64,000 bases of DNA. It comes from a virus. This document shows, in pieces, positions 1 to 64,000 of this stretch. The notes below the pieces were generated by a model. The model was given only the letters and a program-made list of their open reading frames with translations. It made no database searches and was not told the origin of the DNA. How positions within the stretch are numbered: the stretch's first letter is position 1; each line of letters begins with the position of its first letter. A program made the position numbers and the translations under genes. The stretch covers positions 124,001 through 188,000 of IMG/VR virus record IMGVR_UViG_3300025121_000282; one strand, 5' to 3'.

Positions 1-158
1 ACGACTTTTGAGTTTCTAGACAAGTTTTTGCCCGCGCTGTCGCGGACGAAATGCAGGTGTATTGTGGCCTCCGGAGGTATTTCTGTGTACTTACTCCTGA
101 GTATTTCCTTGACCTCGTTTAAGTCAAAGTACAGTTCCACAATTATTTTACGTCTCAT
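1..158 (-). CDS. Hypothetical protein, partial (runs off left edge)
   Basis: The reading frame opens with ATG at 158 (MRRKIIVELYFDLNEV...) and stays open for 52 codons to the window edge, so the C-terminus is missing. The alternating hydrophobic and charged N-terminus (KIIVELYFDL) looks like a beta strand. No family recognised. It lies 57 bases downstream of the next minus-strand gene. Confidence 0.5.
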   Translation of the reverse strand, partial: MRRKIIVELYFDLNEVKEILRSKYTEIPPEATIHLHFVRDSAGKNLSRNSKV

Positions 159-187
159 TTTGATGGGTTGGTCCCACGAGTGTCTCC

Positions 188-202
188 CCCGGTAAGACCG
201 GG
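188..202. terminator. Short GC hairpin between minus-strand genes
   Basis: CCCGGT, AAG, ACCGGG forms a perfect 6-bp stem just past the stop codon of the 216-1142 gene. There is no T-run on the minus strand, so it may only slow transcription or protect the RNA end. Confidence 0.3.
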
Positions 203-215
203 TTTGAGAAGGCCA

Positions 216-1142
216 TCAGTCATCCAGGCCATACTGACCGGGGAAGTGGCGAGCCTCCATGGTGATCCCGTCCACCGAGATCTGCTTGAAGTTACCCTCC
301 TTAAGGATGTACTCGCGGAACTTGCCAGTGGGAAGCAAGGCTCGAACCACCTCGGCCGCCGCGCTGACCATGGTGCGATAACCGCGAACCTCGAAGGGGG
401 TGTTGGACTTGGTCGTCACCGTCTTCGAAGCCACGAAGCCGTAAATGCGGGCAGTCCCCTCGGTCTTGTTGTACTTGAATCCGAGGATGGGTTCTCCATC
501 ATTTCCGAGCAACTGCTCGTAATGAGCCTCACGGGCATCGATGGAGGCCGAACGAGCCCGCTCCCCGGTCTTCTCCGCCAGAATGTCCGCAATTGCGGCG
601 GCATAATCAGCGGCCGTGATTGCAAGGCCTTTCCCGACCAGAGAAAAGGCTTTTTTGACCACATTCTCATTGAGACCCAGGGACTCGATGGACACGTTGT
701 TCTGCTTCTCCAAGGCAATCGTCAGACCTGCCAGTTCCGTGAGCAACTTGGCGTCACGGGCCTTGGCCTTTTCGTAGTTGATGTGAGTGGCCAGAACGAG
801 ATCCATGACCTCGCCCGTAGCAAGGACACCCGCCTCCACGAAGGCGCGGATTTCCGCTTCATCCTTTCCCGTAGGGTCAAGATAGCGGCAGAAATCGTTG
901 AAATCGTCCTCCGCCTTGGGGTCATGGGCACCCTTGGGGTCGTTGAAGGTGGGGGTTCCGCCGTCACGTTTGGCCACAAGAGCCTTGGTGATGATGTCCA
1001 CTCGCCCCTTGGAGCTTGCTCGGGCGGCCCACTTGTTCTTGGGCTGGGCCTGATACCCACGGATGCCCACGAACTTTGCCTTGGAATCCAGAGCCGCGAA
1101 CACGGCCAGACCCAACTTGGTGACACCCTGATCAGTACTCAT
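216..1142 (-). CDS. Hypothetical 308-aa protein
   Basis: Complete frame from ATG 1142, preceded by an AGGGAG ribosome-binding site. The protein is soluble, with no signal peptide or membrane segment, and is lysine- and glutamate-rich. The middle (about residues 130-200) is helical and alanine-rich; the C-terminal third (KTVTTKSNTPFEVRGY, then KFREYILKEGNFKQI) looks beta-rich. Third positions are markedly GC-rich compared with the small genes nearby, a trait shared with the other long genes here and perhaps reflecting strong expression. A copy of the phage promoter motif precedes it at 1187-1212. Function not recognised. Confidence 0.75.
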   Translation of the reverse strand: MSTDQGVTKLGLAVFAALDSKAKFVGIRGYQAQPKNKWAARASSKGRVDIITKALVAKRDGGTPTFNDPKGAHDPKAEDDFNDFCRYLDPTGKDEAEIRAFVEAGVLATGEVMDLVLATHINYEKAKARDAKLLTELAGLTIALEKQNNVSIESLGLNENVVKKAFSLVGKGLAITAADYAAAIADILAEKTGERARSASIDAREAHYEQLLGNDGEPILGFKYNKTEGTARIYGFVASKTVTTKSNTPFEVRGYRTMVSAAAEVVRALLPTGKFREYILKEGNFKQISVDGITMEARHFPGQYGLDD

Positions 1143-1186
1143 TGTTTTTAGTCTCCCTGATTGTTGATTACTAGCGGCTACACACT

Positions 1187-1212
1187 CTTCGACCCGAGTC
1201 GTAGTCGGTTAA
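1187..1212 (-). promoter_or_regulatory. Phage promoter motif TTAACC-N16-GAAG
   Basis: On the minus strand TTAACC overlaps the TAA stop of the 1209-2042 gene and is followed after exactly 16 bases by GAAG. It would drive the 308-aa gene. Confidence 0.55.
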
Positions 1213-2042
1213 TCTGCCGATTTGTCAGTGGTACTGCTAAACATCTTCCTGGTTTCTTCCACACGCCATTCCTTAAAACCCGGAGCAAGAGCGTCGAGGT
1301 AGTCCTCAGCATTGACCTGTCTGGCGTTCCACCTAATGTTTTCCAAGACACGCGGTTCCAATTTCCACAGCAGTCTGACGTTCTCTTGGTTTTGACACCC
1401 CAACGAGGTTACCCAGTATTCTCTGTTCACACGTTTGACAGTAAACGGATAACTCTTGGTGGAAATTACTCGAATACCCGGGTCCCTGTTGGTGTTCCCG
1501 TGCCACAACGGGTTCTTATACTTACACCATCCGGGGATGCCGTAGCGGTTCCACCACAAAGACTTGGCAGGCTTGTAATCAAAGTCCGCCAAATCAAGTA
1601 CTTCTGGGTCTTTCGCTTCGTGACCTGGGAATCCCATTTTAAAGACCCCCAACAATTGGTCATTTTGGTTGTAGACCGAGTCCACGTAGTCCCATTCGTT
1701 GCAGTCATTGAAAATGATTACTCTCCACCCGTTTGAGGCTTTGTACTCGACATTGCCCGCAAATACGAATTGAGGTTCTGTGTCAGAAGTGAGGGTGATG
1801 TAACCAGTCTCAATGAGCTTGAAAAAATCCAGAATCTTAGATTTCATGACTTTTGTGTTTGTCCTATAACCACAAACAGGTAGGGAAGCGCGGTCATAAG
1901 TGGGAAAACCCTCACACTTGTGTACAACCTCATCACATTGCCAATCTGGTTCAGCCCTGCAGACCACACACCAACCATCTGGAGTACTGTGTGCCATTCT
2001 TGCCAGTGTTGCAGCAGAAGGCGAGGATAGGTTGTCACTCAT
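1209..2042 (-). CDS. Hypothetical 277-aa protein with N-terminal Cys cluster
   Basis: ATG at 2042 overlaps the stop of the upstream gene as ATGA, so translation is probably coupled. Residues 25-57 carry five cysteines (C25, C28, C36, C43, C57) that could bind zinc. From about residue 67 a second domain begins (KSKILDFFKLIETGYITL, then NGWRVIIFNDCNEWDYVDSV). The GW.v.IFNDc.eWDY pattern recalls small bacterial proteins of unknown function (DUF7693-like); this is a memory-level resemblance, not a firm assignment. The C-terminus is Trp- and basic-rich. Confidence 0.7.
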   Translation of the reverse strand: MSDNLSSPSAATLARMAHSTPDGWCVVCRAEPDWQCDEVVHKCEGFPTYDRASLPVCGYRTNTKVMKSKILDFFKLIETGYITLTSDTEPQFVFAGNVEYKASNGWRVIIFNDCNEWDYVDSVYNQNDQLLGVFKMGFPGHEAKDPEVLDLADFDYKPAKSLWWNRYGIPGWCKYKNPLWHGNTNRDPGIRVISTKSYPFTVKRVNREYWVTSLGCQNQENVRLLWKLEPRVLENIRWNARQVNAEDYLDALAPGFKEWRVEETRKMFSSTTDKSAD

Positions 2043-2389
2043 GGCATCTCACTTTTCCTAATTATTTCCAGTATTTCAGTCTCACAAACTGCAAGTTCGC
2101 CTTGAATAAAATTGATCACACGAAATAAGCCAAATTCCTGAATGGCCGAAACAGGACCCCTGAGGTAGATGTCGCCCAATGGTTTTCTGTATGCAGTTAG
2201 CCTAATCGGTCTGAATGGCAGATACTTTAGCAGTGTTTCAACAGGTTCTGCGGTTAGAAACTTGTAGCCACCCTGGATGTATACCGCACTATAATTTTCG
2301 TTGGTTTGGTGGACTGCCTCGATGGTGTTGGATTGAGGAAAGACAACGCGGACACCGTAAATGGTTACAAAATTAAGTATAACTATGGC
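2039..2389 (-). CDS. Hypothetical protein, start codon unclear (ATA?)
   Basis: An open frame ends with TGA overlapping the next gene's ATG (ATGA), and encodes a natural-looking sequence (IYGVRVVFPQSN, later YKFLTAEPVETLLKYLPF and RLTAYRKPLGDIYLRG). Between the upstream in-frame TAG and residue ~15 there is no ATG, GTG or TTG. ATA at 2386 follows an AAAGAG box by 8 bases and is the best-placed candidate. Alternatives are a one-base sequence error or a frameshift fusion with the 2383-2568 gene. Confidence 0.45.
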   Translation of the reverse strand, partial: AIVILNFVTIYGVRVVFPQSNTIEAVHQTNENYSAVYIQGGYKFLTAEPVETLLKYLPFRPIRLTAYRKPLGDIYLRGPVSAIQEFGLFRVINFIQGELAVCETEILEIIRKSEMP

Positions 2390-2568
2390 CTACACTCTTT
2401 CAATTTGTTTTCAAGTTCTAGAACCTTAGACTCCATCTGTACATAATCGATTGACACTTTGGCCAAAAGAATGGGTACACTGCAAATAAGTGCGATACCT
2501 ATGACTACGAACACCCGGTCTATAGATCGTTCGCGTCGTGTACGGGGAAGAATGAGAGGTACGGACAT
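2383..2568 (-). CDS. Small membrane-anchored protein, 61 aa
   Basis: A basic N-terminus (RTRRERSIDR) precedes one hydrophobic segment (about residues 19-37, FVVIGIALICSVPILLAKV) and a short charged coiled coil (ESKVLELENKLKE). Predicted topology is N-in, a single-pass inner-membrane peptide. It starts 9 bases after the 2578-2814 gene and so shares its transcript. Confidence 0.55.
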   Translation of the reverse strand: MSVPLILPRTRRERSIDRVFVVIGIALICSVPILLAKVSIDYVQMESKVLELENKLKECRP

Positions 2569-2577
2569 TGTGAGTAC

Positions 2578-2814
2578 TTACCGCTTAAGAAAGGCAACTG
2601 CCACTTTCCAACCTGGGGACAAGATCCGTCCGTCCTTGCTTGAAACCCACCCCTTTTCTCTGGCATAATTCTGGTATATCTCTTCTCCTGGACGGAGAGC
2701 AGGCACCTCAAAAGCGGGGGCTGTAAAAGTCATGACTTGATTACACCACTCAACCATGAGTTTACGGGTGTACTGGTCTTTGAATTCGTCTCTTGGTGTT
2801 GCATTTTCTGCCAT
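2578..2814 (-). CDS. Hypothetical 78-aa protein
   Basis: First gene of the minus-strand operon, reading from ATG 2814. It is helical at the N-terminus (PRDEFKDQYTRKLMVEWCNQ) with a Trp-rich C-terminus (REKGWVSSKDGRILSPGWKV). A promoter motif lies just upstream at 2823-2848. No family recognised. Confidence 0.6.
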   Translation of the reverse strand: MAENATPRDEFKDQYTRKLMVEWCNQVMTFTAPAFEVPALRPGEEIYQNYAREKGWVSSKDGRILSPGWKVAVAFLKR

Positions 2815-2822
2815 ATGTCACC

Positions 2823-2848
2823 ATTCCCACTGTATTCGTACAGGTTAA
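2823..2848 (-). promoter_or_regulatory. Phage promoter motif, leftward half of divergent pair
   Basis: TTAACC (2848 to 2843), 16 bases, GAAT (2826 to 2823), reading leftward into the 2814 gene. The first half is one arm of the palindrome GGTTAATTAACC; the other arm serves the rightward promoter. Confidence 0.65.
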
Positions 2849-2874
2849 TTAACCTAGGCTCAGTTGATGTGAAT
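2849..2874 (+). promoter_or_regulatory. Phage promoter motif, rightward half of divergent pair
   Basis: TTAACC (2849-2854), 16 bases, GAAT (2871-2874), ending 9 bases before the ATG of the GNAT gene. Confidence 0.65.
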
Positions 2875-2883
2875 CTGATTGCA

Positions 2884-3300
2884 ATGCCAATCACACTTGA
2901 AATCACATACCTGAATCACACAGTACAGGACCGCCCTCGTCTACAAGAACTGACCAACCCGGGGCCATCTGTGTTTAAAAACTGGTTGGATGGGACAGAC
3001 CCCGTAAGAGTCGTATTGGCTAGGTCTGATGAGTCCATTTTAGGTTGGATGGGGTGTGACCGTTATGGGGTTATTGGTTGGTTTGTAGACCCTCGGTTCA
3101 GGCATCTGGGCATAGCTACGAAGATGACTAAGCTCATTTCCGAATTAGGCCTACTGGACAGTTACCTGAATGCACAACCTAATGACCCAGTTGTGCATCA
3201 ACTGCTCACCATAATTGGTTACAGGAAGATTTATGACGGAGGGTGGGACTTGTTAGAGTTTGCCATATACACAAATAGGGTTGACTCTGATTTGTTATAG
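2884..3300 (+). CDS. GNAT-family N-acetyltransferase
   Basis: A 138-aa protein, counted from ATG 2884; an upstream in-frame ATG would place translation inside the promoter. Predicted to move an acetyl group from acetyl-CoA to an unknown amine. The GNAT core is visible: a strand SILGWMGCDRYGVIGWFVDP followed by RFRHLGIATKM, matching the motif A pyrophosphate loop (R-x-x-G-x-A), then a C-terminal strand IIGYRKIYDGGWDLLEF. Substrate unknown; phage GNATs can modify host proteins or toxins. Ends with TAG. Confidence 0.7.
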   Translation: MPITLEITYLNHTVQDRPRLQELTNPGPSVFKNWLDGTDPVRVVLARSDESILGWMGCDRYGVIGWFVDPRFRHLGIATKMTKLISELGLLDSYLNAQPNDPVVHQLLTIIGYRKIYDGGWDLLEFAIYTNRVDSDLL

Positions 3301-3306
3301 ACGAAC
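3281..3306 (+). promoter_or_regulatory. Phage promoter motif TTGACT-N16-GAAC
   Basis: The TTGACT half lies in the last codons of the GNAT gene and GAAC just after its stop, 25 bases before the next ATG. Confidence 0.5.
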
Positions 3307-3331
3307 AGTGTTACATACTAAAGGAAGTACA

Positions 3332-3679
3332 ATGAACCCAATCGTTGATGAGATTCAGAAGCAATTTACCCAGCTGGGCCACACCTGGGTCAGTATGACT
3401 GTCAAAACTGAATCCAAAACTGAGCGTGCTACAATTCTGAGTTACCATAGGAACAACAACTGGTTCTGCACCTGGACTGCCTCAATGCGCGGTGGTGTTT
3501 TTCGAGGACTGGCTCACCCACACGACGGCCTGAACAACGTGGAAGGTCTGGAAGATTTTATCAGAAGGTGCCCCTCACACCACAAAATGATTCACAACCA
3601 GACCCGAGAGTTTAACAGGCTTCAATTCTTTATCACGGCCGACTACCTGACCAAGTGTGGCCTTGTTATAGTTGACTGA
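3332..3679 (+). CDS. Hypothetical 115-aa protein
   Basis: Start chosen at ATG 3332 because AAGGAAG precedes it. Reads MNPIVDEIQKQFTQLGHTWV, then a strand-rich core with NNWFCTWTASMRGGVF and a C-terminal FFITADYLTKCGLVIVD. No membrane segment. Not recognised. Confidence 0.65.
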   Translation: MNPIVDEIQKQFTQLGHTWVSMTVKTESKTERATILSYHRNNNWFCTWTASMRGGVFRGLAHPHDGLNNVEGLEDFIRRCPSHHKMIHNQTREFNRLQFFITADYLTKCGLVIVD

Positions 3680-4147
3680 GTGGCTCTTCGCGTGAAAAAT
3701 GACATGCAACATCAACTTACTGACCCCATCCAGGTACTAAAGTTCGTCACAGCGGGCAAGGCTACTTTTACCCTAAAATCAGTAAGTACGGGGGTCCACT
3801 ACACTTTTCAGGTCACCAAGGCTCCCCCGAAGCCTGATTTCCCCAATCGTACCCCCATTTACTTCGTGTCGGTACTGGTGGGACCGGATAACACGAAAAA
3901 TTACATGTACTTTGGTACCATTTCTGGGGCTTCAATGCTCTTCAAGATGGGGGCTAAGGCTAAAGTCATGGATGGGGCTAAATCGGTACAAGCCCTTATG
4001 TGGTTCTGGCGCAACCTCGTGGAATTTAGTGTGGTTCGTTCCGAGGTCAAGTTTTACCATGAGGGACGCTGCGCCCGTTGTGGGAAGAAACTCACAACGC
4101 CCGGATCGTTGGAACTTGGGTTTGGTCCCGAGTGCGCCAACAAATAA
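3680..4147 (+). CDS. DUF6011-like zinc protein
   Basis: GTG at 3680 directly follows the previous stop; an internal ATG (codon 9) is an alternative start. The C-terminal 25 residues match the DUF6011 zinc knuckle: GRCARCGKKLTTPGSLELGFGP-ECA, with CxxCG, the L-x-x-P-x-S turn and a G-x-GPxC end. The preceding region (YMYFGTISGASMLFKM) is beta-rich. DUF6011 tails occur on many phage proteins that act on nucleic acid; molecular role unknown. Confidence 0.7.
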   Translation: MALRVKNDMQHQLTDPIQVLKFVTAGKATFTLKSVSTGVHYTFQVTKAPPKPDFPNRTPIYFVSVLVGPDNTKNYMYFGTISGASMLFKMGAKAKVMDGAKSVQALMWFWRNLVEFSVVRSEVKFYHEGRCARCGKKLTTPGSLELGFGPECANK

Positions 4148-4173
4148 TTGACCACCACTCTCATAGTCTGAAG
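4148..4173 (+). promoter_or_regulatory. Phage promoter motif TTGACC-N16-GAAG
   Basis: Begins one base after the TAA of the DUF6011-like gene; precedes the 4221 gene. Confidence 0.5.
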
Positions 4174-4198
4174 AACAATATAAGGGGTACAATCAAAA

Positions 4199-4246
4199 AT
4201 GGAACACTATCTTGACTCTGATGGCGAAATTGTCCACACTATCTGA
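4199..4246 (+). CDS. Possible 15-aa leader peptide
   Basis: ATG 4199 follows AAGGGG by 12 bases and encodes MEHYLDSDGEIVHTI. It overlaps the start of the next gene, which itself lacks a ribosome-binding site, so it could provide translational coupling. Confidence 0.2.
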   Translation: MEHYLDSDGEIVHTI

Positions 4247-4478
4247 CGCTCTTCGTTGGCCGGATAGTGTGGAAGAACGCGTTGCACAGCTTCGGGCCAT
4301 TGTCGCACAGAAGCAGTACCGGAATTACCAGGACATGGTTCTGGACCTGTTTACTGCTTCTGCCATTCTCGTTGTGTATGACAGCTTGAATGATAAGAAC
4401 AAGTTGAATCTTATCTCCCGCCCTCTGCGCGAAATGGCAGATATCGCTTTCCGGGTCTACGGGCTTACCAGCAATTAA
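4221..4478 (+). CDS. Hypothetical helical 85-aa protein
   Basis: ATG 4221 (TTG 4212 possible). Leucine- and glutamate-rich amphipathic helices run throughout (SVEERVAQLRAIVAQKQYR, DMVLDLFTASAILVVYDSL). No Shine-Dalgarno sequence is visible at either start; translation may depend on the short upstream frame at 4199. Confidence 0.6.
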   Translation: MAKLSTLSDALRWPDSVEERVAQLRAIVAQKQYRNYQDMVLDLFTASAILVVYDSLNDKNKLNLISRPLREMADIAFRVYGLTSN

Positions 4479-4498
4479 CTACCAGGAGGTTATCTACA

Positions 4499-4891
4499 AT
4501 GTCTGATTTTACTTATTCCGTAACTCAGTGGGAAGAGTACCGTGTTGGTCAGGTGGTCCGCATCGACACCATCGGTGCGTTCAACGACTGTGTCATCATG
4601 GGGTTCACCAAGCCCACTAAGCACGGCGATGTGTACGTAAAGCTTGGGCGGCCCATGGTCCATGTTACGTGCGCCGGCACCACTGGTCCGAGCACGAGCC
4701 TGTCCTGTGAAGAGTTCAGCTGCCTCGCCACCAAGCTCCGTTTTGACACGCTGGTGGACAAGGCCGGGCACTGGATTCATTGCGGACCGAGTCAGGTGGA
4801 TTTCAGCATGCTTTTCGGGGACCCTGTGACCGAAGAGTATGTAAAGTGCATTGCGGACAGAGTGAAACCCAAGGCGAGTAATGACACCTAA
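4499..4891 (+). CDS. Hypothetical 130-aa protein
   Basis: Strong AGGAGG box 8 bases before ATG. Beta-rich N-terminus (YRVGQVVRIDTIGAFNDCVI) suggests a small barrel. Five cysteines are spread along the chain without a clear zinc pattern. GC-rich codon choice. Confidence 0.7.
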   Translation: MSDFTYSVTQWEEYRVGQVVRIDTIGAFNDCVIMGFTKPTKHGDVYVKLGRPMVHVTCAGTTGPSTSLSCEEFSCLATKLRFDTLVDKAGHWIHCGPSQVDFSMLFGDPVTEEYVKCIADRVKPKASNDT

Positions 4892-5113
4892 GTGTTCCCA
4901 ATGTGGCGTCATGTCTGTGCCCGGGGGTTTTCGGTTGAGCGGTGACCTGGGCTACAGTCGTGACTATAAAAATTTGGAAAATTTCTGGTGGAACCGGACA
5001 TTTCGATTGTCCCGTTGTGCTTAGCCTGTTACAGGTTGCTTCGCACCAAGATGAATGGTGCATTTGAGGAGTTCAGCGATGCCCAAAACGATTGTGCACA
5101 ACCTCACCAATAA
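4881..5113 (+). CDS. Zinc-ribbon protein, frameshifted at A5 run
   Basis: ATG 4881 overlaps the previous gene's stop. As given, the frame stops at 5024 after 47 aa and holds only one metal knuckle (KCSQCG). One extra A in the run at 4968-4972 changes the middle to a natural DYKKFGKFLVEPDISIVP and joins a second knuckle, LCLACYRLLRTK, ending with TAA 5111-5113. The two-knuckle product (about 76 aa) is a typical small phage zinc ribbon. The repaired end overlaps the SDR gene by 35 bases. Confidence 0.5.
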
Positions 5114-5852
5114 GGTGGTGGTTATCACCGGTGCCACCTCGGGAAATGGAGAGGCACTTGTATACAAGTTTTTGGCAGCCGGGGCTAAAGTCCATGCTGT
5201 GGGTAGGAATAAAGAGAAGCTGTGGAAACTACAGGACTTGGGGGTTATTGCACACCGGGCGGATTTCTCCAGTCTTTCAGACATCCGCACCCTGGTCTCT
5301 GCTCTGCCTGATAAGATCGATATGCTTTTTCACATGGCCGGGAATGCCATAACTGGGAACGATGAGGACAGGGTGCTTGAATTCTGGATTTCAGATTTCA
5401 CGGGACCCATGCTTTTTCTAAATACAATTCGTCCTCGGATGGCTGGGGGTAGTGTTGTAGCCATAAACACGTCGGCCTCTGTGGGTATGGGTAAAATCCC
5501 CTCGATGCACCAATACCAACTCTGCAAAATGGAGATGGTAAATTGGTGGTGGTCAGTACGGAATGACTGGGCAACATCGGGCATCCACATGATGCTGATC
5601 AGTATGGGGGTTGTAGACACCGCCATCTGGGACAGAACAGATGGCATGGGGACTGCGATCAAGACTTGGGTTAAACTGTTTGCCCCTAAACCCGGCGAGT
5701 GTGTTGACACAGTTATTAGCGATGCCCTGGGAAAAGAACTGGTGTCGTACCCTGGATTGTGGGCCAAATTAGTACCCATTGTGGACGGCAAACCGTGCCC
5801 GAAACCATCACACAAATTCGTAGCCACACTTGTAGCAAGGATGGTAACATAA
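5079..5852 (+). CDS. Short-chain dehydrogenase/reductase (SDR)
   Basis: A 257-aa NAD(P)-dependent oxidoreductase, counted from ATG 5079, which has GAGGAG 8 bases upstream (ATG 5055 lacks one). Rossmann motif VVITGATSGNGEA near the N-terminus, acidic strand end HRADFSS, catalytic Ser region INTSAS, and catalytic YQLCK (Y-x-x-x-K). Length fits classical SDRs (about 250). Substrate unknown; SDR genes in phages are usually host-derived metabolic genes. No neighbour suggests a pathway. Confidence 0.85.
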   Translation: MPKTIVHNLTNKVVVITGATSGNGEALVYKFLAAGAKVHAVGRNKEKLWKLQDLGVIAHRADFSSLSDIRTLVSALPDKIDMLFHMAGNAITGNDEDRVLEFWISDFTGPMLFLNTIRPRMAGGSVVAINTSASVGMGKIPSMHQYQLCKMEMVNWWWSVRNDWATSGIHMMLISMGVVDTAIWDRTDGMGTAIKTWVKLFAPKPGECVDTVISDALGKELVSYPGLWAKLVPIVDGKPCPKPSHKFVATLVARMVT

Positions 5853-5856
5853 ATTT

Positions 5857-6201
5857 ATGCTGTACGTATACCTCGTATTGGCCTTTATTGCAGGACTACT
5901 GGTAGGTGGGCTTACAGTCAATTATCTAAAGAAAAGGAAACCACTTACAGCTGAGGACCTACGTGACCTAGAAATCAAAGCCTTACTGCTTTGTGCCGAA
6001 GCCTACGAAGAAACAGCCAGAGTGAATGCTCTCTCGGGTATGGGGACTTACGCAGAAACCGTGCGCAAATTCGCTGAAACCATGCGGGTCAAAGCAGCCG
6101 ATCTACTGAAAGATCCTGCAGAAGTGCCACTACCTGTGCAACGTATTGTGCAATTTTCAGTCCACAACGGTGGCAAGAGCGAACTGGACCCGGGGGCATG
6201 A
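5857..6201 (+). CDS. Membrane-anchored 114-aa protein
   Basis: N-terminal hydrophobic anchor (residues 2-23, LYVYLVLAFIAGLLVGGLTV), then KKRK and a helical cytoplasmic domain (residues 30-90). The glycine-rich end of the helix and the basic stop-transfer resemble the type I anchor seen in many phage membrane proteins. Starts 4 bases after the SDR stop. Confidence 0.65.
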   Translation: MLYVYLVLAFIAGLLVGGLTVNYLKKRKPLTAEDLRDLEIKALLLCAEAYEETARVNALSGMGTYAETVRKFAETMRVKAADLLKDPAEVPLPVQRIVQFSVHNGGKSELDPGA

Positions 6202-6202
6202 G

Positions 6203-6397
6203 ATGAAAGAGAAGTGTGACGCTGTCCTTGAGTGGGAACAATTTCAGGGGGTCATGACACGCAGAGAGGTGGACGGGGTTTCTTTTTATAATTTCAAGTG
6301 TCCTAAATGTCGTATACACGGTTTTACGGATAAATATTACAAACTGTGCAAAAATCTTACCGCTTTCAATAAAGATTGTATGAAACCCCAACACTAA
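6203..6397 (+). CDS. Small Cys-rich protein, 64 aa
   Basis: ATG 6203 lies 1 base after the previous TGA. Contains FKCPKCRIHGFTDKYYKLCKN, a CxxC with further Cys/His, consistent with one zinc site. Confidence 0.55.
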   Translation: MKEKCDAVLEWEQFQGVMTRREVDGVSFYNFKCPKCRIHGFTDKYYKLCKNLTAFNKDCMKPQH

Positions 6398-6410
6398 AGT
6401 AGTGGGGGTC
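6385..6410 (+). terminator. Imperfect hairpin before 6418 gene
   Basis: ACCCC-AA-CACTA pairs with TAGTG-GGGGT around an AAG loop (two-base bulge), spanning the stop of the 6203 gene. No T-run. Confidence 0.25.
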
Positions 6411-6417
6411 CCACGTA

Positions 6418-6675
6418 ATGAACAAGATAAGTTCAGTTCTTTTTGTTCTAGCTGCTGAGTTTGAAAAGTACCAGCGGGTAGACATGGCAGAACTCAGACC
6501 CTACGTTCCAGGTGAGGACCTGAAGGGTGTATCCATTTCTGAGGCAGATTTGAAAGCCGGGTCGCCCAAACCCGGTGACATGGTTGCCAGAAACCCTAAA
6601 AACTATGATGACACTTGGCTAGTTGCAAAAGAGTACTTTGAAGATAATTTCGACCTAGCCGAAGCAGACCATTAA
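6418..6675 (+). CDS. Phage protein with PGDMVARNP motif
   Basis: 85 aa. The core KPGDMVARNPKNYDD-TWLVAKEYFEDNF is a family I recall from many tailed phages, function unknown. The first 14 residues (MNKISSVLFVLAAE) match a short N-terminal segment shared with the proteins at 36075, 25291, 53980 and 54415. Confidence 0.75.
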   Translation: MNKISSVLFVLAAEFEKYQRVDMAELRPYVPGEDLKGVSISEADLKAGSPKPGDMVARNPKNYDDTWLVAKEYFEDNFDLAEADH

Positions 6676-6728
6676 CTCTTGTACCCTCTGGTGTAATAAC
6701 CTCACCAGAAACAAGGAGTTATTTCAAG

Positions 6729-6890
6729 ATGAAAACCTTTGACCCCATCCAGGCTGATCGAGCCGCCGCTCGTCGTCATCACTTTGCTAACAATGGAACT
6801 CTTGCCGCTTGGCGTGGTCGTCCTTGTATCGTTGCCAACAAAAGAGCAGACAAAAATAAGAAACATTGCAGAAAGAGTGGCGGGGACTGA
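6729..6890 (+). CDS. Small basic protein, 53 aa
   Basis: ATG 6729 with AAGGAG upstream; TTAACT-N16-TAAT, a weak promoter-motif variant, precedes it at 6672. Reads MKTFDPIQADRAAARRHHFA then LAAWRGRP and a lysine-rich tail. The 'DPIQADRAAARRHHFA..G' start recurs in phage proteins of unknown function. Confidence 0.65.
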   Translation: MKTFDPIQADRAAARRHHFANNGTLAAWRGRPCIVANKRADKNKKHCRKSGGD

Positions 6891-7345
6891 TGTTTAAGGT
6901 CGTAATTGGAGGGAAAGTTATAAGTTTAACAGGTCACCCAATTGAAGACCTTGTAGACCAGACCTGCAGTATACTCCAAGTTACAAAAGAGGACTTTTTA
7001 ACTCGTGACTTGATTCAAGCAGTAGCCCACCAGTACCTCAGGTTCCACTATCTGGATTTGCCCTTCTTTTACTCCAGCACAGTTAGAGACGTATTGTTAG
7101 GTGCGGGATGGCTAATAAACGATACCTCGATTTTAGTTCGAATAAGAGAAGTAGGGGAAGAGGCTATTGCCCAATTTTCTGGAGAAGTGGATGGCCACAA
7201 AATAGGTGACATTGTCACCCACGGGCGGGACGAGGTGTGGATGGGGCCCATTGTACTAATTTGTAGGATGGGTAACGTCTGGGGTGCCAGCATTTGTCAC
7301 ATGGGCTCTTGGTTTCCACTGAGTGAGATTACAAAATGTCCGTAG
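6890..7345 (+). CDS. Hypothetical 151-aa protein
   Basis: ATG 6890 overlaps the previous stop by one base (TGATG). Begins MFKVVIGGKVISLTGHPIED; a hydrophobic aromatic stretch LDLPFFYSS near residue 58; C-terminal CRMGNVWGASICHMGSWFPL. Not recognised. Confidence 0.6.
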   Translation: MFKVVIGGKVISLTGHPIEDLVDQTCSILQVTKEDFLTRDLIQAVAHQYLRFHYLDLPFFYSSTVRDVLLGAGWLINDTSILVRIREVGEEAIAQFSGEVDGHKIGDIVTHGRDEVWMGPIVLICRMGNVWGASICHMGSWFPLSEITKCP

Positions 7346-7536
7346 AAAAAGCGCTTCAACGGCCTATAAACTACAGTGCCGTGGATACGAGTGAACAATA
7401 CCGGGTGGACAAAAAGCTAGGGATTTTGGACTGGGAGCCAACAGCCAAGGAGGCCAGAGAATACTCCCGAAAGCGAAGCGAAATGGGCGACCCTGAGTAC
7501 ACAGGGTTGGACAATGACATAGCTTCCAATTTTTAG
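7336..7536 (+). CDS. Hypothetical charged 66-aa protein
   Basis: Overlaps the previous gene by 10 bases. Highly charged and probably disordered (KEAREYSRKRSEMGDPEY). TAG stop. Confidence 0.55.
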   Translation: MSVEKALQRPINYSAVDTSEQYRVDKKLGILDWEPTAKEAREYSRKRSEMGDPEYTGLDNDIASNF

Positions 7537-7546
7537 AGGTTGTTTT

Positions 7547-7777
7547 GTGAAGGCAACACTAGAATTTGACCTAAGCGACCCCCAAGGCAAAGATGACTTG
7601 AACTGTGCCATATGTGGTCAAGACATACGAGCGGTAATTCTCAAAGTGCTGGAAAACCTAAGAAATAAACGCAAGCACGCTCAGCTTCCCAGGAATCAAA
7701 TCAAACTTATAGAAACACTGGAAACTGATGTAAGAGAATTGATCATGGACCACAAATTAACCGACCTGTTCTATTGA
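7547..7777 (+). CDS. Hypothetical 76-aa protein, GTG start
   Basis: GTG at 7547 preceded by GAGG. One CAIC knuckle (residues 20-23), then a long charged helix (VLKVLENLRNKRKHAQ). Its TGA stop is inside the next promoter's TTGACC. Confidence 0.55.
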   Translation: MKATLEFDLSDPQGKDDLNCAICGQDIRAVILKVLENLRNKRKHAQLPRNQIKLIETLETDVRELIMDHKLTDLFY

Positions 7778-7799
7778 CCAATTATAAACAGAATAGAAC
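7774..7799 (+). promoter_or_regulatory. Phage promoter motif TTGACC-N16-GAAC
   Basis: TTGACC contains the TGA stop of the 7547 gene; precedes the AGGAGG-led 7829 gene. Confidence 0.5.
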
Positions 7800-7828
7800 T
7801 CCCCCATAACAGGAGGTGATTATAAACT

Positions 7829-8095
7829 ATGCGATCCCCCATCATGTACGATACTGGAACTCCAGAAGGTTTTATTGAAGCGGTAGAAGGCGCTCTGAAC
7901 AAACGCCAGAGGATCAAGGTCACATATCCCGATGGGTGGTCCGAATCAGGATACATCGGTTGGTCTACGGGTTCTCAGAAGGCCATGCTTCTGGCATATA
8001 ACTCTCGCTCCATGGGTGGAGGTAGCATTCGTACCGATCAAGTGGTCAAGGTAGAGACCACCCGAGGTAAACAAGTTTTGTGGGAAAAGAAGTGA
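7829..8095 (+). CDS. Hypothetical 88-aa beta-rich protein
   Basis: AGGAGG upstream. Pattern RQRIKVTYPDGWSESGYIGW and GGGSIRTDQVVKVETTRG suggests an SH3-like small barrel. Confidence 0.6.
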   Translation: MRSPIMYDTGTPEGFIEAVEGALNKRQRIKVTYPDGWSESGYIGWSTGSQKAMLLAYNSRSMGGGSIRTDQVVKVETTRGKQVLWEKK

Positions 8096-8104
8096 GTTTG
8101 TATA

Positions 8105-8132
8105 GTTACCCACAACTTTCTAAGTGGGTAAC
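8105..8132 (+). promoter_or_regulatory. Perfect 9-bp hairpin abutting methylase start codon
   Basis: GTTACCCAC and GTGGGTAAC flank a 10-base loop and end 2 bases before the ATG at 8135. No other ribosome-binding site is visible, so folding may control initiation. Confidence 0.45.
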
Positions 8133-8134
8133 TA

Positions 8135-8674
8135 ATGAAGCGCAAGCTTGCAGCAGAGGGTGGGGTTAAAGACGAGTGGAGAACACCACCCGCTCTCTTT
8201 GAATTTTGCGACCAGTTTATGGGTTGGATGTGTGGAATAAACATCAGCCTTGATGCTGCAGCCAACGACAACAACACAAAGTTTTCTGCAAATTTTATCA
8301 CTAAGGAACAGGACTCCCTAGTCCAGAACTGGAGTGATTTTTGCCCTAAAAATAAGGGCATATTCATAAACCCTCCGTTTAGCAGAGTTTATGACTTTGT
8401 AGGCAAGATTAAGAGGTCCTCAGAACAAGGCTTGTCTACAGTAGCCATCCTGCCAGGGACGTGGTGTGTCCGGTGGATGCATCAGTTCGTGTTCGGGTCT
8501 GCTAGTCACATTTTGGTCCCCAACAAACGTCTCGCGTACCTGGACTGTAATGGGGACAAACAGAATTCTCCCAATTTTGAAACCATCATAGTACTTTGGG
8601 ACGCACTCAGCCATCCCAACACTCCCAGGGTGAGACCTCTCATCGTCAAACCAGACGGAACGTATTCTATCTAG
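8135..8674 (+). CDS. Phage DNA N6-adenine methyltransferase (Dam-type)
   Basis: A 179-aa protein of the phage adenine-methylase family (PF05869 type). Visible marks: N-terminal DEWRTPPALFEF, the SAM-side segment ISLDAAANDNNTKF, the catalytic FINPPF (motif IV, N-P-P-F), and IIVLWD near the end. It would methylate adenine N6 in DNA using SAM, commonly to shield phage DNA from restriction. Length matches the family (about 170-190). No cognate endonuclease is adjacent. Confidence 0.85.
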   Translation: MKRKLAAEGGVKDEWRTPPALFEFCDQFMGWMCGINISLDAAANDNNTKFSANFITKEQDSLVQNWSDFCPKNKGIFINPPFSRVYDFVGKIKRSSEQGLSTVAILPGTWCVRWMHQFVFGSASHILVPNKRLAYLDCNGDKQNSPNFETIIVLWDALSHPNTPRVRPLIVKPDGTYSI

Positions 8675-8676
8675 TA

Positions 8677-8706
8677 TTAACTATTAGGTCACACATCTGT
8701 AATTAT
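8677..8706 (+). promoter_or_regulatory. Variant promoter TTAACT-N18-AATTAT
   Basis: Resembles the recurrent motif but one base longer and with TAAT instead of GAAT; 16 bases before the 8723 start. Confidence 0.3.
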
Positions 8707-8722
8707 AACACAGTAGTACAGT

Positions 8723-9088
8723 ATGGCAGAACCTGAATTTTTGACTTGGCTCACTAATGCTCTCAGTGGTTTTCAAGCAGTAGATTCTCTATTAGCGGGT
8801 GAGTTTAAACATTCTGGTGCAGTTTGGCTTTACGACAGTCCTCAAATTGTAGGCATTGCTCACACTGCCCCCAAATGGTTACTAGCCAAGTCTTAGCTGC
8901 CTCACGTTAATTGGAAGGACGACCCAGTACTGCTGGGTTTTGTGCAGCAGGCTGTCCACGCCTCGTTGATGAACCTAGCAGCCAAACGCCCCTACAGGGA
9001 AGCAATTTTGGCAGGTCTCGGCCTTGAAGAGACTCACGCCCATCATCCTATGTACAGGACTCAAAATGCAACTGAGCAGCTACTTTGA
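8723..9088 (+). pseudogene. 121-codon gene with in-frame TAG
   Basis: The frame from ATG 8723 reads 57 codons (to APKWLLAKS), then TAG at 8894-8896, and continues in the same frame as a natural sequence (LPHVNWKDDPVLLGFVQQAV, then AAKRPYREAILAGLGLEE) to TGA 9088. TAG serves as an ordinary stop elsewhere (3300, 7536, 9575), so this is more likely a nonsense mutation or a suppressed codon than a changed code. A helical protein of unknown function. Confidence 0.55.
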
Positions 9089-9575
9089 GGCTTTTCCTGA
9101 GGCTGAAAAGTATCGAGGCTACATAGAGACTCATACTTCCAGGCACTTGCCGAGCGGCGTTTTTGTATTTACTTCAGAGAGTTCACACAACTGGTCTGGT
9201 CCTTTTCCGGGCCATGCAGCCGTTTGGGTAATACAGAGAAGTGTAGGCTGTCCGCCAACCTCCCAAGTATTGATGGAAGTAACAAATAAACTTACTCATC
9301 TTGCAGAAAGGGGCAAGCTGGAGTACCGTGCCGGATTTGCAGCAGACTTATTGAAGATCGAATCCGGTGACCACACCCTGCTCCACCAGTACTCGGGGTG
9401 GGGTACCCTGGAATACCCCTTCCGCATCTGGGTCATGGGAAATGACGACACTAGTTATTCTAAGTGGTTTAGAAGTCTAGAAGAGGCCAAAGACACTGTT
9501 AGCCTACTTGAGGCTAATGAGCCATTGGACTTCATCACAGACTTCTTGTCTTTAGGGTGGACATTTACAAACTAG
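9066..9575 (+). CDS. Hypothetical 169-aa protein
   Basis: ATG 9066 overlaps the end of the previous frame by 23 bases. Aromatic and Gly-rich core (SSHNWSGPFPGHAAVWVIQR; HQYSGWGTLEYPFRIWV), then a helix SLEEAKDTVSLLEANE. TAG stop. Confidence 0.6.
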   Translation: MQLSSYFEAFPEAEKYRGYIETHTSRHLPSGVFVFTSESSHNWSGPFPGHAAVWVIQRSVGCPPTSQVLMEVTNKLTHLAERGKLEYRAGFAADLLKIESGDHTLLHQYSGWGTLEYPFRIWVMGNDDTSYSKWFRSLEEAKDTVSLLEANEPLDFITDFLSLGWTFTN

Positions 9576-9966
9576 GAGTTACAATAACCAATTTAGGTCA
9601 GGTTTTCCAATTCATAAGCTCAAGAATACTTGAGTTGGAAACACTTATAAGAGAGAACACCAGAGAAAGGGATATATGGCTGATCCACACACGTGAGGTG
9701 GGATTAAAGCCTGATAGCTCTACACCCGGAGTAGTCTCGTTGGTTTCTCCGTCCATGTTCTTTTACGTTGAGAACCGGATTGTAGCTACGCTCAATAAGT
9801 CTGAAGAAGCTCGGCGGGAAATAGATTTGTTAAGGGCATACAGGGCAAGTCTGTCTCCTTGTTATAACTGCGGTGGAAAAGGTGATATTTTATTTTATTT
9901 TATTTCGCACAGGCCGACGCTCATTTTGAGAAATGCCCTAAGTGTAATGGTTCAGGTCGTCCATGA
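9557..9966 (+). CDS. DnaJ-type zinc-motif protein, frameshifted at ATTTT repeat
   Basis: Long helical coiled coil (SSRILELETLIRENTRERD, NKSEEARREIDLLRAY) followed by CYNCGGKGD. As given, the frame then runs to 10018 as non-natural sequence. Removing one of three ATTTT units (9888-9902), or adding one T, joins FAQADAHFEK-CPKCNGSGRP, a second CxxCxGxG, with TGA at 9964-9966 overlapping the next gene's ATG as ATGA. The result is the two-repeat zinc motif of DnaJ central domains. GTG 9557 starts the frame, but ATA 9584 has a better placed AGGAG box. Confidence 0.55.
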
Positions 9967-10220
9967 AGTACAGCGGATCAGAAATGGTTATAGACTCGAC
10001 CCCTCCCAGGGAGTTTAACCAGTTGTACCGTGGGTACCTGGAAGGAGCCGTTGTGGACACCACTTTCCTGCCCAAGTGGGGTGGCTATTCAGACGCTATT
10101 CGTAAGGATTGGGTTAGAATTGTCAAGCTGCCTCGGTGCCACCATCACAAGTACCGTTGTCGTAGTATTGACTCTGACGGACTAGTAGCAAATGGGTGTA
10201 AACGTGAAAAGCTGGCTTAA
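9963..10220 (+). CDS. Hypothetical 85-aa protein
   Basis: ATG 9963. Contains RVIKLPRCHHHKYRCRSI-like Cys/His (CHHHKYRC) in the C-terminal third, a possible metal site. Confidence 0.6.
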   Translation: MKYSGSEMVIDSTPPREFNQLYRGYLEGAVVDTTFLPKWGGYSDAIRKDWVRIVKLPRCHHHKYRCRSIDSDGLVANGCKREKLA

Positions 10221-10509
10221 GCCTATCCCCGTGATAGCGTTCCTGACTCTACTTGGGATGGGGTTTGTAGACTGGTGGTTGTCTACTCAACCCATGCCAG
10301 ATCGTGCCCACTGGGTCCACCATGGGTTTATAGCATTTCTCAGCCTGGGGTTTGTCATTGCTATCTGGAAGATCAGTAGAACTTGTGATGCCCGGCATCC
10401 ACATGAGAACTTCCAGTGTATTTTAACAAAGGGACACCAGGGCTGTCACACGGGAATTTACATACGTACAGAGAAAGTAGAATGGTGGACAGACGATGGC
10501 CAAAGATGA
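10192..10509 (+). CDS. Two-helix membrane protein with Cys/His tail
   Basis: 105 aa. Hydrophobic segments at residues 11-29 (PIPVIAFLTLLGMGFVDWW) and 45-62 (HGFIAFLSLGFVIAIWK). The cytoplasmic tail has C-x4-H-x6-C-x5-H-x3-C spacing (CDARHPHENFQCILTKGHQGC). Confidence 0.6.
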   Translation: MGVNVKSWLKPIPVIAFLTLLGMGFVDWWLSTQPMPDRAHWVHHGFIAFLSLGFVIAIWKISRTCDARHPHENFQCILTKGHQGCHTGIYIRTEKVEWWTDDGQR

Positions 10510-10699
10510 CGCCGAGAGACTAGAAGTAAGTGTCAACATCCACTCGTGTGGTACCCTGGAGTCGTACAATTTCCACTACGACGCAAAGTTTTGTCCAAAG
10601 TGTGATGTGTGGACGGAAAAGAAATGTGGGTACGAATATCCAGAGTGTAGAACCATGTGTTCTACCAGACCTGACAAGCCATCGGGGACAGACAAATGA
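10496..10699 (+). CDS. Zinc-ribbon protein, 67 aa
   Basis: Overlaps the preceding gene by 14 bases. CPKC at residues 33-36 with further Cys at 18, 44, 51 and 55, enough for one or two zinc sites. Confidence 0.55.
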   Translation: MAKDDAERLEVSVNIHSCGTLESYNFHYDAKFCPKCDVWTEKKCGYEYPECRTMCSTRPDKPSGTDK

Positions 10700-10980
10700 C
10701 ACCTTGGAGACTGTGCGATAAAACATGGTGGGTAGCCTACTGCGTGGGGCTTGTTGTAGGCTCAGCCTACGCGCAATACGTGGCACGAGAAGTACTTAAC
10801 GTCACCGTATTTTTCCTGGTTGTTGTGGTGTGCCTTGTTATAATCAAGAGGCTCTTTTTCAAATATGTACTTAAGCTACGTAAACACCCTATCCGCGATT
10901 GGTCCAGTAGCAGATTTTGCCACATTTGTGGTGCAGACGCCGATAAGAGAGAGCCTTGCAATACAAGTTTGCACTCCTAG
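10696..10980 (+). CDS. Membrane protein with C-terminal CHIC motif
   Basis: 94 aa, ATGA overlap. Hydrophobic segments at residues 11-30 (WVAYCVGLVVGSAYAQYVA) and 36-55 (VTVFFLVVVVCLVIIKR), then FCHICG and a further Cys. Same plan as the 10192 product: two helices plus Cys tail. Confidence 0.6.
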   Translation: MTPWRLCDKTWWVAYCVGLVVGSAYAQYVAREVLNVTVFFLVVVVCLVIIKRLFFKYVLKLRKHPIRDWSSSRFCHICGADADKREPCNTSLHS

Positions 10981-10994
10981 TTGTATACTTTTGT

Positions 10995-11492
10995 ATGAAA
11001 CTAGACGATGCAATTCTGGAAGTGCTCAAGCCGCTAGACCGCCCCTCCGAAGTTCCTGAAATATGTAGGTCTTTGAAGAGATACGGGCTAGACTCGTCGT
11101 GGAAAGAAATATCCAACACACTATTTGACTTGAAATCTAGAAATCTAGCGGACTCGGTTTCTATAGGCCCCGGAAAATTACAGTGGGTTTATAAAAACGA
11201 CACTGGTGGTGTCCCTTCTACAAATCAGGACCAAAGAATCAAGGAACTGGAAACTCGTTGTGACCAGTTGTTGACTGCACTTTGCCTTGTAGTGGAGACT
11301 TTTGGCGACCCAAGTGTTCTACTAGAACTGCAAGATAAGGTGGCTGGCTTGGAGTTTATAGCCGAAGAGCCACAATCCACAGACCAATCAGAATTTATAG
11401 TTGATGAGCCTGTCCCTCCGACTGTGACACCCCGGCCAGAACCCAAACTTGTAGACACTCAGTGGGACCCTGACGACCCTATACCTTTCTAA
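10995..11492 (+). CDS. Winged-helix protein with SSB-like C-terminal tail
   Basis: A 165-aa protein, start taken at ATG 10995. Residues 1-60 look like a winged helix (KLDDAILEVLKPLDRP, helices, then LADSVSIGPGKLQWVYK as wing). Residues 70-110 form a coiled coil (DQRIKELETRCDQLLTALC). A Pro/Glu/Val linker leads to the terminal WDPDDPIPF. That ending closely matches the acidic tip of bacterial SSB (DDDIPF), which binds repair and replication partners. No OB fold is present, so it is not SSB itself. Confidence 0.7.
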   Translation: MKLDDAILEVLKPLDRPSEVPEICRSLKRYGLDSSWKEISNTLFDLKSRNLADSVSIGPGKLQWVYKNDTGGVPSTNQDQRIKELETRCDQLLTALCLVVETFGDPSVLLELQDKVAGLEFIAEEPQSTDQSEFIVDEPVPPTVTPRPEPKLVDTQWDPDDPIPF

Positions 11493-11500
11493 TATCACGA

Positions 11501-11526
11501 TTAACCGTTTCAAGTCGTAGTAGAAT
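11501..11526 (+). promoter_or_regulatory. Phage promoter motif, leaderless type
   Basis: TTAACC-N16-GAAT with ATG exactly 6 bases after GAAT (11533), so the start codon would be at or next to the transcription start. Confidence 0.6.
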
Positions 11527-11532
11527 TATAAC

Positions 11533-12126
11533 ATGATCAAGGTATACTCAATCCCTAAGACAGGAGTGTGGGCCGCCGTATCCGGAGGTGTGGACTCTAT
11601 GGCTATGCTTTCTTTTCTTACGACCGGCAAGAAAAGAATCGAGGGCGTAGTCAACATCGGGCATGGTACGGAATACGGTAAGCGAGCCACCGAATTGGTG
11701 GAGAAGTACTGTGCAGAAAAAGAAGTCCCATTCCACTTTGCCCAGGTTACGGGCTCTAACGAGATGGAATGGAGGGATGCCCGCAGGGAAATTTATTCCA
11801 AGTACTCGTGGGTGGCTACTGCGCACCACTTGGACGATGTGATTGAATGGTGGTTGATGACCTCGCTTCGAGGGTCTCCCAAGCTGACTCCCGTAAGGTC
11901 TGGGAACGTGGTCCACCCATTTCTCAGAACTCCGAAGTCTGAACTTGCCCATTGGTGTGAACGGCACCATGTGCCCTACCTGGACGATCCCACCAATGTT
12001 GGTAATTTTAACGAACGGGCCAAAATCCGGGTTCTAATGCCCAGCTTGCTGAACATTTATCCAGGAATTCACACTTCTATCGGCAATTTGCTTGAACTTA
12101 GGGGAGATGCACCACCCAATGAGTAA
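11533..12126 (+). CDS. TilS-like PP-loop ATPase (tRNA(Ile)-lysidine synthase N-domain)
   Basis: 197 aa. PP-loop SGGVDSM at residues 17-23; ATAHHLDDVIEWWLM matches the TilS 'AHHxDDxxE' segment; VVHPFLRTPKSEL matches 'RPLL...k.ei'; and YLDDPTNVGN-FNERAKIRVLMPSL matches the family's 'D.sN....RN.iR...lP'. Full TilS makes lysidine at C34 of tRNA(Ile2) and is about 430 aa; this lacks the C-terminal tRNA-binding domains. It could be a minimal tRNA modifier or a repurposed adenylating enzyme. Confidence 0.75.
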   Translation: MIKVYSIPKTGVWAAVSGGVDSMAMLSFLTTGKKRIEGVVNIGHGTEYGKRATELVEKYCAEKEVPFHFAQVTGSNEMEWRDARREIYSKYSWVATAHHLDDVIEWWLMTSLRGSPKLTPVRSGNVVHPFLRTPKSELAHWCERHHVPYLDDPTNVGNFNERAKIRVLMPSLLNIYPGIHTSIGNLLELRGDAPPNE

Positions 12127-12490
12127 CGCACCTATTCACTGGGTTACAACCCCCAAAACTGAGCAGTCTCCAGAACCCACCACAAGAGAACAAGAGAACA
12201 AGCCCTCACCCCCGTTAAAGGAAATGGCTGAGTATATGTTGGGAAAAGAGGGCTATACCTTCAAGGGCTCTAACAGAGTGGAATTTGAGGGTGGAGTCCT
12301 TTTGTCTTTCCGTGGTACCAAAAAAGTCGGCTCCGAAAATAGTGCTCGGTATGCTGTGGCTATGATAGAGTCTGACGGCACCATGGCTTGGTTTGAAACC
12401 ATGAGCCGAAAAGAAAAAGAAAAACACACCAAGTTTGTGGGTAATCGTAATCGCGGCAACCGCAGGTCTCAATTGGCAAATAAGGAGTAA
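12119..12490 (+). CDS. Hypothetical 123-aa protein
   Basis: ATG 12119 lies inside the end of the TilS-like gene. Pro/Glu/Thr-rich N-terminal third, compact middle (EGYTFKGSNRVEFEGGVLLS) and a strongly basic tail (RKEKEKHTKFVGNRNRGNRR), suggesting nucleic-acid contact. Confidence 0.6.
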   Translation: MSNAPIHWVTTPKTEQSPEPTTREQENKPSPPLKEMAEYMLGKEGYTFKGSNRVEFEGGVLLSFRGTKKVGSENSARYAVAMIESDGTMAWFETMSRKEKEKHTKFVGNRNRGNRRSQLANKE

Positions 12491-12496
12491 CTGTAA

Positions 12497-13081
12497 ATGG
12501 CCGCCACTCTGATTGAGCGCCTCATTGCTTATGGTGTTGCAACCAATAAGTCCGAGGAACTAGAAAAGGTTATTCCTGCGAAGTTTGTCCAGGTTGGTGA
12601 TGTGACTGCAGGAATGTACGAACAGGCTTGCAAACTGCTAGGTATCGATTCCACAGCTTTTTACAGGGGTATAGTGGAACTGCTTCCTGACCCATTCGTC
12701 TGGTTTGAAGACAAAAGCGTTGAGACTGGGCATGGCTGGCGGTACTGCAAACATAAGCTGGAACTGCACTCCCCAGATGCGGGCATCAAAGTCAGTGTGA
12801 TGGGACTCGGCACCGACGAGAATGGCAACGAATATGAGGAGTGGGTGGACACCCAGTCTTTTGTTGAGTGCTCTTATGCCTGGATTTTCCCCAAATCGTA
12901 TTGGGACGAGCACAAGCACGTGATGGACAACATTAGACTGCCTCACGTACAGAAATCGCACCCTGGCTTCAAAGCGGGGTGCGACATGGAGTCCCACTTT
13001 GAGTTTAATCAGACTCCGCGTGCAATGAGGGCCTATCTAACTGATTGTGGTTTGATCGAGGTAGAGAGCAAATGGGACTGA
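12497..13081 (+). CDS. Hypothetical 194-aa protein
   Basis: AAGGAG upstream. N-terminal helix MAATLIERLIAYGVATNKSE, central strands, C-terminal acidic and aromatic stretch with CDMESHFEFNQTPRAMRAYL. Ends 10 bases into the next gene. Confidence 0.65.
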   Translation: MAATLIERLIAYGVATNKSEELEKVIPAKFVQVGDVTAGMYEQACKLLGIDSTAFYRGIVELLPDPFVWFEDKSVETGHGWRYCKHKLELHSPDAGIKVSVMGLGTDENGNEYEEWVDTQSFVECSYAWIFPKSYWDEHKHVMDNIRLPHVQKSHPGFKAGCDMESHFEFNQTPRAMRAYLTDCGLIEVESKWD

Positions 13082-13317
13082 GCCTAAGCCTACGAGATAT
13101 AACGGAAAAAGCAGAAAAAACAGAGTACATAGCGTGTGAAGTGAGCCCGTACAGAGTTATCTTGAAGGGTACACCGACAGGACTACGAACGCATCCTGTT
13201 TGGATTGTCCAAAAGCAATCTCCATATGGGCCTTGGGTCGATGTCACCTATCACAATTTCTTGTGCTTTGCAATGAGTACTTTTGCCAATCTAGCGAAAG
13301 TAACTCTGGAGGACTGA
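13072..13317 (+). CDS. Hypothetical 81-aa protein
   Basis: ATG 13072 overlaps the previous stop. Beta-rich core (VSPYRVILKGTPTGLRTHPV; WIVQKQSPYGPWVDVTY). Confidence 0.55.
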   Translation: MGLSLSLRDITEKAEKTEYIACEVSPYRVILKGTPTGLRTHPVWIVQKQSPYGPWVDVTYHNFLCFAMSTFANLAKVTLED

Positions 13318-13318
13318 A

Positions 13319-13742
13319 ATGCAGTATTTTTGGATGGACGGCGTCAAGATGTTTGACGGGCCGTACCATGATGTAGAAGAAGCCATCAACTACGCAAAGG
13401 GGATGAAGTCTTTTGCCTCTCCTGAGCACATGCACATTTTTCTTGCCACATTTGATCCAGAGTCTAAAATCCTAGACCTGTACAGAGACGAGTCTGACAA
13501 TGTTATAACTTGGAGGCACCTTGCTTTTCAGGCCCCGAATCCCACTGTGCTTGCTAAGCATGTCACCAAGGAATTGTGGAAGGCTGCTGCTGTAACTGCA
13601 CCTCAAGTTACTACTGTGCACACTTCACACTTCACACTGTTGCATAAACTGTGGATGTAAATACGGGGACAAATGCTGTGATGTGACCGTTGGGCGTTTG
13701 AAGCAAGAGTACGAATGCACTGGGTCCTGTAGGGACTATTGA
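13319..13742 (+). CDS. Cys-rich protein, frame broken by 7-bp repeat
   Basis: As given, the frame ends at 13660 (HFTLLHKLWM). Three copies of a 7-base unit, CACACT(T/G), lie at 13619-13639. Deleting one unit joins the chain to CCINCGCKYGDKCC and YECTGSCRDY, ending TGA 13740-13742. The tail has ten cysteines, implying a zinc cluster. N-terminal part: MQYFWMDGVKMFDGPYHDVE. Confidence 0.5.
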
Positions 13743-13745
13743 CTC

Positions 13746-13928
13746 TTGAACATACCTGTTCTGGCCCACAAGATCAAAAATTGCCGTAAACCAATCGTTC
13801 ACATGGTGGGTCCAAACAGGCCTGTCTTGTGTCGCATGTCCCGCCTTCCTGGTTCTAAATACCTCTCAGACGTAACTTGCAAAATCTGTCTGCGGATGGT
13901 GCACAGTCCTTACTACAACGTATATTGA
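13746..13928 (+). CDS. Small zinc protein, TTG start
   Basis: 60 aa from TTG 13746. VLCRMS...VTCKICL gives a C-x(n)-CxxC set near the C-terminus, like short phage proteins of the form 'LCgr....vtCk.Cl'. Its TGA lies within the following TTGACC. Confidence 0.5.
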   Translation: MNIPVLAHKIKNCRKPIVHMVGPNRPVLCRMSRLPGSKYLSDVTCKICLRMVHSPYYNVY

Positions 13929-13950
13929 CCGCACCATGATAATGTAGAAT
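13925..13950 (+). promoter_or_regulatory. Phage promoter motif TTGACC-N16-GAAT
   Basis: Stop codon of the 13746 gene is inside TTGACC. Followed by a 110-base leader with nested stems. Confidence 0.55.
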
Positions 13951-13985
13951 GACTCTGCCGCAGTCACGTTGATTGCAATGTCAAC

Positions 13986-14050
13986 GGGGTAACCAAATTT
14001 AAACTAAGGTGAACGGGGTGTAGACTGCACACCCCTAGTAACTTTACCCC
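13986..14050 (+). promoter_or_regulatory. Nested stem-loops in 5' leader
   Basis: Outer arms GGGGTAA (13986-13992) and TTACCCC (14044-14050) enclose GGGGTGT (14015-14021) and ACACCCC (14029-14035). The two GGGGT arms could also swap partners. TGTTTTAATTT follows, so an attenuator or terminator is possible. Confidence 0.45.
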
Positions 14051-14068
14051 TGTTTTAATTTGAGCACT

Positions 14069-14749
14069 ATGATGACTGCAGCCTACTACTATGGCAACAA
14101 GTCCGTTCCTGTTCCCAAGATGGAAACCCGCAAATACAATCGCAAGATCCGCAAAGCGCGCCGCCACTTCAAAATTACATTTGCTGCAAAAAGTTTCCCT
14201 CCTGGAGTTCCCCCGTCAGAAGAGTACTCGCCCAATGTCGAGGAGCCCTGGAATCAATATTTGAAGTCTGGCGTGTACACAAGGTGGCACCGACGCCGGG
14301 CCAAGAAAAACACAGCAGCACGGGGCAGGCAGAACCTCAACAAGATTGCAATTGGGGACAAAGTAGAGCTTGATGGCTTTATTGGTGAGGTTCTGCAACG
14401 TTTGGGGCGTAAGACCTTTAAGGTTAAGGTGTTGGGTTACATACCACAAGTGTCTCGTCCCATGGATGTGTACATCCCGCAGAATGAACACATTGGCAAC
14501 ATCTTTACCATCAAGGTAAGAAATTCGCTGTACACCGCCAGGACTGCTCCGGTCGACGTTTATGGCTATGCCGCAAAACACATCGAGTACTGTGATGTGG
14601 TTTTGAGTACCCCGCACACTCTTAAAGACGAAGGATGGGGGAAAACGTGGCTTGAGTGCAGAGCCATGTGGTTCTGTCTTGGGTGGAATTTTTCAGCGGG
14701 CGTAGAATTCGATAGCTGGCGGGCCCGAAAACTAATTGGAGTTGTCTGA
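14069..14749 (+). CDS. Hypothetical 226-aa basic protein
   Basis: ATG 14069 (ATG 14072 and TTG 14060 also possible; none has a clear Shine-Dalgarno). Basic N-terminus with KYNRKIRKARRHFK and RWHRRRAKKNTAARGRQ, then a small barrel (AIGDKVELDGFIGEVLQRLG). Basic stretches suggest RNA or DNA binding. Confidence 0.6.
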   Translation: MMTAAYYYGNKSVPVPKMETRKYNRKIRKARRHFKITFAAKSFPPGVPPSEEYSPNVEEPWNQYLKSGVYTRWHRRRAKKNTAARGRQNLNKIAIGDKVELDGFIGEVLQRLGRKTFKVKVLGYIPQVSRPMDVYIPQNEHIGNIFTIKVRNSLYTARTAPVDVYGYAAKHIEYCDVVLSTPHTLKDEGWGKTWLECRAMWFCLGWNFSAGVEFDSWRARKLIGVV

Positions 14750-14751
14750 AA

Positions 14752-15117
14752 ATGAAAACATTGCACGTTTGTGTGAATGGTCAAGACTCGGTGGTTGTGC
14801 TAGACCTGTCTAGCGAGATTAAGTCCAGTTGTCAGCTTCGTGTCAACCTAGCTAACACAGTTGGACGGACTGATGGCGGGTTATTGCATGTAAGTTTCCA
14901 GTCCCGTGTGAAAGTGTATCAATACCTACTGACAGGGACAGAAACTTCTTTGTTTGATACCTGTGACACTGCAATTGTAGAGAACTGGGACCAGGAATCA
15001 GCACTCGCGGTTCGTGTCATCTATTGCGAGTTTCATGTGATGTCTAACGGACGCGTTAGGTTTTATAGTGACAAATACCAAACCAATTGGTTTCCCTCTG
15101 CTTTAATCCTGGGCTAA
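14752..15117 (+). CDS. Hypothetical 121-aa beta-rich protein
   Basis: Two bases after the previous stop. Alternating strands throughout (TLHVCVNGQDSVVVLDLSS; VRVIYCEFHVMSNGRVRFY). No helix-rich or membrane region. Confidence 0.6.
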   Translation: MKTLHVCVNGQDSVVVLDLSSEIKSSCQLRVNLANTVGRTDGGLLHVSFQSRVKVYQYLLTGTETSLFDTCDTAIVENWDQESALAVRVIYCEFHVMSNGRVRFYSDKYQTNWFPSALILG

Positions 15118-15120
15118 AAT

Positions 15121-15175
15121 CGCAGTAGTAACTGCGAGCGGGAACCCGCGAGAACACATTTCAAAACGTTGTGTT
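15121..15175 (+). ncRNA. Three consecutive hairpins (candidate structured RNA)
   Basis: CGCAGT-AGTA-ACTGCG, then GCGG-GAAC-CCGC, then AACACA (15153-15158) with TGTGTT (15170-15175). They start 3 bases after a stop codon and precede the 15212 gene. Confidence 0.4.
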
Positions 15176-15211
15176 GTATTTACCGGACAACATGACAGCA
15201 AGGATAACAAA

Positions 15212-15409
15212 ATGAGACCAGACAATCAATCTTTAGATAAGCCGCTGAGCAAAATTCTTGAAGGCACTAAAGAGTTTTCGAGCGCGGTTACTGAACGGAT
15301 TCGTAGTCCCGATTGGGGTGACGCACACAAGCGTGAAATCTCCCACATTAGGACTAAACTTCTAGAGTTGGAAGCAGAACTGTCCAACCTTCAGATAAAC
15401 AACTGGTAA
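15212..15409 (+). CDS. Coiled-coil 65-aa protein
   Basis: Helical C-terminal half HIRTKLLELEAELSNLQ. AAGGATAAC upstream of ATG. Confidence 0.55.
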   Translation: MRPDNQSLDKPLSKILEGTKEFSSAVTERIRSPDWGDAHKREISHIRTKLLELEAELSNLQINNW

Positions 15410-15410
15410 G

Positions 15411-15617
15411 TTGCAATCTGTAATTATTAATCTGTGGTGTTGTTCTCAGGACCCCACAGCAGAACCTTGTAAGCACACCCACTTCTGTCCGCTATGCTTT
15501 ATTGACGAAATCTGTGACTGCACCTGCTCGGTCACAGATGACCTTGGACTTTCAAAACACGGTCTACCTCGTGGGCACCACACTTTATGTGTGAATTGCT
15601 TAAATAGTATTACTTAG
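15411..15617 (+). CDS. Cys-rich zinc protein, start uncertain
   Basis: 68 codons from TTG 15411. Dense Cys pattern: CKHTHFCPLCF, CDCTCS, LCVNCL. Probably two zinc sites. No ATG in frame. Confidence 0.5.
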   Translation: MQSVIINLWCCSQDPTAEPCKHTHFCPLCFIDEICDCTCSVTDDLGLSKHGLPRGHHTLCVNCLNSIT

Positions 15618-15877
15618 TACCCTACCTTATCTAGTACACCTACTACCAATCATTATCTCTTCAAACATAGTACTTGTGCACAGACAGCGTGTACTTATTA
15701 TTATGTTATGTCGCCCAGCACCAACCAGAACCACTTTCTAGAACCCACAAGAAGGCACACAATAGACCATTGACGGTGTATTAATGACACTGAAGAACCC
15801 CAGAAGAGAGAGTCGGTCAGGCAATCAGGCAGGATCGGCTCGGGGTTTTCAACTGGTTTTTAAGTGGAGATTGAAAA
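15618..15877. other. 260-base non-coding interval
   Basis: No supported gene. It holds the promoter motif at 15770, an AACCCC...GGGGTT inverted pair (about 15796 and 15841) flanking the last part, and AT-rich sequence. Probably a long 5' leader for the 15878 gene. Confidence 0.5.
15770..15795 (+). promoter_or_regulatory. Phage promoter motif TTGACG-N16-GAAG
   Basis: Stands alone in the non-coding interval, 82 bases ahead of the 15878 gene. Confidence 0.5.
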
Positions 15878-16483
15878 ATGCGTCTCGTTGCCCTTCAGAC
15901 TCAGGTTTTTCTTGCTGGTTGCGCTGTCCTCGTTCAGTCGGAGAGTGGTCGGCTCCAGTTTCGCCCCGCGTCGAAGGACGCCAAGGCGGCGCTGGCCCTG
16001 GTGACCATCGACCGGACGGACCCGGCGAATCCGGTGGAGACGGAGACGGTCCTTTTCGAGGGTCGCTACTCGTCCCAGACTTTCGACGCGGTCCGGTCTC
16101 AGGTCGAGATGGCGCTGGGTTGCCAGCTTCCCGACCTTCCTAACCGTCAGCAGACGGTGGAAGTTCAGGCTGATGCCCCGGCCAAGACCCCGAAGTCGAA
16201 GCTCCCTCCGAATGCGTGTCTTTGTGGGTGCGGGGCTACCACTTCGTCTCACAAGTCCCGGTTCGTTCAGGGCCATGACCAGCGGCTGGTTTCCATGATC
16301 CTCAAGGGGGACACGGCGAATCTCTCCCCGGAGCAGCTGACTGTCGGTCAGGCGATCATCGCCAGCAAGGCTGCGGCCCGTGCGGCAAAGGCTGCGACGA
16401 AGCCGGTCCTGCAGGCTGCGGACACGTCGGCCCCCACGTCTGCTTCCGCTCCCGCGGACACTGCTTCGGTGGCTTCTAACTGA
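15878..16483 (+). CDS. Hypothetical 201-aa protein with CGCG...GHD motif
   Basis: Strikingly GC-rich codons (GTC, CTC, CGG, GCC), unlike its small neighbours. N-terminal half is mixed alpha/beta (ALALVTIDRTDPANPVETE). Residues ~113-140 contain CLCGCGATTSSHKSRFVQGHD, a 'C.CGCG......F..GHD' pattern I recall from actinobacterial and phage proteins of unknown role. The C-terminal 50 residues are Ala/Thr/Ser/Pro-rich and disordered. The long structured leader and codon bias suggest strong expression. Confidence 0.7.
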   Translation: MRLVALQTQVFLAGCAVLVQSESGRLQFRPASKDAKAALALVTIDRTDPANPVETETVLFEGRYSSQTFDAVRSQVEMALGCQLPDLPNRQQTVEVQADAPAKTPKSKLPPNACLCGCGATTSSHKSRFVQGHDQRLVSMILKGDTANLSPEQLTVGQAIIASKAAARAAKAATKPVLQAADTSAPTSASAPADTASVASN

Positions 16484-16543
16484 TTTGGGTAATGTGGCGC
16501 TGACCGGTATGTCAGCAGCTGCCCTCATCTTGTGAAACACACC

Positions 16544-16660
16544 ATGATTTGCATCCCGGCAAGGAAGGGAAAGAATTGGGTGGGCAGTCACCCACTTGAG
16601 TACTGGAGCCGCGTGGGACCAAACCTCCCATTTGGCAGTCAAGGTGCGCAACGAGGGTAG
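16544..16660 (+). CDS. Possible 38-aa peptide
   Basis: MICIPARKGKNWVGSHPLEY... to TAG 16660. No ribosome-binding site; the only candidate in a 261-base gap (16484-16744). Confidence 0.25.
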   Translation: MICIPARKGKNWVGSHPLEYWSRVGPNLPFGSQGAQRG

Positions 16661-16704
16661 TAAAATTAATCAGGTAAGACTCCTGAACATTACCCAATTT
16701 CTTT

Positions 16705-16740
16705 CAAGGCCTGTGCTGACTTCGGTTGGTGCGGGCCTTG
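16705..16740 (+). promoter_or_regulatory. 7-bp hairpin before 16745 start
   Basis: CAAGGCC and GGCCTTG, 22-base loop, ending 4 bases before ATG. Confidence 0.3.
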
Positions 16741-16744
16741 TCGT

Positions 16745-17233
16745 ATGTATAGTCGTTGCATGGATTACACAGACATACTAAAACAACAAGTAATAGAAGT
16801 GGCCTCTACAGTTTGCCCTAAACTGGATGACATTTCGTCAGACACATATACAGGTATCTGTTCTTATGACCTTAGGAAATTGCATGCCGTTCTTTCAGAT
16901 TTGACTGACTATCAGCAAAATGAATGGAATCTTCGTCCCATCCTAGAACTAACACATTGCAACATTTTTAAAATCTGGATTTCTGCTGCAGATTTTATCA
17001 TTGTGGGAAAACACTCACCTATTGAGTTAAATCCACTACCTAAAGCTGAAGAACCCTGGGCTTGGTTGACGTTGAACTCTGGTAGGACCATCTATTTCCA
17101 CATAAGTAGAAGAATCATGAGTGGTGCCTGCTACCTAGACCAAGAAAAGAGACTCCCCGAAAATCTAGACCTAAGTTTATTTCGTCTTTTGCCTTGGACT
17201 GAAAAATGTGAAAGACCAATTGCTTACATCTGA
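16745..17233 (+). CDS. Hypothetical 162-aa protein
   Basis: ATG 16745 (ATG 16760 possible). Helical N-terminus (ILKQQVIEVASTVCPKL), then a strand-rich region with LTLNSGRTIYFHISRRIMSG. AT-richer than the preceding gene. Confidence 0.6.
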   Translation: MYSRCMDYTDILKQQVIEVASTVCPKLDDISSDTYTGICSYDLRKLHAVLSDLTDYQQNEWNLRPILELTHCNIFKIWISAADFIIVGKHSPIELNPLPKAEEPWAWLTLNSGRTIYFHISRRIMSGACYLDQEKRLPENLDLSLFRLLPWTEKCERPIAYI

Positions 17234-17235
17234 CA

Positions 17236-17261
17236 TTAACCGTCACATCTGATTATAGAAT
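17236..17261 (+). promoter_or_regulatory. Phage promoter motif, leaderless type
   Basis: TTAACC-N16-GAAT; ATG 17268 follows GAAT by exactly 6 bases. Confidence 0.6.
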
Positions 17262-17267
17262 TATCCT

Positions 17268-17516
17268 ATGGCACAATCTAAGAAATTGACTAATCTTCAC
17301 GTGTTGATGGCGATTGATGTCCTTGGCATTGGCGCCTCGCCACCCACATTGGCGGAAACACTCGGTGTTAGTATTACCACTGTGTACAAATACCTGAACG
17401 AAATGTACTCATTGAGCCTAGCAGAAGCCATGCACATTGGGAATGGCCCAACTGTGTACTTTGTCTTGCCGTTGGGTCGTCGTCATTTGTACACCGAATA
17501 TCATGGTAATTACTGA
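17268..17516 (+). CDS. Winged helix-turn-helix protein
   Basis: 82 aa. LHVLMAIDVLGIGASPPTLAE-TLGVSITTVYKYLNEM is a clear helix-turn-helix (TLAETLGVSITTVYKYL), followed by a short wing (IGNGPTVYFVL). Likely a small DNA-binding regulator; predicted leaderless transcript. Confidence 0.7.
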   Translation: MAQSKKLTNLHVLMAIDVLGIGASPPTLAETLGVSITTVYKYLNEMYSLSLAEAMHIGNGPTVYFVLPLGRRHLYTEYHGNY

Positions 17517-17541
17517 ATTATAACAAGAAGGACTGATTGTA

Positions 17542-17772
17542 ATGACCGTGCAAGAACTCATTCATCATCTTGAACACTTTCATCCTGACCTGGAAGTGCG
17601 GATTGGGACCCGACCGGTGGGTTACCCCGCGCAGGCCTCTGTGGCTGGGGTAACCCAGATTGTAAATGAGAACCCGTCTGAGGACGAAGACGTGCTAGAA
17701 CCTGGGGTTGTGCTTGTCCTTCAGGGTGAACACCGGGGCTATCTCACCCGTAGTGCCTGGGGTGGGGTTTGA
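17542..17772 (+). CDS. Small phage protein, 'MTVQELIxxLExFxPDxEV' family
   Basis: 76 aa. The start MTVQELIHHLEHFHPDLEVR belongs to a widespread family of short phage and bacterial proteins of unknown function. TGA overlaps the region before the next ATG. Confidence 0.7.
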   Translation: MTVQELIHHLEHFHPDLEVRIGTRPVGYPAQASVAGVTQIVNENPSEDEDVLEPGVVLVLQGEHRGYLTRSAWGGV

Positions 17773-17774
17773 CA

Positions 17775-18024
17775 ATGGCTGATCAATGCTTTGGCAATTG
17801 GAAGATTTTTGCATGACGATGGTACGTTCCACCTCAAGGTCATTGGCTTTCCCGGGCATGAGTCCATGTGGGTCTTGGTGAACTTAGAAGAGGGGAACGA
17901 CTTTGAGGGTTGGGGTACATTGGACAATGACCCCATCATGTCCAATTTGAAATGTGGAGACCGAATCCAGTACGGTAATGGTTCTGCCACCGACAAGCCG
18001 CAGTACATAACCCACACAACCTGA
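17775..18024 (+). CDS. Hypothetical protein, frameshifted at T5 run
   Basis: ATG 17775 is well placed (GGTGGGG upstream) but its frame stops after 13 codons (MADQCFGNWKIFA). Dropping one T from the run at 17806-17810 gives NWKILHDDGTFHLKVIGFPG and joins a frame open to 18024. Without repair, a TTG at 17791 would be the start. About 82 aa, beta-rich. Confidence 0.5.
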
Positions 18025-18037
18025 GAGTCTGACACAG

Positions 18038-18199
18038 ATGAGCGACACAGACTTTGACACACTCGCTGCTGAGATTTTGCAAGACCCTGTAGCTCGTGTA
18101 GCTTACCTGGAAAACAAGCTTCGCAGAGAGATTGCAGACACTTACGGACTTGAGGTGACACTTTCTGTCAAAAAGCGTGAAGACCAGAAGAAAGCCTAA
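18038..18199 (+). CDS. Hypothetical 53-aa helical protein
   Basis: MSDTDFDTLAAEILQDPVAR then VAYLENKLRREIADTYG: two amphipathic helices, charged tail. Confidence 0.6.
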   Translation: MSDTDFDTLAAEILQDPVARVAYLENKLRREIADTYGLEVTLSVKKREDQKKA

Positions 18200-18204
18200 T
18201 TGTA

Positions 18205-18585
18205 ATGAATTTTACCCTCACTCTCGACGAAGTAGACACCCTCATTTTGATCAAGGCTTTGGACCTGTACGCCCGCCTTGGCACAGGTCAGATTGAAGAA
18301 GTGAAAGAGCTTTTTCGCGACACGATGCCCATTGACAACATGGATGAGGCATTGCAACTATTGCTTGAGGCCAAGTTGTTGATGACTGGCATCCATGGCC
18401 GCGGTTCTCACGGGATTGCCAACCCTGAGGTTGGGTTAGGCACTCAGCGCGCCTACGAGATTTGCGACACACTTCGGCATAGTATGGTACTCAATGCCCC
18501 TGCTACACCCTCTTACTCTGTATACTTTCGAGAGCCTCTTCCTCTAACGGGCAAAGCATTCCCCAAAGTTACGATTGAAGAGTGA
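18205..18585 (+). CDS. Hypothetical 126-aa protein
   Basis: Helical first half (LDEVDTLILIKALDLYARLG; MDEALQLLLEAKLLMTGIHG), proline-rich end. Starts 5 bases after the previous stop. Confidence 0.6.
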   Translation: MNFTLTLDEVDTLILIKALDLYARLGTGQIEEVKELFRDTMPIDNMDEALQLLLEAKLLMTGIHGRGSHGIANPEVGLGTQRAYEICDTLRHSMVLNAPATPSYSVYFREPLPLTGKAFPKVTIEE

Positions 18586-18586
18586 C

Positions 18587-18805
18587 GTGTTGTACCTCGC
18601 CCGCATCAAAGTCATAAGCAATAAATACATGGGTGATAGGTCAACCCACGAAATCTTGAGGCTCGTGGTCGCTCCAACAGACGACGAAGCATACGCACTG
18701 ATTGAACAGGCACTCGACCGCCCCGACCCTTATGGAGACAGTATTCGAGTGGAAGTGCTGGAACTGTCTGAAACCATTGGGGACCTCAGTGGAATTCAAA
18801 CCTAA
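18587..18805 (+). CDS. Hypothetical 72-aa protein, GTG start
   Basis: GTG 18587 after a GAAG box; TTG 18575 is an alternative. alpha/beta pattern (LARIKVISNKYMGD; APTDDEAYALIEQALD). Confidence 0.5.
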   Translation: MLYLARIKVISNKYMGDRSTHEILRLVVAPTDDEAYALIEQALDRPDPYGDSIRVEVLELSETIGDLSGIQT

Positions 18806-19037
18806 GTCACTTGAAGTCACTGACATCACCAGCCTTGGTATTGCTGGTTGGGGTCTTTTGGTTGAACTGGCAATCTCTCTAGGTGCATCAGATTACTGCA
18901 ACGAAATAGAACCTAAAACTGGTAAGCAAATTGCGCAACACCTGGGATGTAACGGGTGGAGAGTCGGGCACCTTAGATACCTGAAGTATGCCTACGAGTC
19001 CGGTAGGTTTCATGTTAAGCATACCGGGATTGATTGA
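18789..19037 (+). CDS. Hypothetical 82-aa protein, GTG start
   Basis: GTG 18789 preceded by GGGGA, overlapping the previous gene by 17 bases. Helical (GLLVELAISLGASDYCNEI; KQIAQHLGCNGWRVGHLRYL); the latter could be a helix-turn-helix. Confidence 0.5.
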   Translation: MEFKPKSLEVTDITSLGIAGWGLLVELAISLGASDYCNEIEPKTGKQIAQHLGCNGWRVGHLRYLKYAYESGRFHVKHTGID

Positions 19038-19100
19038 CTAGACTATGGTTCGTAGTTTATTATAAAAATAGTGTATGTCTACAACCGGACTGTAAAAATC

Positions 19101-19268
19101 ATGAACAGTGACCTTGAAAAAGAAATTGAACTCATAAAAAGGTCCTTGCGGTCAGCAATAGCTGTAACCAGAGGATTGCGCACCATCGATGTAGAATTGG
19201 AAGGACCCGATAATAGGGTGGTTATTAACAAGAAAAAGCTAGACGAATTGGTAAAGATTAAAAAATGA
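19101..19268 (+). CDS. Charged helical 55-aa protein
   Basis: MNSDLEKEIELIKRSLRSAI... ATG 19101 chosen; GTG 19071 would add 10 residues. AT-rich spacer TTTATTATAAAAATAG upstream. Confidence 0.5.
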   Translation: MNSDLEKEIELIKRSLRSAIAVTRGLRTIDVELEGPDNRVVINKKKLDELVKIKK

Positions 19269-19459
19269 AACCCCTGTACAAGACCACCCTAATTATTTGG
19301 TCAGAATTTCCTGGGGGTGCAGATGAAGCAGACCTCGCCGAGTTTGCTGACGCTGTGGTTACATATGAAGACGCGTTCTGCTCCAAACAAGAATCAATTC
19401 TTGTTAATAATCCAAAAGAAGACCCCGATTGGGTGAAAACAGATATTTTTGGTGACTAG
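19265..19459 (+). CDS. Phage protein of 'MKPLYKxTLxIWSE' family
   Basis: 64 aa, ATGA overlap. MKPLYKTTLIIWSEF, DAFCSKQESIL and DPDWVKTDIF mark a short family common in tailed phages, function unknown. Confidence 0.7.
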   Translation: MKPLYKTTLIIWSEFPGGADEADLAEFADAVVTYEDAFCSKQESILVNNPKEDPDWVKTDIFGD

Positions 19460-19461
19460 TT

Positions 19462-19650
19462 ATGAAAACTATCTCAGTTAAAATCGGCACCATGTCACTC
19501 AGTAAAGTCAACCACGTCAAAGGCAGGTTGGCCCTCAATGAATTCATCACGTGGCGCGAAAAAGGCCACATGACCCGTCCTGAGACCGGAATTATAGACG
19601 AAATCCGGTCCATCGGTGGGGAAACCGTTTATTTTGTGTGTAGGATATGA
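19462..19650 (+). CDS. Hypothetical 62-aa protein
   Basis: Two bases after the previous stop. MKTISVKIGTMSLSKVNHVK; basic N-half; C-terminal strand ETVYFVCRI. Confidence 0.55.
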   Translation: MKTISVKIGTMSLSKVNHVKGRLALNEFITWREKGHMTRPETGIIDEIRSIGGETVYFVCRI

Positions 19651-20102
19651 AAATGATTTTTGAACACGTCGAAATTGTCAAACAGGCTCGTGAGTATTTC
19701 AGTGGTCGTCACGCAAACTGCCTTGAGTCCCGCCTGATCGCGGGATTACTCCAGGTGATCGACTGCAACGTGGGTCAAGTGGTAACGGTGTATACCGTCC
19801 ACAAAACTCTTGATGACCATGGCGCACTCGGTGCACTTGTGGGTGTGACTAAATCTGAGATGGACGCACGGGAGATGGCTGTAGGCCACGGTTGGTTCAG
19901 GAGTGGTGGTAAGATAACCAGCTGTTGTGGGTTTGAGACTGTGGCTGGTATTTACCTGTTGCAATCTTCCGAGTTGATTCCACTGAACGTGGATCTGATC
20001 AGGACCCAGGACGAGGTCCGCAAGGGTGCTTTAGCCAAGCTCACTTCGGCAGAAATGGCTGCTTTAGGGATAAAGGACCCGCTGCAAAATGGGAATTTGT
20101 AA
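19647..20102 (+). CDS. Hypothetical 151-aa protein
   Basis: ATGA overlap. N-terminal helix, then strands (VTVYTVHKTLDDHGALGALV) and a Gly-rich GHGWFRSGGKITSCCGF. C-terminal helix ALAKLTSAEMAALGI. Confidence 0.6.
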   Translation: MKMIFEHVEIVKQAREYFSGRHANCLESRLIAGLLQVIDCNVGQVVTVYTVHKTLDDHGALGALVGVTKSEMDAREMAVGHGWFRSGGKITSCCGFETVAGIYLLQSSELIPLNVDLIRTQDEVRKGALAKLTSAEMAALGIKDPLQNGNL

Positions 20103-20448
20103 AGAGTGTGGACACCAGCTTACTGGTGCCATGGTGCTTGGTCTCGTCTATTGCAGAGATTGCCTCACATGCTTTACAACAGCCAAACTAGTAGCTGCCT
20201 CAGGCGGTTGGACACCCGGCCTCACCGTTAACATAGGAGACAAGTTGCTGACCATTGCAAATCGAATCGACCCCACTCCATATGCAATTGCTGCAGCAGC
20301 CAGCTTTGGGGTCACTCCTGAGGTCGTCCAAGCTATCAAAGCTGGGAAGCCGCACCCCACAACGCATCCCCTCGCTTCGCTTCCAATTAGGGCTGAGGGG
20401 CCAGCCAAGATTGATTACTCAGAGTGGTACGACACTGACGTTGATTGA
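20089..20448 (+). CDS. Zinc-ribbon protein, 119 aa
   Basis: MGICKECGHQLTGAMVLGLV YCRDC gives a CxxC-x(n)-CxxC ribbon in the first 26 residues. Middle is a helical Ala-rich segment. The TGA lies in the following TTGACC. Confidence 0.6.
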   Translation: MGICKECGHQLTGAMVLGLVYCRDCLTCFTTAKLVAASGGWTPGLTVNIGDKLLTIANRIDPTPYAIAAAASFGVTPEVVQAIKAGKPHPTTHPLASLPIRAEGPAKIDYSEWYDTDVD

Positions 20449-20470
20449 CCCGCACTCTCTGTAGACGAAG
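20445..20470 (+). promoter_or_regulatory. Phage promoter motif TTGACC-N16-GAAG
   Basis: Contains the stop of the 20089 gene; precedes the cREC gene. Confidence 0.55.
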
Positions 20471-20493
20471 AAGTGTGGAGGCTAACAACTACA

Positions 20494-20805
20494 ATGATCA
20501 ATATCTACCTGGACGATGAGCGCAACACCCCCGAGGGCTTCAAGCGCACCTACACTGCCCAGGAGACAGTTGAACTTTTGTGGAAGAATAGCGGGAATGT
20601 CGGTGCCCTGAGCCTGGACCATGACCTGGGGGACGAAGCTGTGGTGGGGAGCGGGTATCACGTCCTCACGTGGCTTGAAGACAGGGTATTTCACAACGAG
20701 ATGGACCCCCCAGAAGCTATCTGGGTCCATTCCGCCAACTCTTCTGCTCGCATCAAAATGCTACTTGCCGTCAAAAAGATTTACGAGATTTACAGGAACA
20801 GGTAA
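20494..20805 (+). CDS. Cyclic-phosphate processing receiver (cREC) domain protein
   Basis: 103 aa from ATG 20494 (GTGGAGG upstream). INIYLDDERNTPEGF at the start, SLDHDLGDE in the middle and VHSANSSARIKM near the end are the acidic and histidine signatures of the receiver-like cREC family (PF20274 type). This family was proposed from comparative genomics to act on 2',3'-cyclic or terminal phosphates in RNA repair; activity is unproven. An RNA ligase lies 20 kb away in the same phage region. Confidence 0.75.
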   Translation: MINIYLDDERNTPEGFKRTYTAQETVELLWKNSGNVGALSLDHDLGDEAVVGSGYHVLTWLEDRVFHNEMDPPEAIWVHSANSSARIKMLLAVKKIYEIYRNR

Positions 20806-20811
20806 TTAAAA

Positions 20812-21093
20812 GTGGACATCAACAACACAGACACGGGTCGGTTGCTCACCAAGCTGGTAGGACCCAACCCAGGGATTCCGAAGCTTGTCTCTGAAATGAC
20901 CACAACGGAAGTGGCGGAGGTTTTGTACCTCTACTGTAAAGACCACTCCCACGGGACTAACACAGAGCAGAAGACGGTTTCCGCCCTGGAAGAGATGGGA
21001 TTTAGAATGAGCCCCACAAAGAAATCTGACAACCTGCAAGGCTACCAACTGGAGTTGTATGGGTTCATCTCGTCCATTAAAAATCCAATTTAA
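20812..21093 (+). CDS. Hypothetical 93-aa protein, GTG start
   Basis: GTG 20812, 6 bases after the cREC stop, so probably co-translated. Helical (LLTKLVGPNPGIPKLVSEM; TEVAEVLYLYCKDHSHG). Confidence 0.55.
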   Translation: MDINNTDTGRLLTKLVGPNPGIPKLVSEMTTTEVAEVLYLYCKDHSHGTNTEQKTVSALEEMGFRMSPTKKSDNLQGYQLELYGFISSIKNPI

Positions 21094-21235
21094 AGACACA
21101 GCATACACAAAACTAAAACGGGTTGTCTCAGCCGTTATTGACGTCTCACTTGCAATAGCGAATGAGACTATCAGGCTCCCCTGTGATATTACAAGTGTTG
21201 TGTTGAACCTTATCGTTCTTAATATGGAGGACTAA
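21059..21235 (+). CDS. Small 58-aa protein overlapping previous gene
   Basis: ATG 21059 in the last codons of the 20812 gene. MGSSRPLKIQFKDTAYTKLK then VSAVIDVSLAIANETIRL; ends TAA 21235, 5 bases before the next ATG. Fills an otherwise empty 147-base gap. Confidence 0.5.
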   Translation: MGSSRPLKIQFKDTAYTKLKRVVSAVIDVSLAIANETIRLPCDITSVVLNLIVLNMED

Positions 21236-21240
21236 TTACA

Positions 21241-21597
21241 ATGCCCGCTGTACCCCGCACTTCTCGTATCTCCCCTGTGAACAATGAGCAGGTCCTGTAT
21301 GCTCTTCTTTGGTCGATGTGTGACGCCTGGGAGGGTGGTGACGCAGCAGACCTGGGAGGGTCGGGCGGCCATATCAATGGGGAGTACCTGCGTGGGGTGA
21401 TGGAACACACCCTCCGAACCCTGATGTTCCTGTTTCCTTGGCCAATTGGCGTCGGTTTGAGCGATGCAATGGAAACCCTTTCCAAGGACACCATTGACAT
21501 TTTGACTCTGGTGTGCGAGCAGAATTTGAATGCAGACACGGCAACCCCCGCTCTGTACGCTCGTTGGGTTGAGAAGTTTTTCACCAATCTGGGGTAA
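21241..21597 (+). CDS. Hypothetical 118-aa protein
   Basis: GGAGG upstream. Helical, Trp-rich (LLWSMCDAWEGGDAADLGG; TLRTLMFLFPWPIGVGLSDA). Possibly membrane-associated in the middle. Confidence 0.6.
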   Translation: MPAVPRTSRISPVNNEQVLYALLWSMCDAWEGGDAADLGGSGGHINGEYLRGVMEHTLRTLMFLFPWPIGVGLSDAMETLSKDTIDILTLVCEQNLNADTATPALYARWVEKFFTNLG

Positions 21598-21605
21598 AAT
21601 TGACA

Positions 21606-22013
21606 ATGGCCCGTCCGTTGAAGGTCCTGGTGACCACCGCTCACTCCCTCCGTTGCCGAGTTGTTACACCGAATGGTGAATACGAAGTGCACCCGTCCCA
21701 CACTTTTGAAGTAACGGGCGACCACGACCCTGAGTCCTCGATTCACCACAGATACAAAGACTTTTTGAACAGACTAGAAGAACCTGACAACTTGAATCTG
21801 GCAGTGTGTATTCAGCTGACAGAAGAGGGTGTGCCTACGAGTCTGAATTGCTATAAGACAACCCGAGAACTTGGAATACTTCAGCTTGGGGCGTTTGGCA
21901 TCAAGCCGCACAACTATAGCTTAGATTTGCTGGATGATAGAGACTTGTTTGGGAACTTGTGTCGCGCCGTTGACAAAATAAAAGCAGCTATAAAGAAACA
22001 AAAATGGGATTAA
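21606..22013 (+). CDS. Hypothetical 135-aa protein
   Basis: ATG 21606. MARPLKVLVTTAHSLRCRVV, beta-rich; HPSHTFEVTGDHDPESSIHH is His-rich; basic helical end KIKAAIKKQKWD. Confidence 0.6.
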   Translation: MARPLKVLVTTAHSLRCRVVTPNGEYEVHPSHTFEVTGDHDPESSIHHRYKDFLNRLEEPDNLNLAVCIQLTEEGVPTSLNCYKTTRELGILQLGAFGIKPHNYSLDLLDDRDLFGNLCRAVDKIKAAIKKQKWD

Positions 22014-22035
22014 CTCCTACCCTGTCTAGGTGAAT
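22010..22035 (+). promoter_or_regulatory. Phage promoter motif TTAACT-N16-GAAT
   Basis: TTAACT overlaps the TAA stop of the 21606 gene; followed by TTATAACAGGAGG before ATG 22061. Confidence 0.6.
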
Positions 22036-22060
22036 AGTTATAACAGGAGGACACACTATA

Positions 22061-22420
22061 ATGAGAGTAGCTTTTTTCGCCCACACCACGCCTACCGATG
22101 ACTCCAGCACAGAATGTATTATCAACCTGGAATTGGAGCGGGAGCCCCAGATCGGGTCTTCTATCTTTCTGAAGAAAGCGGAAGAAAGCGGGATTGTTCA
22201 CTCCACCATGTACAAGGTCATCGACGTGCACTATGCCATGGCGGAGGTGCACGACATCACGGAAGAAGAAGCGGACAAAGCGTGGGCTGACGTGTGTAGC
22301 ACCATGCAATTTGCCTCTCGCCGTCCCAAGATCCGTGACCTACACCCTATGGTCCTGGACATGATTCTCCAGTCCAAGGGGTGGAATCGCGTTGAAGTCA
22401 TGGTGGAGGCAGTGAAATGA
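22061..22420 (+). CDS. Hypothetical 119-aa protein
   Basis: Strong AGGAGG. MRVAFFAHTTPTDDSS, then an acidic helix ITEEEADKAWADVCSTMQ. Ends with ATGA overlap. Confidence 0.65.
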   Translation: MRVAFFAHTTPTDDSSTECIINLELEREPQIGSSIFLKKAEESGIVHSTMYKVIDVHYAMAEVHDITEEEADKAWADVCSTMQFASRRPKIRDLHPMVLDMILQSKGWNRVEVMVEAVK

Positions 22421-22629
22421 AATCCCGCCTTGACACCTGGAAACAAAATACTCCTCGTCTCCAGTTGGTGGCTTTGATGGCTGGCATCGCTGGCGATGCT
22501 CACAACTTGGTTGATGGTACGGTAACTGACGCAGACCGTACCCAGACATACCATGAACGTATTTATGACAACACCCAAGAGGCCCTGGACATCCTGCGGT
22601 ACTGGCCTAACCTGGATAGTTGGGACTGA
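22417..22629 (+). CDS. Hypothetical 70-aa protein
   Basis: MKSRLDTWKQNTPRLQLVAL, helical, C-terminal EALDILRYWPNLDSWD. Confidence 0.55.
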   Translation: MKSRLDTWKQNTPRLQLVALMAGIAGDAHNLVDGTVTDADRTQTYHERIYDNTQEALDILRYWPNLDSWD

Positions 22630-22632
22630 CAC

Positions 22633-22887
22633 ATGCTGCTGAGTGAACTGGCGGAGGCGATTCAGTTTCTACGTGCTCATCGAATTGAGGGTGTGGTACA
22701 CGCTGGCTATGTGCCTGCTTCATACCCAAACATGACGCCGGCTCACCCATCAGACACCTATATTGTGATTGAGTTGAACGAGGACGACTACCCGGTACCA
22801 GATGTGACCCACAAAGGCCTTCGCAAATTGGGTTGGGTACCCGAAGACGAAGGTAGGATGTGGTATAACCACACAGGAAGACCCTAA
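22633..22887 (+). CDS. Hypothetical 84-aa protein
   Basis: MLLSELAEAIQFLRAHRIEG then DTYIVIELNEDDYPVPD and GLRKLGWVPEDEGRMWYNH. Compact alpha/beta. Confidence 0.55.
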   Translation: MLLSELAEAIQFLRAHRIEGVVHAGYVPASYPNMTPAHPSDTYIVIELNEDDYPVPDVTHKGLRKLGWVPEDEGRMWYNHTGRP

Positions 22888-22913
22888 TTAACTGATTGGC
22901 CTCAGTGTAGAAT
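22888..22913 (+). promoter_or_regulatory. Phage promoter motif TTAACT-N16-GAAT
   Basis: Starts directly after a TAA stop; followed by a 130-base leader. Confidence 0.6.
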
Positions 22914-22981
22914 TACTCTGGACAGTTAGACCCACCCTAACCTCTGGAGTCGTTATGTAACCCCTGCAGTTTATGACCTTA

Positions 22982-23016
22982 TTTGAGCCTCTCGGCTGTT
23001 AACCAAGAGGCTCAAA
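22982..23016 (+). promoter_or_regulatory. Perfect 11-bp stem-loop in leader
   Basis: TTTGAGCCTCT and AGAGGCTCAAA with a 13-base loop, 27 bases before ATG 23043. Attenuator or RNA-stability element; no T-run. Confidence 0.5.
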
Positions 23017-23042
23017 AGTACTGTAGACAGAAAGTGTGTACC

Positions 23043-23285
23043 ATGACTTGGCAACGTGAACTCCCTACCCTCCCTCCAGAAGAAGACCCAAAACAACACT
23101 GGTGGTTTTATGGGACAATTGGGCGCGGGGCGTCTATTGAGTATCACATAATCTCTGTGTGGCGCGTGGGGGGCCCCAAAGCGCCGTGGGTTATGTATGG
23201 GCTCCGCAGTTCAATCGTAGAGCCAGTAAACGAAGAGTGGTCTGGCTGGTGGTGTCCCGTTGCAATCCCTGATCCGCCCGTTTAA
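23043..23285 (+). CDS. WWFYG-family protein, paralogue of 58970 gene
   Basis: 80 aa. PKQHWWFYGTIG, ISVWRVGG and SGWWCPVAIPDPPV align with the 58970 product (QYWWFYGTNG, VTVRRVGG, GHWQRIPTPVLPSE). Trp- and Pro-rich, probably a small beta fold. Not recognised outside this window. Confidence 0.65.
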   Translation: MTWQRELPTLPPEEDPKQHWWFYGTIGRGASIEYHIISVWRVGGPKAPWVMYGLRSSIVEPVNEEWSGWWCPVAIPDPPV

Positions 23286-23306
23286 AGAATTATAGAAAGA
23301 ACTAAA

Positions 23307-24137
23307 ATGTCTGCAGGAGCCCATTTCCTTGCAATGGACCTTAAGCAGTTGCTTGCAACTCTTACCATCAAGGTGGGTAAGAAAATTCATGGTCACACAT
23401 CTCGGGACCACATTCTTTTGGAATGCGGTTATTCTCATGTGCGAATTGATCGTAGTGGCAGTATTCAAGCTAGGAAGGAAGGGGAAGGGGAAAGGAATAA
23501 CCTTGACCGGGTCTGTCCAGATGTGGATTTTGAAACTGCTTACGTCTGGATGGTAAGTATTCTCATTGCTGGTCGTACGGTAGAGGTTGGCCAGGGTGTT
23601 GATTACAAGTCTATTTGCGGGTGGTGGCCCAGAAGCCATGTCAACATGTCACCCAAAGAACTGGTAAGGCAAGTTGTAGACCGTGGGTGGGACCTAAATC
23701 CTGATTATCAACGAGGGCATGTGTGGACCCCAAGCCACTCTGAAAGATTCATGGGTCATTTTCTTGAGGGCAATATGGTTCCGCCCTTTTATGTGCAGCG
23801 GTGGGACTCAGAAAAGAACGCACCCCCACACCTTAAGGCTGATTACTGGGACCACGCCGAAGTGGTGGATGGCCAGCAGCGCATTCGGGCCATCACAGCT
23901 TGGCTCGATGGGAGTATCCTGGCTGAACTGAGCGACGGGCGTCGGATTGCGTACAGGGACTTTGACGAGGTGGAACGGCGATGCCTTCCTGTGTTTAGCA
24001 TTTACTTCTTTGACATTTCTCGTGCAGAGCGTCTCAAGTTCTATCTTAAACTAAACAGAGCAGGTGTTTACCACACAGACGCCGAAATCGACAAAGTCAG
24101 AAAGTTGTTGGAAAATGAAACAACAACGCGGGAATAG
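23307..24137 (+). CDS. DUF262/ParB-like domain protein with extra N-domain
   Basis: 276 aa. From residue ~112 it follows the DUF262 (GmrSD N-domain, ParB/sulfiredoxin-fold) plan: LVRQVVDRGWDLNPDYQRGH-VWT, FYVQRWDSE, then AEVVDGQQRIRAITAWLDG (the conserved DGQQR) and FYLKLNRAGVYHTDAEI. DGQQR proteins typically hydrolyse nucleotides or nick DNA; phage versions are usually stand-alone. Residues 1-110 form a separate unknown domain. No GmrD-like HNH domain follows. Confidence 0.75.
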   Translation: MSAGAHFLAMDLKQLLATLTIKVGKKIHGHTSRDHILLECGYSHVRIDRSGSIQARKEGEGERNNLDRVCPDVDFETAYVWMVSILIAGRTVEVGQGVDYKSICGWWPRSHVNMSPKELVRQVVDRGWDLNPDYQRGHVWTPSHSERFMGHFLEGNMVPPFYVQRWDSEKNAPPHLKADYWDHAEVVDGQQRIRAITAWLDGSILAELSDGRRIAYRDFDEVERRCLPVFSIYFFDISRAERLKFYLKLNRAGVYHTDAEIDKVRKLLENETTTRE

Positions 24138-24429
24138 GAAACCTGGGTCCACAGTTTCAAATCGACTGTGGAAACTTACACCTTGTAAACCGGGTTGGCA
24201 ATCAGAATACCCCAAAGACGACGGTGGGCTGTTCACGCGATACCATACCTGGAAAAAGGTATTCGTCTGCCGGAAGTGCGACACTACAGCAAGACGTACA
24301 ACCGACTGTGCAGAGCACCCTAAGTGTCCCGGCTGCCAAACTGTGATGGAAGAATTGCCCTGGAAAGCACAAATCCGCAAGAAGGGCACCAAGAACAGAT
24401 TCGACAAACCTGAGGCAGCTTATGTATAA
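24115..24429 (+). CDS. Zinc-ribbon protein, 104 aa
   Basis: ATG 24115 overlaps the DUF262 gene by 23 bases. Basic start (MKQQRGNRKPGSTVSNRLWK), ribbon VCRKC...CAEHPKCPGC, basic tail. Likely binds nucleic acid. Confidence 0.6.
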   Translation: MKQQRGNRKPGSTVSNRLWKLTPCKPGWQSEYPKDDGGLFTRYHTWKKVFVCRKCDTTARRTTDCAEHPKCPGCQTVMEELPWKAQIRKKGTKNRFDKPEAAYV

Positions 24430-24736
24430 GATGGTATTTTGGAGGTGGCGGATTCTCAGGAATGGGCGGTCCGACAACTGGACCAACGCCCACTCAGTGG
24501 TCGGTATCGAGTTAGACCTGAAGGCAACGATCAAAGCGGTGGAAAAAATCGCGGAACAGTTATACGAGAATAAGAGTTCTCAATTTAGTGTGGAAAGGTG
24601 GACCAAGTTCGAGTGGGAACTTTTGGGAAAACAACCGGCTGATTATATAGACGCCAAAATGCTTGAGAGGTACGAGAAACTCGTGTACCGCGCCTCGATT
24701 GAATATCAGTTGCTACTTGAGAACATCAATCCATAA
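24422..24736 (+). CDS. Hypothetical helical 104-aa protein
   Basis: Overlaps the previous stop by 8 bases. MYKMVFWRWRILRNG then a charged helical body (LKATIKAVEKIAEQLYENKS). Confidence 0.6.
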   Translation: MYKMVFWRWRILRNGRSDNWTNAHSVVGIELDLKATIKAVEKIAEQLYENKSSQFSVERWTKFEWELLGKQPADYIDAKMLERYEKLVYRASIEYQLLLENINP

Positions 24737-24742
24737 TTTTAT

Positions 24743-25045
24743 CTAACAACTTGTTACGTTGCCATCCGTAACCCATCCGTGCCAACCACAATGACTGATC
24801 CGTCGAATAGATGGTTTCAGTGTGATGGTTTCAAACGTGTCACCCGTACGCTGCCACCTAGGCGATTTCGATTCCATATCGTATGGCACACCTGCAAGCA
24901 CGTTCGCAAACTGAACATAAATCGGTATACACTGTTTGTTACCACATGGGCAGTCAAACTCAATCCCTACGCCCTTGACTGATTCTGATTCTGATTCTGA
25001 CTTGTAGCCGTCCAGAAAATGTGGATTTAAATCAGACAATCTCAT
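24743..25045 (-). CDS. DUF6527-like protein
   Basis: 100 aa. FDCPCGNKQC, RWQRTGDTFETITLKPSI and HCGWHGWVTDG match the phage family whose pattern is CPCG...W...tL.PSi...C.wH.fi.nG (DUF6527-like, from memory); function unknown. A (TCAGAA)n tract encodes SESESES at residues 16-22. Confidence 0.65.
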   Translation of the reverse strand: MRLSDLNPHFLDGYKSESESESVKGVGIEFDCPCGNKQCIPIYVQFANVLAGVPYDMESKSPRWQRTGDTFETITLKPSIRRISHCGWHGWVTDGNVTSC

Positions 25046-25057
25046 AATTGGCCCACC

Positions 25058-25291
25058 TTAGTATCCGAGGTATTTGAATTCTAGAGGTTCAATCTCACCC
25101 AGTTCGTTCCAAATCCGTTTCCAGTCTTTACCGTCCTCAGTTTCCATATCAATAAGGCTTATGGCATCGTCCTGGAGCTTGTCTAAATCAAGCTTGAATT
25201 GTCTTACAAGCTTCTTACGCTCCGACAATGACAAACTAGGCGCTTCAAAACCACCAGCAGCTTCTCGAAGTTGAGCAGAGAGTCTTTTCAT
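25058..25291 (-). CDS. Hypothetical 77-aa protein with shared N-terminal segment
   Basis: MKRLSAQLREAAGGFE at the N-terminus resembles the 6418, 36075, 53980 and 54415 products. The rest is a charged helix (LSERKKLVRQFKLDLDKLQ). AAAGGAG precedes ATG 25291. First gene of a two-gene minus operon. Confidence 0.6.
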   Translation of the reverse strand: MKRLSAQLREAAGGFEAPSLSLSERKKLVRQFKLDLDKLQDDAISLIDMETEDGKDWKRIWNELGEIEPLEFKYLGY

Positions 25292-25331
25292 TTATAAACT
25301 CCTTTGCTTGTTGATTGCTATTAAGATGTTA

Positions 25332-25357
25332 TTGACAAGTTCTTCTTAACTAAGAAT
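25332..25357 (+). promoter_or_regulatory. Phage promoter motif TTGACA-N16-GAAT
   Basis: In the divergent gap between 25291 (minus) and 25364 (plus). GAAT is followed by AGGTAC and ATG 25364, i.e. also exactly 6 bases: another possible leaderless start. Confidence 0.6.
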
Positions 25358-25363
25358 AGGTAC

Positions 25364-25801
25364 ATGGACACCACACACAACACCGCTCTGACTGTTGCCT
25401 CTCTCGTACGCCACCTGACTCCTCTTTTTGGTCCCCGTTTTGCAATTGAGGAATACCCCGCCGACAACCACGATGGGCGAGACGGAAAGCCCGTTGCCTA
25501 CGTAGAGGTAGACGGCCAGTTCGACTTGTACCCCTTCTCTCAGGAGGTTACGTGTTCCATCCTCGGCACTATGTCTGTGAAAACGGTCTGGCACATCGAC
25601 ATCCTGGTTGACGCATCAGACCCGAGTGTTGGGATTTTTGGGTGTGAGCCTGTGGAGCACACCGAGCACATCGCTCTTGGAGACGCAATTGTGGAAATCG
25701 CACGACTGATGGCGGCCGACCGTGTTGAACTGAGTCTGGACCGTGAAGCAGATGAATTGATCGACGCACAGATGCAGGCGGCACACGGAGCAGAGCGATG
25801 A
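25364..25801 (+). CDS. Hypothetical 145-aa protein
   Basis: alpha/beta: helix VASLVRHLTPLFGPRFA, then GKPVAYVEVDGQFDLYPF and VWHIDILVDASDPSVG; acidic helical end. No Shine-Dalgarno, consistent with leaderless initiation. Confidence 0.65.
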   Translation: MDTTHNTALTVASLVRHLTPLFGPRFAIEEYPADNHDGRDGKPVAYVEVDGQFDLYPFSQEVTCSILGTMSVKTVWHIDILVDASDPSVGIFGCEPVEHTEHIALGDAIVEIARLMAADRVELSLDREADELIDAQMQAAHGAER

Positions 25802-26046
25802 ACTCAAGAAATCAGTATCTTTCAGAAGAAGAATGGAATCAGCTTTGGAACACAGCCGATACCTTGGTGTGCAAGGCGGGCAATTTCGAACTGCGATCCG
25901 GATGTGACATCAAAGAAAGAACCGCTGAAAACCGCCCTGTAATTCGAAAAAATAGGTGGGCCGTTTGGGACTTTTCCAGTGGTGCTGTCTATGTGTGTGC
26001 CAACGAAGAGGTGGCGCATAGGATTTTTAAGGCGTGGACCACATGA
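25798..26046 (+). CDS. Hypothetical 82-aa protein
   Basis: ATGA overlap. LSEEEWNQLWNTADTLVCKA then beta strands RWAVWDFSSGAVYVCANEE. Its stop overlaps the ATG of the split gene at 26043. Confidence 0.6.
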   Translation: MNSRNQYLSEEEWNQLWNTADTLVCKAGNFELRSGCDIKERTAENRPVIRKNRWAVWDFSSGAVYVCANEEVAHRIFKAWTT

Positions 26047-26091
26047 ATACTTTCACTCAGGGTGATGTCATTCGCATAGGTGGACAGAGTT

Positions 26092-26240
26092 CTCCCTGAA
26101 ATAATCACTTATTTCAGTTGATTTTTAAGCCTGGGGGACTCTAAGCTCCCCAGGAGCCGTAAGGTTCTGGATCTGATGTTTGTGGCGCCGACGAAGTCGG
26201 CGTCTTGACCGTATCCGCAGGATACGCATCTAAATCTTTC
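26092..26240 (-). ncRNA. Candidate omegaRNA (TnpB guide RNA scaffold)
   Basis: The last 150 bases of tnpB hold stems at 26210-26226 (GTATCC core), 26186-26202 (CGCCGAC), 26130-26154 (CCTGGGG) and 26096-26117 (CTGAAATAA), all perfect. TnpB guide RNAs come from this overlap with the right end. The guide would be the flanking sequence leftward of about 26092. Confidence 0.5.
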
Positions 26241-27200
26241 GCCTTTACGGTTCTTTTCCGACTCCTTTAAACACTTTGGACAAATACGGGAAGTATAAGC
26301 AGCTAAAACAGGCACCACTAAAACACGGTTTTCTTGGGCCTTATGTTTTAAGCGCTCATGGACTCTGCGGACCGTCCAAGGAGCCATAGCTTTTCGGAAA
26401 CCTTTATTTCTTTTAGGGTTCTTCCCTTTCTTAATCCCTTTGAGGTCCTCTATTCCGAGAACTGAAATTTGATTCCATGGAATTTTGTTTAAAATTCTCC
26501 CAATATAATTTTCCCGTTCTTTCTGGGCTCTACGGAAACCATTAGAATCAGGAACACGTCTTCTGAGTTTATCTCTTATTTGACGGAATTCGGTACCTAA
26601 ATAAGTGGGCTTAGAACCATCAGACAAAGTAAGAAGTTTGATCACTCCTGAGTCAGCACCCACAGTGGTTTCAGGGTTTGGAACCTTGAGGTCTTGATCA
26701 GGTAAGTCAACCCACACAGCCAAAGAATTTTCAGAAATCTGAATTCCCTTCCCCATTTTAGCACCAGGGACAGCCAACCATTTATTAAGAACCCTTGTTC
26801 TTCTGGTCGGGATTATAATTCGCTCGCCTTTGGCGAGCGACGATAGTTTGATTACTAAATCGAATGACTTTTCACCATTTTCAATGCCCACAACCTTTGC
26901 ATCAAAAACACAATCACCAGTGAAATGAGGTAGACTAAAGCTTTGTCCCGTCTCCGCGGCTGCTTTGCAGCCGCTTGACAAGATCGACAGAGCCTGTCTA
27001 AGTGCTATCGATTTATAGCGTTCTGTGAGTCTCGTGTTTGTTAAACGAGCTAAGGTTTCTTTGTCCAAGCCTCCCGGCTCGGACCACAAGGATTTCAAAT
27101 AAAAGTTTACACCAGCCCGATAAGCTTGAAGAAGATTGGAAATCTTCTGCTTCTTTGAAGCAGTGATAAAATCCAAGCTTACTATGGCTGCTCGTCTCAT
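26109..27200 (-). CDS. tnpB: RNA-guided endonuclease TnpB (IS605 OrfB)
   Basis: 363 aa. RuvC-like nuclease, apparently intact: GADSGVIKLLTLSDG (D183), VLGIEDLKGI (E251), zinc ribbon CPKC (307-310) with CVSC (325-328), and GQDADFVGATNI (D333/D335). TnpB uses an omegaRNA to cut DNA beside a short TAM and helps retain the element. ATG 27200 overlaps the upstream gene's stop as ATGA. Several codons form perfect hairpins with 3-base loops, unusual for a coding sequence. Confidence 0.9.
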   Translation of the reverse strand: MRRAAIVSLDFITASKKQKISNLLQAYRAGVNFYLKSLWSEPGGLDKETLARLTNTRLTERYKSIALRQALSILSSGCKAAAETGQSFSLPHFTGDCVFDAKVVGIENGEKSFDLVIKLSSLAKGERIIIPTRRTRVLNKWLAVPGAKMGKGIQISENSLAVWVDLPDQDLKVPNPETTVGADSGVIKLLTLSDGSKPTYLGTEFRQIRDKLRRRVPDSNGFRRAQKERENYIGRILNKIPWNQISVLGIEDLKGIKKGKNPKRNKGFRKAMAPWTVRRVHERLKHKAQENRVLVVPVLAAYTSRICPKCLKESEKNRKGERFRCVSCGYGQDADFVGATNIRSRTLRLLGSLESPRLKNQLK

Positions 27201-27355
27201 TTGGACTTCTGATTTTCCAAATAGTCATCACAAATACGTCGAATAAGTTCTGACAAACCAATTTGTTTGGCTTCAGCTTCTTCTCGTAAAAGTTTTTCTT
27301 GATTCACTGTCAAAAGTATTTGGCATCTTCGAGTTTTTAGTGTTTTAAATTCCAT
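27197..27355 (-). CDS. Ribbon-helix-helix (Arc/CopG-like) protein
   Basis: 52 aa, coupled to tnpB by ATGA. RRCQILLTVNQEKLLREEAE then IGLSELIRRICDDYLE gives one strand and two helices in the RHH layout. Likely a DNA-binding repressor of the operon: an inverted repeat overlaps its own start codon, and no Shine-Dalgarno is visible. Confidence 0.7.
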   Translation of the reverse strand: MEFKTLKTRRCQILLTVNQEKLLREEAEAKQIGLSELIRRICDDYLENQKSK

Positions 27356-27371
27356 ACACTAAATGGTGTAT
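27354..27371. promoter_or_regulatory. Putative RHH operator
   Basis: Perfect inverted repeat ATACAC-N6-GTGTAT. It covers the RHH start codon and, on the minus strand, TATACA that could act as a -10 box. Confidence 0.5.
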
Positions 27372-27589
27372 AAAAGGGTTAACGATTTTGATAGAAACGA
27401 TCATTGACGAGTGTTTCTGACTATTGGAAGAACAACTGGTGAGGAGACATACACGTTTCGGAATGTATATACCAATGATGAGGTCGTTGCTGTCTGGTTC
27501 GTTCAGGACAAAGGCAGCAAACACTACAGCCTAGAGGACCTTGCCAGTGTGTCCTACGATGTTATATGTATGTCCGACAAAATGAAGGA

Positions 27590-27615
27590 TTGACTCCACT
27601 TCTCTAGGGATGAAT
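27590..27615 (+). promoter_or_regulatory. Phage promoter motif TTGACT-N16-GAAT
   Basis: Contains the TGA of the split gene; precedes AGGAGG and ATG 27639. Confidence 0.6.
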
Positions 27616-27638
27616 AACTATAGGAGGTTACAATTACA

Positions 27639-28109
27639 ATGTCTTTTGATTTTATTAATTTCGTCGTTTGCAGTGCCATTCCCGGCGACCTTATCCTGGT
27701 GGATGGTGCAGATTACCAGTACTGGGACGTGGGTGTGGACGACGAACCGTCTGGGAACATCCTCTGGCGCAACAGAGACACCGGGGACACCCTCACCCCT
27801 ACTGACATCATTGATGGTGGATGTAAGGTTGTGGTAGGGTTTCTCACCTCGCTGCTTTACGTGAATGCCTACCGGGTTTCTACTTGTTGGGGCGGACCGG
27901 AAGAGGGTGGTTGGACCTACGAGGTTGGGGAAGCCCTCGCTTCTATCCCCCTCGCTCCTGGCCAGCTGAACGGGGAGGAAATTGACCGCATCTCTTCTCA
28001 GCTTGAGGTGGCCTTGGCCTCCGAAGCTAACCGTCGTCAGGAAATCCGGGTGGTTGTCCAGCGCAAATTTGCCGAGAACTGGCCCGATGAGCGACCCTAT
28101 TATGAGTGA
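27639..28109 (+). CDS. Hypothetical 156-aa protein
   Basis: N-terminal beta-rich domain (DLILVDGADYQYWDVGVDDE; STCWGGPEEGGWTYEVGEAL), C-terminal helix (EEIDRISSQLEVALASEANR). First gene of an operon with the NADAR gene 6 bases downstream. Confidence 0.65.
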   Translation: MSFDFINFVVCSAIPGDLILVDGADYQYWDVGVDDEPSGNILWRNRDTGDTLTPTDIIDGGCKVVVGFLTSLLYVNAYRVSTCWGGPEEGGWTYEVGEALASIPLAPGQLNGEEIDRISSQLEVALASEANRRQEIRVVVQRKFAENWPDERPYYE

Positions 28110-28115
28110 TGCCTC

Positions 28116-28583
28116 GTGGAAGATCCAATCCTCAGCTTCGAGGGGGAGTACTTTTTCCTGTCGAATTTCTACCCGAGTCTTATTGTAATTAAGGGTACGA
28201 CTTTTCCTGCCTTGGAGCATGCCTATCAGGCGATGAAGTCCACCGATGCCTCCGAGCAGCAGAAAATTGCCCGTGCGTCGACCCCTGGCAGGGCCAAAAG
28301 AATGGGGCGTCAGATTGTCCAGCTACGTCCGGAGTGGGAGTCTATTAAGATCGAGGTAATGACCCGACTAGTCAGAATCAAATTCTCAGTCCCTGAACTG
28401 AGACAAAAATTACTGGCCACCGGTGAAGCCAGACTTGAGGAAGGAAATCGGCACTACGACACTTGGTGGGGTATCCACCCGATTGGTAGTGGGAAAGGCA
28501 GGAATGAACTTGGTAGAATACTGATGCAAATCAGGAACGAAATCAGGTACAACTGCGATGAGAATAATCCAGAAGAACTGTAA
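28116..28583 (+). CDS. NADAR (YbiA-like) domain protein
   Basis: 155 aa from GTG 28116. Family marks in order: YFFLSNFYPS, FPALEHAYQAMKS, TPGRAKRMG, IKFSVPELRQKLLATGEARL, HYDTWWGIH, GRNELGRILMQIR. NADAR proteins cleave N-glycosidic bonds to ADP-ribose-type groups; the E. coli relative YbiA acts on riboflavin intermediates, and DarT1-associated NADARs remove ADP-ribose from guanine in DNA. In a phage this could reverse host ADP-ribosylation or NAD-based defence (inference). Confidence 0.85.
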   Translation: MEDPILSFEGEYFFLSNFYPSLIVIKGTTFPALEHAYQAMKSTDASEQQKIARASTPGRAKRMGRQIVQLRPEWESIKIEVMTRLVRIKFSVPELRQKLLATGEARLEEGNRHYDTWWGIHPIGSGKGRNELGRILMQIRNEIRYNCDENNPEEL

Positions 28584-28761
28584 GCCTGAAAATGTGATTT
28601 ACACAGTTCAGTGCAAACATTGTAATAACATAATTGAATTTCTTCAGTCTGAGACAGAACGGATAGCGGACCAATCTTTAGTCAAAATTACTTGTCCGTC
28701 TTGTTCTGAGTACATTTATACACTTAAACGACAACCAAACGTGCCTATCCTCAGCTTATAG
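28558..28761 (+). CDS. Zinc-ribbon protein, 67 aa
   Basis: Overlaps the NADAR gene by 26 bases. VQCKHCNN and ITCPSCSEYIY form a two-knuckle ribbon; charged N-terminus. Confidence 0.6.
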   Translation: MRIIQKNCKPENVIYTVQCKHCNNIIEFLQSETERIADQSLVKITCPSCSEYIYTLKRQPNVPILSL

Positions 28762-28772
28762 GAGAAACCAAA

Positions 28773-29657
28773 ATGACCATTCCCCACATCCAGAGACTGA
28801 CTGGACTTGACGTTACCCTGGGACGTGTTTGGGCACTGATGCCACATGAATACGACATTGCAGGGGCTGCGGCCAAGTACAATGAGATTGCAAACGGGGA
28901 CGCTGACAAATATCCTGCTTGGTATTTCACGTCTCCCGGGACCAAAGTGAAAGGTGCTATCCACACCTATCGTCTGTCCAAAGGCCCAAGCGGGCTCGAA
29001 TTGTCCAACGCGTTTGTCAAGAACGCACAGAGTAGGGGCAGCAGGGAAGAGTTTGAGGCCTGTTTTAACTGGCAATCGGCAAATCTGGAAGGCCTGATCA
29101 ACCCTCCCTCCGATTACATGGGTGGCTTCGGGTGGCGCGTGTTCTACGAAAATTCCATCGCCGACCCGAGCCGCCGAGTCCCTGATTTTTGGGCACTACA
29201 GCGGGGTGCCAGTCCTGGTGCCTATCCCGTGAACAAGGGTGTGGCTGAGGGTAGACCATTGCGATTGGCCGGCATTGGTTTGGCCTACCCGCACGGCAAA
29301 GACCCGAACACGACCCAGAATCATTCCAATCTGGCAGCTTTGGAAGAAGATTGCGACCTTGTGGTTCATGGTGAGGATAAACTGCTGTGGGCGGAAGTTC
29401 GCGGGTGCAGTGCAAACACCAGCGGTGCACCCCAACAGTGGTGTGCTCTGTGTGGCCGAGCTTTGGGGCTCACGGGCTGTGCCCACTGCAACTATCTTTA
29501 CAGGGACAATGGGTTTGATTGCGGCGGAGGCCCGCCGATCTGGGCACGAGTCCAGAAATTGGTGGAAGAACGCCTGTGGCTATTTGCAGAAGACCCGTCC
29601 ATCGCTCGACTGGAGTGGGCTGCTGAAATGGCTAAGTATCAGAAATCTGAGGATTGA
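28773..29657 (+). CDS. Hypothetical 294-aa protein with Cys ribbon
   Basis: GGAGAAACC upstream. Residues 1-110 alpha/beta; a GC-rich coding middle with SDYMGGFGWRVFYENS; residues ~230-250 hold WCALCGRALGLTGCAHC, a likely zinc ribbon; helical end (RVQKLVEERLWLFAED). Stop lies in the next TTGACC. Function unknown. Confidence 0.7.
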   Translation: MTIPHIQRLTGLDVTLGRVWALMPHEYDIAGAAAKYNEIANGDADKYPAWYFTSPGTKVKGAIHTYRLSKGPSGLELSNAFVKNAQSRGSREEFEACFNWQSANLEGLINPPSDYMGGFGWRVFYENSIADPSRRVPDFWALQRGASPGAYPVNKGVAEGRPLRLAGIGLAYPHGKDPNTTQNHSNLAALEEDCDLVVHGEDKLLWAEVRGCSANTSGAPQQWCALCGRALGLTGCAHCNYLYRDNGFDCGGGPPIWARVQKLVEERLWLFAEDPSIARLEWAAEMAKYQKSED

Positions 29658-29679
29658 CCGGGTTTGTTTCCATGTGAAT
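29654..29679 (+). promoter_or_regulatory. Phage promoter motif, long-conserved type
   Basis: TTGACC-N16-GAAT. The spacer GGGTTTGTTTCCATGT is nearly shared with 42471 and 55009. Confidence 0.65.
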
Positions 29680-29707
29680 TATGACATAGAAGGAGGTTGT
29701 AATTCAC

Positions 29708-30004
29708 ATGGCCACTATGACTGTTTCCAACCCCGGCAATATGGCAATCGAGACCCACGTCTGGGCTCTCAGCATGGCTGAGGCCAAGAAGGTGCTCAAG
29801 CACACCAAGTCCTCTGCCTATTGGAAACCCCTGCTCAAAAACGGTGGTTATTGGTGGTCCCACTTCGTTCATCCGGTGAACACGGCCATTCGTAACCACC
29901 GAGATTATGTCACGCTCTTCACGGCCGGCTTTGCCACCCCCGAGTTTTCTCAGATGCTCCGCGACTCTGGAGTTGACTACGAAATTATCAAGGGAGGGAA
30001 CTGA
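29708..30004 (+). CDS. Hypothetical 98-aa protein
   Basis: AAGGAGG upstream. Helical LSMAEAKKVLKHTKSS, then YWWSHFVHPVNTAIRNHR. Mixed fold. Confidence 0.6.
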   Translation: MATMTVSNPGNMAIETHVWALSMAEAKKVLKHTKSSAYWKPLLKNGGYWWSHFVHPVNTAIRNHRDYVTLFTAGFATPEFSQMLRDSGVDYEIIKGGN

Positions 30005-30006
30005 AA

Positions 30007-30219
30007 ATGGCCCGTCGTAAGCCTGAATTCAAATACGAGGTGGTAGTGGAAATTCTGTCTGGAATCACCGATAAGCCTGTGCACTTGGATGGCATCTTCG
30101 TCCACGCTTACAATGGGGAAGAGGCCCTAGCTAAAGGTGAACAGTACGTCCGTGAGAGCGAGTATTGGGACGAACGTATCCAGCCTTCCTACCGAGGAAA
30201 GTGCCAGCGGGTAGATTGA
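30007..30219 (+). CDS. Hypothetical 70-aa protein
   Basis: Two bases after the previous stop. MARRKPEFKYEVVVEILSG then EEALAKGEQYVRESEYWDE: beta-hairpin plus helix. TGA in the following TTGACC. Confidence 0.55.
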   Translation: MARRKPEFKYEVVVEILSGITDKPVHLDGIFVHAYNGEEALAKGEQYVRESEYWDERIQPSYRGKCQRVD

Positions 30220-30241
30220 CCATCATTTTGTTCTTATGAAT
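30216..30241 (+). promoter_or_regulatory. Phage promoter motif TTGACC-N16-GAAT
   Basis: Overlaps the stop of the 30007 gene; AGAAGGAG precedes the next ATG. Confidence 0.6.
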
Positions 30242-30264
30242 TATCGCAGAAGGAGATTATAACA

Positions 30265-30498
30265 ATGGACAACACCAACCTCAAGAATCCAAACGCCCTT
30301 CTCCAGACCCTGGGTGCTGCTTTGAATCAGCACGACCACCACAAAATTGGTGTTCTTAACGTCACTTTTGTCTGTGAGAATGGGGACCGCTTCGAATTTG
30401 GTCTCCCTCAGGCTCTCGATGCCATCGCCAACGACCTTTACTGGGACGAGCGTGGCAACTGGGCCGACGCCACCCACTGCACTGTGGACACCTTCTGA
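30265..30498 (+). CDS. Hypothetical 77-aa protein
   Basis: ALLQTLGAALNQHDHHKIGV, then VTFVCENGDRFEFGLPQALD. Overlaps the next ATG by one base. Confidence 0.55.
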   Translation: MDNTNLKNPNALLQTLGAALNQHDHHKIGVLNVTFVCENGDRFEFGLPQALDAIANDLYWDERGNWADATHCTVDTF

Positions 30499-30779
30499 TG
30501 AGTACTTCTCCCAAGATTGGCGACCTTGGTGTCGAAGCTATTGATGAAGAGGTGGAAAACCGGCTCTTCGGCACTGTCCCCGATGCCACTTTCTCGGTGA
30601 TTTCGTTCTTGTTTAAGGGCACGACGCTGATCTCCATCGAGGTCGAGTCTATCTTGGTTGGAATCTCCAGGTGTTATCGGTGGTCTCAACCCTTGGAAGA
30701 AGTTCTTGTAGACCTTGAAAGTGCCGTTCTCAGAGAAATTTCAGAATTGCACAAGAGACTGCCACCAGAGGCACTCTGA
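30498..30779 (+). CDS. Hypothetical 93-aa protein
   Basis: TGATG coupling. VISFLFKGTTLISIEVESI strands, then helix PLEEVLVDLESAVLREI. Confidence 0.55.
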   Translation: MSTSPKIGDLGVEAIDEEVENRLFGTVPDATFSVISFLFKGTTLISIEVESILVGISRCYRWSQPLEEVLVDLESAVLREISELHKRLPPEAL

Positions 30780-30827
30780 TAACGCCTGTAGTATCATAAG
30801 TCTGAACCCATAACTAGGAGAAAACTG

Positions 30828-31016
30828 TTGAAAGACCCGAACGAACAGCCCGCCGAGACGACCTTGACCTTGACCCTGGTCGTTCCTGAGGGGACGACTG
30901 AAGCAGACCTTCGCAATGCCATCGCCCAGGGGGCGCGAACCATTTTGCCCCTCCTTCCTAAGGATAAAGCGTCTCGGCCCCTCTACATGGCGCTCAACAA
31001 CGCCTTTCCACACTAG
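30828..31016 (+). CDS. Hypothetical 62-aa protein, TTG start
   Basis: TTG 30828 with TAGGAGAA upstream. ETTLTLTLVVPEGTTEADLR, helix, PLYMALNNAF. Confidence 0.5.
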   Translation: MKDPNEQPAETTLTLTLVVPEGTTEADLRNAIAQGARTILPLLPKDKASRPLYMALNNAFPH

Positions 31017-31038
31017 GGGGTTGCTGTAGAATAAAACC

Positions 31039-31122
31039 ATGTTTGGAATTTTTGTAATCTTGATAGTAGCAATCATCCTTTGTTTGGTCGAACTCGTTGT
31101 GGACATTTTGACGGAGGGCTAG
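31039..31122 (+). CDS. 27-aa single-pass membrane peptide
   Basis: MFGIFVILIVAIILCLVELV then VDILTEG. ATG is exactly 6 bases after GAAT (31029-31032) but the TTRAC half is poor (TTCCAC). No Shine-Dalgarno. Confidence 0.5.
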   Translation: MFGIFVILIVAIILCLVELVVDILTEG

Positions 31123-31126
31123 GCTC

Positions 31127-31330
31127 TTGTTTGCATACGAAGGATTCATGACCATCAAATCAAAGGTTGATAACAGAATAATTAATCAGGACTCCTACGT
31201 GGTTGAAGCGCCCAGTAGACAAGAGGCAGTCTTTACCATCATGAAAATGGTCGAGGCGAGCCATCATTTTAAGTCTGCTCCAGAATTGTTATGTTATTTT
31301 GGTCGGGTGTACCGCATCGGGAGGTGTTGA
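31127..31330 (+). CDS. Hypothetical 67-aa protein, TTG start
   Basis: TTG 31127 with GGAGG upstream; ATG 31148 is the alternative. TIKSKVDNRIINQDSYVVEA, helix RQEAVFTIMKMVEASHH. Confidence 0.5.
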   Translation: MFAYEGFMTIKSKVDNRIINQDSYVVEAPSRQEAVFTIMKMVEASHHFKSAPELLCYFGRVYRIGRC

Positions 31331-31333
31331 AAT

Positions 31334-31564
31334 ATGAGTCTTCTTGCTGAGTACGACATCTCCTCTCTAAAAGACTTCTTGTTTCCTCCAGAAGTGTGGC
31401 AGAGAAGCCCCTTGGTGAAATACGAGGGTGGGACTTACGATCTAAGTGAAAATGACGTACACATTTACACGCATGACGGCGTCTGGTTTGTGTGCATGGT
31501 CGAGGGCGATACCCTGGCTACTGTTGATTCCCGCCATGTAGCACAATTCAAGTGTATTGATTGA
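31334..31564 (+). CDS. Hypothetical 76-aa protein
   Basis: LLAEYDISSLKDFLFPPEVW; strand pair DGVWFVCMVEGDTLATVDS. Its TGA lies in TTGACT (31561), which has GAAG after 17 rather than 16 bases. Confidence 0.55.
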   Translation: MSLLAEYDISSLKDFLFPPEVWQRSPLVKYEGGTYDLSENDVHIYTHDGVWFVCMVEGDTLATVDSRHVAQFKCID

Positions 31565-31619
31565 CTTGTGCTCCCCCTGAGTAGAAGAAATTATATCCAA
31601 TATAAGGAAGTCAAATACA

Positions 31620-32252
31620 ATGCCCGCTCCATTCCTCCAGACTCTTAGGCTCCCCATCCAGGGACAGATGGTTGAATTTACCTCTGTGGTTGCAGACCAG
31701 GAAGACTTTGACCGGGCTTTTGAAGTCATGAAGTCAGCTTTTCCTGATGAACCTGGGCTGGCTGCAATCAAAGAGGCTGGGCATTTACCCCTGGCAAAAG
31801 CGGGGTCTAAAACTCAGCCTCTGTTCGACATGTTTGGTGTTAAGACTGAGTTCATGTCCCTCATTGTGCGCGGTACGGGCAAGAAACTCCTTGAGGCTAA
31901 GGACGACAGTAATGTTGTCCATTACGCAATCACGGATGAGGTGGCCAAGGCTATGGAGGCCGCTTTCCAGACCCTTCCTGGTGAAGTGCAGATTGTGATC
32001 CGAAATACGGTAAACAACTCCGTGGACGCTTTGTTGTCGCCCACACCTGACCGCCTGATCCAGATCATCTCGACCTTTATCAGGAAGAACGGGCAAGATA
32101 AAGATACCATCGCTCACATGCTCGTAGCCGCTAAGGAAAGTGTGTATGAGACACTGATGCGGAATACCAATGTTCCAGAATTCGACCCTACCGGGTACTT
32201 TACCCGGTTTTATACCAATTGTTATCTGGCTCTCAACCGATCGGTGCACTAA
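31620..32252 (+). CDS. Hypothetical 210-aa helical protein
   Basis: Helical throughout (VADQEDFDRAFEVMKSAF;  DEVAKAMEAAFQTLPGEVQI; RLIQIISTFIRKNGQDKDT). Immediately upstream of the macro gene (1-base gap), so co-transcribed. Not recognised. Confidence 0.65.
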   Translation: MPAPFLQTLRLPIQGQMVEFTSVVADQEDFDRAFEVMKSAFPDEPGLAAIKEAGHLPLAKAGSKTQPLFDMFGVKTEFMSLIVRGTGKKLLEAKDDSNVVHYAITDEVAKAMEAAFQTLPGEVQIVIRNTVNNSVDALLSPTPDRLIQIISTFIRKNGQDKDTIAHMLVAAKESVYETLMRNTNVPEFDPTGYFTRFYTNCYLALNRSVH

Positions 32253-32253
32253 G

Positions 32254-32822
32254 ATGAACATTACTGTAACCCAAGGGAACATCGTTGACCACCCTGTAGA
32301 AGTCATCGTGAATGCTGCAAACTCTGACCTTCGGGTTGGAAGCGGGGTTTGTGCTGCCATTCATGCGGCAGCGGGTCCTGAACTTGAGGAATTGTGTAAC
32401 TTTGCTTTGAAGACTTGGGGTCGAACCCCTCCTGGCGAAGTTACGTTTACGCTTCCGGGTAATCTGAGTGCTCGGTTTGTATGCCATGCGGTTGCGCCCA
32501 TTTATCATCAGACCCCTGTTTCCATACGGGGGCCATGCTGATGTCGGTTTATACGCGCGCTATCGGAGACTCTGCCGGGTATCGTTGCAAGTCGATTGCA
32601 TTCCCAGCCTTGGGTACTGGGGTTTATGGTTGGCCCAAGCTTGAGGCTGCGAAGATCGCGGTGTCGGTTGCTCGCATGTACCAAGCCGCAGGCATGGACA
32701 TGGACATCGTATTTGTGGCATACGACGACGAGACCTTTGACATCTACAGTAGCCTGCTTGAATTGACCGACATGGGCAATTACAGGCCTCATCCCGAGGA
32801 TGTGGAACACGTCCCGGCCTGA
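32254..32822 (+). CDS. Macro-domain (ADP-ribose-binding) protein, frameshifted at G5 run
   Basis: N-half: MNITVTQGNIVDHPVEVIVN AANSDLRVGSGVCAAIHAAAG, the ADP-ribose loop of macro domains. The frame stops at 32541. One extra G at 32528-32532 gives VSIRGAMLMSVYTRAI and continues with the second signature IAFPALGTGVYGWPKLEAAK to TGA 32822 (about 189 aa). Macro domains bind ADP-ribose, and many hydrolyse ADP-ribose from proteins or DNA. With NADAR 4 kb upstream it suggests reversal of ADP-ribosylation (inference). Confidence 0.75.
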
Positions 32823-32834
32823 CCCTCTTGTACA

Positions 32835-33005
32835 GTGAGCGGAGAGGGGGTGCAGGAGACACGCCGCACCATACCCGCCATTGTCACCAGCCCAGACGCC
32901 GTGCAGGCCGCATGGAGTCAGGGAGACCGGTCCGTAGGGGTGTCGCACGCATGTCGGTACAGATACGAGTGGCCCGCATCTCGGTTAGGGCCAAAGAGGC
33001 TGTAA
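32835..33005 (+). CDS. Possible 56-aa protein, GTG start
   Basis: GTG 32835: TIPAIVTSPDAVQAAWSQGD then VSHACRYRYEWPASRLG. Overlaps the next frame by 55 bases; both look natural. Confidence 0.4.
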   Translation: MSGEGVQETRRTIPAIVTSPDAVQAAWSQGDRSVGVSHACRYRYEWPASRLGPKRL

Positions 33006-33226
33006 TTAGAGCAAATGGGAACATGTACCTTGAATTTAGGGAAGTGTACATCCCACTAGCTACTTCGTTCCTTTTCAGGGTTGGGGCTCTTCTCCACTTG
33101 AAAACCCAGATCGGGAACACTTGGTTGGTTTACTACGAAAAAGACTCTAAGCTTCTCCACTGGCGTGACTTAGATCACGACGATTTTCAGTCTATTCTTA
33201 ATAGGACTACATATGAACTCACCTGA
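32951..33226 (+). CDS. Hypothetical 91-aa protein
   Basis: ATG 32951. MSVQIRVARISVRAKEAVIR, then MYLEFREVYIPLATSFLF and TWLVYYEKDSKLLHWRDL, a strand-rich small domain. Confidence 0.55.
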   Translation: MSVQIRVARISVRAKEAVIRANGNMYLEFREVYIPLATSFLFRVGALLHLKTQIGNTWLVYYEKDSKLLHWRDLDHDDFQSILNRTTYELT

Positions 33227-33407
33227 ACAGGTCATTTCTCGCCGCGAGTACGCCGAGGTTGCTGCATGGAATGTGTACCCATCACGTCGGGACGACAGTC
33301 TCCGGCAACTCTTGGTCCGGTTGCTGGAGAGTGATTTGCTCAAGAATTACACTCCGGACGGATACCGACGCGAAGACAGGCCTTGCAAGGGAATTAAAAA
33401 TGCGTAG
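33213..33407 (+). CDS. Hypothetical 64-aa protein
   Basis: Overlaps both neighbours. SRREYAEVAAWNVYPSRRDD, helix LRQLLVRLLESDLL, basic end. Confidence 0.5.
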   Translation: MNSPEQVISRREYAEVAAWNVYPSRRDDSLRQLLVRLLESDLLKNYTPDGYRREDRPCKGIKNA

Positions 33408-33786
33408 TCCGTGGTTTGTTGTGCTTATTCATGCAAGCGGGTGTCTTGAAGAGAAACTTCCAGAAATTGAGATTGTTGACTTTCAGGTTAAAGATGCTCA
33501 GGTTAAAGATGCCCTCAATAACCAACCTGACGCCATTCTGAAGAGTCCTGTGAGCCTAAACTGGACCGAGGACATCTCACCCGGTCTAAAGCGATACACC
33601 GGGCAATTCTATCTTGGGAATTGTAATTATGGGGTGGAGGGATTGATGTTCCCTCCCATCTCGGGTATTTCCACTCTAAGGGCAGCAATAGAACCGGATG
33701 GATACCCAGTACCTGACCCAAATTGTCCAAGCCCCAGAGACATTATTGGGTGGGGCTTCAACCACTACAAGGGATCTAAACAATGA
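33400..33786 (+). CDS. Hypothetical 128-aa protein
   Basis: MRSPWFVVLIHASGCLEEKL; imperfect tandem VKDAQVKDA from a 12-base DNA duplication; Pro-rich C-half with YPVPDPNCPSPRDIIGWGF. Confidence 0.6.
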   Translation: MRSPWFVVLIHASGCLEEKLPEIEIVDFQVKDAQVKDALNNQPDAILKSPVSLNWTEDISPGLKRYTGQFYLGNCNYGVEGLMFPPISGISTLRAAIEPDGYPVPDPNCPSPRDIIGWGFNHYKGSKQ

Positions 33787-34106
33787 GTAATTCTATTGCT
33801 ATGTTTGTGTGCGGGTCTGCGCTCCGTGACGGTTTTCGGCGCCTGCCTGAAGACCTTGTAGAAGAGATTCAAGATTACATGGTAGACCAGTCTTTTTTGG
33901 TAGGGTGGCACCGTACCTATTCTTGCAACGAGGACATTGTCTGGTTTGGAGTTAGTTATGGTTCTGCTAGCAATGGGTTTGACACCATTCCGGAGTGCTC
34001 AGCAGAAGCGGTGGTGAAGGTGCAGGCACTATACGACCAGTTGTCAGACAACCTGAAAAAGCTTGTTGGACTACCAGTGTTGGGCATACTGGTGTACCAA
34101 TCATGA
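33783..34106 (+). CDS. Hypothetical 107-aa protein
   Basis: ATGA overlap. Helical LPEDLVEEIQDYMVDQSFLV; strand-rich EDIVWFGVSYGSASNGFD; ends with another ATGA. Confidence 0.6.
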   Translation: MSNSIAMFVCGSALRDGFRRLPEDLVEEIQDYMVDQSFLVGWHRTYSCNEDIVWFGVSYGSASNGFDTIPECSAEAVVKVQALYDQLSDNLKKLVGLPVLGILVYQS

Positions 34107-34330
34107 ATTGTAGATGTAATTGTGGCTACACCTGTGGTGGGCCGGAGGTTTGTCCCGTTTTTGGTGAGAATCCAGGTAAATGTATGGAAGACCATCATAG
34201 GTTTGACTGCGACCACAATTGGAATGGGCCCATAACCTCAGTTACAGTGTTCGGGTGTGATAGTGAGTCGGAGACTTGCTCTGTCTGTAAAGCTGTTAAG
34301 GTGTTCCACGATTTGAGTGTGGGCTTGTAA
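34103..34330 (+). CDS. Cys-rich 75-aa protein
   Basis: MNCRCNCGYTCGGPEVCPVF, CMEDHHRFDCDHNW and CSVCKAVKVFH: twelve Cys and several His, probably multiple zinc sites. Confidence 0.6.
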   Translation: MNCRCNCGYTCGGPEVCPVFGENPGKCMEDHHRFDCDHNWNGPITSVTVFGCDSESETCSVCKAVKVFHDLSVGL

Positions 34331-34381
34331 AACCATCCGGACACGTGGTAATACTCAAATAAACACGCTTCCACTCTAAAA

Positions 34382-34636
34382 GTGGAGCTTGTCGTGTTTA
34401 AAAATAAACAGTGGGATGGCTATCCAGACCCTGCGACTGTGGACCCAGACCATAGGTCAGACCTAGTTAGGGCTAGGGTCAAAGCAGGCCTCCTTCCTTT
34501 CCCGTCATTGCCCCTAAGTCACAAATACAACACGGTTGCGGCCGTCTGCTCCAGGTGCGGCATAAAGATTTATCAAGGAACTGGGATGCTCTGGTCCAGG
34601 AAATTGGTGTTGTGTAAGTGTTGTATGGTGGGGTAA
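34382..34636 (+). CDS. Zinc-ribbon protein, GTG start in hairpin
   Basis: 84 aa from GTG 34382. VCSRCGIKIYQG and LCKCCMVG form the ribbon. The start codon lies in the stem TCCACT-CTAAA-AGTGGA. Confidence 0.55.
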   Translation: MELVVFKNKQWDGYPDPATVDPDHRSDLVRARVKAGLLPFPSLPLSHKYNTVAAVCSRCGIKIYQGTGMLWSRKLVLCKCCMVG

Positions 34637-34649
34637 AAGGACGATTAAG

Positions 34650-34892
34650 ATGCTTTACAGAGTAACTTTCCCTCCAGATACAAATGATGCCCGTCAAGCT
34701 GCCCAGATGCTATCAAGTGCCCCTGGGTACAGGATATTCAGCCAAGATAGGCACGTTATACAGTCTGTAGCCGTTGACGGGGTACAACCAGCTGGTAATA
34801 ACCCCGTATTAGTAGAAGCCACCCCAAAAAGTATCGAGAACGTCCGTTTTTTGGTCACCAACAAGGGTGGATCAATTTCAGTAATTGGGTAA
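34650..34892 (+). CDS. Hypothetical 80-aa protein
   Basis: MLYRVTFPPDTNDARQAAQM and ENVRFLVTNKGGSISVIG: beta-alpha-beta pattern. Confidence 0.55.
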   Translation: MLYRVTFPPDTNDARQAAQMLSSAPGYRIFSQDRHVIQSVAVDGVQPAGNNPVLVEATPKSIENVRFLVTNKGGSISVIG

Positions 34893-34906
34893 GGAGACCA
34901 TTTACA

Positions 34907-35245
34907 ATGCACATCTATTGTTGGGACGAAGTACACGAAGAGACAGAAACCCGCTACGTTCCTAAAGAGTTTGAGTTGTTACTGGAGGCTAGTGGCGCCA
35001 ATAACCTCGCTAAAGCCAAGATGATTGCTGCATGGCAAGACAACTCTGAGTACTATGGGAAGGATGGCATCAATACCCAGATCACCTCTTGTGAAGTGGA
35101 GGATGGCGTAATTAAAGCGGTCGGTTTCTTTAAACTCAATAACACTGATTGCAGGGTACTCATTTACTGGAGTGACAACACAATTTCAACCGAAACCCTT
35201 ATCAACAGAGACGCTGCAAAATGGACAACCCTGAAATCGTCCTAG
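34907..35245 (+). CDS. Hypothetical 112-aa protein
   Basis: AAGGAGACC upstream. MHIYCWDEVHEETETRYVPK, helix NLAKAKMIAAWQDN, strands DGVIKAVGFFKLNNTDCRVL. Confidence 0.6.
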   Translation: MHIYCWDEVHEETETRYVPKEFELLLEASGANNLAKAKMIAAWQDNSEYYGKDGINTQITSCEVEDGVIKAVGFFKLNNTDCRVLIYWSDNTISTETLINRDAAKWTTLKSS

Positions 35246-35526
35246 ACCTAGTTAAAGGGTCTAAGATAGTGGCACAATGGCTTGAAGCATGGCCCCTAGG
35301 TTCCCACTCTCTAGCCGGCATGCAGATGAAAACTGCGGCCACAGAGCACTATGTGGTTGGCACTTGTGTTCACTTCTATTCTAAAGGACCTGGACTCCCT
35401 TGTGAAGTTGTAATGGTAGACCCGGACCCAGAAGGAGGGTCTACCGTTGAAGCCACGATTCAGGACTGTAGCTGTGATAAGCCACATGTAGCTATTAAGC
35501 CAGCGTGGATTAAAGGAGTCAAATAG
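35221..35526 (+). CDS. Hypothetical 101-aa protein
   Basis: Overlaps the previous gene by 25 bases. YVVGTCVHFYSKGPGLPCEV, DCSCDKPHVAIKPAWIKGV. Confidence 0.55.
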   Translation: MDNPEIVLDLVKGSKIVAQWLEAWPLGSHSLAGMQMKTAATEHYVVGTCVHFYSKGPGLPCEVVMVDPDPEGGSTVEATIQDCSCDKPHVAIKPAWIKGVK

Positions 35527-35555
35527 CATGGTTTGGGATTCTGACGATTTTCTTG

Positions 35556-35801
35556 ATGCGAGCAGAAGAGTGTATTGATTCCACACTTTTTGCAAAATGG
35601 CCGGTCATAGTAATACTTTTAATAGCGGCAGTTATACTCACCTATTTAGCTGCCCAACAGTCATCCAAAGAACAAGAGTCGTGTGCTTTTGCCTGCGGTA
35701 CGAATTTGCCGTCTAAACTCGTAAAAGAGCAGGGTTCTGACGAGTTTGAATGTTATTGCAATGGGATGGTCAAAGCTGAGGGCTGGAAAGAACCCGAATG
35801 A
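35556..35801 (+). CDS. Single-pass membrane protein, 81 aa
   Basis: Hydrophobic residues ~15-33 (WPVIVILLIAAVILTYLAA), then a C-terminal part with C-x3-C and C-x-C pairs (CAFACG; CYCNG) that could form disulphides outside the cytoplasm. Confidence 0.6.
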   Translation: MRAEECIDSTLFAKWPVIVILLIAAVILTYLAAQQSSKEQESCAFACGTNLPSKLVKEQGSDEFECYCNGMVKAEGWKEPE

Positions 35802-35802
35802 C

Positions 35803-36051
35803 ATGGAACAAACCCCCAACAGCAGAGACAACAAACGGAACATCAGCGGGGGTGTGTTTGCAAAGAAACTTGAAACACCACCCGTGGTAGGTGAGTACAT
35901 TAAGCAGTACACGCGGGCTAATGGCAAGGAACCTGTAATTGTCCGCAAGGGTTCCCGGTTTTTTGTTGGTGAAGGCCGTACCGTCTCCTTCACCCTAGCA
36001 GGACTAATGACTGCAGCCCAAGTCCTGAAAGAAAGAGCAGACCGCAGTTAG
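35803..36051 (+). CDS. Hypothetical basic 82-aa protein
   Basis: ATG 35803. PVVGEYIKQYTRANGKEPVI, then GSRFFVGEGRTVSFTLAGLM. alpha/beta. Confidence 0.55.
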   Translation: MEQTPNSRDNKRNISGGVFAKKLETPPVVGEYIKQYTRANGKEPVIVRKGSRFFVGEGRTVSFTLAGLMTAAQVLKERADRS

Positions 36052-36074
36052 TATTTTTGTGTTAGTCTAGGAGT

Positions 36075-36536
36075 ATGAACAAACTATCTTCTATCCTCCG
36101 AAACACTGCTCTCAATTTTGACCCAACTCTGTTCGAAGAGGCTAAGAAAAATGCTTCCAAGACCAAATGGGTAAAACCATCGATTTCAGAAGAAATTGAA
36201 GAATTAGAGCGTACTGCTGAAGAAGAGGGTATAGCTCTTGAAGTATTGTTACAGGCCTGTGAAACAGCTAAACTTGTAACCCTGACTGATGACGTATGGT
36301 CTCAACTCGACAACTCGTGGTCGTGGGAAACTGAAACTATAGAGTTGGCAATCGAGTACGCCGACGAGATTGGTAGAGACACAACCCGCATTCTTAGAGG
36401 TGTGGGTGGGACACTGCCTGCCCCTATGGTATTGTTTCGTGAAGGGCACAATCCCTACCTGATAGGGGGAAACACCAGATTATCGGTGTTTAGAGCCCTA
36501 AATGCAACTCCCAAGGTGCTGGCCGTCCATATTTGA
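36075..36536 (+). CDS. ParB/sulfiredoxin-fold-like protein
   Basis: 153 aa. The C-terminal 50 residues (TLPAPMVLFREGHNPYLIGG NTRLSVFRALNATPKVLAVHI) match the ParB-like core 'P.P.vl...g...li.GN.RL...', as in phage stand-alone ParB-fold proteins. N-terminus MNKLSSILRNTALNFD belongs to the shared N-terminal group. Middle is acidic and helical. GAGT precedes ATG. Confidence 0.7.
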   Translation: MNKLSSILRNTALNFDPTLFEEAKKNASKTKWVKPSISEEIEELERTAEEEGIALEVLLQACETAKLVTLTDDVWSQLDNSWSWETETIELAIEYADEIGRDTTRILRGVGGTLPAPMVLFREGHNPYLIGGNTRLSVFRALNATPKVLAVHI

Positions 36537-36550
36537 GGCATAAGGTTACC

Positions 36551-36943
36551 ATGGACAAAATTGTAAAAGCTGAGGACTTAGACCAGTGGGGCGATGACTA
36601 CGCTGGCACCATTCGGGACCTTTTTGCTGAAAACTACATGGCCATTGCGCCATATGAGCACCCATATGAGGCTTTAGTAAACGAGGATGGTGACATTCTT
36701 GGGGCCTCCACCTTTGGATTTAGACATAGGGATGAAGGAAGTTTTTCCATAACTGTGACCCCAGATGCCCGTCGTCAGGGTGTGGCTAAAAAACTAGTTC
36801 AAAGTATTGTGGACCAGCACAAAAATACCACGCTTAGGCCCTGGGTTGTGAACCCTGTTATGGCCCACTTACTTGAAGGAATGGGCTTTGAGCCTGATGG
36901 GGAATGGTCTCAAGATAATCCGTACATGGAAAGAACACCATAA
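36551..36943 (+). CDS. GNAT-family N-acetyltransferase
   Basis: 130 aa from ATG 36551 (AAGG upstream). Strand EALVNEDGDILGASTFGFRH, SFSITVTPDARRQGVAKKLV with the R-R-x-G-x-A acetyl-CoA loop, then HLLEGMGFEPDGEW. Follows the ParB-like gene by 14 bases. Substrate unknown. Confidence 0.8.
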   Translation: MDKIVKAEDLDQWGDDYAGTIRDLFAENYMAIAPYEHPYEALVNEDGDILGASTFGFRHRDEGSFSITVTPDARRQGVAKKLVQSIVDQHKNTTLRPWVVNPVMAHLLEGMGFEPDGEWSQDNPYMERTP

Positions 36944-36945
36944 AT

Positions 36946-37125
36946 ATGTACAGAACCGAACTTAGAGACGGTGTAATTGCAATACGATTTGATGGAACTG
37001 AGACCCTGCTGTATGTGGCAAAGCAGGTGAGTCTGTCTGAGGAAGAAATTGATGTTTTAATCAGTGTACTGTCTAAAGCCAAAGAGCGACGGGCTGAATT
37101 TAAAGAGAGACGTCTACCAGATTAA
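36946..37125 (+). CDS. Hypothetical 59-aa protein
   Basis: ATG 36946, 2 bases after the GNAT stop. MYRTELRDGVIAIRFDGTET, helix SEEEIDVLISVLSKAKERRA. TAA overlaps the next TTAACT. Confidence 0.6.
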   Translation: MYRTELRDGVIAIRFDGTETLLYVAKQVSLSEEEIDVLISVLSKAKERRAEFKERRLPD

Positions 37126-37147
37126 CTGTACCCATTCTGAATGGAAT
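37122..37147 (+). promoter_or_regulatory. Phage promoter motif TTAACT-N16-GAAT
   Basis: Shares its TAA with the 36946 gene's stop; CAAGGAG follows. Confidence 0.6.
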
Positions 37148-37170
37148 TACTGTACAAGGAGACAATTATA

Positions 37171-37347
37171 ATGACTTACGCTGACGCCTGCACACAATTC
37201 AATTCCAAGATTTTGCCCTTCCTTCCTCACGGAGATGCACCCGCTCGGAGAACGGCTTGGAATAACTGGACTGATGGTCTGTGCAAAGACAAGATCATTA
37301 CTCAGAAGCAGTATGACACCTGGGTTCACCCCAAACCCAAGGGTTAG
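37171..37347 (+). CDS. Small phage protein, 58 aa
   Basis: MTYADACTQFNSKILPFLPH, RRTAWNNWTDGLCKDKIIT, QYDTWVHPK: a conserved short family of phages and plasmids, function unknown. Confidence 0.7.
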   Translation: MTYADACTQFNSKILPFLPHGDAPARRTAWNNWTDGLCKDKIITQKQYDTWVHPKPKG

Positions 37348-37352
37348 TTGCA

Positions 37353-37763
37353 ATGACCGAGGCCTATACCACCTGGATTGCACAGTATGCCGTCAGGAAC
37401 AACAATGTACTGGCGGGTTTCTGTTACAGTGCGTCCGTAGAGATGCAAAAAGCGTTTCCAGAACTTATTCTGTGCCGCGGGTACGTCTATGAGAGCCGTG
37501 AACACTGGTGGCTCAAAACCTTAGATGGTGAAATTGTAGACCCCACGGCTGCTCAATTCACAATCTTCTGCGAGGTACTGTTAAAATCAGACTACGAAGA
37601 GTACTCTCCGGAGATTCACGGGCCAGAGCCAATTGGTCGGTGTATGAAGTGCGGAGACTACTGTTACGAAAGCGTAGAGGGTGCCAGTTCTATTGCCTGT
37701 GGTACTGAATGTCTTGCTGAGTTAAATGAGTATTATAACGGCAAAATCAAATTTGCCAGATAG
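37353..37763 (+). CDS. Hypothetical 136-aa protein with zinc knuckle
   Basis: LAGFCYSASVEMQKAFPEL, then REHWWLKTLDGEIVDPTAAQF, a pattern met in phage transglutaminase- or NlpC-like small proteins (Cys, His, Asp order), and a terminal CMKCGDYC...C ribbon. Enzymatic role unproven. Confidence 0.65.
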   Translation: MTEAYTTWIAQYAVRNNNVLAGFCYSASVEMQKAFPELILCRGYVYESREHWWLKTLDGEIVDPTAAQFTIFCEVLLKSDYEEYSPEIHGPEPIGRCMKCGDYCYESVEGASSIACGTECLAELNEYYNGKIKFAR

Positions 37764-37766
37764 CGA

Positions 37767-37792
37767 TTAACCATACTGCTCGCCAACAGAAT
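37767..37792 (+). promoter_or_regulatory. Phage promoter motif TTAACC-N16-GAAT
   Basis: Just after the TAG of the 37353 gene. Confidence 0.6.
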
Positions 37793-37830
37793 TACTGTAT
37801 CAGCCAATCTAATAAGAGAGCACTTCTATA

Positions 37831-38100
37831 ATGAGCAACATCAAAATCACTATTGTGTATATCGGCGCTCCTCAGGCAGCCGATTACGAACCTACCACCA
37901 AGCACCTGGAAACTTTTGAGGCGGCTCCGTTCCTGGGCGCCGCTTTTAAAACGTGGCGCAAAGTGGAAATTACCAATGACGACTATCGCACGAGGTACCA
38001 GCGCGACCGTTATAGGTCCTTCTTGGGTGGCTGTCCCACCTTGGACGACCCTCGTGAATTCCCTATTGGTACTGGCCGTCAAGCCCCGTCTAACTGTTAA
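37831..38100 (+). CDS. Hypothetical 89-aa protein
   Basis: MSNIKITIVYIGAPQAADYE; basic middle DDYRTRYQRDRYRSF. Confidence 0.55.
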   Translation: MSNIKITIVYIGAPQAADYEPTTKHLETFEAAPFLGAAFKTWRKVEITNDDYRTRYQRDRYRSFLGGCPTLDDPREFPIGTGRQAPSNC

Positions 38101-38117
38101 AACCGGAGGTAATTATA

Positions 38118-38495
38118 ATGGGCATGCGCGGTAAAGACTGGTCCCCCAACGAACTGGTTATATTCATCAATCGAGTCATGGCACAACTGGAATACCCGGA
38201 AGAGAATGACGAGAATGACCTCTTGCGAGAGTGTACGTCTCGTCTCCTGGACATTGAGCGCCAGTGTGCTGCCACCTTTGAGGAACTCCAGATTGTTTTC
38301 CCTGAGAGCAGTGAGCCTGTGGGGGTCATCAAGGTGGAAGACCAAACCTGGGAGTACGTATCTGACCTGGATCGTGTCATGTTTGACACGGATACCAACC
38401 GCTACCCCTGCACCTTTGAAGGACATGACGTGGTGGATTATGACTCTACTGCTTATGCCGGGGTTACCCGTCTCTATAGGCGTGTGAAGGAGTAA
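38118..38495 (+). CDS. Hypothetical 125-aa protein
   Basis: GGAGG upstream. Helical N-half (LVIFINRVMAQLEYPEE; ECTSRLLDIERQCAATFEEL), beta-rich C-half. Confidence 0.6.
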   Translation: MGMRGKDWSPNELVIFINRVMAQLEYPEENDENDLLRECTSRLLDIERQCAATFEELQIVFPESSEPVGVIKVEDQTWEYVSDLDRVMFDTDTNRYPCTFEGHDVVDYDSTAYAGVTRLYRRVKE

Positions 38496-38501
38496 ACCAC
38501 A

Positions 38502-38846
38502 ATGGAACAGTATTACGGTGACACCATCGTCTGGATGGCCCGCTGCTTCCCTGGTGACTGGACCTGGGAACGTGTTTACGACGCTTTGAACAATGGTACT
38601 GGGCTGGACCCAATTATCATAGCGTACACCTACGACATGCTCACAGCTTGGTGCATCCAGCGTCTCGTCGAGAAGTATGGCGTGTTTGATGGAGACCAGA
38701 TCTTCCGCAACATGGGGCCCGGTCGCACTTGTTATAGAGTGAAAGAGGGAATGTGTAATGCCCTTCTTGCATCGGGAATTCCAGCCCATGTGAAAGGGGT
38801 ATTTTATCCCTGTGGCGATGAGACCAATTCTCTTCTCCCTCTGTAA
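38502..38846 (+). CDS. Hypothetical 114-aa protein
   Basis: MEQYYGDTIVWMARCFPGDW TWERVY; helical; LLASGIPAHVKGVFYPCGDE. Confidence 0.6.
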   Translation: MEQYYGDTIVWMARCFPGDWTWERVYDALNNGTGLDPIIIAYTYDMLTAWCIQRLVEKYGVFDGDQIFRNMGPGRTCYRVKEGMCNALLASGIPAHVKGVFYPCGDETNSLLPL

Positions 38847-38863
38847 TAACAGGATGTTACAAG

Positions 38864-39124
38864 ATGAACGGCAGAGTTTTCTTTAGGAAGTACGGTAGTG
38901 GCCCCAATACCACCTACATGGTTTTGGGTATTATCAAAGCTCCAGAGGGGACATTCCCTGTAGACACGGTTTGCCCTGTTGTGGGTTACACCATCGGAAA
39001 CACTTCAGTCATCACTGTGGTGACAGACCCTGCTGTAACTTTGGACAGAGCGGAAATGACTAGAGGTATGACTGCTACTGAAATTCTCACCAGTGGCATC
39101 TGGAACAAACACCCTGGGGAGTGA
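38864..39124 (+). CDS. Hypothetical 86-aa beta-rich protein
   Basis: MNGRVFFRKYGSGPNTTYMV; GNTSVITVVTDPAVTLDRAE. TGA overlaps a GTG at 39121. Confidence 0.55.
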   Translation: MNGRVFFRKYGSGPNTTYMVLGIIKAPEGTFPVDTVCPVVGYTIGNTSVITVVTDPAVTLDRAEMTRGMTATEILTSGIWNKHPGE

Positions 39125-39129
39125 ATTAT

Positions 39130-39564
39130 ATGGACGAAGAGTACCTCAACACCGCACTGCAGGTGTGGGCAGATGTCCGATGTAAAGCTGGACTTGCAGA
39201 AATCGAGGCAGCAGCCCTCAACATTTTGAAAGGTGTACCCCCAGACCCGCGGGGCAACAATACCCATGATGGGCACATGCTCGACCCAGAGCGGGGTACC
39301 TTGTGTCTGTGTGAGGTTTGTATTGCAGCGCGCCAATCAGAAGTGGACGAGATTAATCGTAGCGGGTGCGAACCATTCACCCCAGAAGATGTACAGGAAA
39401 TCCGCTATGCGTGGGCACGACTGGCTTTGAGCGATCAGTACGTCAATACGGTTAAAACATCTGTAGGCTTATACTGGGTGGAAATCCATCGAGAAACCCA
39501 ACCGTTTGTCTGGGGAGGGGATAAGAACATAATAACTTATATGGAAGACCTTCCCAGTAACTAA
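39130..39564 (+). CDS. Hypothetical 144-aa protein
   Basis: ATG 39130 is 9 bases from GGGGAG (GTG 39121 possible). TLCLCEVCIAARQSEVDEIN could be a metal knuckle; helical C-half. Confidence 0.6.
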   Translation: MDEEYLNTALQVWADVRCKAGLAEIEAAALNILKGVPPDPRGNNTHDGHMLDPERGTLCLCEVCIAARQSEVDEINRSGCEPFTPEDVQEIRYAWARLALSDQYVNTVKTSVGLYWVEIHRETQPFVWGGDKNIITYMEDLPSN

Positions 39565-39774
39565 TTATGCTTTGTAATTTGTAGCTACGAAAATGTGGGC
39601 TACTAACTCAGCTTTTCTCTTAAAGTGATGGTTAGGGTGTAGAGACTTGTACGAGTGGAATACAAGTCTCCAGAATTCATCCCCATCCTTCTCATTTAAC
39701 CCATCAGTTCTAGCCATTTCCTTGGCCTGTTCCCATAATAGTATGTCTCGGTGATTGTCTGTAATACCCGCCAT
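39565..39774 (-). CDS. Hypothetical 69-aa protein, lone minus-strand gene
   Basis: AAGGAG before ATG 39774. ILLWEQAKEMARTDGLNEKD; HHFKRKAELVAHIFVATNY. Convergent with the 39130 gene (adjacent stops). Confidence 0.6.
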   Translation of the reverse strand: MAGITDNHRDILLWEQAKEMARTDGLNEKDGDEFWRLVFHSYKSLHPNHHFKRKAELVAHIFVATNYKA

Positions 39775-39802
39775 TGTAAATAACTCCTTCTAATAGTATA
39801 AT
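39774..39802 (+). promoter_or_regulatory. Sigma70-like promoter TTGTAA-N17-TATAAT
   Basis: A conventional spacing and -10 box, unlike the recurrent motif; would drive the HNH gene. Confidence 0.4.
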
Positions 39803-39827
39803 TGCCGAATAAAGGACCAATTGTAAC

Positions 39828-40118
39828 TTGCAATGTCCACTATGCAAACGCGAAGTCCCCAATTCTTTATTTGAGGAACATCACTTATCCACACGTCGAA
39901 AATCCGACGAGGTTGAGAAGGTGTGCTCGTCATGTCACAGAACCATCCACGTTCTGTTCAGAGACTCAGACTTAAGGAACTCCACCTTGGATTTAGACTC
40001 GGTGGAAGGGTTGCTAGCCAACGAGCAATTTTGTAAAGCGTTGGTTTTCATCCGGAAGCAACCTCCCGAAAGCTCTATAAAGGTAAGAGAGTCGGCCCGC
40101 AGACGAAAGGGACATTGA
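39828..40118 (+). CDS. HNH-type zinc protein
   Basis: 96 aa from TTG 39828. CPLC at the N-terminus, EEHHLSTRR, VCSSCHRTIHVLF follow the HNH plan (C-x2-C, HH, C-x2-C-H-x3-H). Could nick DNA; a homing or accessory endonuclease, or a non-catalytic relative. TGA inside the next TTGACT. Confidence 0.75.
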   Translation: MQCPLCKREVPNSLFEEHHLSTRRKSDEVEKVCSSCHRTIHVLFRDSDLRNSTLDLDSVEGLLANEQFCKALVFIRKQPPESSIKVRESARRRKGH

Positions 40119-40140
40119 CTCGTGCCCTCTCTGCAAGAAC
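40115..40140 (+). promoter_or_regulatory. Phage promoter motif TTGACT-N16-GAAC
   Basis: Contains the HNH gene's stop; drives the RNA ligase gene. Confidence 0.6.
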
Positions 40141-40178
40141 AATTATAACAGAACTCATCTACAGAGGATTAAACTAAA

Positions 40179-41363
40179 ATGAAAATCAACCTTGCCATGG
40201 TCGAAGCGGCAGTTGCCGGGTGCACCTCATTCGTACGTCGGGAGTTTGTCACCCCCTACGGCAGAGAGTGGGTCTCGTACGATTATTCCTATGCTTACCC
40301 GGCTCTCTTCGAAGAGCACCCCGCACGCCTGGAGTGCCGCGGCATCGTGTTTGACAAGGACACGGGTCAGGTGGTCTGCCGTCCCTACCACAAGTTCTTC
40401 AATGCGGGCGAGATTCCGGGTACCGGGCTGGACAAGCTTGGTCTGGACCGCCCCCACTACATCTTGGAGAAGCTGGACGGGTCGATGATTCGTCCCATGT
40501 GGGTCCATGAAGGTGAAGTCCATTTTGGCACCCGTGCGGGTGTTACCGAAGTTTCGGAGCAGGCCACCGAGTATGCCCGTACCCGGCCTCAGTACCATCA
40601 ACTGTGCGAAGACTTGATGAACATCGGGCACACCCCCATTTTCGAGTGGTGCAGCCTCCAGAACCGGGTGGTGATCGCACACCCTGTCGACCGTCTGGTG
40701 CTGACTGGCATCCGGGACAATCTTACCGGTCTGTATCAGCCCTACACTACCATGCGAGCGATCGCCAACGACTATGGTGTGGAGTGTGTTCGGGCTTTCG
40801 ACCTGAATACCTCTGACCGAGAGGCTTTTGCGGCCTACGTCGCCGACCTTTTGGACATGGAAGGCTTTGTCATCCGATTCGAAGATGGCGAACACCCCGT
40901 GATGGTCAAGGTCAAGGCTGATGACTACGTTCGCCGTCATAAGACCCTGGGCATCCTTCGATCGGAACGAGCCATGTTCGAAACCCTGCTCGACGGTCTG
41001 CTCGACGACGCCAAATCTCGGCTGAATGAGAATGACCTTCCCGCTGTGAATACCTTCGAGGCAGAATTTTACGAGATTCTGAATTGCCGGTCTGCCCATG
41101 CCCTGGAGTTGTTGACCAAGGCCCGGGAGTCTGGGTGCACCCGCAAGGAGTTTGCAACTGAAATCGTCGGGAAGCGCGGGGACCGGGGTGTGCTGTTCAA
41201 CTTGTTCACTCGGGAATACCTCACCATGAAAGAGGTTGCCGATGAATTCATGGCTGTCCTCTCCAAAGAGGGCACCAAAAACGACCCCGACAAGATCCGG
41301 CGCATCCTGATGGCCGATGTGTCGTGGAACCCTGGCCGCAAGATTTCCACCGGAGATGAATAA
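40179..41363 (+). CDS. T4 Rnl1-type RNA ligase
   Basis: 394 aa (T4 Rnl1 is 374). ATP-dependent joining of 3'-OH and 5'-phosphate RNA ends. Motif I EKLDGSM with nucleotidyl lysine K98; upstream LECRGIVFD and YHKFFNAGE typical of Rnl1; motif III FEWCSLQNRVV; motif IV EGFVIRFEDG; motif V MVKVKADDYV. C-terminal ~130 residues helical, as in Rnl1's specificity domain. T4 Rnl1 repairs tRNA cut by host anticodon nucleases; no polynucleotide kinase gene is seen here. Strong GC-rich codons and a dedicated promoter. Confidence 0.9.
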   Translation: MKINLAMVEAAVAGCTSFVRREFVTPYGREWVSYDYSYAYPALFEEHPARLECRGIVFDKDTGQVVCRPYHKFFNAGEIPGTGLDKLGLDRPHYILEKLDGSMIRPMWVHEGEVHFGTRAGVTEVSEQATEYARTRPQYHQLCEDLMNIGHTPIFEWCSLQNRVVIAHPVDRLVLTGIRDNLTGLYQPYTTMRAIANDYGVECVRAFDLNTSDREAFAAYVADLLDMEGFVIRFEDGEHPVMVKVKADDYVRRHKTLGILRSERAMFETLLDGLLDDAKSRLNENDLPAVNTFEAEFYEILNCRSAHALELLTKARESGCTRKEFATEIVGKRGDRGVLFNLFTREYLTMKEVADEFMAVLSKEGTKNDPDKIRRILMADVSWNPGRKISTGDE

Positions 41364-41364
41364 A

Positions 41365-41613
41365 ATGAAACAAATTAAAATTGGCTCCCGGTCTTTCAAT
41401 ATTCTGACTGTTGCCGAGATTGCCAAGCTTACAAACCAACGGTTGTACCAATACCTTCGTACTGCACGAAGTTACCGGGGGTTGTTTGTTTACCACTGTG
41501 CAACGTGTTATGGTCCTTGCGTTCGACCTGAACCTGTAGGCCGTGACGAGCGTATTCCGGCGCTGGATTGGGCTGTTGCGGCGGCAGACCGTGAAAAACA
41601 GCGTAGGAAATGA
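41365..41613 (+). CDS. Hypothetical 82-aa protein with Cys pair
   Basis: ATG 41365, just after the ligase stop. MKQIKIGSRSFNILTVAEIA; YHCATCYGPC; basic helical end. May be a partner of the ligase by position only. Confidence 0.6.
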   Translation: MKQIKIGSRSFNILTVAEIAKLTNQRLYQYLRTARSYRGLFVYHCATCYGPCVRPEPVGRDERIPALDWAVAAADREKQRRK

Positions 41614-41635
41614 CCAACTGACCTAGGACTATAAA

Positions 41636-42271
41636 ATGAACGCCACTCAAATTCGTAAAGAAGCAGAAACAACCGGCACAGACCCCAAAAACTGGGGCCC
41701 TGAAGGTTACCATAGCCTACACTATAATACTCAAAGGGCTGTGCGCAACTTGTATCTGGAACCCGCTCCGTGGGGTACCCCTCAGTATGACACTCCGTTA
41801 ATGTTTACACGCAAACGGGCCATCGAGATGCAGCCGGATTGCGCTGGTAAGCGTTTGGCCGCCCATTTCAATGAGGTCAACGGCGGGCGGTTTGTGTTGG
41901 GAATGGGCATTTATCAAGCCTACTGGCAGTGGCGTCCTGACACTTACAAAGACGCAAATGGTGTCCCTAATCAGCTTGTGGTTGCAGGGGACGGTTTCCC
42001 CATGGCCCGCATCCGGTTTGGTACTGATGGGCTTTGGCGGTGGGACTGGATGCGAAACCCTGACGTGCTTAAAGCCAGTTGTAATTCTGAGATGTGGGGG
42101 ACCTTGACGCAGCCTTACAAGGAATGGACCCCATTTGATCAGTACATGGCTGGTGTGGTAACCAAGAACCTTGGACTCGAAGCTGGTACAGACCTGACCT
42201 TTATGATGGGTGTACCAGTGTCTGAAGACGAATTCATCCGGCTCACCTACGCTGGGCGCAAACTATGCTAG
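41636..42271 (+). CDS. Hypothetical 211-aa protein
   Basis: IRKEAETTGTDPKNWGPEGY; Trp-rich core (QAYWQWRPDTYKDANGVP; GLWRWDWMRNPD). No known fold seen. Confidence 0.65.
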   Translation: MNATQIRKEAETTGTDPKNWGPEGYHSLHYNTQRAVRNLYLEPAPWGTPQYDTPLMFTRKRAIEMQPDCAGKRLAAHFNEVNGGRFVLGMGIYQAYWQWRPDTYKDANGVPNQLVVAGDGFPMARIRFGTDGLWRWDWMRNPDVLKASCNSEMWGTLTQPYKEWTPFDQYMAGVVTKNLGLEAGTDLTFMMGVPVSEDEFIRLTYAGRKLC

Positions 42272-42474
42272 ACGCGACAAAAATCCTCCAGGGGCTGAAT
42301 GACGAGATTGTGTCTGCTGAATTGCGGGTTGCCAAACTTAAGAACATTGAGTACTTGGTTTCCAGTCTTTTGAAGCTGGAGGGGTGGAACGAAGAACAGG
42401 AAGCCGATTGGATGGAACTCTGCAAAATAGCCGCAAACATCGGATATCCTCGACTGGAGAGACACGGGGATTGA
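42265..42474 (+). CDS. Coiled-coil 69-aa protein
   Basis: Overlaps the previous stop by 7 bases. LNDEIVSAELRVAKLKNIEY LVSSLLKLEGWNEEQE. Confidence 0.6.
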   Translation: MLDATKILQGLNDEIVSAELRVAKLKNIEYLVSSLLKLEGWNEEQEADWMELCKIAANIGYPRLERHGD

Positions 42475-42496
42475 CCGGGTTTGATTCCGTGTGAAT
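42471..42496 (+). promoter_or_regulatory. Phage promoter motif, long-conserved type
   Basis: TTGACC-N16-GAAT with spacer GGGTTTGATTCCGTGT, close to those at 29654 and 55009. Contains the stop of the 42265 gene. Confidence 0.65.
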
Positions 42497-42522
42497 TACC
42501 GCAGAAGGAGATCACTATTACA

Positions 42523-42921
42523 ATGGGTACTCGGACCTACGTCGTTTTGACTGCCACCAAGGATGATGACAAGAACACCATCATCGCAGTTGCTACCCAC
42601 TCTGGCCGTTTGGCCACTTTCGAGCGACGCACTCGGGTGTGGGTCTGCCATGAGTGCGCGACCGCACCTCAGCTTGGACAGGACATCTCGGAGCTTCCTG
42701 GTGGTGTATCCCGCATCTACCACCCTCGCAGCGGAGACCCTGTGGTGGTTACTGGATATTTTAAGGAGCCCACCAAGGCTGAGGTCGGTTTTTATAACTG
42801 CGTGGTCTTCAAAGAGGGCCAGTACCCGAGTGTTGTACCTGCCTCGGCTGTCCTGAATGGGAAACCTGGGGTAGTTATCGATTACCAACCTGATGGTATG
42901 GGAGCTTGGGAAGAGACTTGA
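42523..42921 (+). CDS. Hypothetical 132-aa protein, paralogue of next gene
   Basis: TYVVLTATKDDDKNTIIAVA, RTRVWVCHECATAPQLGQDI and GGVSRIYHP align with the 42934 product. This copy has an extra C-terminal domain (PVVVTGYFKEPTKAEVGFYN). Confidence 0.65.
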   Translation: MGTRTYVVLTATKDDDKNTIIAVATHSGRLATFERRTRVWVCHECATAPQLGQDISELPGGVSRIYHPRSGDPVVVTGYFKEPTKAEVGFYNCVVFKEGQYPSVVPASAVLNGKPGVVIDYQPDGMGAWEET

Positions 42922-42933
42922 AAGGTGACCACA

Positions 42934-43161
42934 ATGTCTGAACTTCATAGTTACTATGTTGCAATCCTTCCTAACGAGGATAAGAAGAATGTCATTGGCA
43001 CAGTGGCTGAAAAACTGTCCGACTTGCCAGAATACCCGGGAAGGCGGGTCTGGCTACTCGAAGGGTGCTGCAACGTACCCCAAGTTGGACAGAATTTACT
43101 CGATACTGTGGGGACTGCTACGCACCACTTTCACTCTTACACACCCCTAAACGCAAGGTAA
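42934..43161 (+). CDS. Hypothetical 75-aa protein, paralogue of previous gene
   Basis: SYYVAILPNEDKKNVIGTVA and GRRVWLLEGCCNVPQVGQNL. Tandem duplication of the first half of the 42523 gene. Confidence 0.6.
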   Translation: MSELHSYYVAILPNEDKKNVIGTVAEKLSDLPEYPGRRVWLLEGCCNVPQVGQNLLDTVGTATHHFHSYTPLNAR

Positions 43162-43166
43162 CCTCA

Positions 43167-43451
43167 ATGGTCAGGGAAAACACCCCAGAACTTGAACCGG
43201 CCAACTACGTCTGGATTTATACCGTCGAGTTTTGGCGGCAAGGGGACCGAGACATATACGAGTACGGCCCCTTTGCCAGTTTGAGCGAGGCTGAAACCGT
43301 GTTCCCCATGTTTAAGGACAGGATGGGTGGGTACCAAGGACGAATTGCTCCAACTGCTGTTCCCAAGCCTGTGGCACTAGAGAAATTGAAACACCCCTAT
43401 TTGCATCACGGTGAAACCCAAGCCAAAGCTGTTCTGTTGTTGGGTTGGTGA
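43167..43451 (+). CDS. Hypothetical 94-aa protein
   Basis: YVWIYTVEFWRQGDRDIYEY GPFASLSEAETVFPMF: beta strands then helix. Confidence 0.55.
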   Translation: MVRENTPELEPANYVWIYTVEFWRQGDRDIYEYGPFASLSEAETVFPMFKDRMGGYQGRIAPTAVPKPVALEKLKHPYLHHGETQAKAVLLLGW

Positions 43452-43459
43452 TTAAAATA

Positions 43460-43520
43460 GATGTTTTGTGGGTGGTGAGACCTACCAACATAGGGAGACC
43501 CCACAATGGACAAAACATCT
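43460..43520 (+). promoter_or_regulatory. Long-range stem covering the 43506 start codon
   Basis: AGATGTTTTGT (43460-43470) pairs perfectly with ACAAAACATCT (43510-43520); inside, GTGGG pairs with CCCAC. ATG 43506 and its GGGAGA box lie within the folded region. Confidence 0.5.
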
Positions 43521-43925
43521 GGCGCTCTGCGCGACATTGTAAAAAGCCCAAAACTCAAAGAGATAGAGACACTCCTGGCGAAGCGACTTACCCAGGACTT
43601 ACCCAAAGCCCTGGAGAACATGGGCTGGAAGTTTCTGAGTTCTTGGGCTCCATCCATTCTCAAGGACAGGATTGATAGTTCTTCTTCCGCCAGGAAAGCT
43701 GTAAACGATTTGAGACTGGTGGCTGACTCCGTGGAACGCAGCGAATCGGCTACCGACAAACAAAATTATAAGCGAACCATGGCTATTTTCCATCATTTGA
43801 TTTCTGCCCTGAGTGTATACCAGGAAATCTTCTTCGAAGACCAAGATAAATATATTGAGGACTACTTGTCTGATAGGGTGTGGGACAAGTTTTTGAGTTA
43901 CACCGGAACAGTCGCAGGGGAATAG
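43506..43925 (+). CDS. Hypothetical 139-aa helical protein
   Basis: MDKTSGALRDIVKSPKLKEI ETLLAKRL; charged helices throughout; SALSVYQEIFFEDQDKYIED. Translation may be gated by the stem at 43460-43520. Confidence 0.6.
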   Translation: MDKTSGALRDIVKSPKLKEIETLLAKRLTQDLPKALENMGWKFLSSWAPSILKDRIDSSSSARKAVNDLRLVADSVERSESATDKQNYKRTMAIFHHLISALSVYQEIFFEDQDKYIEDYLSDRVWDKFLSYTGTVAGE

Positions 43926-43926
43926 A

Positions 43927-43952
43927 CTAACCAACTGGTCGCATTATGGAAT
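43927..43952 (+). promoter_or_regulatory. Phage promoter motif, leaderless type
   Basis: CTAACC-N16-GAAT; ATG 43959 follows by exactly 6 bases. Confidence 0.55.
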
Positions 43953-43958
43953 TATAGT

Positions 43959-44279
43959 ATGAACACCGTACCCGACCATCTAGAAGGTAAGGCCCGCGAG
44001 GCCGCCCAAGTAATCATCGACTGTGTGCTGATCCAGAACTCACAAGCACAACTTTCAGAGTCTGTCTTCCTGAGTCCTGAATTTAACCACACCGGATACG
44101 GCAACAACGCGGTTTTGGTTGTTTTGCACGAGGAAGGACCCCACAGGCCTTTCTTCTTGTACAACAATCCCCGCTTGATCGAGATGTACGAGGCTCTCAC
44201 GGAAGAGTTAGCCCTGGTCAGCCTGTGGTGCGAACAGTGTACTGACTGGTGCTCCGCAATCTACACTATGGACAAATAA
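43959..44279 (+). CDS. Hypothetical 106-aa protein
   Basis: HLEGKAREAAQVIIDCVLIQ; NNAVLVVLHEEGPHRPFFLY; LWCEQCTDWCSAIY near the end. Predicted leaderless. Confidence 0.6.
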   Translation: MNTVPDHLEGKAREAAQVIIDCVLIQNSQAQLSESVFLSPEFNHTGYGNNAVLVVLHEEGPHRPFFLYNNPRLIEMYEALTEELALVSLWCEQCTDWCSAIYTMDK

Positions 44280-44280
44280 C

Positions 44281-44676
44281 ATGCCCTCTATCACCTTTTC
44301 TATCACAGTTGACGCCCCCATCGCTGCCACCGCTCTGGAAATGGCAGTGGTACTCAATCAGGCCCTGACCACGGGTCTTGAGACGACTGATACGAATGTT
44401 GTCATTGTAGACAACAAAGGATTCTTTATTCCCGCTCCGCGAGTTGGGGCAGAAACCGTTCGTGCAATTTCTGAAGAGTCGATGAACCACTTCAGGGCCA
44501 GTGCCGTTCTTGAGTCGGTGCCAGCGGTTTTTGCTCACAACTTGGTTGCTGCTCTCAAGCAGGCCTGTGTCGCCTGGGCTCTGAATGATGACGTGACTAA
44601 GGCTGATCTGTACCTTGCCCGAATGAATCTCATTCTAGACGAGGTTAAGATCGGGTTAACGAAAAGTAGGCTGTGA
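44281..44676 (+). CDS. Hypothetical 131-aa protein
   Basis: MPSITFSITVDAPIAATALE, then helices (VFAHNLVAALKQACVAWALN). Shares its last base with the next ATG (TGATG). Confidence 0.6.
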   Translation: MPSITFSITVDAPIAATALEMAVVLNQALTTGLETTDTNVVIVDNKGFFIPAPRVGAETVRAISEESMNHFRASAVLESVPAVFAHNLVAALKQACVAWALNDDVTKADLYLARMNLILDEVKIGLTKSRL

Positions 44677-44960
44677 TGCCCAACACCGAAAAGTCTGAGT
44701 GGTACCTGTGTCTACTTAATAGTGATTCGTCTGTAGACAAAGACGGCATCAGACGGTGGGGCGACGGGGTGATAATTTCTCCGTTTGTGCTGCAGGAAGC
44801 CGGGCTGCAATGCACGCCGGCTCACATTAACGCGTTTCTAGCTGAGACGTATGACTATGTGGGGATGATCGAGAACCAGAGTCTGGAATCAGCAATACGA
44901 GAATTCGGTCATAACACCCACATTTTTGACACTATCACGGGACACACCTGGACTACCTGA
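44676..44960 (+). CDS. Hypothetical 94-aa protein, paralogue of 44979
   Basis: DKDGIRRWGDGVIISPFVLQ EAGLQCTP and IFDTITGHTWTT align with the next gene (DENGIRRWHFNRRVIPYWVF; LVNVFTGRVWVT). Confidence 0.6.
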   Translation: MPNTEKSEWYLCLLNSDSSVDKDGIRRWGDGVIISPFVLQEAGLQCTPAHINAFLAETYDYVGMIENQSLESAIREFGHNTHIFDTITGHTWTT

Positions 44961-44978
44961 TTATAGGGGCCTTCTAAA

Positions 44979-45335
44979 ATGTACACTCTTGAAACTCTCC
45001 CCATCACCGTACATTACCCCTGGATGGAAAAAGAGGTTCTCACCAAACGGGCAAACCTGACGAACGAGTCCAAGTCGTACTCTGACGAGAACGGAATTCG
45101 ACGTTGGCACTTCAACCGTCGTGTGATTCCGTATTGGGTTTTCAAGGAAGCATTTTGTGTTTGTCCCGACACTCAACGGGAAACCTACGAGCGGGAGACA
45201 CAGGAATTTCTGGAATCCTACCGCAGGAATCAGCCCTCCGAGCCCTCCGATGAAGAGCGGTTTGAGGCACTTGCGGCCCACGGTTCTGGTGTACAGCTTG
45301 TAAATGTTTTTACCGGACGAGTCTGGGTGACTTAA
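44979..45335 (+). CDS. Hypothetical 118-aa protein, paralogue of 44676
   Basis: Shares the GIRRW...C.P...TG..W.T framework with the preceding gene; longer N-terminus (MYTLETLPITVHYPWMEKEV). Confidence 0.6.
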   Translation: MYTLETLPITVHYPWMEKEVLTKRANLTNESKSYSDENGIRRWHFNRRVIPYWVFKEAFCVCPDTQRETYERETQEFLESYRRNQPSEPSDEERFEALAAHGSGVQLVNVFTGRVWVT

Positions 45336-45494
45336 ATGGTAATTGTCATCGACCTGAGTACAGGCGAAGAAACACGGGAAGAGAATTGTGAAGTTGAGGT
45401 GGAACCAGTCCCTGTGACCCTTCTACCAATTTTTCCCGAATTAGGACTCCAGGTTGTAGAGGACTCACACTATAATGAAGAAATCTCTGATTAA
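45336..45494 (+). CDS. Acidic 52-aa protein
   Basis: ATG 45336 directly after the previous TAA. MVIVIDLSTGEETREENCEV, very acidic. Confidence 0.5.
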   Translation: MVIVIDLSTGEETREENCEVEVEPVPVTLLPIFPELGLQVVEDSHYNEEISD

Positions 45495-45600
45495 CTGGAC
45501 TCTGATCGGCCACGACCTCCCGTACTATATGACCGGGGATGCGCACCCGGACCTCGATTATGGAAATCCTCCAGCCGGCACCGGGAGGTGTAATCCGTGA
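45475..45600 (+). CDS. Small 41-aa protein
   Basis: AGAGGA before ATG 45475; MKKSLINWTLIGHDLPYYMT, Pro/Gly end. Overlaps neighbours on both sides. Confidence 0.4.
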   Translation: MKKSLINWTLIGHDLPYYMTGDAHPDLDYGNPPAGTGRCNP

Positions 45601-45707
45601 AACGGCAGAAGAGTCACTGGCCAGAATTTTTTCTGGGGCTGACGACCTGCTGTGTAAAATGTTTCCAGGCTAATTGTCCGCGTTTTTTCCCTCAAATTTG
45701 GCTATAA
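45597..45707 (+). CDS. Small 36-aa Cys-rich peptide
   Basis: GTG 45597 (GTGA overlap). WPEFFLGLTTCCVKCFQANC. Its 3' end overlaps the convergent minus-strand gene by 38 bases. Confidence 0.3.
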   Translation: MKRQKSHWPEFFLGLTTCCVKCFQANCPRFFPQIWL

Positions 45708-46014
45708 TCCTGTCCGCAGCTTCCACCATTGAGGCCCAAGTTACAGTTCCATCTGGCAGCGCCCCAAATGGACGGGAAGACTTGTGGTACTGAACCTCCC
45801 TGTTTCGATGGTTGGCTCTGTAAATAGACACAGCCTGCAAAATTACAGCCCTTGGAACATTGTAGTCTTTGGCCCATTGATCAAAATCACAGGGTCCAGG
45901 GACCCGCAGGCTGTCCTTTAGTCTTCTAAAAATCTTGCTAAATAGAAGTTTCTGCCTTTTAGAGTCCACAATTGACTCCACCAAATTTCGTGTGAAGTAC
46001 ACTATACAACACAT
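45670..46014 (-). CDS. Hypothetical 114-aa protein
   Basis: Start at ATG 46014; longer upstream frame is unlikely because it crosses the next gene. VESIVDSKRQKLLFSKIFRR LKDSL, then CDFDQWAKDYNVPRAVILQA VSIYRA (a possible helix-turn-helix). Lone minus-strand gene. Confidence 0.55.
   Translation of the reverse strand: MCCIVYFTRNLVESIVDSKRQKLLFSKIFRRLKDSLRVPGPCDFDQWAKDYNVPRAVILQAVSIYRANHRNREVQYHKSSRPFGALPDGTVTWASMVEAADRIIAKFEGKNADN
45972..45997 (+). promoter_or_regulatory. Phage promoter motif TTGACT-N16-GAAG
   Basis: Lies inside the N-terminal codons of the minus-strand 45670 gene and points at ATG 46030. Confidence 0.55.
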
Positions 46015-46029
46015 TATAAGGTAATTACA

Positions 46030-46314
46030 ATGAACCCTATCACCACTATCCAGCAGCTTGGCGGCATGGGTCGACTTTCGGCCATGATCGGCGCCCACAG
46101 TTTTGTGACTGGCCCCGACTCTCTCACTTTCAAGTGGAAGGTCCAGAGCAGGGCAAATTGTGTTCGCATCATACTGGACCGAGACCTTTACAACCTCTCT
46201 TTCCTCAAGATTCGCGGGACTACGGTGAGGGAGGTCTCTACTGTGGAAATGGTGGACTCCATTGCCCTGAAAAGCGTGTTTGAGCGCGAAACCGGCCTTT
46301 TCCTCAGCCTGTGA
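46030..46314 (+). CDS. Hypothetical 94-aa phage protein
   Basis: IQQLGGMGRLSAMIGAHSFV, SLTFKWKVQSRANCVRIILD, DLYNLSFLKIRG: resembles a small family seen in many phages, function unknown. Confidence 0.65.
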   Translation: MNPITTIQQLGGMGRLSAMIGAHSFVTGPDSLTFKWKVQSRANCVRIILDRDLYNLSFLKIRGTTVREVSTVEMVDSIALKSVFERETGLFLSL

Positions 46315-46655
46315 AGGAGATTGCAAAATTGGCAAACCACAAATATCTGGAACGTATGCTCCTGTTGCCCATCAACAAAGACGGACCCTGCGACGACGAA
46401 TACCGAGAAGCCGCCTTGCAGGCAATCCACACCGCGGATGTTGTAGCAGTCCGCGGAAATACTGTGGCCACTCACGGCAAAGATGGGGTGGTGTGGATGG
46501 AGACAGCCGGTGGAATCGTTAAGTTCAATTGGTTGCCCGCCAGCGACATTAACCACTATGTCTTTGCGATGAATACCTCGTCACTCCGGGATGTCAGTTC
46601 TGCGTTGGCCGCAAAGTCTCGGATTACGATGGATGAGTTCATCACCCGGTATTAA
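46311..46655 (+). CDS. Hypothetical 114-aa protein, GTG start
   Basis: GTGA overlap. EIAKLANHKYLERMLLLPIN; GNTVATHGKDGVVWMETAGG. Confidence 0.6.
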   Translation: MKEIAKLANHKYLERMLLLPINKDGPCDDEYREAALQAIHTADVVAVRGNTVATHGKDGVVWMETAGGIVKFNWLPASDINHYVFAMNTSSLRDVSSALAAKSRITMDEFITRY

Positions 46656-46682
46656 CTTGTACAAAAATCTGGAAAGGACGGG

Positions 46683-46916
46683 GTGCACCGAATGGGTCTC
46701 ATTAACGTTCTTGGTACGTGTGTCGTTTGTAGTTTGGCAGTCAGGGCCGCACACTACTATGCCATGAAATCCATGTTTGGCCTGTTTTATCACCCTGAGT
46801 TGTTCACTGAGGTGGTTTACACGGCTGGACCCCACATTGTTGTTTTCGTGGCTTGTTTGGCACTGCTTGTTGGACTTTTGAAGGTAAAACAACACAAACT
46901 GGCCAGGGGATTTTGA
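46683..46916 (+). CDS. Membrane protein, 77 aa
   Basis: GTG 46683 after AAAGGAC. Hydrophobic residues 5-23 and 50-67 (GPHIVVFVACLALLVGLLKV), basic end KQHKLARGF. Confidence 0.55.
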   Translation: MHRMGLINVLGTCVVCSLAVRAAHYYAMKSMFGLFYHPELFTEVVYTAGPHIVVFVACLALLVGLLKVKQHKLARGF

Positions 46917-46917
46917 G

Positions 46918-47112
46918 ATGCGATTTTCAGAAATGACTGTTGACGAGTTGAAGGCAATTCAACCAGGGACACGGGTCCACACCACCCGAGGCCCTGGTGT
47001 GTTCTCTTACATTCGATTTGGTCCTCCTACGTGGGCTGTCTCTGAGGCTGCTTGTGTTCATCTTGACCACTACCAGGAGACATTGGGTACCAGGGGACGA
47101 CGTTCTCTCTAA
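46918..47112 (+). CDS. Hypothetical 64-aa protein
   Basis: MRFSEMTVDELKAIQPGTRV HTTRGPGVFSYIRFG: short helix then a small barrel. Confidence 0.55.
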   Translation: MRFSEMTVDELKAIQPGTRVHTTRGPGVFSYIRFGPPTWAVSEAACVHLDHYQETLGTRGRRSL

Positions 47113-47134
47113 ACAATGTGGGGTTAATTTAACA

Positions 47135-47437
47135 ATGCGAATGCACAGACGTGTTGCTTGGAACATTACCACTTTTGACCCATTTGTGTACGTAGAGAGA
47201 CTTGACCGTTTTTTCCATCAGGACGACCTCCCTAACTTTCGTGGGTTAACGGCAGGAACCACCTGGGTCAGTTCTCACAGCCGTCTTTTCCGCACCAAAG
47301 CCAAGATGCTCAAATTTCTCAATTCCGATACCCGGTGTCCTGTTGGCGGAGCCGAGGGTTGGATCGTGATGAGGGTGACTTGGAGAGGCGGTCATGTCTG
47401 GACTGGCGAATACGCTGTCATGAAGAAGCCTAATTGA
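47135..47437 (+). CDS. Hypothetical 100-aa protein
   Basis: ATG 47135. TTFDPFVYVERLDRFFHQDD; GWIVMRVTWRGGHVWTGEYA. TGA in the next TTGACT region. Confidence 0.55.
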   Translation: MRMHRRVAWNITTFDPFVYVERLDRFFHQDDLPNFRGLTAGTTWVSSHSRLFRTKAKMLKFLNSDTRCPVGGAEGWIVMRVTWRGGHVWTGEYAVMKKPN

Positions 47438-47459
47438 CTGTTTCCGCCGTTAGTTGAAT
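47434..47459 (+). promoter_or_regulatory. Phage promoter motif TTGACT-N16-GAAT
   Basis: Contains the stop of the 47135 gene; CTGAGGAG follows. Confidence 0.6.
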
Positions 47460-47494
47460 AACTGTGTAACTATTATCCTGAGGAGAATCCTGAA

Positions 47495-48088
47495 ATGAAC
47501 CGCATTGTAACTCTTGACCCTGAGGCCCGGAGACTGATGGCCATCGGTTCGGTAACTGTTGGCCTGAGGGGCAGCGCAAATCTTGCGCGTGCTTTGAGTG
47601 CTCTCAAGACGCCTGAAGAGTCCTCTGAACTGGAGGCCCTTCAGGCGTCTTACCAACTTGGGGTTGCCACAGGTAGCATTACCCTCGCTTTCATGAAGGC
47701 CGCTGCCCTGCACACTCCAAATGACCACAGTGTGTTGGGGGCCATCATCGCCATGATCGAGGGTCTCTCATCGCTTCGCGATGAAATGACTGAAACGCTG
47801 GCGCCTTTCAACAACCTGCTCAGTCAGGTGCTCGCTGCAGTTCAGAATTTGGAGTGGGGCACTGACCATGTTCGCGTCAATGGAGACACAATTCACATCG
47901 AAGTGGGCCTCGGTGTGTACTTGACAGTGAATATGGACGAAAGTGGGAAGTGCAAGGTTTGGTACCTAACGAAAGACCGCCACTACCATATTGAAGTGAA
48001 TCACCCCGAGATTGGGTCTCGTGACATCTTTTCTTGTCAAAAAGTTTTTGCGGGGGCTCTGGTTGCTCTCGGGGTTGCGATGGCATAG
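47495..48088 (+). CDS. Hypothetical 197-aa protein
   Basis: Helical Ala-rich first half (LARALSALKTPEESSELEAL; SLRDEMTETLAPFNNLLSQV), beta second half (HIEVGLGVYLTVNMDESGK), short hydrophobic end. GC-rich. Confidence 0.65.
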   Translation: MNRIVTLDPEARRLMAIGSVTVGLRGSANLARALSALKTPEESSELEALQASYQLGVATGSITLAFMKAAALHTPNDHSVLGAIIAMIEGLSSLRDEMTETLAPFNNLLSQVLAAVQNLEWGTDHVRVNGDTIHIEVGLGVYLTVNMDESGKCKVWYLTKDRHYHIEVNHPEIGSRDIFSCQKVFAGALVALGVAMA

Positions 48089-48108
48089 TCGGTCTTAGGG
48101 GGCAAAAG

Positions 48109-48303
48109 ATGCAAGTATTGGTTACAAAATGCTGGGGCAATAAGCACGGTTTTTACTACCGACTCGTCCTCTCTGATGGGAGGAAAACAATCGTACCCGG
48201 GACGAGTTGGAACGAGTCGGTAATTGCCGAGGCTTTGAACCGTCTCGCTTCTGTGTATCGCCTCAGAAGCAAGAATGTCAGGTTCTTGTTGGGGTATTCC
48301 TGA
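48109..48303 (+). CDS. Hypothetical 64-aa protein
   Basis: MQVLVTKCWGNKHGFYYRLV, helix VIAEALNRLASVYRL. Confidence 0.55.
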   Translation: MQVLVTKCWGNKHGFYYRLVLSDGRKTIVPGTSWNESVIAEALNRLASVYRLRSKNVRFLLGYS

Positions 48304-48332
48304 TCCACGCCTATTACAGATAATGAGTTGAA

Positions 48333-48680
48333 ATGAGCCTTTATTGGTGTACCCGGCATGCTGCGCACCCTCCCGGTTCTGAGGGGTATGCTGACTCTTT
48401 CCTCCGACGAGAGGGAGTTCTGATTCAGGCGGGCTATGAGGAAGCGGCATTTGATGCTATGGAGAGCATGTACCCAAATGACTGCTTGGAATCGCCACTT
48501 AAACTCAGGTTTATGGTGTCACCATTCAAAAAATGGTACGAAGCATACCGGAAATGGGTCTCAGCAAACGGATGGTGTGCTAAGTGTACTCGTCCGTGGC
48601 AAGAAAGTATCTGCATCTGTGGGAATTTCCACAGAGTACCAGAGGGGCTCTTTTGTCTTACGGACGAAGACGTGGGTTGA
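48333..48680 (+). CDS. Zinc protein, 115 aa
   Basis: Late ribbon WCAKCTRPWQESICICGNFH. N-terminal YWCTRHAAH. Its TGA sits in the loop of a 16-bp perfect hairpin. Confidence 0.6.
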   Translation: MSLYWCTRHAAHPPGSEGYADSFLRREGVLIQAGYEEAAFDAMESMYPNDCLESPLKLRFMVSPFKKWYEAYRKWVSANGWCAKCTRPWQESICICGNFHRVPEGLFCLTDEDVG

Positions 48681-48697
48681 CCCCACGTCTTCGTCCG
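48661..48697 (+). terminator. 16-bp perfect stem-loop around a stop codon
   Basis: CGGACGAAGACGTGGG and CCCACGTCTTCGTCCG flank TTGAC. The loop carries the gene's TGA and a TTGACC box (GAAG follows after 17 bases). No T-run, so termination is not certain. Confidence 0.55.
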
Positions 48698-48742
48698 GTG
48701 AAGAATCCTAGACATCAATCAACTATAAGGACATTATTCACA

Positions 48743-49090
48743 ATGAAGACCGCTTACCTCATCGCCACCCTGGACACCTCAGTCTGCCCTCCCATCGTTG
48801 TCAAGGTCAACACCTACTCCGAGGCCAACCCTACGGTCATGGGGCGGATGACAAATGCGGTTCTGCTCAGCGTGAATGGCTCAGACCTGGATGAGGCCTT
48901 CGACACCATCGAAGTCACGGTGAGGAACCACCCGTCGTATGCCTGGGTCAAGCCCTACATGCCCAAGACCGAGAATGGGCGTAACGATTTTACGGCCTCA
49001 ATCCGATTTCAGGACTACCTCCGCGGTTTCAAGTCCCGGATGGTCTGCTGGAGCCGAACCCGTACTGCTGCCAAGCTGCTGAAAGGGTAA
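48743..49090 (+). CDS. Hypothetical 115-aa protein
   Basis: AAGGAC upstream of ATG 48743. MKTAYLIATLDTSVCPPIVV, basic end (FKSRMVCWSRTRTAAKLLKG). Confidence 0.6.
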   Translation: MKTAYLIATLDTSVCPPIVVKVNTYSEANPTVMGRMTNAVLLSVNGSDLDEAFDTIEVTVRNHPSYAWVKPYMPKTENGRNDFTASIRFQDYLRGFKSRMVCWSRTRTAAKLLKG

Positions 49091-49095
49091 ATCCG

Positions 49096-49440
49096 ATGGA
49101 AGTCACTGATGAGAGAAAAGTGTATGTTGTCCACCACAACATTGGTATGCCAGAGGCATACCCTGGTACTTACGTTGCTATGTGTCTGATCGAGGCCACA
49201 GCAATTCGACTTGCCAGGGGTAAGGGCCCTCAGGGTGCTAATGACGACATTTCCCACGCTTGCGCCAAACTGATTGATGGAACGTGGTACGCCCCGATCA
49301 CACTGCTGAAACCCACAGACGAGGACACAAGACATCAAAATCACAAAGACAGTGTGGCAGCAGTGATGGCTAAAGCCCGCGCAGCAGGCCTAACCAGCGA
49401 AGAAATCTCCCTCTTGAAGTCTGAAGGATTAACAAAATGA
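49096..49440 (+). CDS. Hypothetical 114-aa protein
   Basis: ERKVYVVHHNIGMPEAYPGT; helices; C-terminal KARAAGLTSEEISLLKSEGL. ATGA with next gene. Confidence 0.6.
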   Translation: MEVTDERKVYVVHHNIGMPEAYPGTYVAMCLIEATAIRLARGKGPQGANDDISHACAKLIDGTWYAPITLLKPTDEDTRHQNHKDSVAAVMAKARAAGLTSEEISLLKSEGLTK

Positions 49441-49718
49441 ACCTCGCCGAGAAGTATACTGGCAAGACGTTTGTTTTCCATTCCCCGTTCGAGTCGACTC
49501 CCGGCTGGAAGGATGGAGACAGGGGAGAACTTGTCCGACTGATTCCCGAAGGAACGGAGGGCGTGGAAGAGGGCGTTGGTGACCTGTGGATTGGTCGCAA
49601 TCTGGGCTCTGGTGAAGAACATCAGCTTTGGGGTGGAGAAGCCTTCACCGAAACTGGCGAACCTGTAATCTACGAGCACGCGTTCACAAACTGGAAACCG
49701 TCTACGTCGAGAAAGTAA
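49437..49718 (+). CDS. Hypothetical 93-aa protein
   Basis: YTGKTFVFHSPFESTPGWKD; acidic loop EGTEGVEEGVGDLWIGRN; small beta fold. Confidence 0.6.
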   Translation: MNLAEKYTGKTFVFHSPFESTPGWKDGDRGELVRLIPEGTEGVEEGVGDLWIGRNLGSGEEHQLWGGEAFTETGEPVIYEHAFTNWKPSTSRK

Positions 49719-49721
49719 CAC

Positions 49722-50399
49722 ATGGACATTTATCTTGTGCGACATGGCGAGTCAATGGGCAATGTGAACCACAAGGTTCATGAAACCACAGCCGACCACG
49801 CCATCCCGCTTTCATCTGATGGTTTCATGCAGGCTGCAAAAGCGGGAAACTGGCTCAAAGACAATCTCCCCGACCGGAGTTCTCTTGGATTTTTCAGCCG
49901 GGGTCCTAAGAGAACCCACAGGCGGTTGTGGAGTTCCCCCTACCTTCGTACCCGTCAAACGGCAAAGGTCATTCACGAAGTGGTTGGGGAACCTCTGATC
50001 ACGGATTATAAGGAGCACGTCCTGCTTTGTGAACAGCAATTTGGGCTCTTTGACGGTGTGCCTGATGAGGAGTTGCCGGTCAAGTACCCAAACGAGCATG
50101 CCCACTACGCAAAGTGCGAAAAGTTTGAAGGTCGCTTTTTCGCCCGTCTTCCGCTCGGAGAAAGTAGGTTTGATGTAGCTCAGCGAGTACATCAGGCATT
50201 TGGCACTCTTCATAGGGACGCTCAGCGGAATAACATTCACGACCTTGTCATTGTGGCCCATGGGGTGACAATCCGCGCTTTTGTGATGATGTGGTTCAAC
50301 CTACCTTATGAATGGTTTGAAGCTGAACCCAACCCGAAAAATTGTTCAATCCGCCATATTACTGACGGTAAAGACAAGGGTTATGTCTTCACTCCGTAA
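49722..50399 (+). CDS. Histidine phosphatase (phosphoglycerate-mutase-like)
   Basis: 225 aa. MDIYLVRHGES gives the RHG motif with phospho-histidine H8; SSPYLRTRQTAKVI is the second Arg region; DLVIVAHGVTIRAF supplies the second catalytic His. Removes phosphate from an unknown small molecule, nucleotide or protein. Other branch-2 members include SixA and cobalamin phosphatases; no neighbour fixes the substrate. TAA abuts the next promoter. Confidence 0.85.
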   Translation: MDIYLVRHGESMGNVNHKVHETTADHAIPLSSDGFMQAAKAGNWLKDNLPDRSSLGFFSRGPKRTHRRLWSSPYLRTRQTAKVIHEVVGEPLITDYKEHVLLCEQQFGLFDGVPDEELPVKYPNEHAHYAKCEKFEGRFFARLPLGESRFDVAQRVHQAFGTLHRDAQRNNIHDLVIVAHGVTIRAFVMMWFNLPYEWFEAEPNPKNCSIRHITDGKDKGYVFTP

Positions 50400-50425
50400 T
50401 TGACGGTATGTTCTTCTGTGTGAAT
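50400..50425 (+). promoter_or_regulatory. Phage promoter motif TTGACG-N16-GAAT
   Basis: Starts immediately after the phosphatase stop; drives the NYN gene. Confidence 0.6.
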
Positions 50426-50471
50426 TATACTGTAGAGACAGTAATCAACCAATTATAGGAACTACCTAAAA

Positions 50472-50972
50472 ATGCAAAATGCTCGCGTACTCGTTTTCGT
50501 TGACGGGGCCAACATCATGGCCCAGGCGCAAGACTTTTCTCGTCGCCCCAACTTCCGTACGTTGATCGACAGTTGTGTGGGCCACAATTTCCTGGTAGAC
50601 GCCTACGTCTACCTTCCGCTTCCCCACACCAATGGGGAGGGCGTTCTCCGCTTTCACGACCACCTCCGCTCCATGGGGTTGCAGGTTGTCGCCAAACGGG
50701 CGAAGATGCTCCCTGACGGGACCACCAAGTGTGACATGGACATGGAACTCGGGATGGACGCCATGGAACTGTGCCAGGACATCAAGCCCGACATGATGGT
50801 CCTGGCCTCGGGTGACGGGGACTTTGCCCCGCTCATCCAGCGTATCCGTCGTCGTGGAATTGTGACGGCTGTGGCGTCATGCCATGGTAGCTTAGCCAAC
50901 GAGCTTCGGCTCGTCTCCCAGAATTTCGTTGACCTTACCAAGTGGCGTGAATCTCAGAAAGAAAACCAGTAA
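50472..50972 (+). CDS. NYN-domain (LabA/DUF88-like) nuclease-fold protein
   Basis: 166 aa. VLVFVDGANIMAQAQ (D11), CDMDMELGMDAMEL and MMVLASGDGDFAPLIQRIRR GIVTAVAS supply the conserved aspartates of PIN-like NYN domains. Such proteins are metal-dependent ribonucleases or related enzymes. Length equals the bare domain. Target unknown; could process host or phage RNA. Confidence 0.85.
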   Translation: MQNARVLVFVDGANIMAQAQDFSRRPNFRTLIDSCVGHNFLVDAYVYLPLPHTNGEGVLRFHDHLRSMGLQVVAKRAKMLPDGTTKCDMDMELGMDAMELCQDIKPDMMVLASGDGDFAPLIQRIRRRGIVTAVASCHGSLANELRLVSQNFVDLTKWRESQKENQ

Positions 50973-50998
50973 TTACAACCATAGGGGGCTATTTTAGT

Positions 50999-51259
50999 AT
51001 GAAAACTTTTACAATCTCGGTAACTGTAACCCTAAGCTTCGATGTCATTGCTCTCAACCAGGAAGAAGCGGTGGTAAAGGGGCAGAAGGAACTGAACCGT
51101 TTTGCCTCCAGAAATGATGAGGACCCTGTTTTAGCAGTATCGGAGCTTCTGTCACCCTATTTCAACACGCTGGACACCCCTGAGATCAACCTGTGGCACA
51201 TCACGGACGAGACGGATGGCCCTGGTGTGTCTGACGACAGTGACGTGGAGGGAAAATAA
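50999..51259 (+). CDS. Hypothetical 86-aa protein
   Basis: MKTFTISVTVTLSFDVIALN, helix EEAVVKGQKELNRFA, acidic tail DGPGVSDDSDVEGK. Confidence 0.6.
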   Translation: MKTFTISVTVTLSFDVIALNQEEAVVKGQKELNRFASRNDEDPVLAVSELLSPYFNTLDTPEINLWHITDETDGPGVSDDSDVEGK

Positions 51260-51261
51260 AA

Positions 51262-51888
51262 ATGAATCCGTTTGGACATCTTGCACTCGCACTCAGCAAG
51301 ACCAATGGTCCTGCCAAAGGTATTGACGAGGCTGTCGGAATCATGAATGCCGTCAACATCGGACTGATTCCTGATTGTGACGTCTTCCGCAAGGCACTCG
51401 CTGCGTGGGGGATCGCAATCAAGGGGAAGGGTGACAACATTAGCAAGATGATTGGATCAGAGCGGACCATGAAAGTGGACCTGCCCAACGGTTGGGAAGC
51501 CCGACCCCATGGTAGTGGTGGCCATAACGCTCTTTTCGACAACTCGGGGGCAACCCGACTCCGGTGGCACATTCACCCCTGGGACCCCATTGCAACCTGG
51601 GTTGAAAATCGCTATTCGATCCGCACCGAGGACCTGTCTGTCTCGAAGGTGGTTTACCGGATTCTCGATGGAGCGGTGGTCATCCATACTTTCCCGTTCG
51701 AATACCCGCACGCTCGAACCATTGCTGACCGGGAAGGTGGAAGGACCTATTACAACCAGCCTGAAGACCGTCAGCAGAGCCGTGCAAATTACATGGCGGG
51801 AGAGGCCGCCCAGGAAATGGCCTCAAAATGGCTCGATGAAAACCGCCCGGGGTGCCGTGATGCCTTGAAATCGTGGAGCATCGATTGA
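51262..51888 (+). CDS. Hypothetical 208-aa protein
   Basis: Helical N-third (GHLALALSKTNGPAKGIDEA), a middle resembling binding loops (GWEARPHGSGGHNALFDNSG), helical end. GC-rich. TGA in TTGACT. Confidence 0.65.
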   Translation: MNPFGHLALALSKTNGPAKGIDEAVGIMNAVNIGLIPDCDVFRKALAAWGIAIKGKGDNISKMIGSERTMKVDLPNGWEARPHGSGGHNALFDNSGATRLRWHIHPWDPIATWVENRYSIRTEDLSVSKVVYRILDGAVVIHTFPFEYPHARTIADREGGRTYYNQPEDRQQSRANYMAGEAAQEMASKWLDENRPGCRDALKSWSID

Positions 51889-51910
51889 CTTGACGTCTTG
51901 TAGGGTGAAG
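51885..51910 (+). promoter_or_regulatory. Phage promoter motif TTGACT-N16-GAAG
   Basis: Contains the stop of the 51262 gene; ACAAGGAG follows. Confidence 0.55.
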
Positions 51911-51935
51911 ACTCGTAACAAGGAGTTATAACCCT

Positions 51936-52640
51936 ATGGTCATTTCCGTCGTTTCTGATGTCCACTGTGAGCACGACACCACAAATAAGCTCGCAGCCAT
52001 CCGAGAGATGCCCAAGAAAGAGTTTCTTGTACTGGCAGGCGACATTGGCACCCGGTCGAGCCTGGAGGCCGCTGTTGAGGCCTTCTGTGGCCGCGCAAAC
52101 CATGTCATCATGGTGGCTGGAAATCACGAAGCGTGGGGCCGCACCATTCAGGCTTCACTCGACCAGTGTAAAGAACTGGAATCAAAGTTCCCCAATTTCC
52201 ATTTCCTGAACAACAGTTCCGTCGTGATTGATGGCCAGCGATTCGTGGGCACTTCGTTGTGGTTCCCTGACCACCCTCTCAATTTTGCGTTTCATCATCT
52301 GGATAACGATTTCGCGCGCATTGACAATTTCGTATCTGACGTGTATGCTCACGCGACTGCAGCCAAACGTTATCTGGAAGGAGCCGTTGACACAGACGAT
52401 GTGGTCATCACCCACCATCTTCCGAGCCATGAGTCTGTACACCCCCGGTTCCGTGCGTCTGAGGGAAACAGGTTTTACGTCCACGATGTTTCCCGACTGG
52501 TAGAATACGCTCAGCCGAAGCTGTGGATTCATGGTCACACCCACGACCCCGTGGACTACATGATTGGTGATACCCGAGTAATTTGCAATCCGATGGGGTA
52601 TTATATCTGTCCGATCACAACTGTTGACGTGGAGCAGTAA
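51936..52640 (+). CDS. Calcineurin-like metallophosphoesterase
   Basis: 234 aa. Metal motifs in order: SDVHCEHD (D8, H10), LAGDIG (D37), VAGNHEAWG (N64, H65), VVITHHLP, and WIHGHTHDP. Binuclear metal phosphoesterase acting on phosphomonoesters or diesters, substrate unknown. Close in length to stand-alone YfcE-class enzymes. May take part in RNA end processing with the ligase and cREC proteins (inference only). Confidence 0.9.
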   Translation: MVISVVSDVHCEHDTTNKLAAIREMPKKEFLVLAGDIGTRSSLEAAVEAFCGRANHVIMVAGNHEAWGRTIQASLDQCKELESKFPNFHFLNNSSVVIDGQRFVGTSLWFPDHPLNFAFHHLDNDFARIDNFVSDVYAHATAAKRYLEGAVDTDDVVITHHLPSHESVHPRFRASEGNRFYVHDVSRLVEYAQPKLWIHGHTHDPVDYMIGDTRVICNPMGYYICPITTVDVEQ

Positions 52641-52641
52641 G

Positions 52642-52920
52642 ATGAACAAACTAACCATCCGTAAACCTACCACCATTCCGCCCGATGTGTACACCCCATC
52701 AAACGATGTTTATGACGGCGATCGGTTGGTTGCGCGCATTCGGGCAACCCACCATATGGGTAGATATCAGATCCTGTGGGTCTTGGGTTGTAGTGGGCTA
52801 AACGCAGAAAAGGTCCCCCAAAACCCCATGTTGATGGAAGAAATCAAATCCGCAATTTGGAAGTTGTGGTCTGAGATCGGGTCTGTGGCTATGGGGGTTG
52901 AAATCCCATCAGTTGATTAG
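52642..52920 (+). CDS. Hypothetical 92-aa protein
   Basis: ATG one base after the phosphoesterase stop. DRLVARIRATHHMGRYQILW; helical end. TAG stop. Confidence 0.6.
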   Translation: MNKLTIRKPTTIPPDVYTPSNDVYDGDRLVARIRATHHMGRYQILWVLGCSGLNAEKVPQNPMLMEEIKSAIWKLWSEIGSVAMGVEIPSVD

Positions 52921-52960
52921 TGGATTATAAATTTATAAACAGAAAAGGAACACAACAGCC

Positions 52961-53176
52961 ATGAAACTCGAATTCATGACAGTCAAAATTGCAATCCGAA
53001 CGGCCGGGTCCCACAAAACCGGTGCCGATGTGGTTGACTCATGCAACGAACACTTCCGGGCCCTTCGTGACGCGGGCGCCATTGTGGACTGGTGTTACAA
53101 CCCGGATGGCATTGATGGACATGAGACGGTGGAGGCGCCTGAGCCGTACGTGGAAGACAGCGTGTGGTTCCTGTGA
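52961..53176 (+). CDS. Hypothetical 71-aa protein
   Basis: AAAAGGAAC upstream. KIAIRTAGSHKTGADVVDSC; helix NEHFRALRDAGAIVD. Confidence 0.55.
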   Translation: MKLEFMTVKIAIRTAGSHKTGADVVDSCNEHFRALRDAGAIVDWCYNPDGIDGHETVEAPEPYVEDSVWFL

Positions 53177-53421
53177 CTCAAGCCGAAAAACTGACGAAAG
53201 CGTTATTGCTCAGATTCCTCAACCAAAGCTTCGCCTTTGGCTACAACACTACCGTCGAGGTAAAGGGCAAAGAGTGGGATGTTACTTTGAATCAGAAGGG
53301 CCAGATTGTGCTTCGTCCGGTTGATGGCAAGGGTAAAGTCATCAGAATTCACATCACCTTGACAGAACTGCACCCGATTCGACGGGGCGAAGACCTGTTT
53401 AATTTACTCTCGGGGCTGTGA
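53173..53421 (+). CDS. Hypothetical 82-aa protein, GTG start
   Basis: GTGA overlap. Helix LTKALLLRFLNQSFAFG, then strands VEVKGKEWDVTLNQKGQIVL. Confidence 0.55.
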   Translation: MTQAEKLTKALLLRFLNQSFAFGYNTTVEVKGKEWDVTLNQKGQIVLRPVDGKGKVIRIHITLTELHPIRRGEDLFNLLSGL

Positions 53422-53425
53422 GAGT

Positions 53426-53980
53426 TTAATTGCCTAAACGCTTGAGGGGCTCACCATTGCGGGTGTATACAGCCTTCTTCTCTACCAAAGACTCAAGCCC
53501 CTTCTTGATTTTATCTTTTGCTTTCTCGCTGAGAAAACCGTTTTCATAATCAGTAGTGTCACCCTCAGAAAGCATGATGTGAACTGAATGCCCAGCAAAA
53601 CTTGGGGCATTCGGCACGTCTCCAAACAACTGGAACTGGTGTTCGTTGCTTAGTGCCTGGAACTTGACGTTCACCTCAGGTAGAAGCCTGCTAACATACT
53701 TTTTAAACTCTTCCTCTAATTTTCGAAGAATAGCTTTGTCGGCCTTGATTTCGTTCCACACAGACGGACCAATGAGGCCTGCCAGCTTCCCGAGCCTTTT
53801 GTAGTCCGAAATTAAGCCATCAATGTCCTCAATTTTTGAGGCTTCTGGCTTCGGAGAGTCTACCACTGTTTTGATAGCTTCCAACAGTTCTTGGGGAGAC
53901 AGCCTCTTAAAGTATACCGTGCGATTTGGCTTGTCCGAACTACCAACTACAGCTTTCAGAGCAGATGCTAGTGTTTTCAT
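53426..53980 (-). CDS. Hypothetical 184-aa protein with shared N-terminal segment
   Basis: MKTLASALKAVVGSSDK belongs to the short N-terminal group. Helical middle (DKAILRKLEEEFKKYVSRLL); PSFAGHSVHIMLSEGDTTDY. Lysine-rich. Converges on the 53173 gene. Confidence 0.65.
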   Translation of the reverse strand: MKTLASALKAVVGSSDKPNRTVYFKRLSPQELLEAIKTVVDSPKPEASKIEDIDGLISDYKRLGKLAGLIGPSVWNEIKADKAILRKLEEEFKKYVSRLLPEVNVKFQALSNEHQFQLFGDVPNAPSFAGHSVHIMLSEGDTTDYENGFLSEKAKDKIKKGLESLVEKKAVYTRNGEPLKRLGN

Positions 53981-53992
53981 TATAGCCTCTGA

Positions 53993-54415
53993 TTATTTGA
54001 ATAGCTTGGTAAAATGATTTGGCCGCATACCCTCGGGTCCTACCCGACGTTCAAATTCCTTTTCTAGGGAAGTTTCTCTTCTTAACTTTGCAATGTCTCC
54101 AGCCTTTATTGTAAAGCTCGTGCCTCTGGAATCAGTAACCAGAGGTACGCTCTCGCCTGTTTCCATACGAGGATAAATGCTGGTGGCTGTTGTAAAACCT
54201 TTTCCATCAGCTGGAAAGATAATCGAATACAACCCCATACTCGGGGACCCGCCATCTCCAAAATCCACTACTCCCACTTTCCCTGTGTGTGGGATGTCTC
54301 GACCGTTGTTATCTTTTACCGAACCCTCTAATCTAAAGAATCCAACACCTAAAGAATCATACTCTGTTTTGTCAGCAGCAATTACACTTCTTAAGGCAGC
54401 AGCTAGTTTTTGCAC
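53993..54415 (-). CDS. Hypothetical 140-aa protein with shared N-terminal segment
   Basis: GTG 54415 is chosen because AAAGGAG lies 9-10 bases upstream; the ATG at 54463 would add 16 unlikely residues. Start MQKLAAALRSVIAADK parallels the next gene in the operon (53980). Beta-rich body (GKVGVVDFGDGGSPSMGLYS). Confidence 0.6.
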   Translation of the reverse strand: MQKLAAALRSVIAADKTEYDSLGVGFFRLEGSVKDNNGRDIPHTGKVGVVDFGDGGSPSMGLYSIIFPADGKGFTTATSIYPRMETGESVPLVTDSRGTSFTIKAGDIAKLRRETSLEKEFERRVGPEGMRPNHFTKLFK

Positions 54416-54468
54416 GGTAGTTTTCTCCTTTGTTATAAATCGTACAAACTCATTAAAGCACAACCAGA

Positions 54469-54494
54469 TTGACGCTGGTATACGTCAGGTGAAG
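54469..54494 (+). promoter_or_regulatory. Phage promoter motif TTGACG-N16-GAAG
   Basis: In the divergent gap; followed by TTATAACAAAGGAGG and ATG 54523. Confidence 0.6.
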
Positions 54495-54522
54495 AGTTAT
54501 AACAAAGGAGGGTTATAACAAA

Positions 54523-54753
54523 ATGAATTCCAAGGACCTCGCAATTTTCGCCAAGTGTGGGGATGGCTCCTTCCTTCCCAGGTACGAGACAGAGATGGAC
54601 TCCGTCCTTAAGTTGGTGGATAAGGGGCTACTGGAATCTGATCCGAGAGGGTACACACCCCTGCTGGACAACCCCAATCGTTCAGTGTGTTCTGTTCGAC
54701 TCTCTCCCCGAGGCGCCCGTGTCCTTGAGGGGGTCTTGAAAATCCTGGACTGA
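54523..54753 (+). CDS. Hypothetical 76-aa protein, paralogue of 54770
   Basis: DLAIFAKCGDGSFLPRYETE and SVRLSPRGARVLEGVLKILD. Looks like a small winged-helix: helix, helix, then a terminal strand and helix. Confidence 0.6.
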   Translation: MNSKDLAIFAKCGDGSFLPRYETEMDSVLKLVDKGLLESDPRGYTPLLDNPNRSVCSVRLSPRGARVLEGVLKILD

Positions 54754-54769
54754 TTAAGGGGTGTACTTT

Positions 54770-55003
54770 ATGGCTTCTGCCAAAGATATGATCGTTTTTG
54801 CCAAGTGCGGCCTAGTTACATACTATCTTCCCGAGGACGAGGAAGAAGACGCGATCGCCTCCCGTCTGGTAAAAGCGGAACTGGTGGTCCGTCGTACTGA
54901 CGAGGGACACTGTTTGAGGGACTCCAGACGGATGGTGGATTCCGTCAAACTGACTCCCAAGGGGTCCATCTTCATGGACGGAATCTTGGCGATTCTGGGG
55001 TAA
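54770..55003 (+). CDS. Hypothetical 77-aa protein, paralogue of 54523
   Basis: ATG 54770. DMIVFAKCGLVTYYLPEDEE and SVKLTPKGSIFMDGILAILG: same framework as the gene 17 bases upstream, a tandem duplication. Confidence 0.6.
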   Translation: MASAKDMIVFAKCGLVTYYLPEDEEEDAIASRLVKAELVVRRTDEGHCLRDSRRMVDSVKLTPKGSIFMDGILAILG

Positions 55004-55008
55004 AAGGA

Positions 55009-55034
55009 TTGACCGGTTTCGTTTCCATGTGAAG
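55009..55034 (+). promoter_or_regulatory. Phage promoter motif, long-conserved type
   Basis: TTGACC-N16-GAAG; spacer GGTTTCGTTTCCATGT resembles 29654 and 42471. Confidence 0.6.
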
Positions 55035-55056
55035 GTCCCCAGAGGGGATTATAAAA

Positions 55057-55560
55057 ATGTCTGTAGATTTTACCGCCTCTCAGTCCCAGACGACCACCAT
55101 CACCAATCCGTGCGACTTCATCGGGTGCTGCGAGTCTGACCGTTGCGGGTACTGCGACAACGGCATTTCAGAAGAACGGGAACACGAGGCGAGCATCAAT
55201 CTCAGCAACGCTAGCATGGCCAAGCTAGTCTATTTGCTGAACCTTCAAGAGTTCTGTGACTATGAAGAATCACACGGAATCCTTCACACAGCAATGGGTG
55301 GTGTGCGTCAGCGGATTTTCCGGATGAGGAATCAGCCTGAGGCCCGGGAGGCCGCTACGGAAGCCCCGTCTGTTATTACCCCCGGTGGGTGGGCGGGCAT
55401 CCGCACAGAGACGGTGGATGGTGTCATCCAGATACATCGGATGGGCCCCACGATCATCCACTGCGGCGTGACTGATGAGCGGATCATAATGCAGTTGGAA
55501 GCCATGGACGCCATTTTGGCGTGGGCACAGGAACGGAATGACCGGGTGTGGTGGGGTTGA
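55057..55560 (+). CDS. Hypothetical 167-aa protein with Cys cluster
   Basis: CDFIGCCESDRCGYCDNG at residues 19-36 (six Cys) suggests a zinc cluster; then a helical body and beta-rich GVIQIHRMGPTIIHCGVTDE. Stop in TTGACC. Confidence 0.65.
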   Translation: MSVDFTASQSQTTTITNPCDFIGCCESDRCGYCDNGISEEREHEASINLSNASMAKLVYLLNLQEFCDYEESHGILHTAMGGVRQRIFRMRNQPEAREAATEAPSVITPGGWAGIRTETVDGVIQIHRMGPTIIHCGVTDERIIMQLEAMDAILAWAQERNDRVWWG

Positions 55561-55582
55561 CCCGTAGACCTCGGTATAGAAT
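55557..55582 (+). promoter_or_regulatory. Phage promoter motif TTGACC-N16-GAAT
   Basis: Contains the stop of the 55057 gene. Confidence 0.6.
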
Positions 55583-55612
55583 TATAGTGCTACAACAGAA
55601 GGAGAAACTAAA

Positions 55613-55858
55613 GTGGCGCTCTGGCATGTACTGATTCTTCGCAACGACGACACCGAGGCCACGGACCAGGAAGCGTACGACGTTTGTCACCAGCTTGGGT
55701 GGGGAAAGCCTGAAGGAGTGGAGCATGGGATTTGGCATGTGCAGCCTACCCCTGAGGAAGAGGCCACCCGGGGCGCCCTGTTCGACAACGGTGGCCAGAT
55801 TCCGGATGTGGTGTGTGAAATCGGTGACTCTTCGTATCGGATCGAAATCCCCAATTGA
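55613..55858 (+). CDS. Hypothetical 81-aa protein, GTG start
   Basis: AAGGAG then GTG 55613. ALWHVLILRNDDTEATDQEA; HVQPTPEEEATRGALF. Confidence 0.6.
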   Translation: MALWHVLILRNDDTEATDQEAYDVCHQLGWGKPEGVEHGIWHVQPTPEEEATRGALFDNGGQIPDVVCEIGDSSYRIEIPN

Positions 55859-55876
55859 CGATCAGGAGAAAAGTAA

Positions 55877-56206
55877 ATGACACCCGAAGATCGAGACCGG
55901 CTGATTGAGGCCGGGGAAGAACTGAAACGTCAGAGGACTCTGGAAACTTGTTTGCGCACCATTGTAATGTTCCAGGGAAGAGAGTGGGCACCTGGGCGCC
56001 CGATGAAATCCCGATACTTTATTGTGAACGTGCCCAAGGACTGGGCCGGGATTGACAATCCGTTTGACCGGGCTCAACACTACATTAACAGTCCTCACCG
56101 GTTTCCGTTGTTTTATGAAATGCATACGGAGTGGGGTCGATTCGATTCCGCCCGCGTTACTGCCGTCCTGCCTGATCTGGGTGATGACGCTGTAGAAATC
56201 ACGTAA
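55877..56206 (+). CDS. Hypothetical 109-aa protein
   Basis: DRDRLIEAGEELKRQRTLET helix, then YFIVNVPKDWAGIDNPFDRA. Converges on guaA. Confidence 0.6.
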   Translation: MTPEDRDRLIEAGEELKRQRTLETCLRTIVMFQGREWAPGRPMKSRYFIVNVPKDWAGIDNPFDRAQHYINSPHRFPLFYEMHTEWGRFDSARVTAVLPDLGDDAVEIT

Positions 56207-56208
56207 TT

Positions 56209-56221
56209 GGGGTTATTCCCC
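56209..56221. terminator. Weak hairpin between convergent genes
   Basis: GGGG-TTATT-CCCC between the 55877 stop and the guaA stop. Confidence 0.3.
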
Positions 56222-57745
56222 CTATTCCCACTCGATGGTGGCAGGTGGCTTGTGGGAAATGTCATAGACTACCCGACAGATGCCTGGAACCTCGTTGGTG
56301 ATTCTGGTCGAAATCTTGTCCAGGACGTCATAGCCCATCCTGGACCAGTTGGCGGTCATCCCGTCTAAAGAGTCGCAAATTCTGACGACAACAGTGTCAC
56401 CATAGGTCCGCTCGTCCCCCACTACTCCTACCGATTTTACTGGTGCATACACAGCAAAATACTGCCAAAATTTCTTACTGGCATTGGTGGAGTACTCAGC
56501 CTCAACTACTTCAGAAACTATGTGGTTTGCTTTACGTGCAGCTGAGACCCGCTGCGGCGTAACCTCCCCTACAATTCTTATGGCCAAACCCGGGCCGGGA
56601 AAAGGCTGTCTCCAGAGCATCTTGTCGGGGATGCCGAGTTCTTTCCCCAACTCTCGGACCTCGTCCTTGAACATGAACCTAAGCGGCTCACACACCTTTA
56701 AACCAAGTTCTTTGGGTAAACCCCCCACGTTGTGATGACTCTTGATCACACTGGATGGGCCCTTGGTTGACATACTTTCGATAACATCGGGGTATAAAGT
56801 CCCCTGGGCTAAGAAGTCAAACTTCTCCCTACCCACTGCTGTCATGAATGCATTAATAAACTCGCGCCCAATAATCTTGCGTTTGGTTTCGGGGTCGGTT
56901 ACCCCCCTCAATGCATATAGGAATTGTTCTGAGGCGTCGTAGCACTTCACCCCAATCCCGTACCCGTCAAACATGTTCATGGTGTCTTCTACTTCTTCTT
57001 GCCTGAGAAGACCAGTATCCACAAACACACAAGTCAACCTGTCACCTATGGCATCATGAAGGAGTTTGGCAACTACGGTTGAATCCACACCTCCGGAAAC
57101 ACCACAGAGCACCTTGCTTGTGGGGCCAAGCTGTTCCTGAAGCTCTATCTGGATATTTGATAGTATGGTGTACGAGTTTTTCCTTAACGGAATCCCAGCA
57201 ATTTTTAAAAAGTTGGATAGTATTTTCCCACCAATTGCTGTATGGGAGACTTCTGGGTGAAACTGGACACCATAAAAATGAGCGTCGTCATTTGAGATAG
57301 CAGCAAATAGACCAGATTCTGACAGAGCATCAACTCTGAAACCGTGCGGTACTTGGTCCACTGAAACACCGTGGGACACCCACACTTCGAATTCGCCTTC
57401 AATGCCCCCCAATAATTTTGATTTCTGGAGTGCCTTAATAGAGGCCCGCCCGTACTCACCGTCACCCGTGGTACAAACAGACCCGCCCAAAGCAGTGGTT
57501 AAAAGCTGCATACCATAACAGATTCCAAGTATAGGCGCACCAAAATTTAGAATGCACGGATCTAGCGTAGGTGCTCCAGAGTCGGTGACGACAGCAGGGC
57601 CACCACTCAAGATTATCGCACTTGGGAACAAATCGTCAGTTACTTTATCCCATGGTAAAATTTTGTTTGCAGCACCCATCTCCAGTAGTCTTCTGGAGAT
57701 AAGTTGGGTGTACTGGCTGCCGTAGTCTACTATCAAAATTTCCAT
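56222..57745 (-). CDS. guaA: GMP synthase (glutamine-hydrolysing)
   Basis: 507 aa, full length (E. coli 525). Converts XMP, ATP and glutamine to GMP. Glutamine amidotransferase triad: C76 in ICYGMQ, H163 and E165 in FHPEVSHT. ATP-PPase SGGVDS at 217-222. The C-terminal dimerisation domain ends with the family's invariant PPATIEWE. Second gene of a guaB-guaA operon, 7 bases after guaB. Codon use is AT-richer than the long plus-strand genes, which fits acquisition from a cellular source (inference). Confidence 0.97.
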   Translation of the reverse strand: MEILIVDYGSQYTQLISRRLLEMGAANKILPWDKVTDDLFPSAIILSGGPAVVTDSGAPTLDPCILNFGAPILGICYGMQLLTTALGGSVCTTGDGEYGRASIKALQKSKLLGGIEGEFEVWVSHGVSVDQVPHGFRVDALSESGLFAAISNDDAHFYGVQFHPEVSHTAIGGKILSNFLKIAGIPLRKNSYTILSNIQIELQEQLGPTSKVLCGVSGGVDSTVVAKLLHDAIGDRLTCVFVDTGLLRQEEVEDTMNMFDGYGIGVKCYDASEQFLYALRGVTDPETKRKIIGREFINAFMTAVGREKFDFLAQGTLYPDVIESMSTKGPSSVIKSHHNVGGLPKELGLKVCEPLRFMFKDEVRELGKELGIPDKMLWRQPFPGPGLAIRIVGEVTPQRVSAARKANHIVSEVVEAEYSTNASKKFWQYFAVYAPVKSVGVVGDERTYGDTVVVRICDSLDGMTANWSRMGYDVLDKISTRITNEVPGICRVVYDISHKPPATIEWE

Positions 57746-57752
57746 TTTGTAA

Positions 57753-58859
57753 TTAGCCCTTGTAATTTGTGGTGGGTGTAACAGAAAGCATGTCGTGGAC
57801 GTGAGATTCAGACCTACCAGCTTGGGTTACGGTTGTGAACCGCATCCCACCTCTTAGCCGATTGATAGTTTTAGCGCCCACGTATCCCATGCCCGATTTG
57901 AGCCCACCAACTAACTGAAATAATACTTGAGAAACAGGACCCGTGTATGGGACCAACCCCTCTACACCTTCCGGGACCAGTTTGTCTTGGGCTACCCCGT
58001 CTTGAGAGTACCGGTCGCTGCTACCACTTTCCATAGCACCCACGGAACCCATACCTCTGTATTTCTTATAGTATTTTCCGTCATTAATACCTATTACTCT
58101 CTCTCCAGGGGCCTCGTCGCATCCAGCCAAAATGTTGCCAATCATGACAGCATGAGCACCTGCTGCTATGGCTTTGGTTATGTCTCCGGAGTACCGGATT
58201 CCACCATCAGCTATAATTGACAACCCATCTTCGGAGTCACAGACCGTGGCACAGTCAGAAATAGCCTGAAGTTGTGGAACCCCCGCACCAGAAACCACCC
58301 GGGTGGTACAGATGGAACCGCCACCTATGCCCACTTTCACTACATTTGCGCCAGCTTTATAGAGTCTGTAGGTGCCGTTTGCGTCTGTCACGTTACCGGC
58401 TATAATGGTAATGTCGGCGTCCAGTCCCCTCACATACTCCACCATTGAAACCACATTTTTGCTATTTCCGTGGGCGGAATCTATGACTATGGCGTCGGTT
58501 CTGGCCTCTACGAGTGCCCTGGCTCTAAATCTATTTGGCAAAGAGACACCGATAGCAGCTGCAGTTCTAGTGCCCCATTCTTCTCTGCTTTCTTTGATAG
58601 TGGTACACTGCTTTTCTATGGACATGTTTTTATGTAGTACACCCAAACCGCCACATTTCCACATTTCTCTCAGCATAGCTTCGTCCGTAACAGTGTCCAT
58701 AGCTGAACTTAAAATAGGTATAGACAGTCTTATGCTTCCGATGGTTGTGCCAGTGTCCGCTTCGTTTGGTGTGAATTCGGCATATGCAGGACACAAAAGA
58801 ACGTCATCGTAGGTGAGCCCGTGTGTGCGCTCTAACTCAAATCGGGTAAAATTCTTCAT
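57753..58859 (-). CDS. guaB: IMP dehydrogenase lacking CBS domains
   Basis: 368 aa. Oxidises IMP to XMP with NAD+, feeding GuaA. GIGGGSICTTRVVSGAGVPQ holds the catalytic C184; ADGGIRYSGD, the flap GMGSVGAMESGSSDRYSQ, and KLVPEGVEGLVPYTG are IMPDH-specific (not GMP reductase). The usual Bateman/CBS insertion is replaced by a short link at residues ~80-97, so guanine-nucleotide allosteric control should be absent. AAAGG lies before ATG 58859; TATAAT on the minus strand at 58893-58898 is a possible -10 box. Confidence 0.95.
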   Translation of the reverse strand: MKNFTRFELERTHGLTYDDVLLCPAYAEFTPNEADTGTTIGSIRLSIPILSSAMDTVTDEAMLREMWKCGGLGVLHKNMSIEKQCTTIKESREEWGTRTAAAIGVSLPNRFRARALVEARTDAIVIDSAHGNSKNVVSMVEYVRGLDADITIIAGNVTDANGTYRLYKAGANVVKVGIGGGSICTTRVVSGAGVPQLQAISDCATVCDSEDGLSIIADGGIRYSGDITKAIAAGAHAVMIGNILAGCDEAPGERVIGINDGKYYKKYRGMGSVGAMESGSSDRYSQDGVAQDKLVPEGVEGLVPYTGPVSQVLFQLVGGLKSGMGYVGAKTINRLRGGMRFTTVTQAGRSESHVHDMLSVTPTTNYKG

Positions 58860-58908
58860 TTTGTGTGAGCACCTTTCGACATAGGGTTACCGATTATACA
58901 AACTATTA

Positions 58909-58934
58909 TTAACATAGGGGAAAGGAAGACGAAC
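58909..58934 (+). promoter_or_regulatory. Phage promoter motif TTAACA-N16-GAAC
   Basis: Divergent from guaB; drives the 58970 gene. Confidence 0.5.
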
Positions 58935-58969
58935 TATAAGGACACAATCCTTACGGAAAGACTCTTGGT

Positions 58970-59218
58970 ATGTGGCAAACAAGTGTGCCTGAGATGCCAG
59001 ACGATGGCCGTCAATATTGGTGGTTTTACGGGACAAACGGCTTCGAAAGAAGAAGTGGAAAACCACCTCACCTCCGATTTGTGACAGTACGGAGAGTTGG
59101 GGGAGACACTAAACCGCACCCCATGTACATTGCGGACGGCACGTTCATGTTTCCTGAGGGCGGGGGGTGGGTCGGACATTGGCAACGCATTCCAACACCT
59201 GTACTTCCGAGCGAGTAA
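58970..59218 (+). CDS. WWFYG-family protein, paralogue of 23043 gene
   Basis: 82 aa. RQYWWFYGTNGFERRSG, FVTVRRVGGDTKPHPMYIAD and GWVGHWQRIPTPVLPSE match the 23043 product in order and spacing. Confidence 0.65.
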   Translation: MWQTSVPEMPDDGRQYWWFYGTNGFERRSGKPPHLRFVTVRRVGGDTKPHPMYIADGTFMFPEGGGWVGHWQRIPTPVLPSE

Positions 59219-59225
59219 CACCAAA

Positions 59226-59417
59226 ATGACTATTTTGCCAGAACGAACGGTAGAAGAAACAGTGTTCATTACCCCGGAGCAAGCTCAGATTTTCGGCGAC
59301 CAGAGATACCGTTACACCTTGTTCGACAATCTGTCGGAAGGAGACAAACGCCATATCCAAAGGCCATGTACCCGTACAAAAGCCACTTCCAGGATTGCCA
59401 TTACTACTACCCAGTGA
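59226..59417 (+). CDS. Hypothetical 63-aa protein, possibly frameshifted
   Basis: MTILPERTVEETVFITPEQA QIFGDQRYRYTLFDNLSEGDK, then a low-quality basic tail. One extra A near 59345 would join it to the 59366 frame (TPYPKAMYPYKSHFQDCHYY). Confidence 0.5.
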   Translation: MTILPERTVEETVFITPEQAQIFGDQRYRYTLFDNLSEGDKRHIQRPCTRTKATSRIAITTTQ

Positions 59418-59566
59418 ATCTCAAGGGTGAGCTAGCTTCTGCTCGACGAGTACTAGCCATTTCAATGGCGACTTTTGGTAATGCGCCTGTGCTGGCTTCC
59501 ATTGGGTACTCAAAAGAGTGGTTCAAGCAATTTGGTGGGCGACAAACCACGAACCCGTCAGAATAG
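59366..59566 (+). CDS. Hypothetical 66-aa protein
   Basis: MYPYKSHFQDCHYYYPVNLK, then SMATFGNAPVLASIGYSKEW. No Shine-Dalgarno at ATG 59366; may be the C-terminal part of the 59226 gene. Confidence 0.5.
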   Translation: MYPYKSHFQDCHYYYPVNLKGELASARRVLAISMATFGNAPVLASIGYSKEWFKQFGGRQTTNPSE

Positions 59567-59573
59567 AGTGGCA

Positions 59574-59780
59574 ATGCCTGTTCAAACTTGTGATAACTGT
59601 GGCGAAGAAACCAGGGTGATTGACTCCAGACATGGCGAGCATTTCATCCGTCGTCGTCGAGAGTGTATGGCTTGCAAAGTTAGGTTCTCTACCGTAGAAA
59701 TTACTGAGAAAGAGTATAACAGGTTGACGCGGGACTCTGATTTCGTAAAATCAGTCAAAGAGTTTTTCAAGGGGCTGTAA
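59574..59780 (+). CDS. NrdR-like zinc ribbon without ATP-cone
   Basis: 68 aa. CDNCGEETRVIDSRHGEH, FIRRRRECMACKVRFSTVEI follow the NrdR zinc ribbon (CP.C...VidSR...iRRRReC..C..RFtT.E). NrdR (about 150 aa) represses ribonucleotide reductase genes; its nucleotide-sensing ATP-cone is absent, the remainder being a short helix. Could be a decoy, a constitutive regulator or a DNA-binding module. Confidence 0.8.
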   Translation: MPVQTCDNCGEETRVIDSRHGEHFIRRRRECMACKVRFSTVEITEKEYNRLTRDSDFVKSVKEFFKGL

Positions 59781-60059
59781 GTGGACCCAACACTTGAGGT
59801 CGCACGCAAGCTTACGTTTCGGCGACTAAAACCCACCTGCCCCAAAGTGCGGGAGTGTGAGGATGTTCTGTTGGGTGCCATGGCCCAATTGGAAACAAGA
59901 GTAAACAACTCTCCCGACAGGGAAAATCTTATTAATGGGTTTGTTGCAATAAAAACTGCTGTGTACGATTTCTTCTTATTAAACGATGAAATAAGAAATA
60001 AACTCCGCAATGAGTGGGTAGAACACATAGCTGAGTTGATTGACAACCACAATCTATAA
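59781..60059 (+). CDS. Hypothetical 92-aa helical protein, GTG start
   Basis: GTG directly after the NrdR-like TAA. CPKVRECEDVLLGAMAQLET; LRNEWVEHIAELIDNHNL. Confidence 0.55.
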   Translation: MDPTLEVARKLTFRRLKPTCPKVRECEDVLLGAMAQLETRVNNSPDRENLINGFVAIKTAVYDFFLLNDEIRNKLRNEWVEHIAELIDNHNL

Positions 60060-60065
60060 CTGAAT
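60040..60065 (+). promoter_or_regulatory. Phage promoter motif, leaderless type
   Basis: TTGACA-N16-GAAT; ATG 60072 follows by exactly 6 bases. Confidence 0.6.
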
Positions 60066-60071
60066 AGTTAT

Positions 60072-60313
60072 ATGAACACTATCAACATTCTCCCAGATGC
60101 CGGCTTTTTCACCCACTCGCGTTTCAGGCTGCCGAAATCATCGGTAAGCCCGAGTACTTGATGCACCCCGCCTGCATTGCGGGCTACCGCGATTATATGA
60201 AGGGCGATTTTGAGGCCATGTTTCACCGACTTGCCATTGACATGGACAAGTGGGGTGAAACCGATGAGGGCCGCAAATTGAACAGTCTCATCTTTCAGTA
60301 TAACGAGGAGTAA
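60072..60313 (+). CDS. Hypothetical ~80-aa protein, frameshifted at T5 run
   Basis: ATG 60072 reads MNTINILPDAGFFTHSRF and stops at about 60161. One extra T in 60105-60109 gives AGFFHPLAFQAAEIIGKPEY and opens the frame to TAA 60313 (GYRDYMKGDFEAMFHRLAID). Helical. Confidence 0.55.
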
Positions 60314-60318
60314 ATAGA

Positions 60319-61368
60319 GTGGAAAATCTGCCTAATTGTACTTGTGGTGCTTTCTCTTGGGTGGGCGGTGGTGGGTCGTTTGGTCCCAGCTACGCGTTCA
60401 CGCCCCGAGAATGTACAGAATGTGGCGCTCGTCTCCACCGTGTCGACCGTGACGGCTGGTGGTTGGCCCTGATTGTCCAGCCCACAGTCAGCGATGAAAC
60501 TTTCGAGACGTATGCAAACAGTGTTCTGACCATTCAGGCCCGGGTTTACAAGAAAGGGTGGGAAGCGGCTGTAAACGCCGAAGAGGACATCAGGTACAAC
60601 AACCTCGTGGCCTCGTGGGGACTGAACCCTTCGAAAGGCTGTAAGTACACCCCTCGAAAACTTCTGGACGAAAACGGGACCCAGATCGGGTGGGTGGAAG
60701 AGGAAGAAACCCACACCTATCCCGACAGGGAGCCTTACACCTACAAAACCATTGTGTACGATTTCCTCGACCACAATGGAAACAAGATCGAAATCGATAC
60801 CAAAGCCTTCCGCAAGGCCTGGATTGAGATGTTGGATGCCCATCCCCGAAACCCCGGGATCGTCCGAGCGCCGGACCCTATCAATCTTCCTGAGGGGATT
60901 ACGGCTTACGTGCTTCGAAACCAGATTTGGGAGAAAACTCCTCCGCAGGCTGAAGTGTTGCCGTTGCCAAACGACCCCCTCCGTATGGGGTGGGAAGATT
61001 ACTTTGGTAAGGTCTTTGATGCAGTTTGGGCGGCAACTGGCGTGGCCTGCAACCTCACGGAAACCCCGAACCAGTACTATACAGACCGAACTCAGTCCGA
61101 GCCGTGGTACCGCTTTGAGGTTGCAGGCTCCAAATTTACGGTTGGGCCTAGGAAGCGGGTTATTTCGCTTGAGGTCAACTTCCCAAGGTCTTGCAAGGTC
61201 GTTGCAATCCGGGATCTGGCTCTGCGGGACAACACCACCTACGAGGCCAATGCGGCATGGAAAAATGAAACCGAGGTTGCAGATAGCGTTTTGGTCCATG
61301 CCTGGACGCAGGATAAGCTGATCGAGTACCTCACCATTCTGGTCCGAATCGCAACTGAACAGAATTGA
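60319..61368 (+). CDS. Hypothetical 349-aa protein with N-terminal zinc ribbon
   Basis: GTG 60319 with GAGGAG upstream. CTCG...CTECG ribbon in residues 8-37, then FTPRECTECGARLHRVDRDG. The body is charged and Trp-rich (VEEEETHTYPDREPYTYKTI; VWAATGVACNLTETPNQYYT) and GC-rich in codon choice. The longest unknown gene in the window. Confidence 0.7.
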   Translation: MENLPNCTCGAFSWVGGGGSFGPSYAFTPRECTECGARLHRVDRDGWWLALIVQPTVSDETFETYANSVLTIQARVYKKGWEAAVNAEEDIRYNNLVASWGLNPSKGCKYTPRKLLDENGTQIGWVEEEETHTYPDREPYTYKTIVYDFLDHNGNKIEIDTKAFRKAWIEMLDAHPRNPGIVRAPDPINLPEGITAYVLRNQIWEKTPPQAEVLPLPNDPLRMGWEDYFGKVFDAVWAATGVACNLTETPNQYYTDRTQSEPWYRFEVAGSKFTVGPRKRVISLEVNFPRSCKVVAIRDLALRDNTTYEANAAWKNETEVADSVLVHAWTQDKLIEYLTILVRIATEQN

Positions 61369-61386
61369 CCATTCTGGGGGTCTTGT

Positions 61387-61737
61387 ATGAATGGGAGGTC
61401 TTACGCGAATGTGAACTCAGAGATTTTGCTGCGGGGGCCTGCGCAGTTTGACATGTGTGGCCAATTTCTCGGGTACCCTCTACAAGTGACTGCAGAAAAA
61501 GTATCTCCCGGGTTGGTCAAGAGGTTGGTGAAGTACGCTGTCAACCAGATGGTTGATCACGGTTTTCCGTGTTTTGGAAAAGTACGTGTTTATACCATGG
61601 ATGGCGACGAGCGACCAGCAGACCGAGACTACTGTGTCGAGTTTATCAATAGTAAGGGAAATGGTTTGGGTGTTCAGAGAATTCTCATGAAGAATGGACA
61701 CCCGTTTTTGGACCATGGATTCTATGTCATTAACTGA
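61387..61737 (+). CDS. Hypothetical 116-aa protein
   Basis: FDMCGQFLGYPLQVTAEKVS; GFPCFGKVRVYTMDGDERPA; strand-rich. TGA overlaps TTAACTGA. Confidence 0.6.
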   Translation: MNGRSYANVNSEILLRGPAQFDMCGQFLGYPLQVTAEKVSPGLVKRLVKYAVNQMVDHGFPCFGKVRVYTMDGDERPADRDYCVEFINSKGNGLGVQRILMKNGHPFLDHGFYVIN

Positions 61738-61755
61738 GACTGGTCTGGGCAGAAG
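61730..61755 (+). promoter_or_regulatory. Phage promoter motif TTAACT-N16-GAAG
   Basis: Overlaps the stop of the 61387 gene; drives 61783. Confidence 0.55.
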
Positions 61756-61782
61756 TACGCTACAATCTGTAAGGGAGTCTAC

Positions 61783-62586
61783 ATGGACCACAATTCTTTC
61801 CCCATCGGCGCCAAGGTTACAATTGCAATTCCCGCTGAGAATTGGGGTTGGGGCTATCGACCTTTCCCTCAGGAGACGGAAGTCACCGTAACCGGGTATA
61901 GCTGGATCGACTATGGCCGCATTGGTACTGGTGCCAACACTCCTGGTTTCTTTACCAACTCTTGTTGGTTGGTGGTGACTGATGGTACCAAGACAGAGAC
62001 TGTCAGCCACCACTGTCTGAGGGGGGAACAGGTTCGTATCCCTCAAGAAAAAATTGGTGACCTTCCGGACTCTGACTTCTACGAAGATGATGTCGTTGCT
62101 TTTACCCGAGACCATGCTTGGCCCAAGGGCACTGAGCTTGTGGTTTGCAACATCGATTATAACAGTGACATGAGAACTGTCAGGCACTACAGTGTGGGGC
62201 CCAAAGACGGTGGCACTACCTACGCCGACACGGAAGACCTGCGGCTTGTCTCGCGTGGAAACGTGTGGAAGAAGTATCACGGTCTGCCGATGACGTTTCC
62301 TTTCCTCCAGGAAGAGATGGACTTTGCCCTGAGGATTGCAGCATGCGACGAGATGAAAAATCCTCGCCAGGATAACATGTACTCCTGGAATCTAGCAGAG
62401 ATCATGGATGCCATCAAAGCAGGGGAGGTGGATTGTTTCACCAACGGAAGCATCATTGGGTCCCTGGCAGGTGGTAGACCCCGGCTCGTTGCCTACCGGC
62501 TCCATGACCGCGACTTGGCGGAGCGGGCCCGGAAGCACATGCTTACCCGGTTTACGGATGAATTCGTGCGTAGCAGGAGCCGATAA
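61783..62586 (+). CDS. Hypothetical 267-aa protein
   Basis: N-terminal SH3-like barrel (PIGAKVTIAIPAENWGWGYR; ETEVTVTGYSWIDYGRIGTG), a linker, then helices (FLQEEMDFALRIAACDEM) and a basic end. TAATG coupling to the next gene. Confidence 0.65.
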   Translation: MDHNSFPIGAKVTIAIPAENWGWGYRPFPQETEVTVTGYSWIDYGRIGTGANTPGFFTNSCWLVVTDGTKTETVSHHCLRGEQVRIPQEKIGDLPDSDFYEDDVVAFTRDHAWPKGTELVVCNIDYNSDMRTVRHYSVGPKDGGTTYADTEDLRLVSRGNVWKKYHGLPMTFPFLQEEMDFALRIAACDEMKNPRQDNMYSWNLAEIMDAIKAGEVDCFTNGSIIGSLAGGRPRLVAYRLHDRDLAERARKHMLTRFTDEFVRSRSR

Positions 62587-63158
62587 TGAACGACAACAAC
62601 CTTATTGCTGCCACGGTTTTGCTTGGTGGGCCTGCCGTCTCGATGGCGATGGGTTGTAAGCACCCGATGCAAACCGAGGACGGGCGTGTTTTGGTGTGTA
62701 TGGCCCAGGCTGGAGAGTGTCGCCACAACTCGCGCCACTACGAATCCGGGATGAGTTCTGAGCGGGCTTGGTCGCTTCCGCAGATCGAACCCGGCTGTGA
62801 CCGTAGGTGTGGGTACAGGATGGAGGTAGCCGACCCATCTGTGGACACCGTGTGGACTCGGTACCACAGGCAATACGATTTGGCCGGGTTTGAGTATTAC
62901 AAACGGGCTCAGGACGCTTGCGGCTACAATATCCGTCTTCATGCTCAGCGGAAAGAGCAGGCAAAACGGGATGGGGTACCCATCGACAGTGTGCGTTTTA
63001 CGTACAGTCATGATTCACGAACCTGTCCTGAGTGTTCCAAACCCCAGGTTGTCCCTGCCAACAACTGGGTCGACACGGTTCGTGAGAAACTTAAGGCCGC
63101 GTCTCGTGTGGAAATGTCCAGGTACGGTTATAACTGTACCTACTACGACAATGAATAA
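62586..63158 (+). CDS. Hypothetical Cys-rich 190-aa protein
   Basis: Hydrophobic start LIAATVLLGGPAVSMAMG, then many Cys (GCKHPMQ, LVCMAQAGECRHN, GCDRRCGY) and a late TCPEC. Might bind several metals or be secreted with disulphides. Confidence 0.6.
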   Translation: MNDNNLIAATVLLGGPAVSMAMGCKHPMQTEDGRVLVCMAQAGECRHNSRHYESGMSSERAWSLPQIEPGCDRRCGYRMEVADPSVDTVWTRYHRQYDLAGFEYYKRAQDACGYNIRLHAQRKEQAKRDGVPIDSVRFTYSHDSRTCPECSKPQVVPANNWVDTVREKLKAASRVEMSRYGYNCTYYDNE

Positions 63159-63435
63159 AACTAAGCCCACCTATGGGAACCCCGAGCGGGCTTTTGAAGT
63201 GCGTGTTCTCGAATTGCACATCGAGTCACTGGAAGACCAGATAGAAGTATCCAGAGCTGGACTGGACAGCCTCAAGAAAGCGGCCGTCGTCCAGATTCTG
63301 GGTTATAACCCAGGCACAATCCGCACTTTAGGATGGAGTTGTCCGGAGTCCCCAATCGGAGAGTGCGTAGTGCCGCTTCGAGGGAGTGACAGAGGGTGCT
63401 GCCTGTTTTGTGATCTGCCTGACGAAAGAAAATAA
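63151..63435 (+). CDS. Hypothetical 94-aa protein
   Basis: ATG 63151 inside the previous gene's end. Coiled coil VRVLELHIESLEDQIEVSRA, then CPESPIGEC...GCCLFCDLP, a zinc site of the 'FCDLP' type seen in small phage proteins. Confidence 0.6.
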   Translation: MNKTKPTYGNPERAFEVRVLELHIESLEDQIEVSRAGLDSLKKAAVVQILGYNPGTIRTLGWSCPESPIGECVVPLRGSDRGCCLFCDLPDERK

Positions 63436-63439
63436 TTTT

Positions 63440-64000
63440 TTAGTGAATGTTAATCTTGAGGGTCTTATAGCCCTGATACTCATCCTTACCTAACTCGTAC
63501 TTCCACCCCAACTTGTCCAACAACTTCTTCGCCTTTTCAAGCTGGTCGGACTTGCCAGAGATGTAGGTGGTTCCGTTTGGCTCAAGCGGACACATCTTGG
63601 GGTCTCTCGGGTCCATTTCCTTAAAGAATTCCTCAGCCTGCCTAAACTGGGTGGGGAATTTCTTCTGGGCCTCTATTCGGTCTTTCCACCCACCACTTGC
63701 TTCTTTATGCTTAACCACACCATTTTCAATCAAAAAATCTAATAGTTCGTCGATGCTCTTACTGTCAATTTTCCCAAGCTCGTGGGTGTACTCGTTCTCC
63801 CAGGCCAGTTCATCTGGGTCTGTAGACCAAGACCTGGAAATCATGTCTCTGAGTTTATCAGCCTCAGGGTTACTAGTGTGGCGGTCGATGTGGACAACAC
63901 CACCGTAATTGCTCACGTGGGTCTCGTTGTCATTTTCAACAAACTCGTGGCCCAACCACTTAGTCGCTGCTTTAATAGCGTCCTCTTTGGTCAGGTTCTT
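63440..64000 (-). CDS. Hypothetical protein, partial (runs off right edge)
   Basis: Open frame on the minus strand to the window edge (…NLTKEDAIKAATKWLGHEF, then VHIDRHTSNPEADKLRDMIS). C-terminus KLLDKLGWKYELGKDEYQGY KTLKINIH. No family recognised; its true start lies outside the window. Confidence 0.65.
   Translation of the reverse strand, partial: KNLTKEDAIKAATKWLGHEFVENDNETHVSNYGGVVHIDRHTSNPEADKLRDMISRSWSTDPDELAWENEYTHELGKIDSKSIDELLDFLIENGVVKHKEASGGWKDRIEAQKKFPTQFRQAEEFFKEMDPRDPKMCPLEPNGTTYISGKSDQLEKAKKLLDKLGWKYELGKDEYQGYKTLKINIH

Follow-up and report, generated by a model that had tools for sequence, protein, structure and literature searches.

A recurrent two-box motif with sigma70-type spacing as a candidate private promoter class in a jumbo phage

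Which transcription machinery reads the two-box motif that recurs ahead of genes in this virus? The window, a 64,000-nucleotide stretch of a 315-kb record, had been described in a first-pass annotation as carrying 32 sites of the form TTRAC, a rigid spacer and GAA(T/G/C), all of which we could locate. The pattern TTRAC-N17-GAA(T/G/C) matches 40 times in the window versus 3.8 ± 2.0 expected (maximum 10; 100 dinucleotide shuffles). Over the whole record TTRAC-N17-GAAB has 80 forward and 18 reverse matches, and a backwards-read control pattern 12 and 23, respectively. A matrix seeded with the annotated sites and then retrained on the record, applied with a cut-off of at least 14 bits, yielded 91 sites in the record; the seed matrix at this cut-off returned 81 real and 2 shuffled sites, and the motif thus withstood comparison with shuffled sequence. 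The cut-off is passed by 28 of the 32 annotated sites, the weak ones being 1212 (minus), 2849 (plus), 43927 and 58909. The CTAAC variant found at 43927 is not enriched by itself (1 match, 1.4 expected), and two sites, 3672 and 6672, were absent from the first list. Six intragenic pattern matches below 11 bits (30356, 31708, 46549, 51323 and, on the minus strand, 47127 and 49958) probably occur by chance. Sites form a dense array at 203-215 kb of the record. The features of the window are as follows (SD, Shine-Dalgarno sequence).

2823..2848, minus: motif, 16.0 bits; back to back with 2849 (plus), shared GGTTAATTAACC
3281..3306, plus: motif, 14.8 bits; SD and ATG 51 bp downstream
3672..3697, plus: motif with GAAA end, 21.9 bits
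4148..4173, plus: motif, 28.3 bits
6672..6697, plus: variant TTAAC-N17-TAAT, 16.6 bits; SD and ATG 57 bp downstream
7774..7799, plus: motif, 14.9 bits; SD and ATG 55 bp downstream
11501..11526, plus: motif, 22.8 bits
13925..13950, plus: motif, 17.1 bits
15770..15795, plus: motif, 19.4 bits
17236..17261, plus: motif, 18.5 bits
20445..20470, plus: motif, 27.1 bits; TGA stop of the previous ORF inside the TTGAC box
22010..22035, plus: motif, 27.5 bits; TAA stop of the previous ORF inside the TTAAC box
22888..22913, plus: motif, 21.5 bits
25332..25357, plus: motif, 17.9 bits
27590..27615, plus: motif, 32.1 bits; stop codon overlap; SD and ATG 49 bp downstream
29654..29679, plus: motif, GTTTCCATGTGAA spacer subtype, 35.8 bits; stop codon overlap
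30216..30241, plus: motif, 28.0 bits; SD and ATG 49 bp downstream
37122..37147, plus: motif, 24.3 bits; SD and ATG 49 bp downstream
37767..37792, plus: motif, 23.8 bits
40115..40140, plus: motif, 18.2 bits; before the T4 Rnl1-like RNA ligase gene 40179-41363 (Pfam RNA_lig_T4_1)
42471..42496, plus: motif, top score in the window, 36.2 bits; SD and ATG 52 bp downstream
43927..43952, plus: weak candidate, CTAAC variant, below 11 bits
45972..45997, plus: motif, 29.4 bits
47434..47459, plus: motif, 26.5 bits; stop codon overlap
50400..50425, plus: motif, 28.9 bits
51885..51910, plus: motif, 26.7 bits; before the metallophosphoesterase gene 51936-52640
54469..54494, plus: motif, 24.8 bits
55009..55034, plus: motif, GTTTCCATGTGAA spacer subtype, 32.8 bits
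55557..55582, plus: motif, 15.3 bits; stop codon overlap
58893..58900 (genome 182900, minus), minus: TGTATAAT, housekeeping-type extended -10; before the IMPDH gene 57753-58859, minus (Pfam)
58909..58934, plus: weak candidate, exact pattern, below 11 bits; divergent from the IMPDH/GMP synthase operon
60040..60065, plus: motif, 23.8 bits
61730..61755, plus: motif, 21.1 bits; SD and ATG 53 bp downstream

The full consensus is gATTGACc-N16-GAAkwAY. Its upstream box corresponds to the -35 element read by housekeeping sigma70, with TTRAC invariant and C most frequent at position 6. The downstream box is not a TATAAT with T at -12: A occupies -12 and -11 in nearly 100% of sites and G occupies -13 in 95%. 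After GAA, T (36%), G (40%) and A (19%) occur, followed by W in 79%, and the base composition shows a pyrimidine-A bias about 9 bp past GAA. Sites in other regions of the record retain TTGAC-N17-nAATwA. The spacing of ATTRAC and GAA was counted as 91 at N17, 18 at N18, 7 at N16 and 1-16 at all other distances, so that the exact spacing claimed earlier stands as a near-rigid peak at 17 and gives way to a minor peak at 18. Sigma70-family promoters likewise have two boxes separated by a fixed spacer of about 17 bp, and a peak at 17 with a minor one at 18 is what a sigma holoenzyme tolerates. Among the spacers, the GTTTCCATGTGAA subtype recurs.

Gene calls from a simple custom caller place 59% of sites, but 17% of random positions, 26-115 bp ahead of an ORF with Shine-Dalgarno sequence and start codon, the usual distance to such a start codon being about 50-60 bases. 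The inferred transcription start lies within a predicted gene at 19 of 91 sites, whereas 70% of positions drawn at random from the block do so. The sites are therefore mostly intergenic and just upstream of genes, as had been stated from reading the sequence. They also follow gene direction, as sigma70-family promoters do: 8 of 8 sites in minus-coding regions (92% minus) are on the minus strand and 71 of 75 in plus-coding regions (81% plus) on the plus strand. A TGA or TAA stop codon lies inside TTRAC at 39/91 sites. Since other ATTRAC words show a similar rate, we rejected stop-codon overlap as the cause of the R in TTRAC and see in it compact packing, not a property that defines the motif. 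On these sequence-based grounds, namely geometry, orientation, position and downstream Shine-Dalgarno sites, the reading of the motif as a promoter is well supported.

Compared with housekeeping sigma70/sigmaA promoters (TTGACA-N17-TATAAT), the motif shares the -35 TTGAC, the 17-bp spacer with 18 tolerated and the distance to the start codon, and differs in its GAAkwAY -10 with invariant A at -12, strong G at -13 and no T at -12. The earlier view that it is not sigma70-like is thus right for the -10 and wrong for TTGAC and the 17-bp spacer, which are exactly sigma70-like. A remark on a sigmaH-like GAAT core was apt. The sigmaH (Spo0H) promoter of Firmicutes is RnAGGAwWW-N11-12-RnnGAATww, and the two appear to share GAAT followed by two weak bases, a purine three bases ahead and an equal box-to-box distance; however, the -35 here is TTRAC instead of AGGA. 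T4 middle promoters (MotA box plus TATAAT, AsiA-modified sigma70) likewise use a phage-specific version of one sigma70 box, but the arrangement here, with canonical -35 and altered -10, is the reverse.

We consider it probable that the motif is a private sigma70-family-type promoter, read by the host core RNA polymerase together with a non-housekeeping specificity factor. GATTRAC would be the -35 element, GAAkwAY 17 bp downstream the -10 element and, judged from base composition alone, the pyrimidine-A about 9 bp past GAA the initiator. The mostly small plus-strand genes at about 127-215 kb of the record would each get short transcription units, the -35 box of the following promoter often containing the stop codon of the gene before it. 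The factor could be a phage protein that has diverged beyond recognition, in the manner of phiKZ gp68 or AR9 gp226, which lack sequence similarity to sigma, or else a recruited host alternative sigma with a sigmaH-like -10 preference; since a housekeeping sigma4 would be expected to bind TTGAC, recognition may in part be ordinary. In this explanation we infer promoter activity, start site, timing of the class and factor identity.

Neither a multisubunit nor a T7-type RNA polymerase appeared in Pfam tallies of 265 proteins (in one set, the best 25 of 58 families). For sigma region 2, the record gave no PF04542 match and a best E of 2.4 with a family-derived profile; candidates among the conserved replication-module proteins were rejected, their alignments looking, by eye, RuvC-like, SbcC/D-like or PD-(D/E)XK-like. 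A tandem-HTH protein encoded at 18879-19526 of the record matches Pfam Sigma70_r4 (28.1 bits, cut-off 24.1; E 1.4e-6), and the first HTH of its model superimposes on sigma4 domains in Foldseek (SigR4, SigD4, SigF4; rmsd 0.9-1.4 Å), which assigns it to the sigma region 4 family. The model comprises two HTH units without region 2 and thus is not a complete sigma. The protein was present in 15 of the 16 genomes of this jumbo-phage family that were searched, and its gene adjoins a weakly NusG-like one. For the phage factor proposed in the first-pass annotation, these searches of the record thus gave a conserved sigma-region-4-like protein and none with region 2.

The phage also holds a few canonical TGTATAAT sites, one of which shares its intergenic region with site 58909. 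As the matrix for this second class drifted, we defined it by the exact word TGTATAAT. These sites look like a housekeeping promoter class, and a canonical -10 therefore also exists in this genome. Another compact motif, the second one of G006 and G009 (TCATAATCCnTTTGTA / TAATAATCTnTTAATA), is absent from this phage.

Close relatives sharing the motif were not found in viral_contigs by pattern or by two single-protein queries, and its counts stay at background level in over 40 relatives (Tunturi_5, LR745208, nine portal relatives and 34 MCP relatives) of a family with more than 499 capsid relatives in IMG/VR. Seven relatives have their own over-represented bipartite promoter motif with other letters, found de novo: GTTTCATT/GTATAcAg, TTTAAa/TATATT, CTCTGA/CGTT, GTTAA/CGTAgg, CTAAAAA/CCGATAGGG, TCATCTTT/TGTAGGTT and GTTGATC/GGcatA. 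The GTTAA/CGTAgg motif is that of G011, one of the relatives with a split sigma2 protein. The CTAAAAA..CCGATAGGG motif, present at 50 sites in LR745208, resembles the sigma28/FliA promoter (TAAA-N15-GCCGATAA) and differs from the letters of this phage; the family therefore does use alternative-sigma-like promoters. No clear private bipartite motif was seen in Bacillus phage G (200 kb) or G015, the search in G010 gave nothing convincing and G001 (80 kb) was too small. That most relatives tested have equally strong, differently spelled promoters suggests that these phages keep altering their control of the host transcription machinery.

These observations bear on how else the motif might be read. 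Host sigma70 could recognise TTGAC with a 17-bp spacer and tolerate an AAkAAY -10, the deviation reflecting drift or the host consensus; with this spacer the main difference between AATAAY and TATAAT is at -12, the -35 and spacing are canonical and no other sigma was found in the record. Yet the near-invariant A at -12/-11 and the G at -13 imply that the -10 deviation is selected and not drift, TGTATAAT promoters exist in the same genome, even beside site 58909, and letters used by relatives, such as CTCTGA/CGTT, are not known to be read by any housekeeping sigma. We thus regard ordinary housekeeping promoters as an unlikely explanation. Alternatively, the tandem-HTH protein could read both boxes, one HTH each, two helical turns apart, and recruit RNA polymerase like an activator. 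Its two HTH units, the first of them sigma4-like, its near-universal presence and boxes 22 bp apart on one helix face would fit, as would the finding that LR745208 and G007 have in common a CGATTTC box and almost identical recognition helices. We nevertheless doubt this strongly, because phages whose promoters differ carry nearly unchanged recognition helices in this protein (SQPTVCYRLQRA in G007 as well as LR745208, TQAAISYRL(D/E/N)RG in G010, G011 and G036), which makes it an unlikely reader of these letters; in addition, the sigma70 residues that contact TTGACA do not appear to be kept in it.

A non-promoter intergenic repeat, such as an RNA processing site, hairpin, recombination or packaging signal, would account for the repetition, above all the GTTTCCATGTGAA spacer subtype and the dense array, but is very improbable given the strict gene orientation, promoter-like position and sigma-like spacing spectrum. 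An RNA hairpin in the spacer was rejected, the core folding at -3.70 kcal/mol as do column shuffles (-3.70 kcal/mol), and an Rfam scan of the window gave no match.

For the private sigma70-family-type promoter favoured here, a wider view can be offered tentatively: the promoter code may change by lineage while the sigma-type geometry and a tandem sigma4-like cofactor stay constant, specificity coming from fast-evolving phage factors. In some members these would be divergent region-2-split sigmas, and in this phage an as yet unrecognised factor. If true, this would amount to an arms-race-like turnover of transcription specificity inside one phage family, and if the specificity factors are phage-made, the family would be a set of orthogonal sigma/promoter pairs. 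How transcription is organised in the phage G group was open, because these jumbo phages were reported to lack RNA polymerase and sigma factors (PMC7824862). The promoter class described here, the private promoters of like geometry in seven relatives and the near-universal sigma4-like protein make this question testable in isolates, e.g. Tunturi_5, which is cultured on Tunturiibacter. We found no description of private promoters of Group 3 jumbo phages in the literature. This phage shares portal, capsid and the lack of an RNA polymerase with that group (Bacillus phage G group; Iyer et al. 2021, PMC7824862); in contrast to the group as reported, members here have the sigma4-like tandem HTH and several have sigma2-containing proteins.

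The motif TTRAC(N)-N16-GAA(T/G/C), of which the first-pass annotation had listed 32 sites read by hand, is strongly over-represented, and both its count and its coordinates were essentially right. Written as the same pattern, TTRAC-N17-GAAB, it matches 40 times in the window, where 3.8 matches are expected. In the whole record (314,886 bp, the window being 124001-188000) there are 80 forward and 18 reverse matches, compared with 12 and 23 for a reversed-pattern control. A position matrix seeded with the listed sites and then retrained returned 91 sites at a cut-off of at least 14 bits; at equal score, the seed matrix found 81 real and 2 shuffled sites. With the retrained matrix, 28 of the 32 listed sites reach at least 14 bits, whereas those at 1212 (minus strand), 2849, 43927 and 58909 are weak, and two good sites, 3672 (GAAA ending) and 6672 (TAAT ending), had been missed.

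The consensus of the 91 sites is gATTGACc-N16-GAA(G/T)(A/T)A(C/T)-nn-(C/T)A. Its spacing is nearly rigid: the spacing of 17 yields 91 sites, 18 yields 18 and any other 1-16. Read as sigma70 boxes, exactly 17 bp separate TTGACC from a hexamer AAkwAY, with A near invariant at -12 and -11 and G at -13 in 95%. One recurring subtype carries GTTTCCATGTGAA within the spacer, and at 39 sites the stop codon of the preceding ORF (at least 40 codons) falls in the TTRAC box. Outside the main block, a dozen genes are preceded by TTGAC-N17-nAATwA, in which the first base is freer.

Sites follow the direction of coding, as judged with a simple hexamer-based gene caller. At record 127-215 kb 71 of 75 sites lie on the plus strand (coding 81% plus), at 77-127 kb all 8 lie on the minus strand (coding 92% minus), and only 2 fall at 234-315 kb, a block to which PHROG matches and synteny with portal relatives assign the tail and baseplate genes. 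An ORF with Shine-Dalgarno sequence and start codon begins 26-115 bp downstream of 59% of sites but of only 17% of random positions, the median distance to the start codon being 56 bp. Density reaches about 1 site per 450 bp at record 203-215 kb. The main block looks like an early or middle set of small genes under individual promoters, although we infer the timing.

Judged by sequence, the TTGAC/GAA motif is a predicted sigma-type promoter class that is private to the present phage among the sequences compared, a set that may lack its nearest relatives. It stays at background level in every relative counted, these being samples of up to 260 kb each from IMG/VR records that may be incomplete. 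The portal is common to the present phage, LR745208, Tunturi_5 and Bacillus phage G, and the capsid to at least 499 IMG/VR loci. A de novo dyad search of predicted upstream regions, with shuffled controls, gave seven relatives bipartite motifs of their own:

Motifs found in relatives (sites; shuffled control)
G007: GTTTCATT..GGtGTATAcAg (21; 0)
G009: TTTAAata..GTATATTa (37; 2)
G006: CTCTGAgtt..CGTTg (47; 4)
G011: GTTAAg..CGTAgg (88; 0)
LR745208: CTAAAAA..CCGATAGGG (50; 0)
Tunturi_5: TCATCTTT..TGTAGGTTGA (28; 0)
G036: gtTGATC..gGc.ta (54; 5), the weakest, 33 of 54 within predicted genes

In the six relatives other than G036, the inferred start is intragenic in 0-30% of cases, compared with 80-92% of random positions (74% in G011). 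The search gave nothing convincing in G010 and nothing clear in G015 and phage G; G001 was too small for it. A second compact motif is over-represented in G006 (TCATAATCCnTTTGTA) and G009 (TAATAATCTnTTAATA); the G006 sites are largely minus-strand ones around the portal region and are perhaps late promoters. A search of open-access papers turned up no earlier description of such promoters for this phage group.

The present phage also has a small second class, TGTATAAT, found about 40-57 bp ahead of several genes, one operon of the window among them:

Window 56222-58859, minus strand: adjacent GMP synthase and IMP dehydrogenase (IMPDH) genes, forming a phage-borne guanine-nucleotide operon preceded by a TGTATAAT site

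A housekeeping promoter would be expected to look like this second class, an argument for a different reading of the TTGAC/GAA class. The latter would most likely be transcribed by the core RNA polymerase of the host, directed by a specificity factor that is not the housekeeping one. Pfam tallies of 265 predicted proteins, with one set represented by its top 25 of 58 families, contain no RNA polymerase among the families listed, and sigma region 2 was not found in the record; a profile built from the relatives' divergent sigma2 proteins likewise found none (best E 2.4). The factor may be a phage protein diverged beyond recognition, as suggested by promoter letters that change lineage by lineage and by the divergent sigma2 proteins of several relatives, one family of which has region 2 interrupted by a long insert; no sigma2-containing protein was seen in the present phage, G007 or LR745208. 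It may instead be a host alternative sigma recruited by the phage, a reading favoured by the sigmaH-like GAAT of the present motif and by the sigma28-like promoter of LR745208. The sigmaH, sigma28 and T4 promoter consensuses used for comparison are general background. The relatives' sigma-like genes are:

L252-L258 and L189:1309-2541: sigma-like family, long insert between the two halves of region 2
L189:458-1282 and L254:1667-2494: second sigma2-like gene in G011 and G036, adjoining the split-region-2 gene

The record does encode a protein with sigma region 4 similarity:

Record 18879-19526: tandem-HTH protein, 215 aa, sigma region 4 match (Pfam 28.1 bits)

PDB profile matches include SigF and FliA. 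Its AlphaFold model (pLDDT 78) has two sigma4-like HTH units, the first of which superposes on solved sigma4 domains, e.g. SigR region 4 (rmsd 0.9). The gene lies behind the clamp loader together with a weakly NusG-like gene directly upstream of it (E 0.0024). The protein was found in 15 of 16 family genomes searched, and Bacillus phage G has a weak match. Since its recognition helices are nearly identical among phages with differing promoters, it would more probably serve as an invariant cofactor than read the TTGAC/GAA letters itself. In both G007 and LR745208, where these helices are nearly identical, a CGATTTC box immediately precedes -35 boxes that differ widely between the two; this CGATTTC box may be a site of the tandem-HTH protein.

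Several other genes were noticed:

L020:19100-19174 (record about 284600-284674), minus strand: tRNA gene (anticodon CTA), which ARAGORN calls tRNA-Pyl
Window 26109-27200, minus strand: TnpB/Cas12f-like protein (Pfam Cas12f1-like_TNB, E 9e-15)
Window 23334-24137, plus strand: protein with the N-terminal domain of GmrSD, a type IV restriction enzyme family

The tRNA is a possible amber suppressor, although TAG serves as stop at ordinary rates in predicted genes. NAD/ADP-ribose genes are abundant at several places in the record (Sir2, two NADAR, ADP-ribosylglycohydrolase and PARG), and two Mom-like DNA modification proteins are also encoded.

Follow-up and report, generated by a model that had tools for sequence, protein, structure and literature searches.

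The C-terminal tip of Escherichia coli SSB (MDFDDDIPF) serves to recruit no fewer than 17 proteins; the last two residues, proline and phenylalanine, are the most conserved (PMC10018359). In phage HK620, stimulation of the recombinase Sak4, also a phage protein, requires the six-residue SSB tip NDYPPF (PMC5928155). No report of SSB tips or tip mimicry on non-SSB phage proteins was found in the open-licence literature. Here, a tip of this type was analyzed on P0001, an open reading frame (ORF) in a 64,000-nucleotide stretch of viral DNA (the window; bases 124001–188000 of a 314,886-base virus record), together with its recurrence on other phage proteins. The occurrence of SSB-like tips across unrelated phage proteins is a more useful result than P0001 itself.

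The record was identified as a huge tailed phage because genes for a major head protein (phrog_2522), a DnaB-like helicase, a primase-like protein and a DNA polymerase were read at 36–56 kb. The head protein shares 65% identity with that of an uncultured 485-kb phage (LR745208), 42% with that of Tunturiibacter phage Tunturi_5 and 38% with that of Bacillus phage G; as judged from sequence, the source phage is distantly related to Bacillus phage G. Just past the major head protein gene, a 957-residue ORF (L132:1317-4190) with LAGLIDADG homing-endonuclease and HNH/methyltransferase-like matches is possibly an intein or a fused selfish element. Within the window, a TnpB-like RNA-guided endonuclease gene (26109–27200, −), which scored under the curated cut-off, possibly represents a mobile element carried by the phage. 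A full-length, phage-encoded GMP synthase (guaA; 654.8 bits, above the curated cut-off) adjoins an IMP dehydrogenase-like gene, and the two form a guanine nucleotide synthesis pair at 56222–57745 (−) and 57753–58859 (−). At 8135–8674 (+) the window encodes a Dam-type N6-adenine methyltransferase, and at 23307–24137 (+) a protein with a GmrSD N-terminal domain.

Gene and predicted architecture of P0001

P0001 is a 165-residue ORF at 10995–11492 (+), starting with ATG at 10995 and ending with TAA at 11490–11492. Its C-terminal end reads ...KLVDTQWDPDDPIPF, that is, WDPDDPIPF followed by the stop codon (tip at 11463–11489, +; core DDPIPF at 11472–11489), in agreement with the SSB-like acidic tip reported in the initial annotation. 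The five other frames over this interval are interrupted by 3–15 stops, and only the P0001 frame is open; it also has the best codon-usage score of the six, yet a modest one that lies under the average of the neighboring genes. The start is not certain, because no Shine–Dalgarno sequence was found ahead of the ATG and an alternative in-frame TTG at 10956, 39 bases upstream, would add 13 residues. Immediately 5′ of the ATG, the sequence TTGTATACTTTTG (10981–10993, +) includes a −10-like TATACT and is a possible promoter of a leaderless P0001 message; as a repeated promoter it was rejected, since the motif shows no enrichment in the window. A different promoter-like motif, GAATTATA, is present in 7 of 61 upstream regions, where 0.2 would be expected, for example at 11524, 23288, 50423 and 55580, and is in places preceded by TTGAC about 17 bases upstream. 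P0001 is surrounded by many small ORFs, and a gene for a tRNA(Ile)-lysidine synthetase of the TilS N-terminal type (11533–12126, +) lies directly downstream.

A single-sequence AlphaFold2 model of P0001, of low confidence (mean pLDDT 51.6), places helices at residues 3–14, 17–29, 33–48, 76–102 and 107–117 and strands at 52–58 and 61–66. Residues 1–70 (10995–11204, +), with three helices and a β hairpin, form a probable, though unproven, winged helix on the basis of their H-H-H-E-E order, which is common to winged-helix DNA-binding proteins. The order of elements in the model, at a pLDDT of about 50, is that of the winged helix named in the initial annotation; no sequence match to a Pfam, PHROG or PDB winged-helix family was obtained. 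Residues 76–117 (11220–11345, +) are predicted to be helical and are a probable coiled coil or pair of dimerization helices; among PDB sequences, a weak match solely to designed helical-repeat proteins was obtained. No structure is predicted after residue 117, where an acidic, proline-rich linker (residues 118–156; 11346–11462, +) leads to the tip. The final 45 residues contain 11 Asp/Glu, 2 Lys/Arg and 10 Pro (net charge −9), and the net charge over residues 1–72 is 0. No match to P0001 was obtained in Pfam or PHROG at E values up to 10, nor in Foldseek with the low-confidence model at E ≤ 0.001; searches of PDB sequences gave nothing meaningful, and the matches to designed helical proteins and spherulin were judged spurious.

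The tip of P0001 compared with chance

The core DDPIPF and the E. coli SSB tip, DDDIPF, differ at a single position. From the amino-acid frequencies of the window's genes, about 0.0004 tails of the form DDx[IL]PF are expected per 450-gene genome, and 0.003 of the looser form [DE][DE]x[ILVM]PF, figures that overstate the significance somewhat because the tip was picked after the sequence had been read. A pattern search of the whole 314,886-base record found P0001 to be the sole ORF with such a tail; a second pattern match was dropped because TGG, not a stop codon, follows it. By these estimates, the likeness of the tip to the SSB C-terminus exceeds chance.

No homologue of P0001 was found in viral contigs, INPHARED phages, bacterial genomes, plasmids, its own record or five related phage records, and a synteny search through two downstream genes (the TilS-like gene and ORF 12497) found no relatives. 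An SSB-like tail was likewise not seen in three large related phages and two fragments. Since the three large relatives have no such tail, this group of phages has no conserved requirement for it, and as far as can be seen the P0001 tip is private to this phage.

A chance resemblance, in which a fast-evolving orphan accessory protein with another role carries an acidic tail rich in proline whose PF ending is a coincidence, would account for the lack of homologues and of the tail in related phages, and the feature was chosen after many sequences had been scanned. We nevertheless consider this explanation unlikely given the expectation per genome and the uniqueness of the tail in the record. Moreover, an SSB-like linker precedes the tip, and the WDP ahead of its core is aromatic/acidic like the MDF of E. 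coli SSB.

The same tip on other viral proteins

DDPIPF followed by a stop ends at least 120 stretches in viral contigs, compared with 6 for the scrambled control DDPFPI. Among the matches listed, the DDPIPF-ending ORFs fall into about 22 groups without detectable mutual similarity, few of which are SSBs: one group is the OB-fold SSB PF00436 and one the SSB phrog_18154. The other groups include Cas4-domain exonucleases (phrog_1990), DUF669, DUF6511, a protein weakly resembling nucleoside deoxyribosyltransferase and several unknowns; a primase-helicase, a primase-like protein and an intein-bearing helicase were recognized by eye, from reading the sequences rather than by library comparison. Some single-member groups may be chance matches, the control having given 6. 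The uncharacterized DUF6511 (L083 and relatives) is the largest tip-bearing group among the matches listed, with 23 ORFs, and the alignment to its Pfam profile extends to the last profile position in a stretch ending in DDPIPF.

For the Cas4-like exonucleases, homologues were sampled with the query tails removed, to avoid selecting on the tail. SSB-like tips were present on 17 of 80 sampled phage proteins, or 10 of 61 clusters at 90% identity, where the closest matches are biased toward tips because the query profile was made from tip-bearing members; tips were also present on matches of about 33–35% identity (L171, L174 and L196). Their spellings include DDEIPF, NDDIPF, EEPIPF and DDPLPF. In the comparison set, made up of mechanical ORFs of at least 60 residues, some of which are not genes, only 1 tail among roughly 1,540 from other ORFs of the retrieved viral loci had an SSB-like tip.

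We give about an even chance to the proposal that the SSB tip is a portable docking tag, gained by many unrelated phage proteins, which plugs them into the host SSB network while bypassing SSB. Its carriers would be exonucleases, DUF669, DUF6511, probable primases and helicases, and the putative winged-helix orphan P0001. If the tip works as it does in SSB, a six-residue tag on their own proteins would give phages access to the host repair and restart machinery. A C-terminal D-D-x-I/L-P-F would then be a simple sequence rule for recognizing phage proteins that take over or block the partners of SSB, and a first role would be suggested for several uncharacterized families.

Proposed role of P0001 and comparison with known systems

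Tails of this kind are found on many phage proteins unrelated to one another, so that of P0001 is probably a borrowed docking tag. Our best explanation, held with slightly less than even confidence, is that P0001 is a phage DNA-binding adaptor with an SSB-type docking peptide that brings SSB-interacting proteins to phage DNA. We infer that the N-terminal winged helix would bind DNA and that the helical segment would dimerize the protein, while the flexible acidic linker would present WDPDDPIPF. By analogy with SSB, this tip would enter the pocket for the SSB C-terminus on a partner. Candidate partners are host PriA, RecO, RecQ, DnaG, DNA polymerase III chi and exonuclease I, or else a phage protein bearing a pocket of this type. 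P0001 would thereby bring the partner to phage DNA in the manner of SSB but with no OB fold; given the predicted DNA-binding head, recruitment is the simplest presumed direction of effect, though it too falls a little short of an even prospect. A docking function, as suggested in the initial annotation, is plausible and partly supported by the above-chance tip and by the SSB-like tips on non-SSB proteins that appear to act in phage DNA metabolism. Points against the adaptor are the lack of homologues that would show conservation, the low confidence of the fold model, the proline at the third tip position and the missing tail in three large related phages.

The same binding chemistry would serve a decoy or inhibitor, whose free tip fills the pocket for SSB on host exonuclease I, RecQ/RecJ, RecO or PriA. 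In isolation, peptides of the SSB tail compete with SSB for partner proteins, which speaks for such a decoy, as does the nature of P0001 as a small accessory-type protein among many small ORFs. However, a decoy has no need of a DNA-binding domain, a monovalent one would require high expression because SSB is abundant, and the tip-bearing phage proteins of recognizable identity are mostly proteins of replication or recombination, not small decoys. We therefore regard a decoy as improbable, and equally doubtful its presumed effect, namely that these proteins are kept off SSB-coated phage DNA or that host repair and restart are blocked.

The tails of T7 gp2.5 and T4 gp32 autoinhibit DNA binding and contact their own polymerase or helicase. 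That P0001 is likewise a non-OB phage ssDNA-binding protein, with an acidic tail that autoinhibits DNA binding and contacts the phage polymerase or helicase, would fit the charge of this tail, the phage's own DNA polymerase, DnaB-like helicase and primase-like protein, and the absence of a PF00436 SSB from the record in a search with a working control, but is quite improbable, as P0001 lies about 80–90 kb from the replication genes, its residues 1–72 are uncharged overall, its predicted N-terminus is not an OB fold, and the searches that found no gp32, Enc34-type or DUF669 protein in the record had no positive control and so do not establish that another SSB is absent.

Compared with bacterial SSB (PF00436), the adaptor proposed here has in common the disordered linker and the acidic tip ending in D-D-x-[IL]-P-F. 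The third tip residue is proline in P0001 and Asp or Glu in most SSBs, and DDPIPF also occurs on true phage SSBs. The OB-fold ssDNA-binding domain is missing from P0001, which has no Pfam or PHROG match and is modeled as helical with one hairpin and a predicted helical or winged-helix N-terminus. P0001 is therefore not a member of the SSB family and at most works like an SSB tail. With HK620 SSB it shares being a phage protein with an SSB-type six-residue tip, whereas the HK620 protein is itself an SSB and its partner a phage recombinase. The phrog_1990 Cas4-domain exonucleases have a nuclease fold, are widely conserved and are unrelated in sequence to P0001, in which no nuclease core with a cysteine cluster was found by PHROG comparison and which gave no meaningful alignment to the tip-bearing members beyond the tip; like P0001, they are non-SSB phage proteins with a DDPIPF-type C-terminus.
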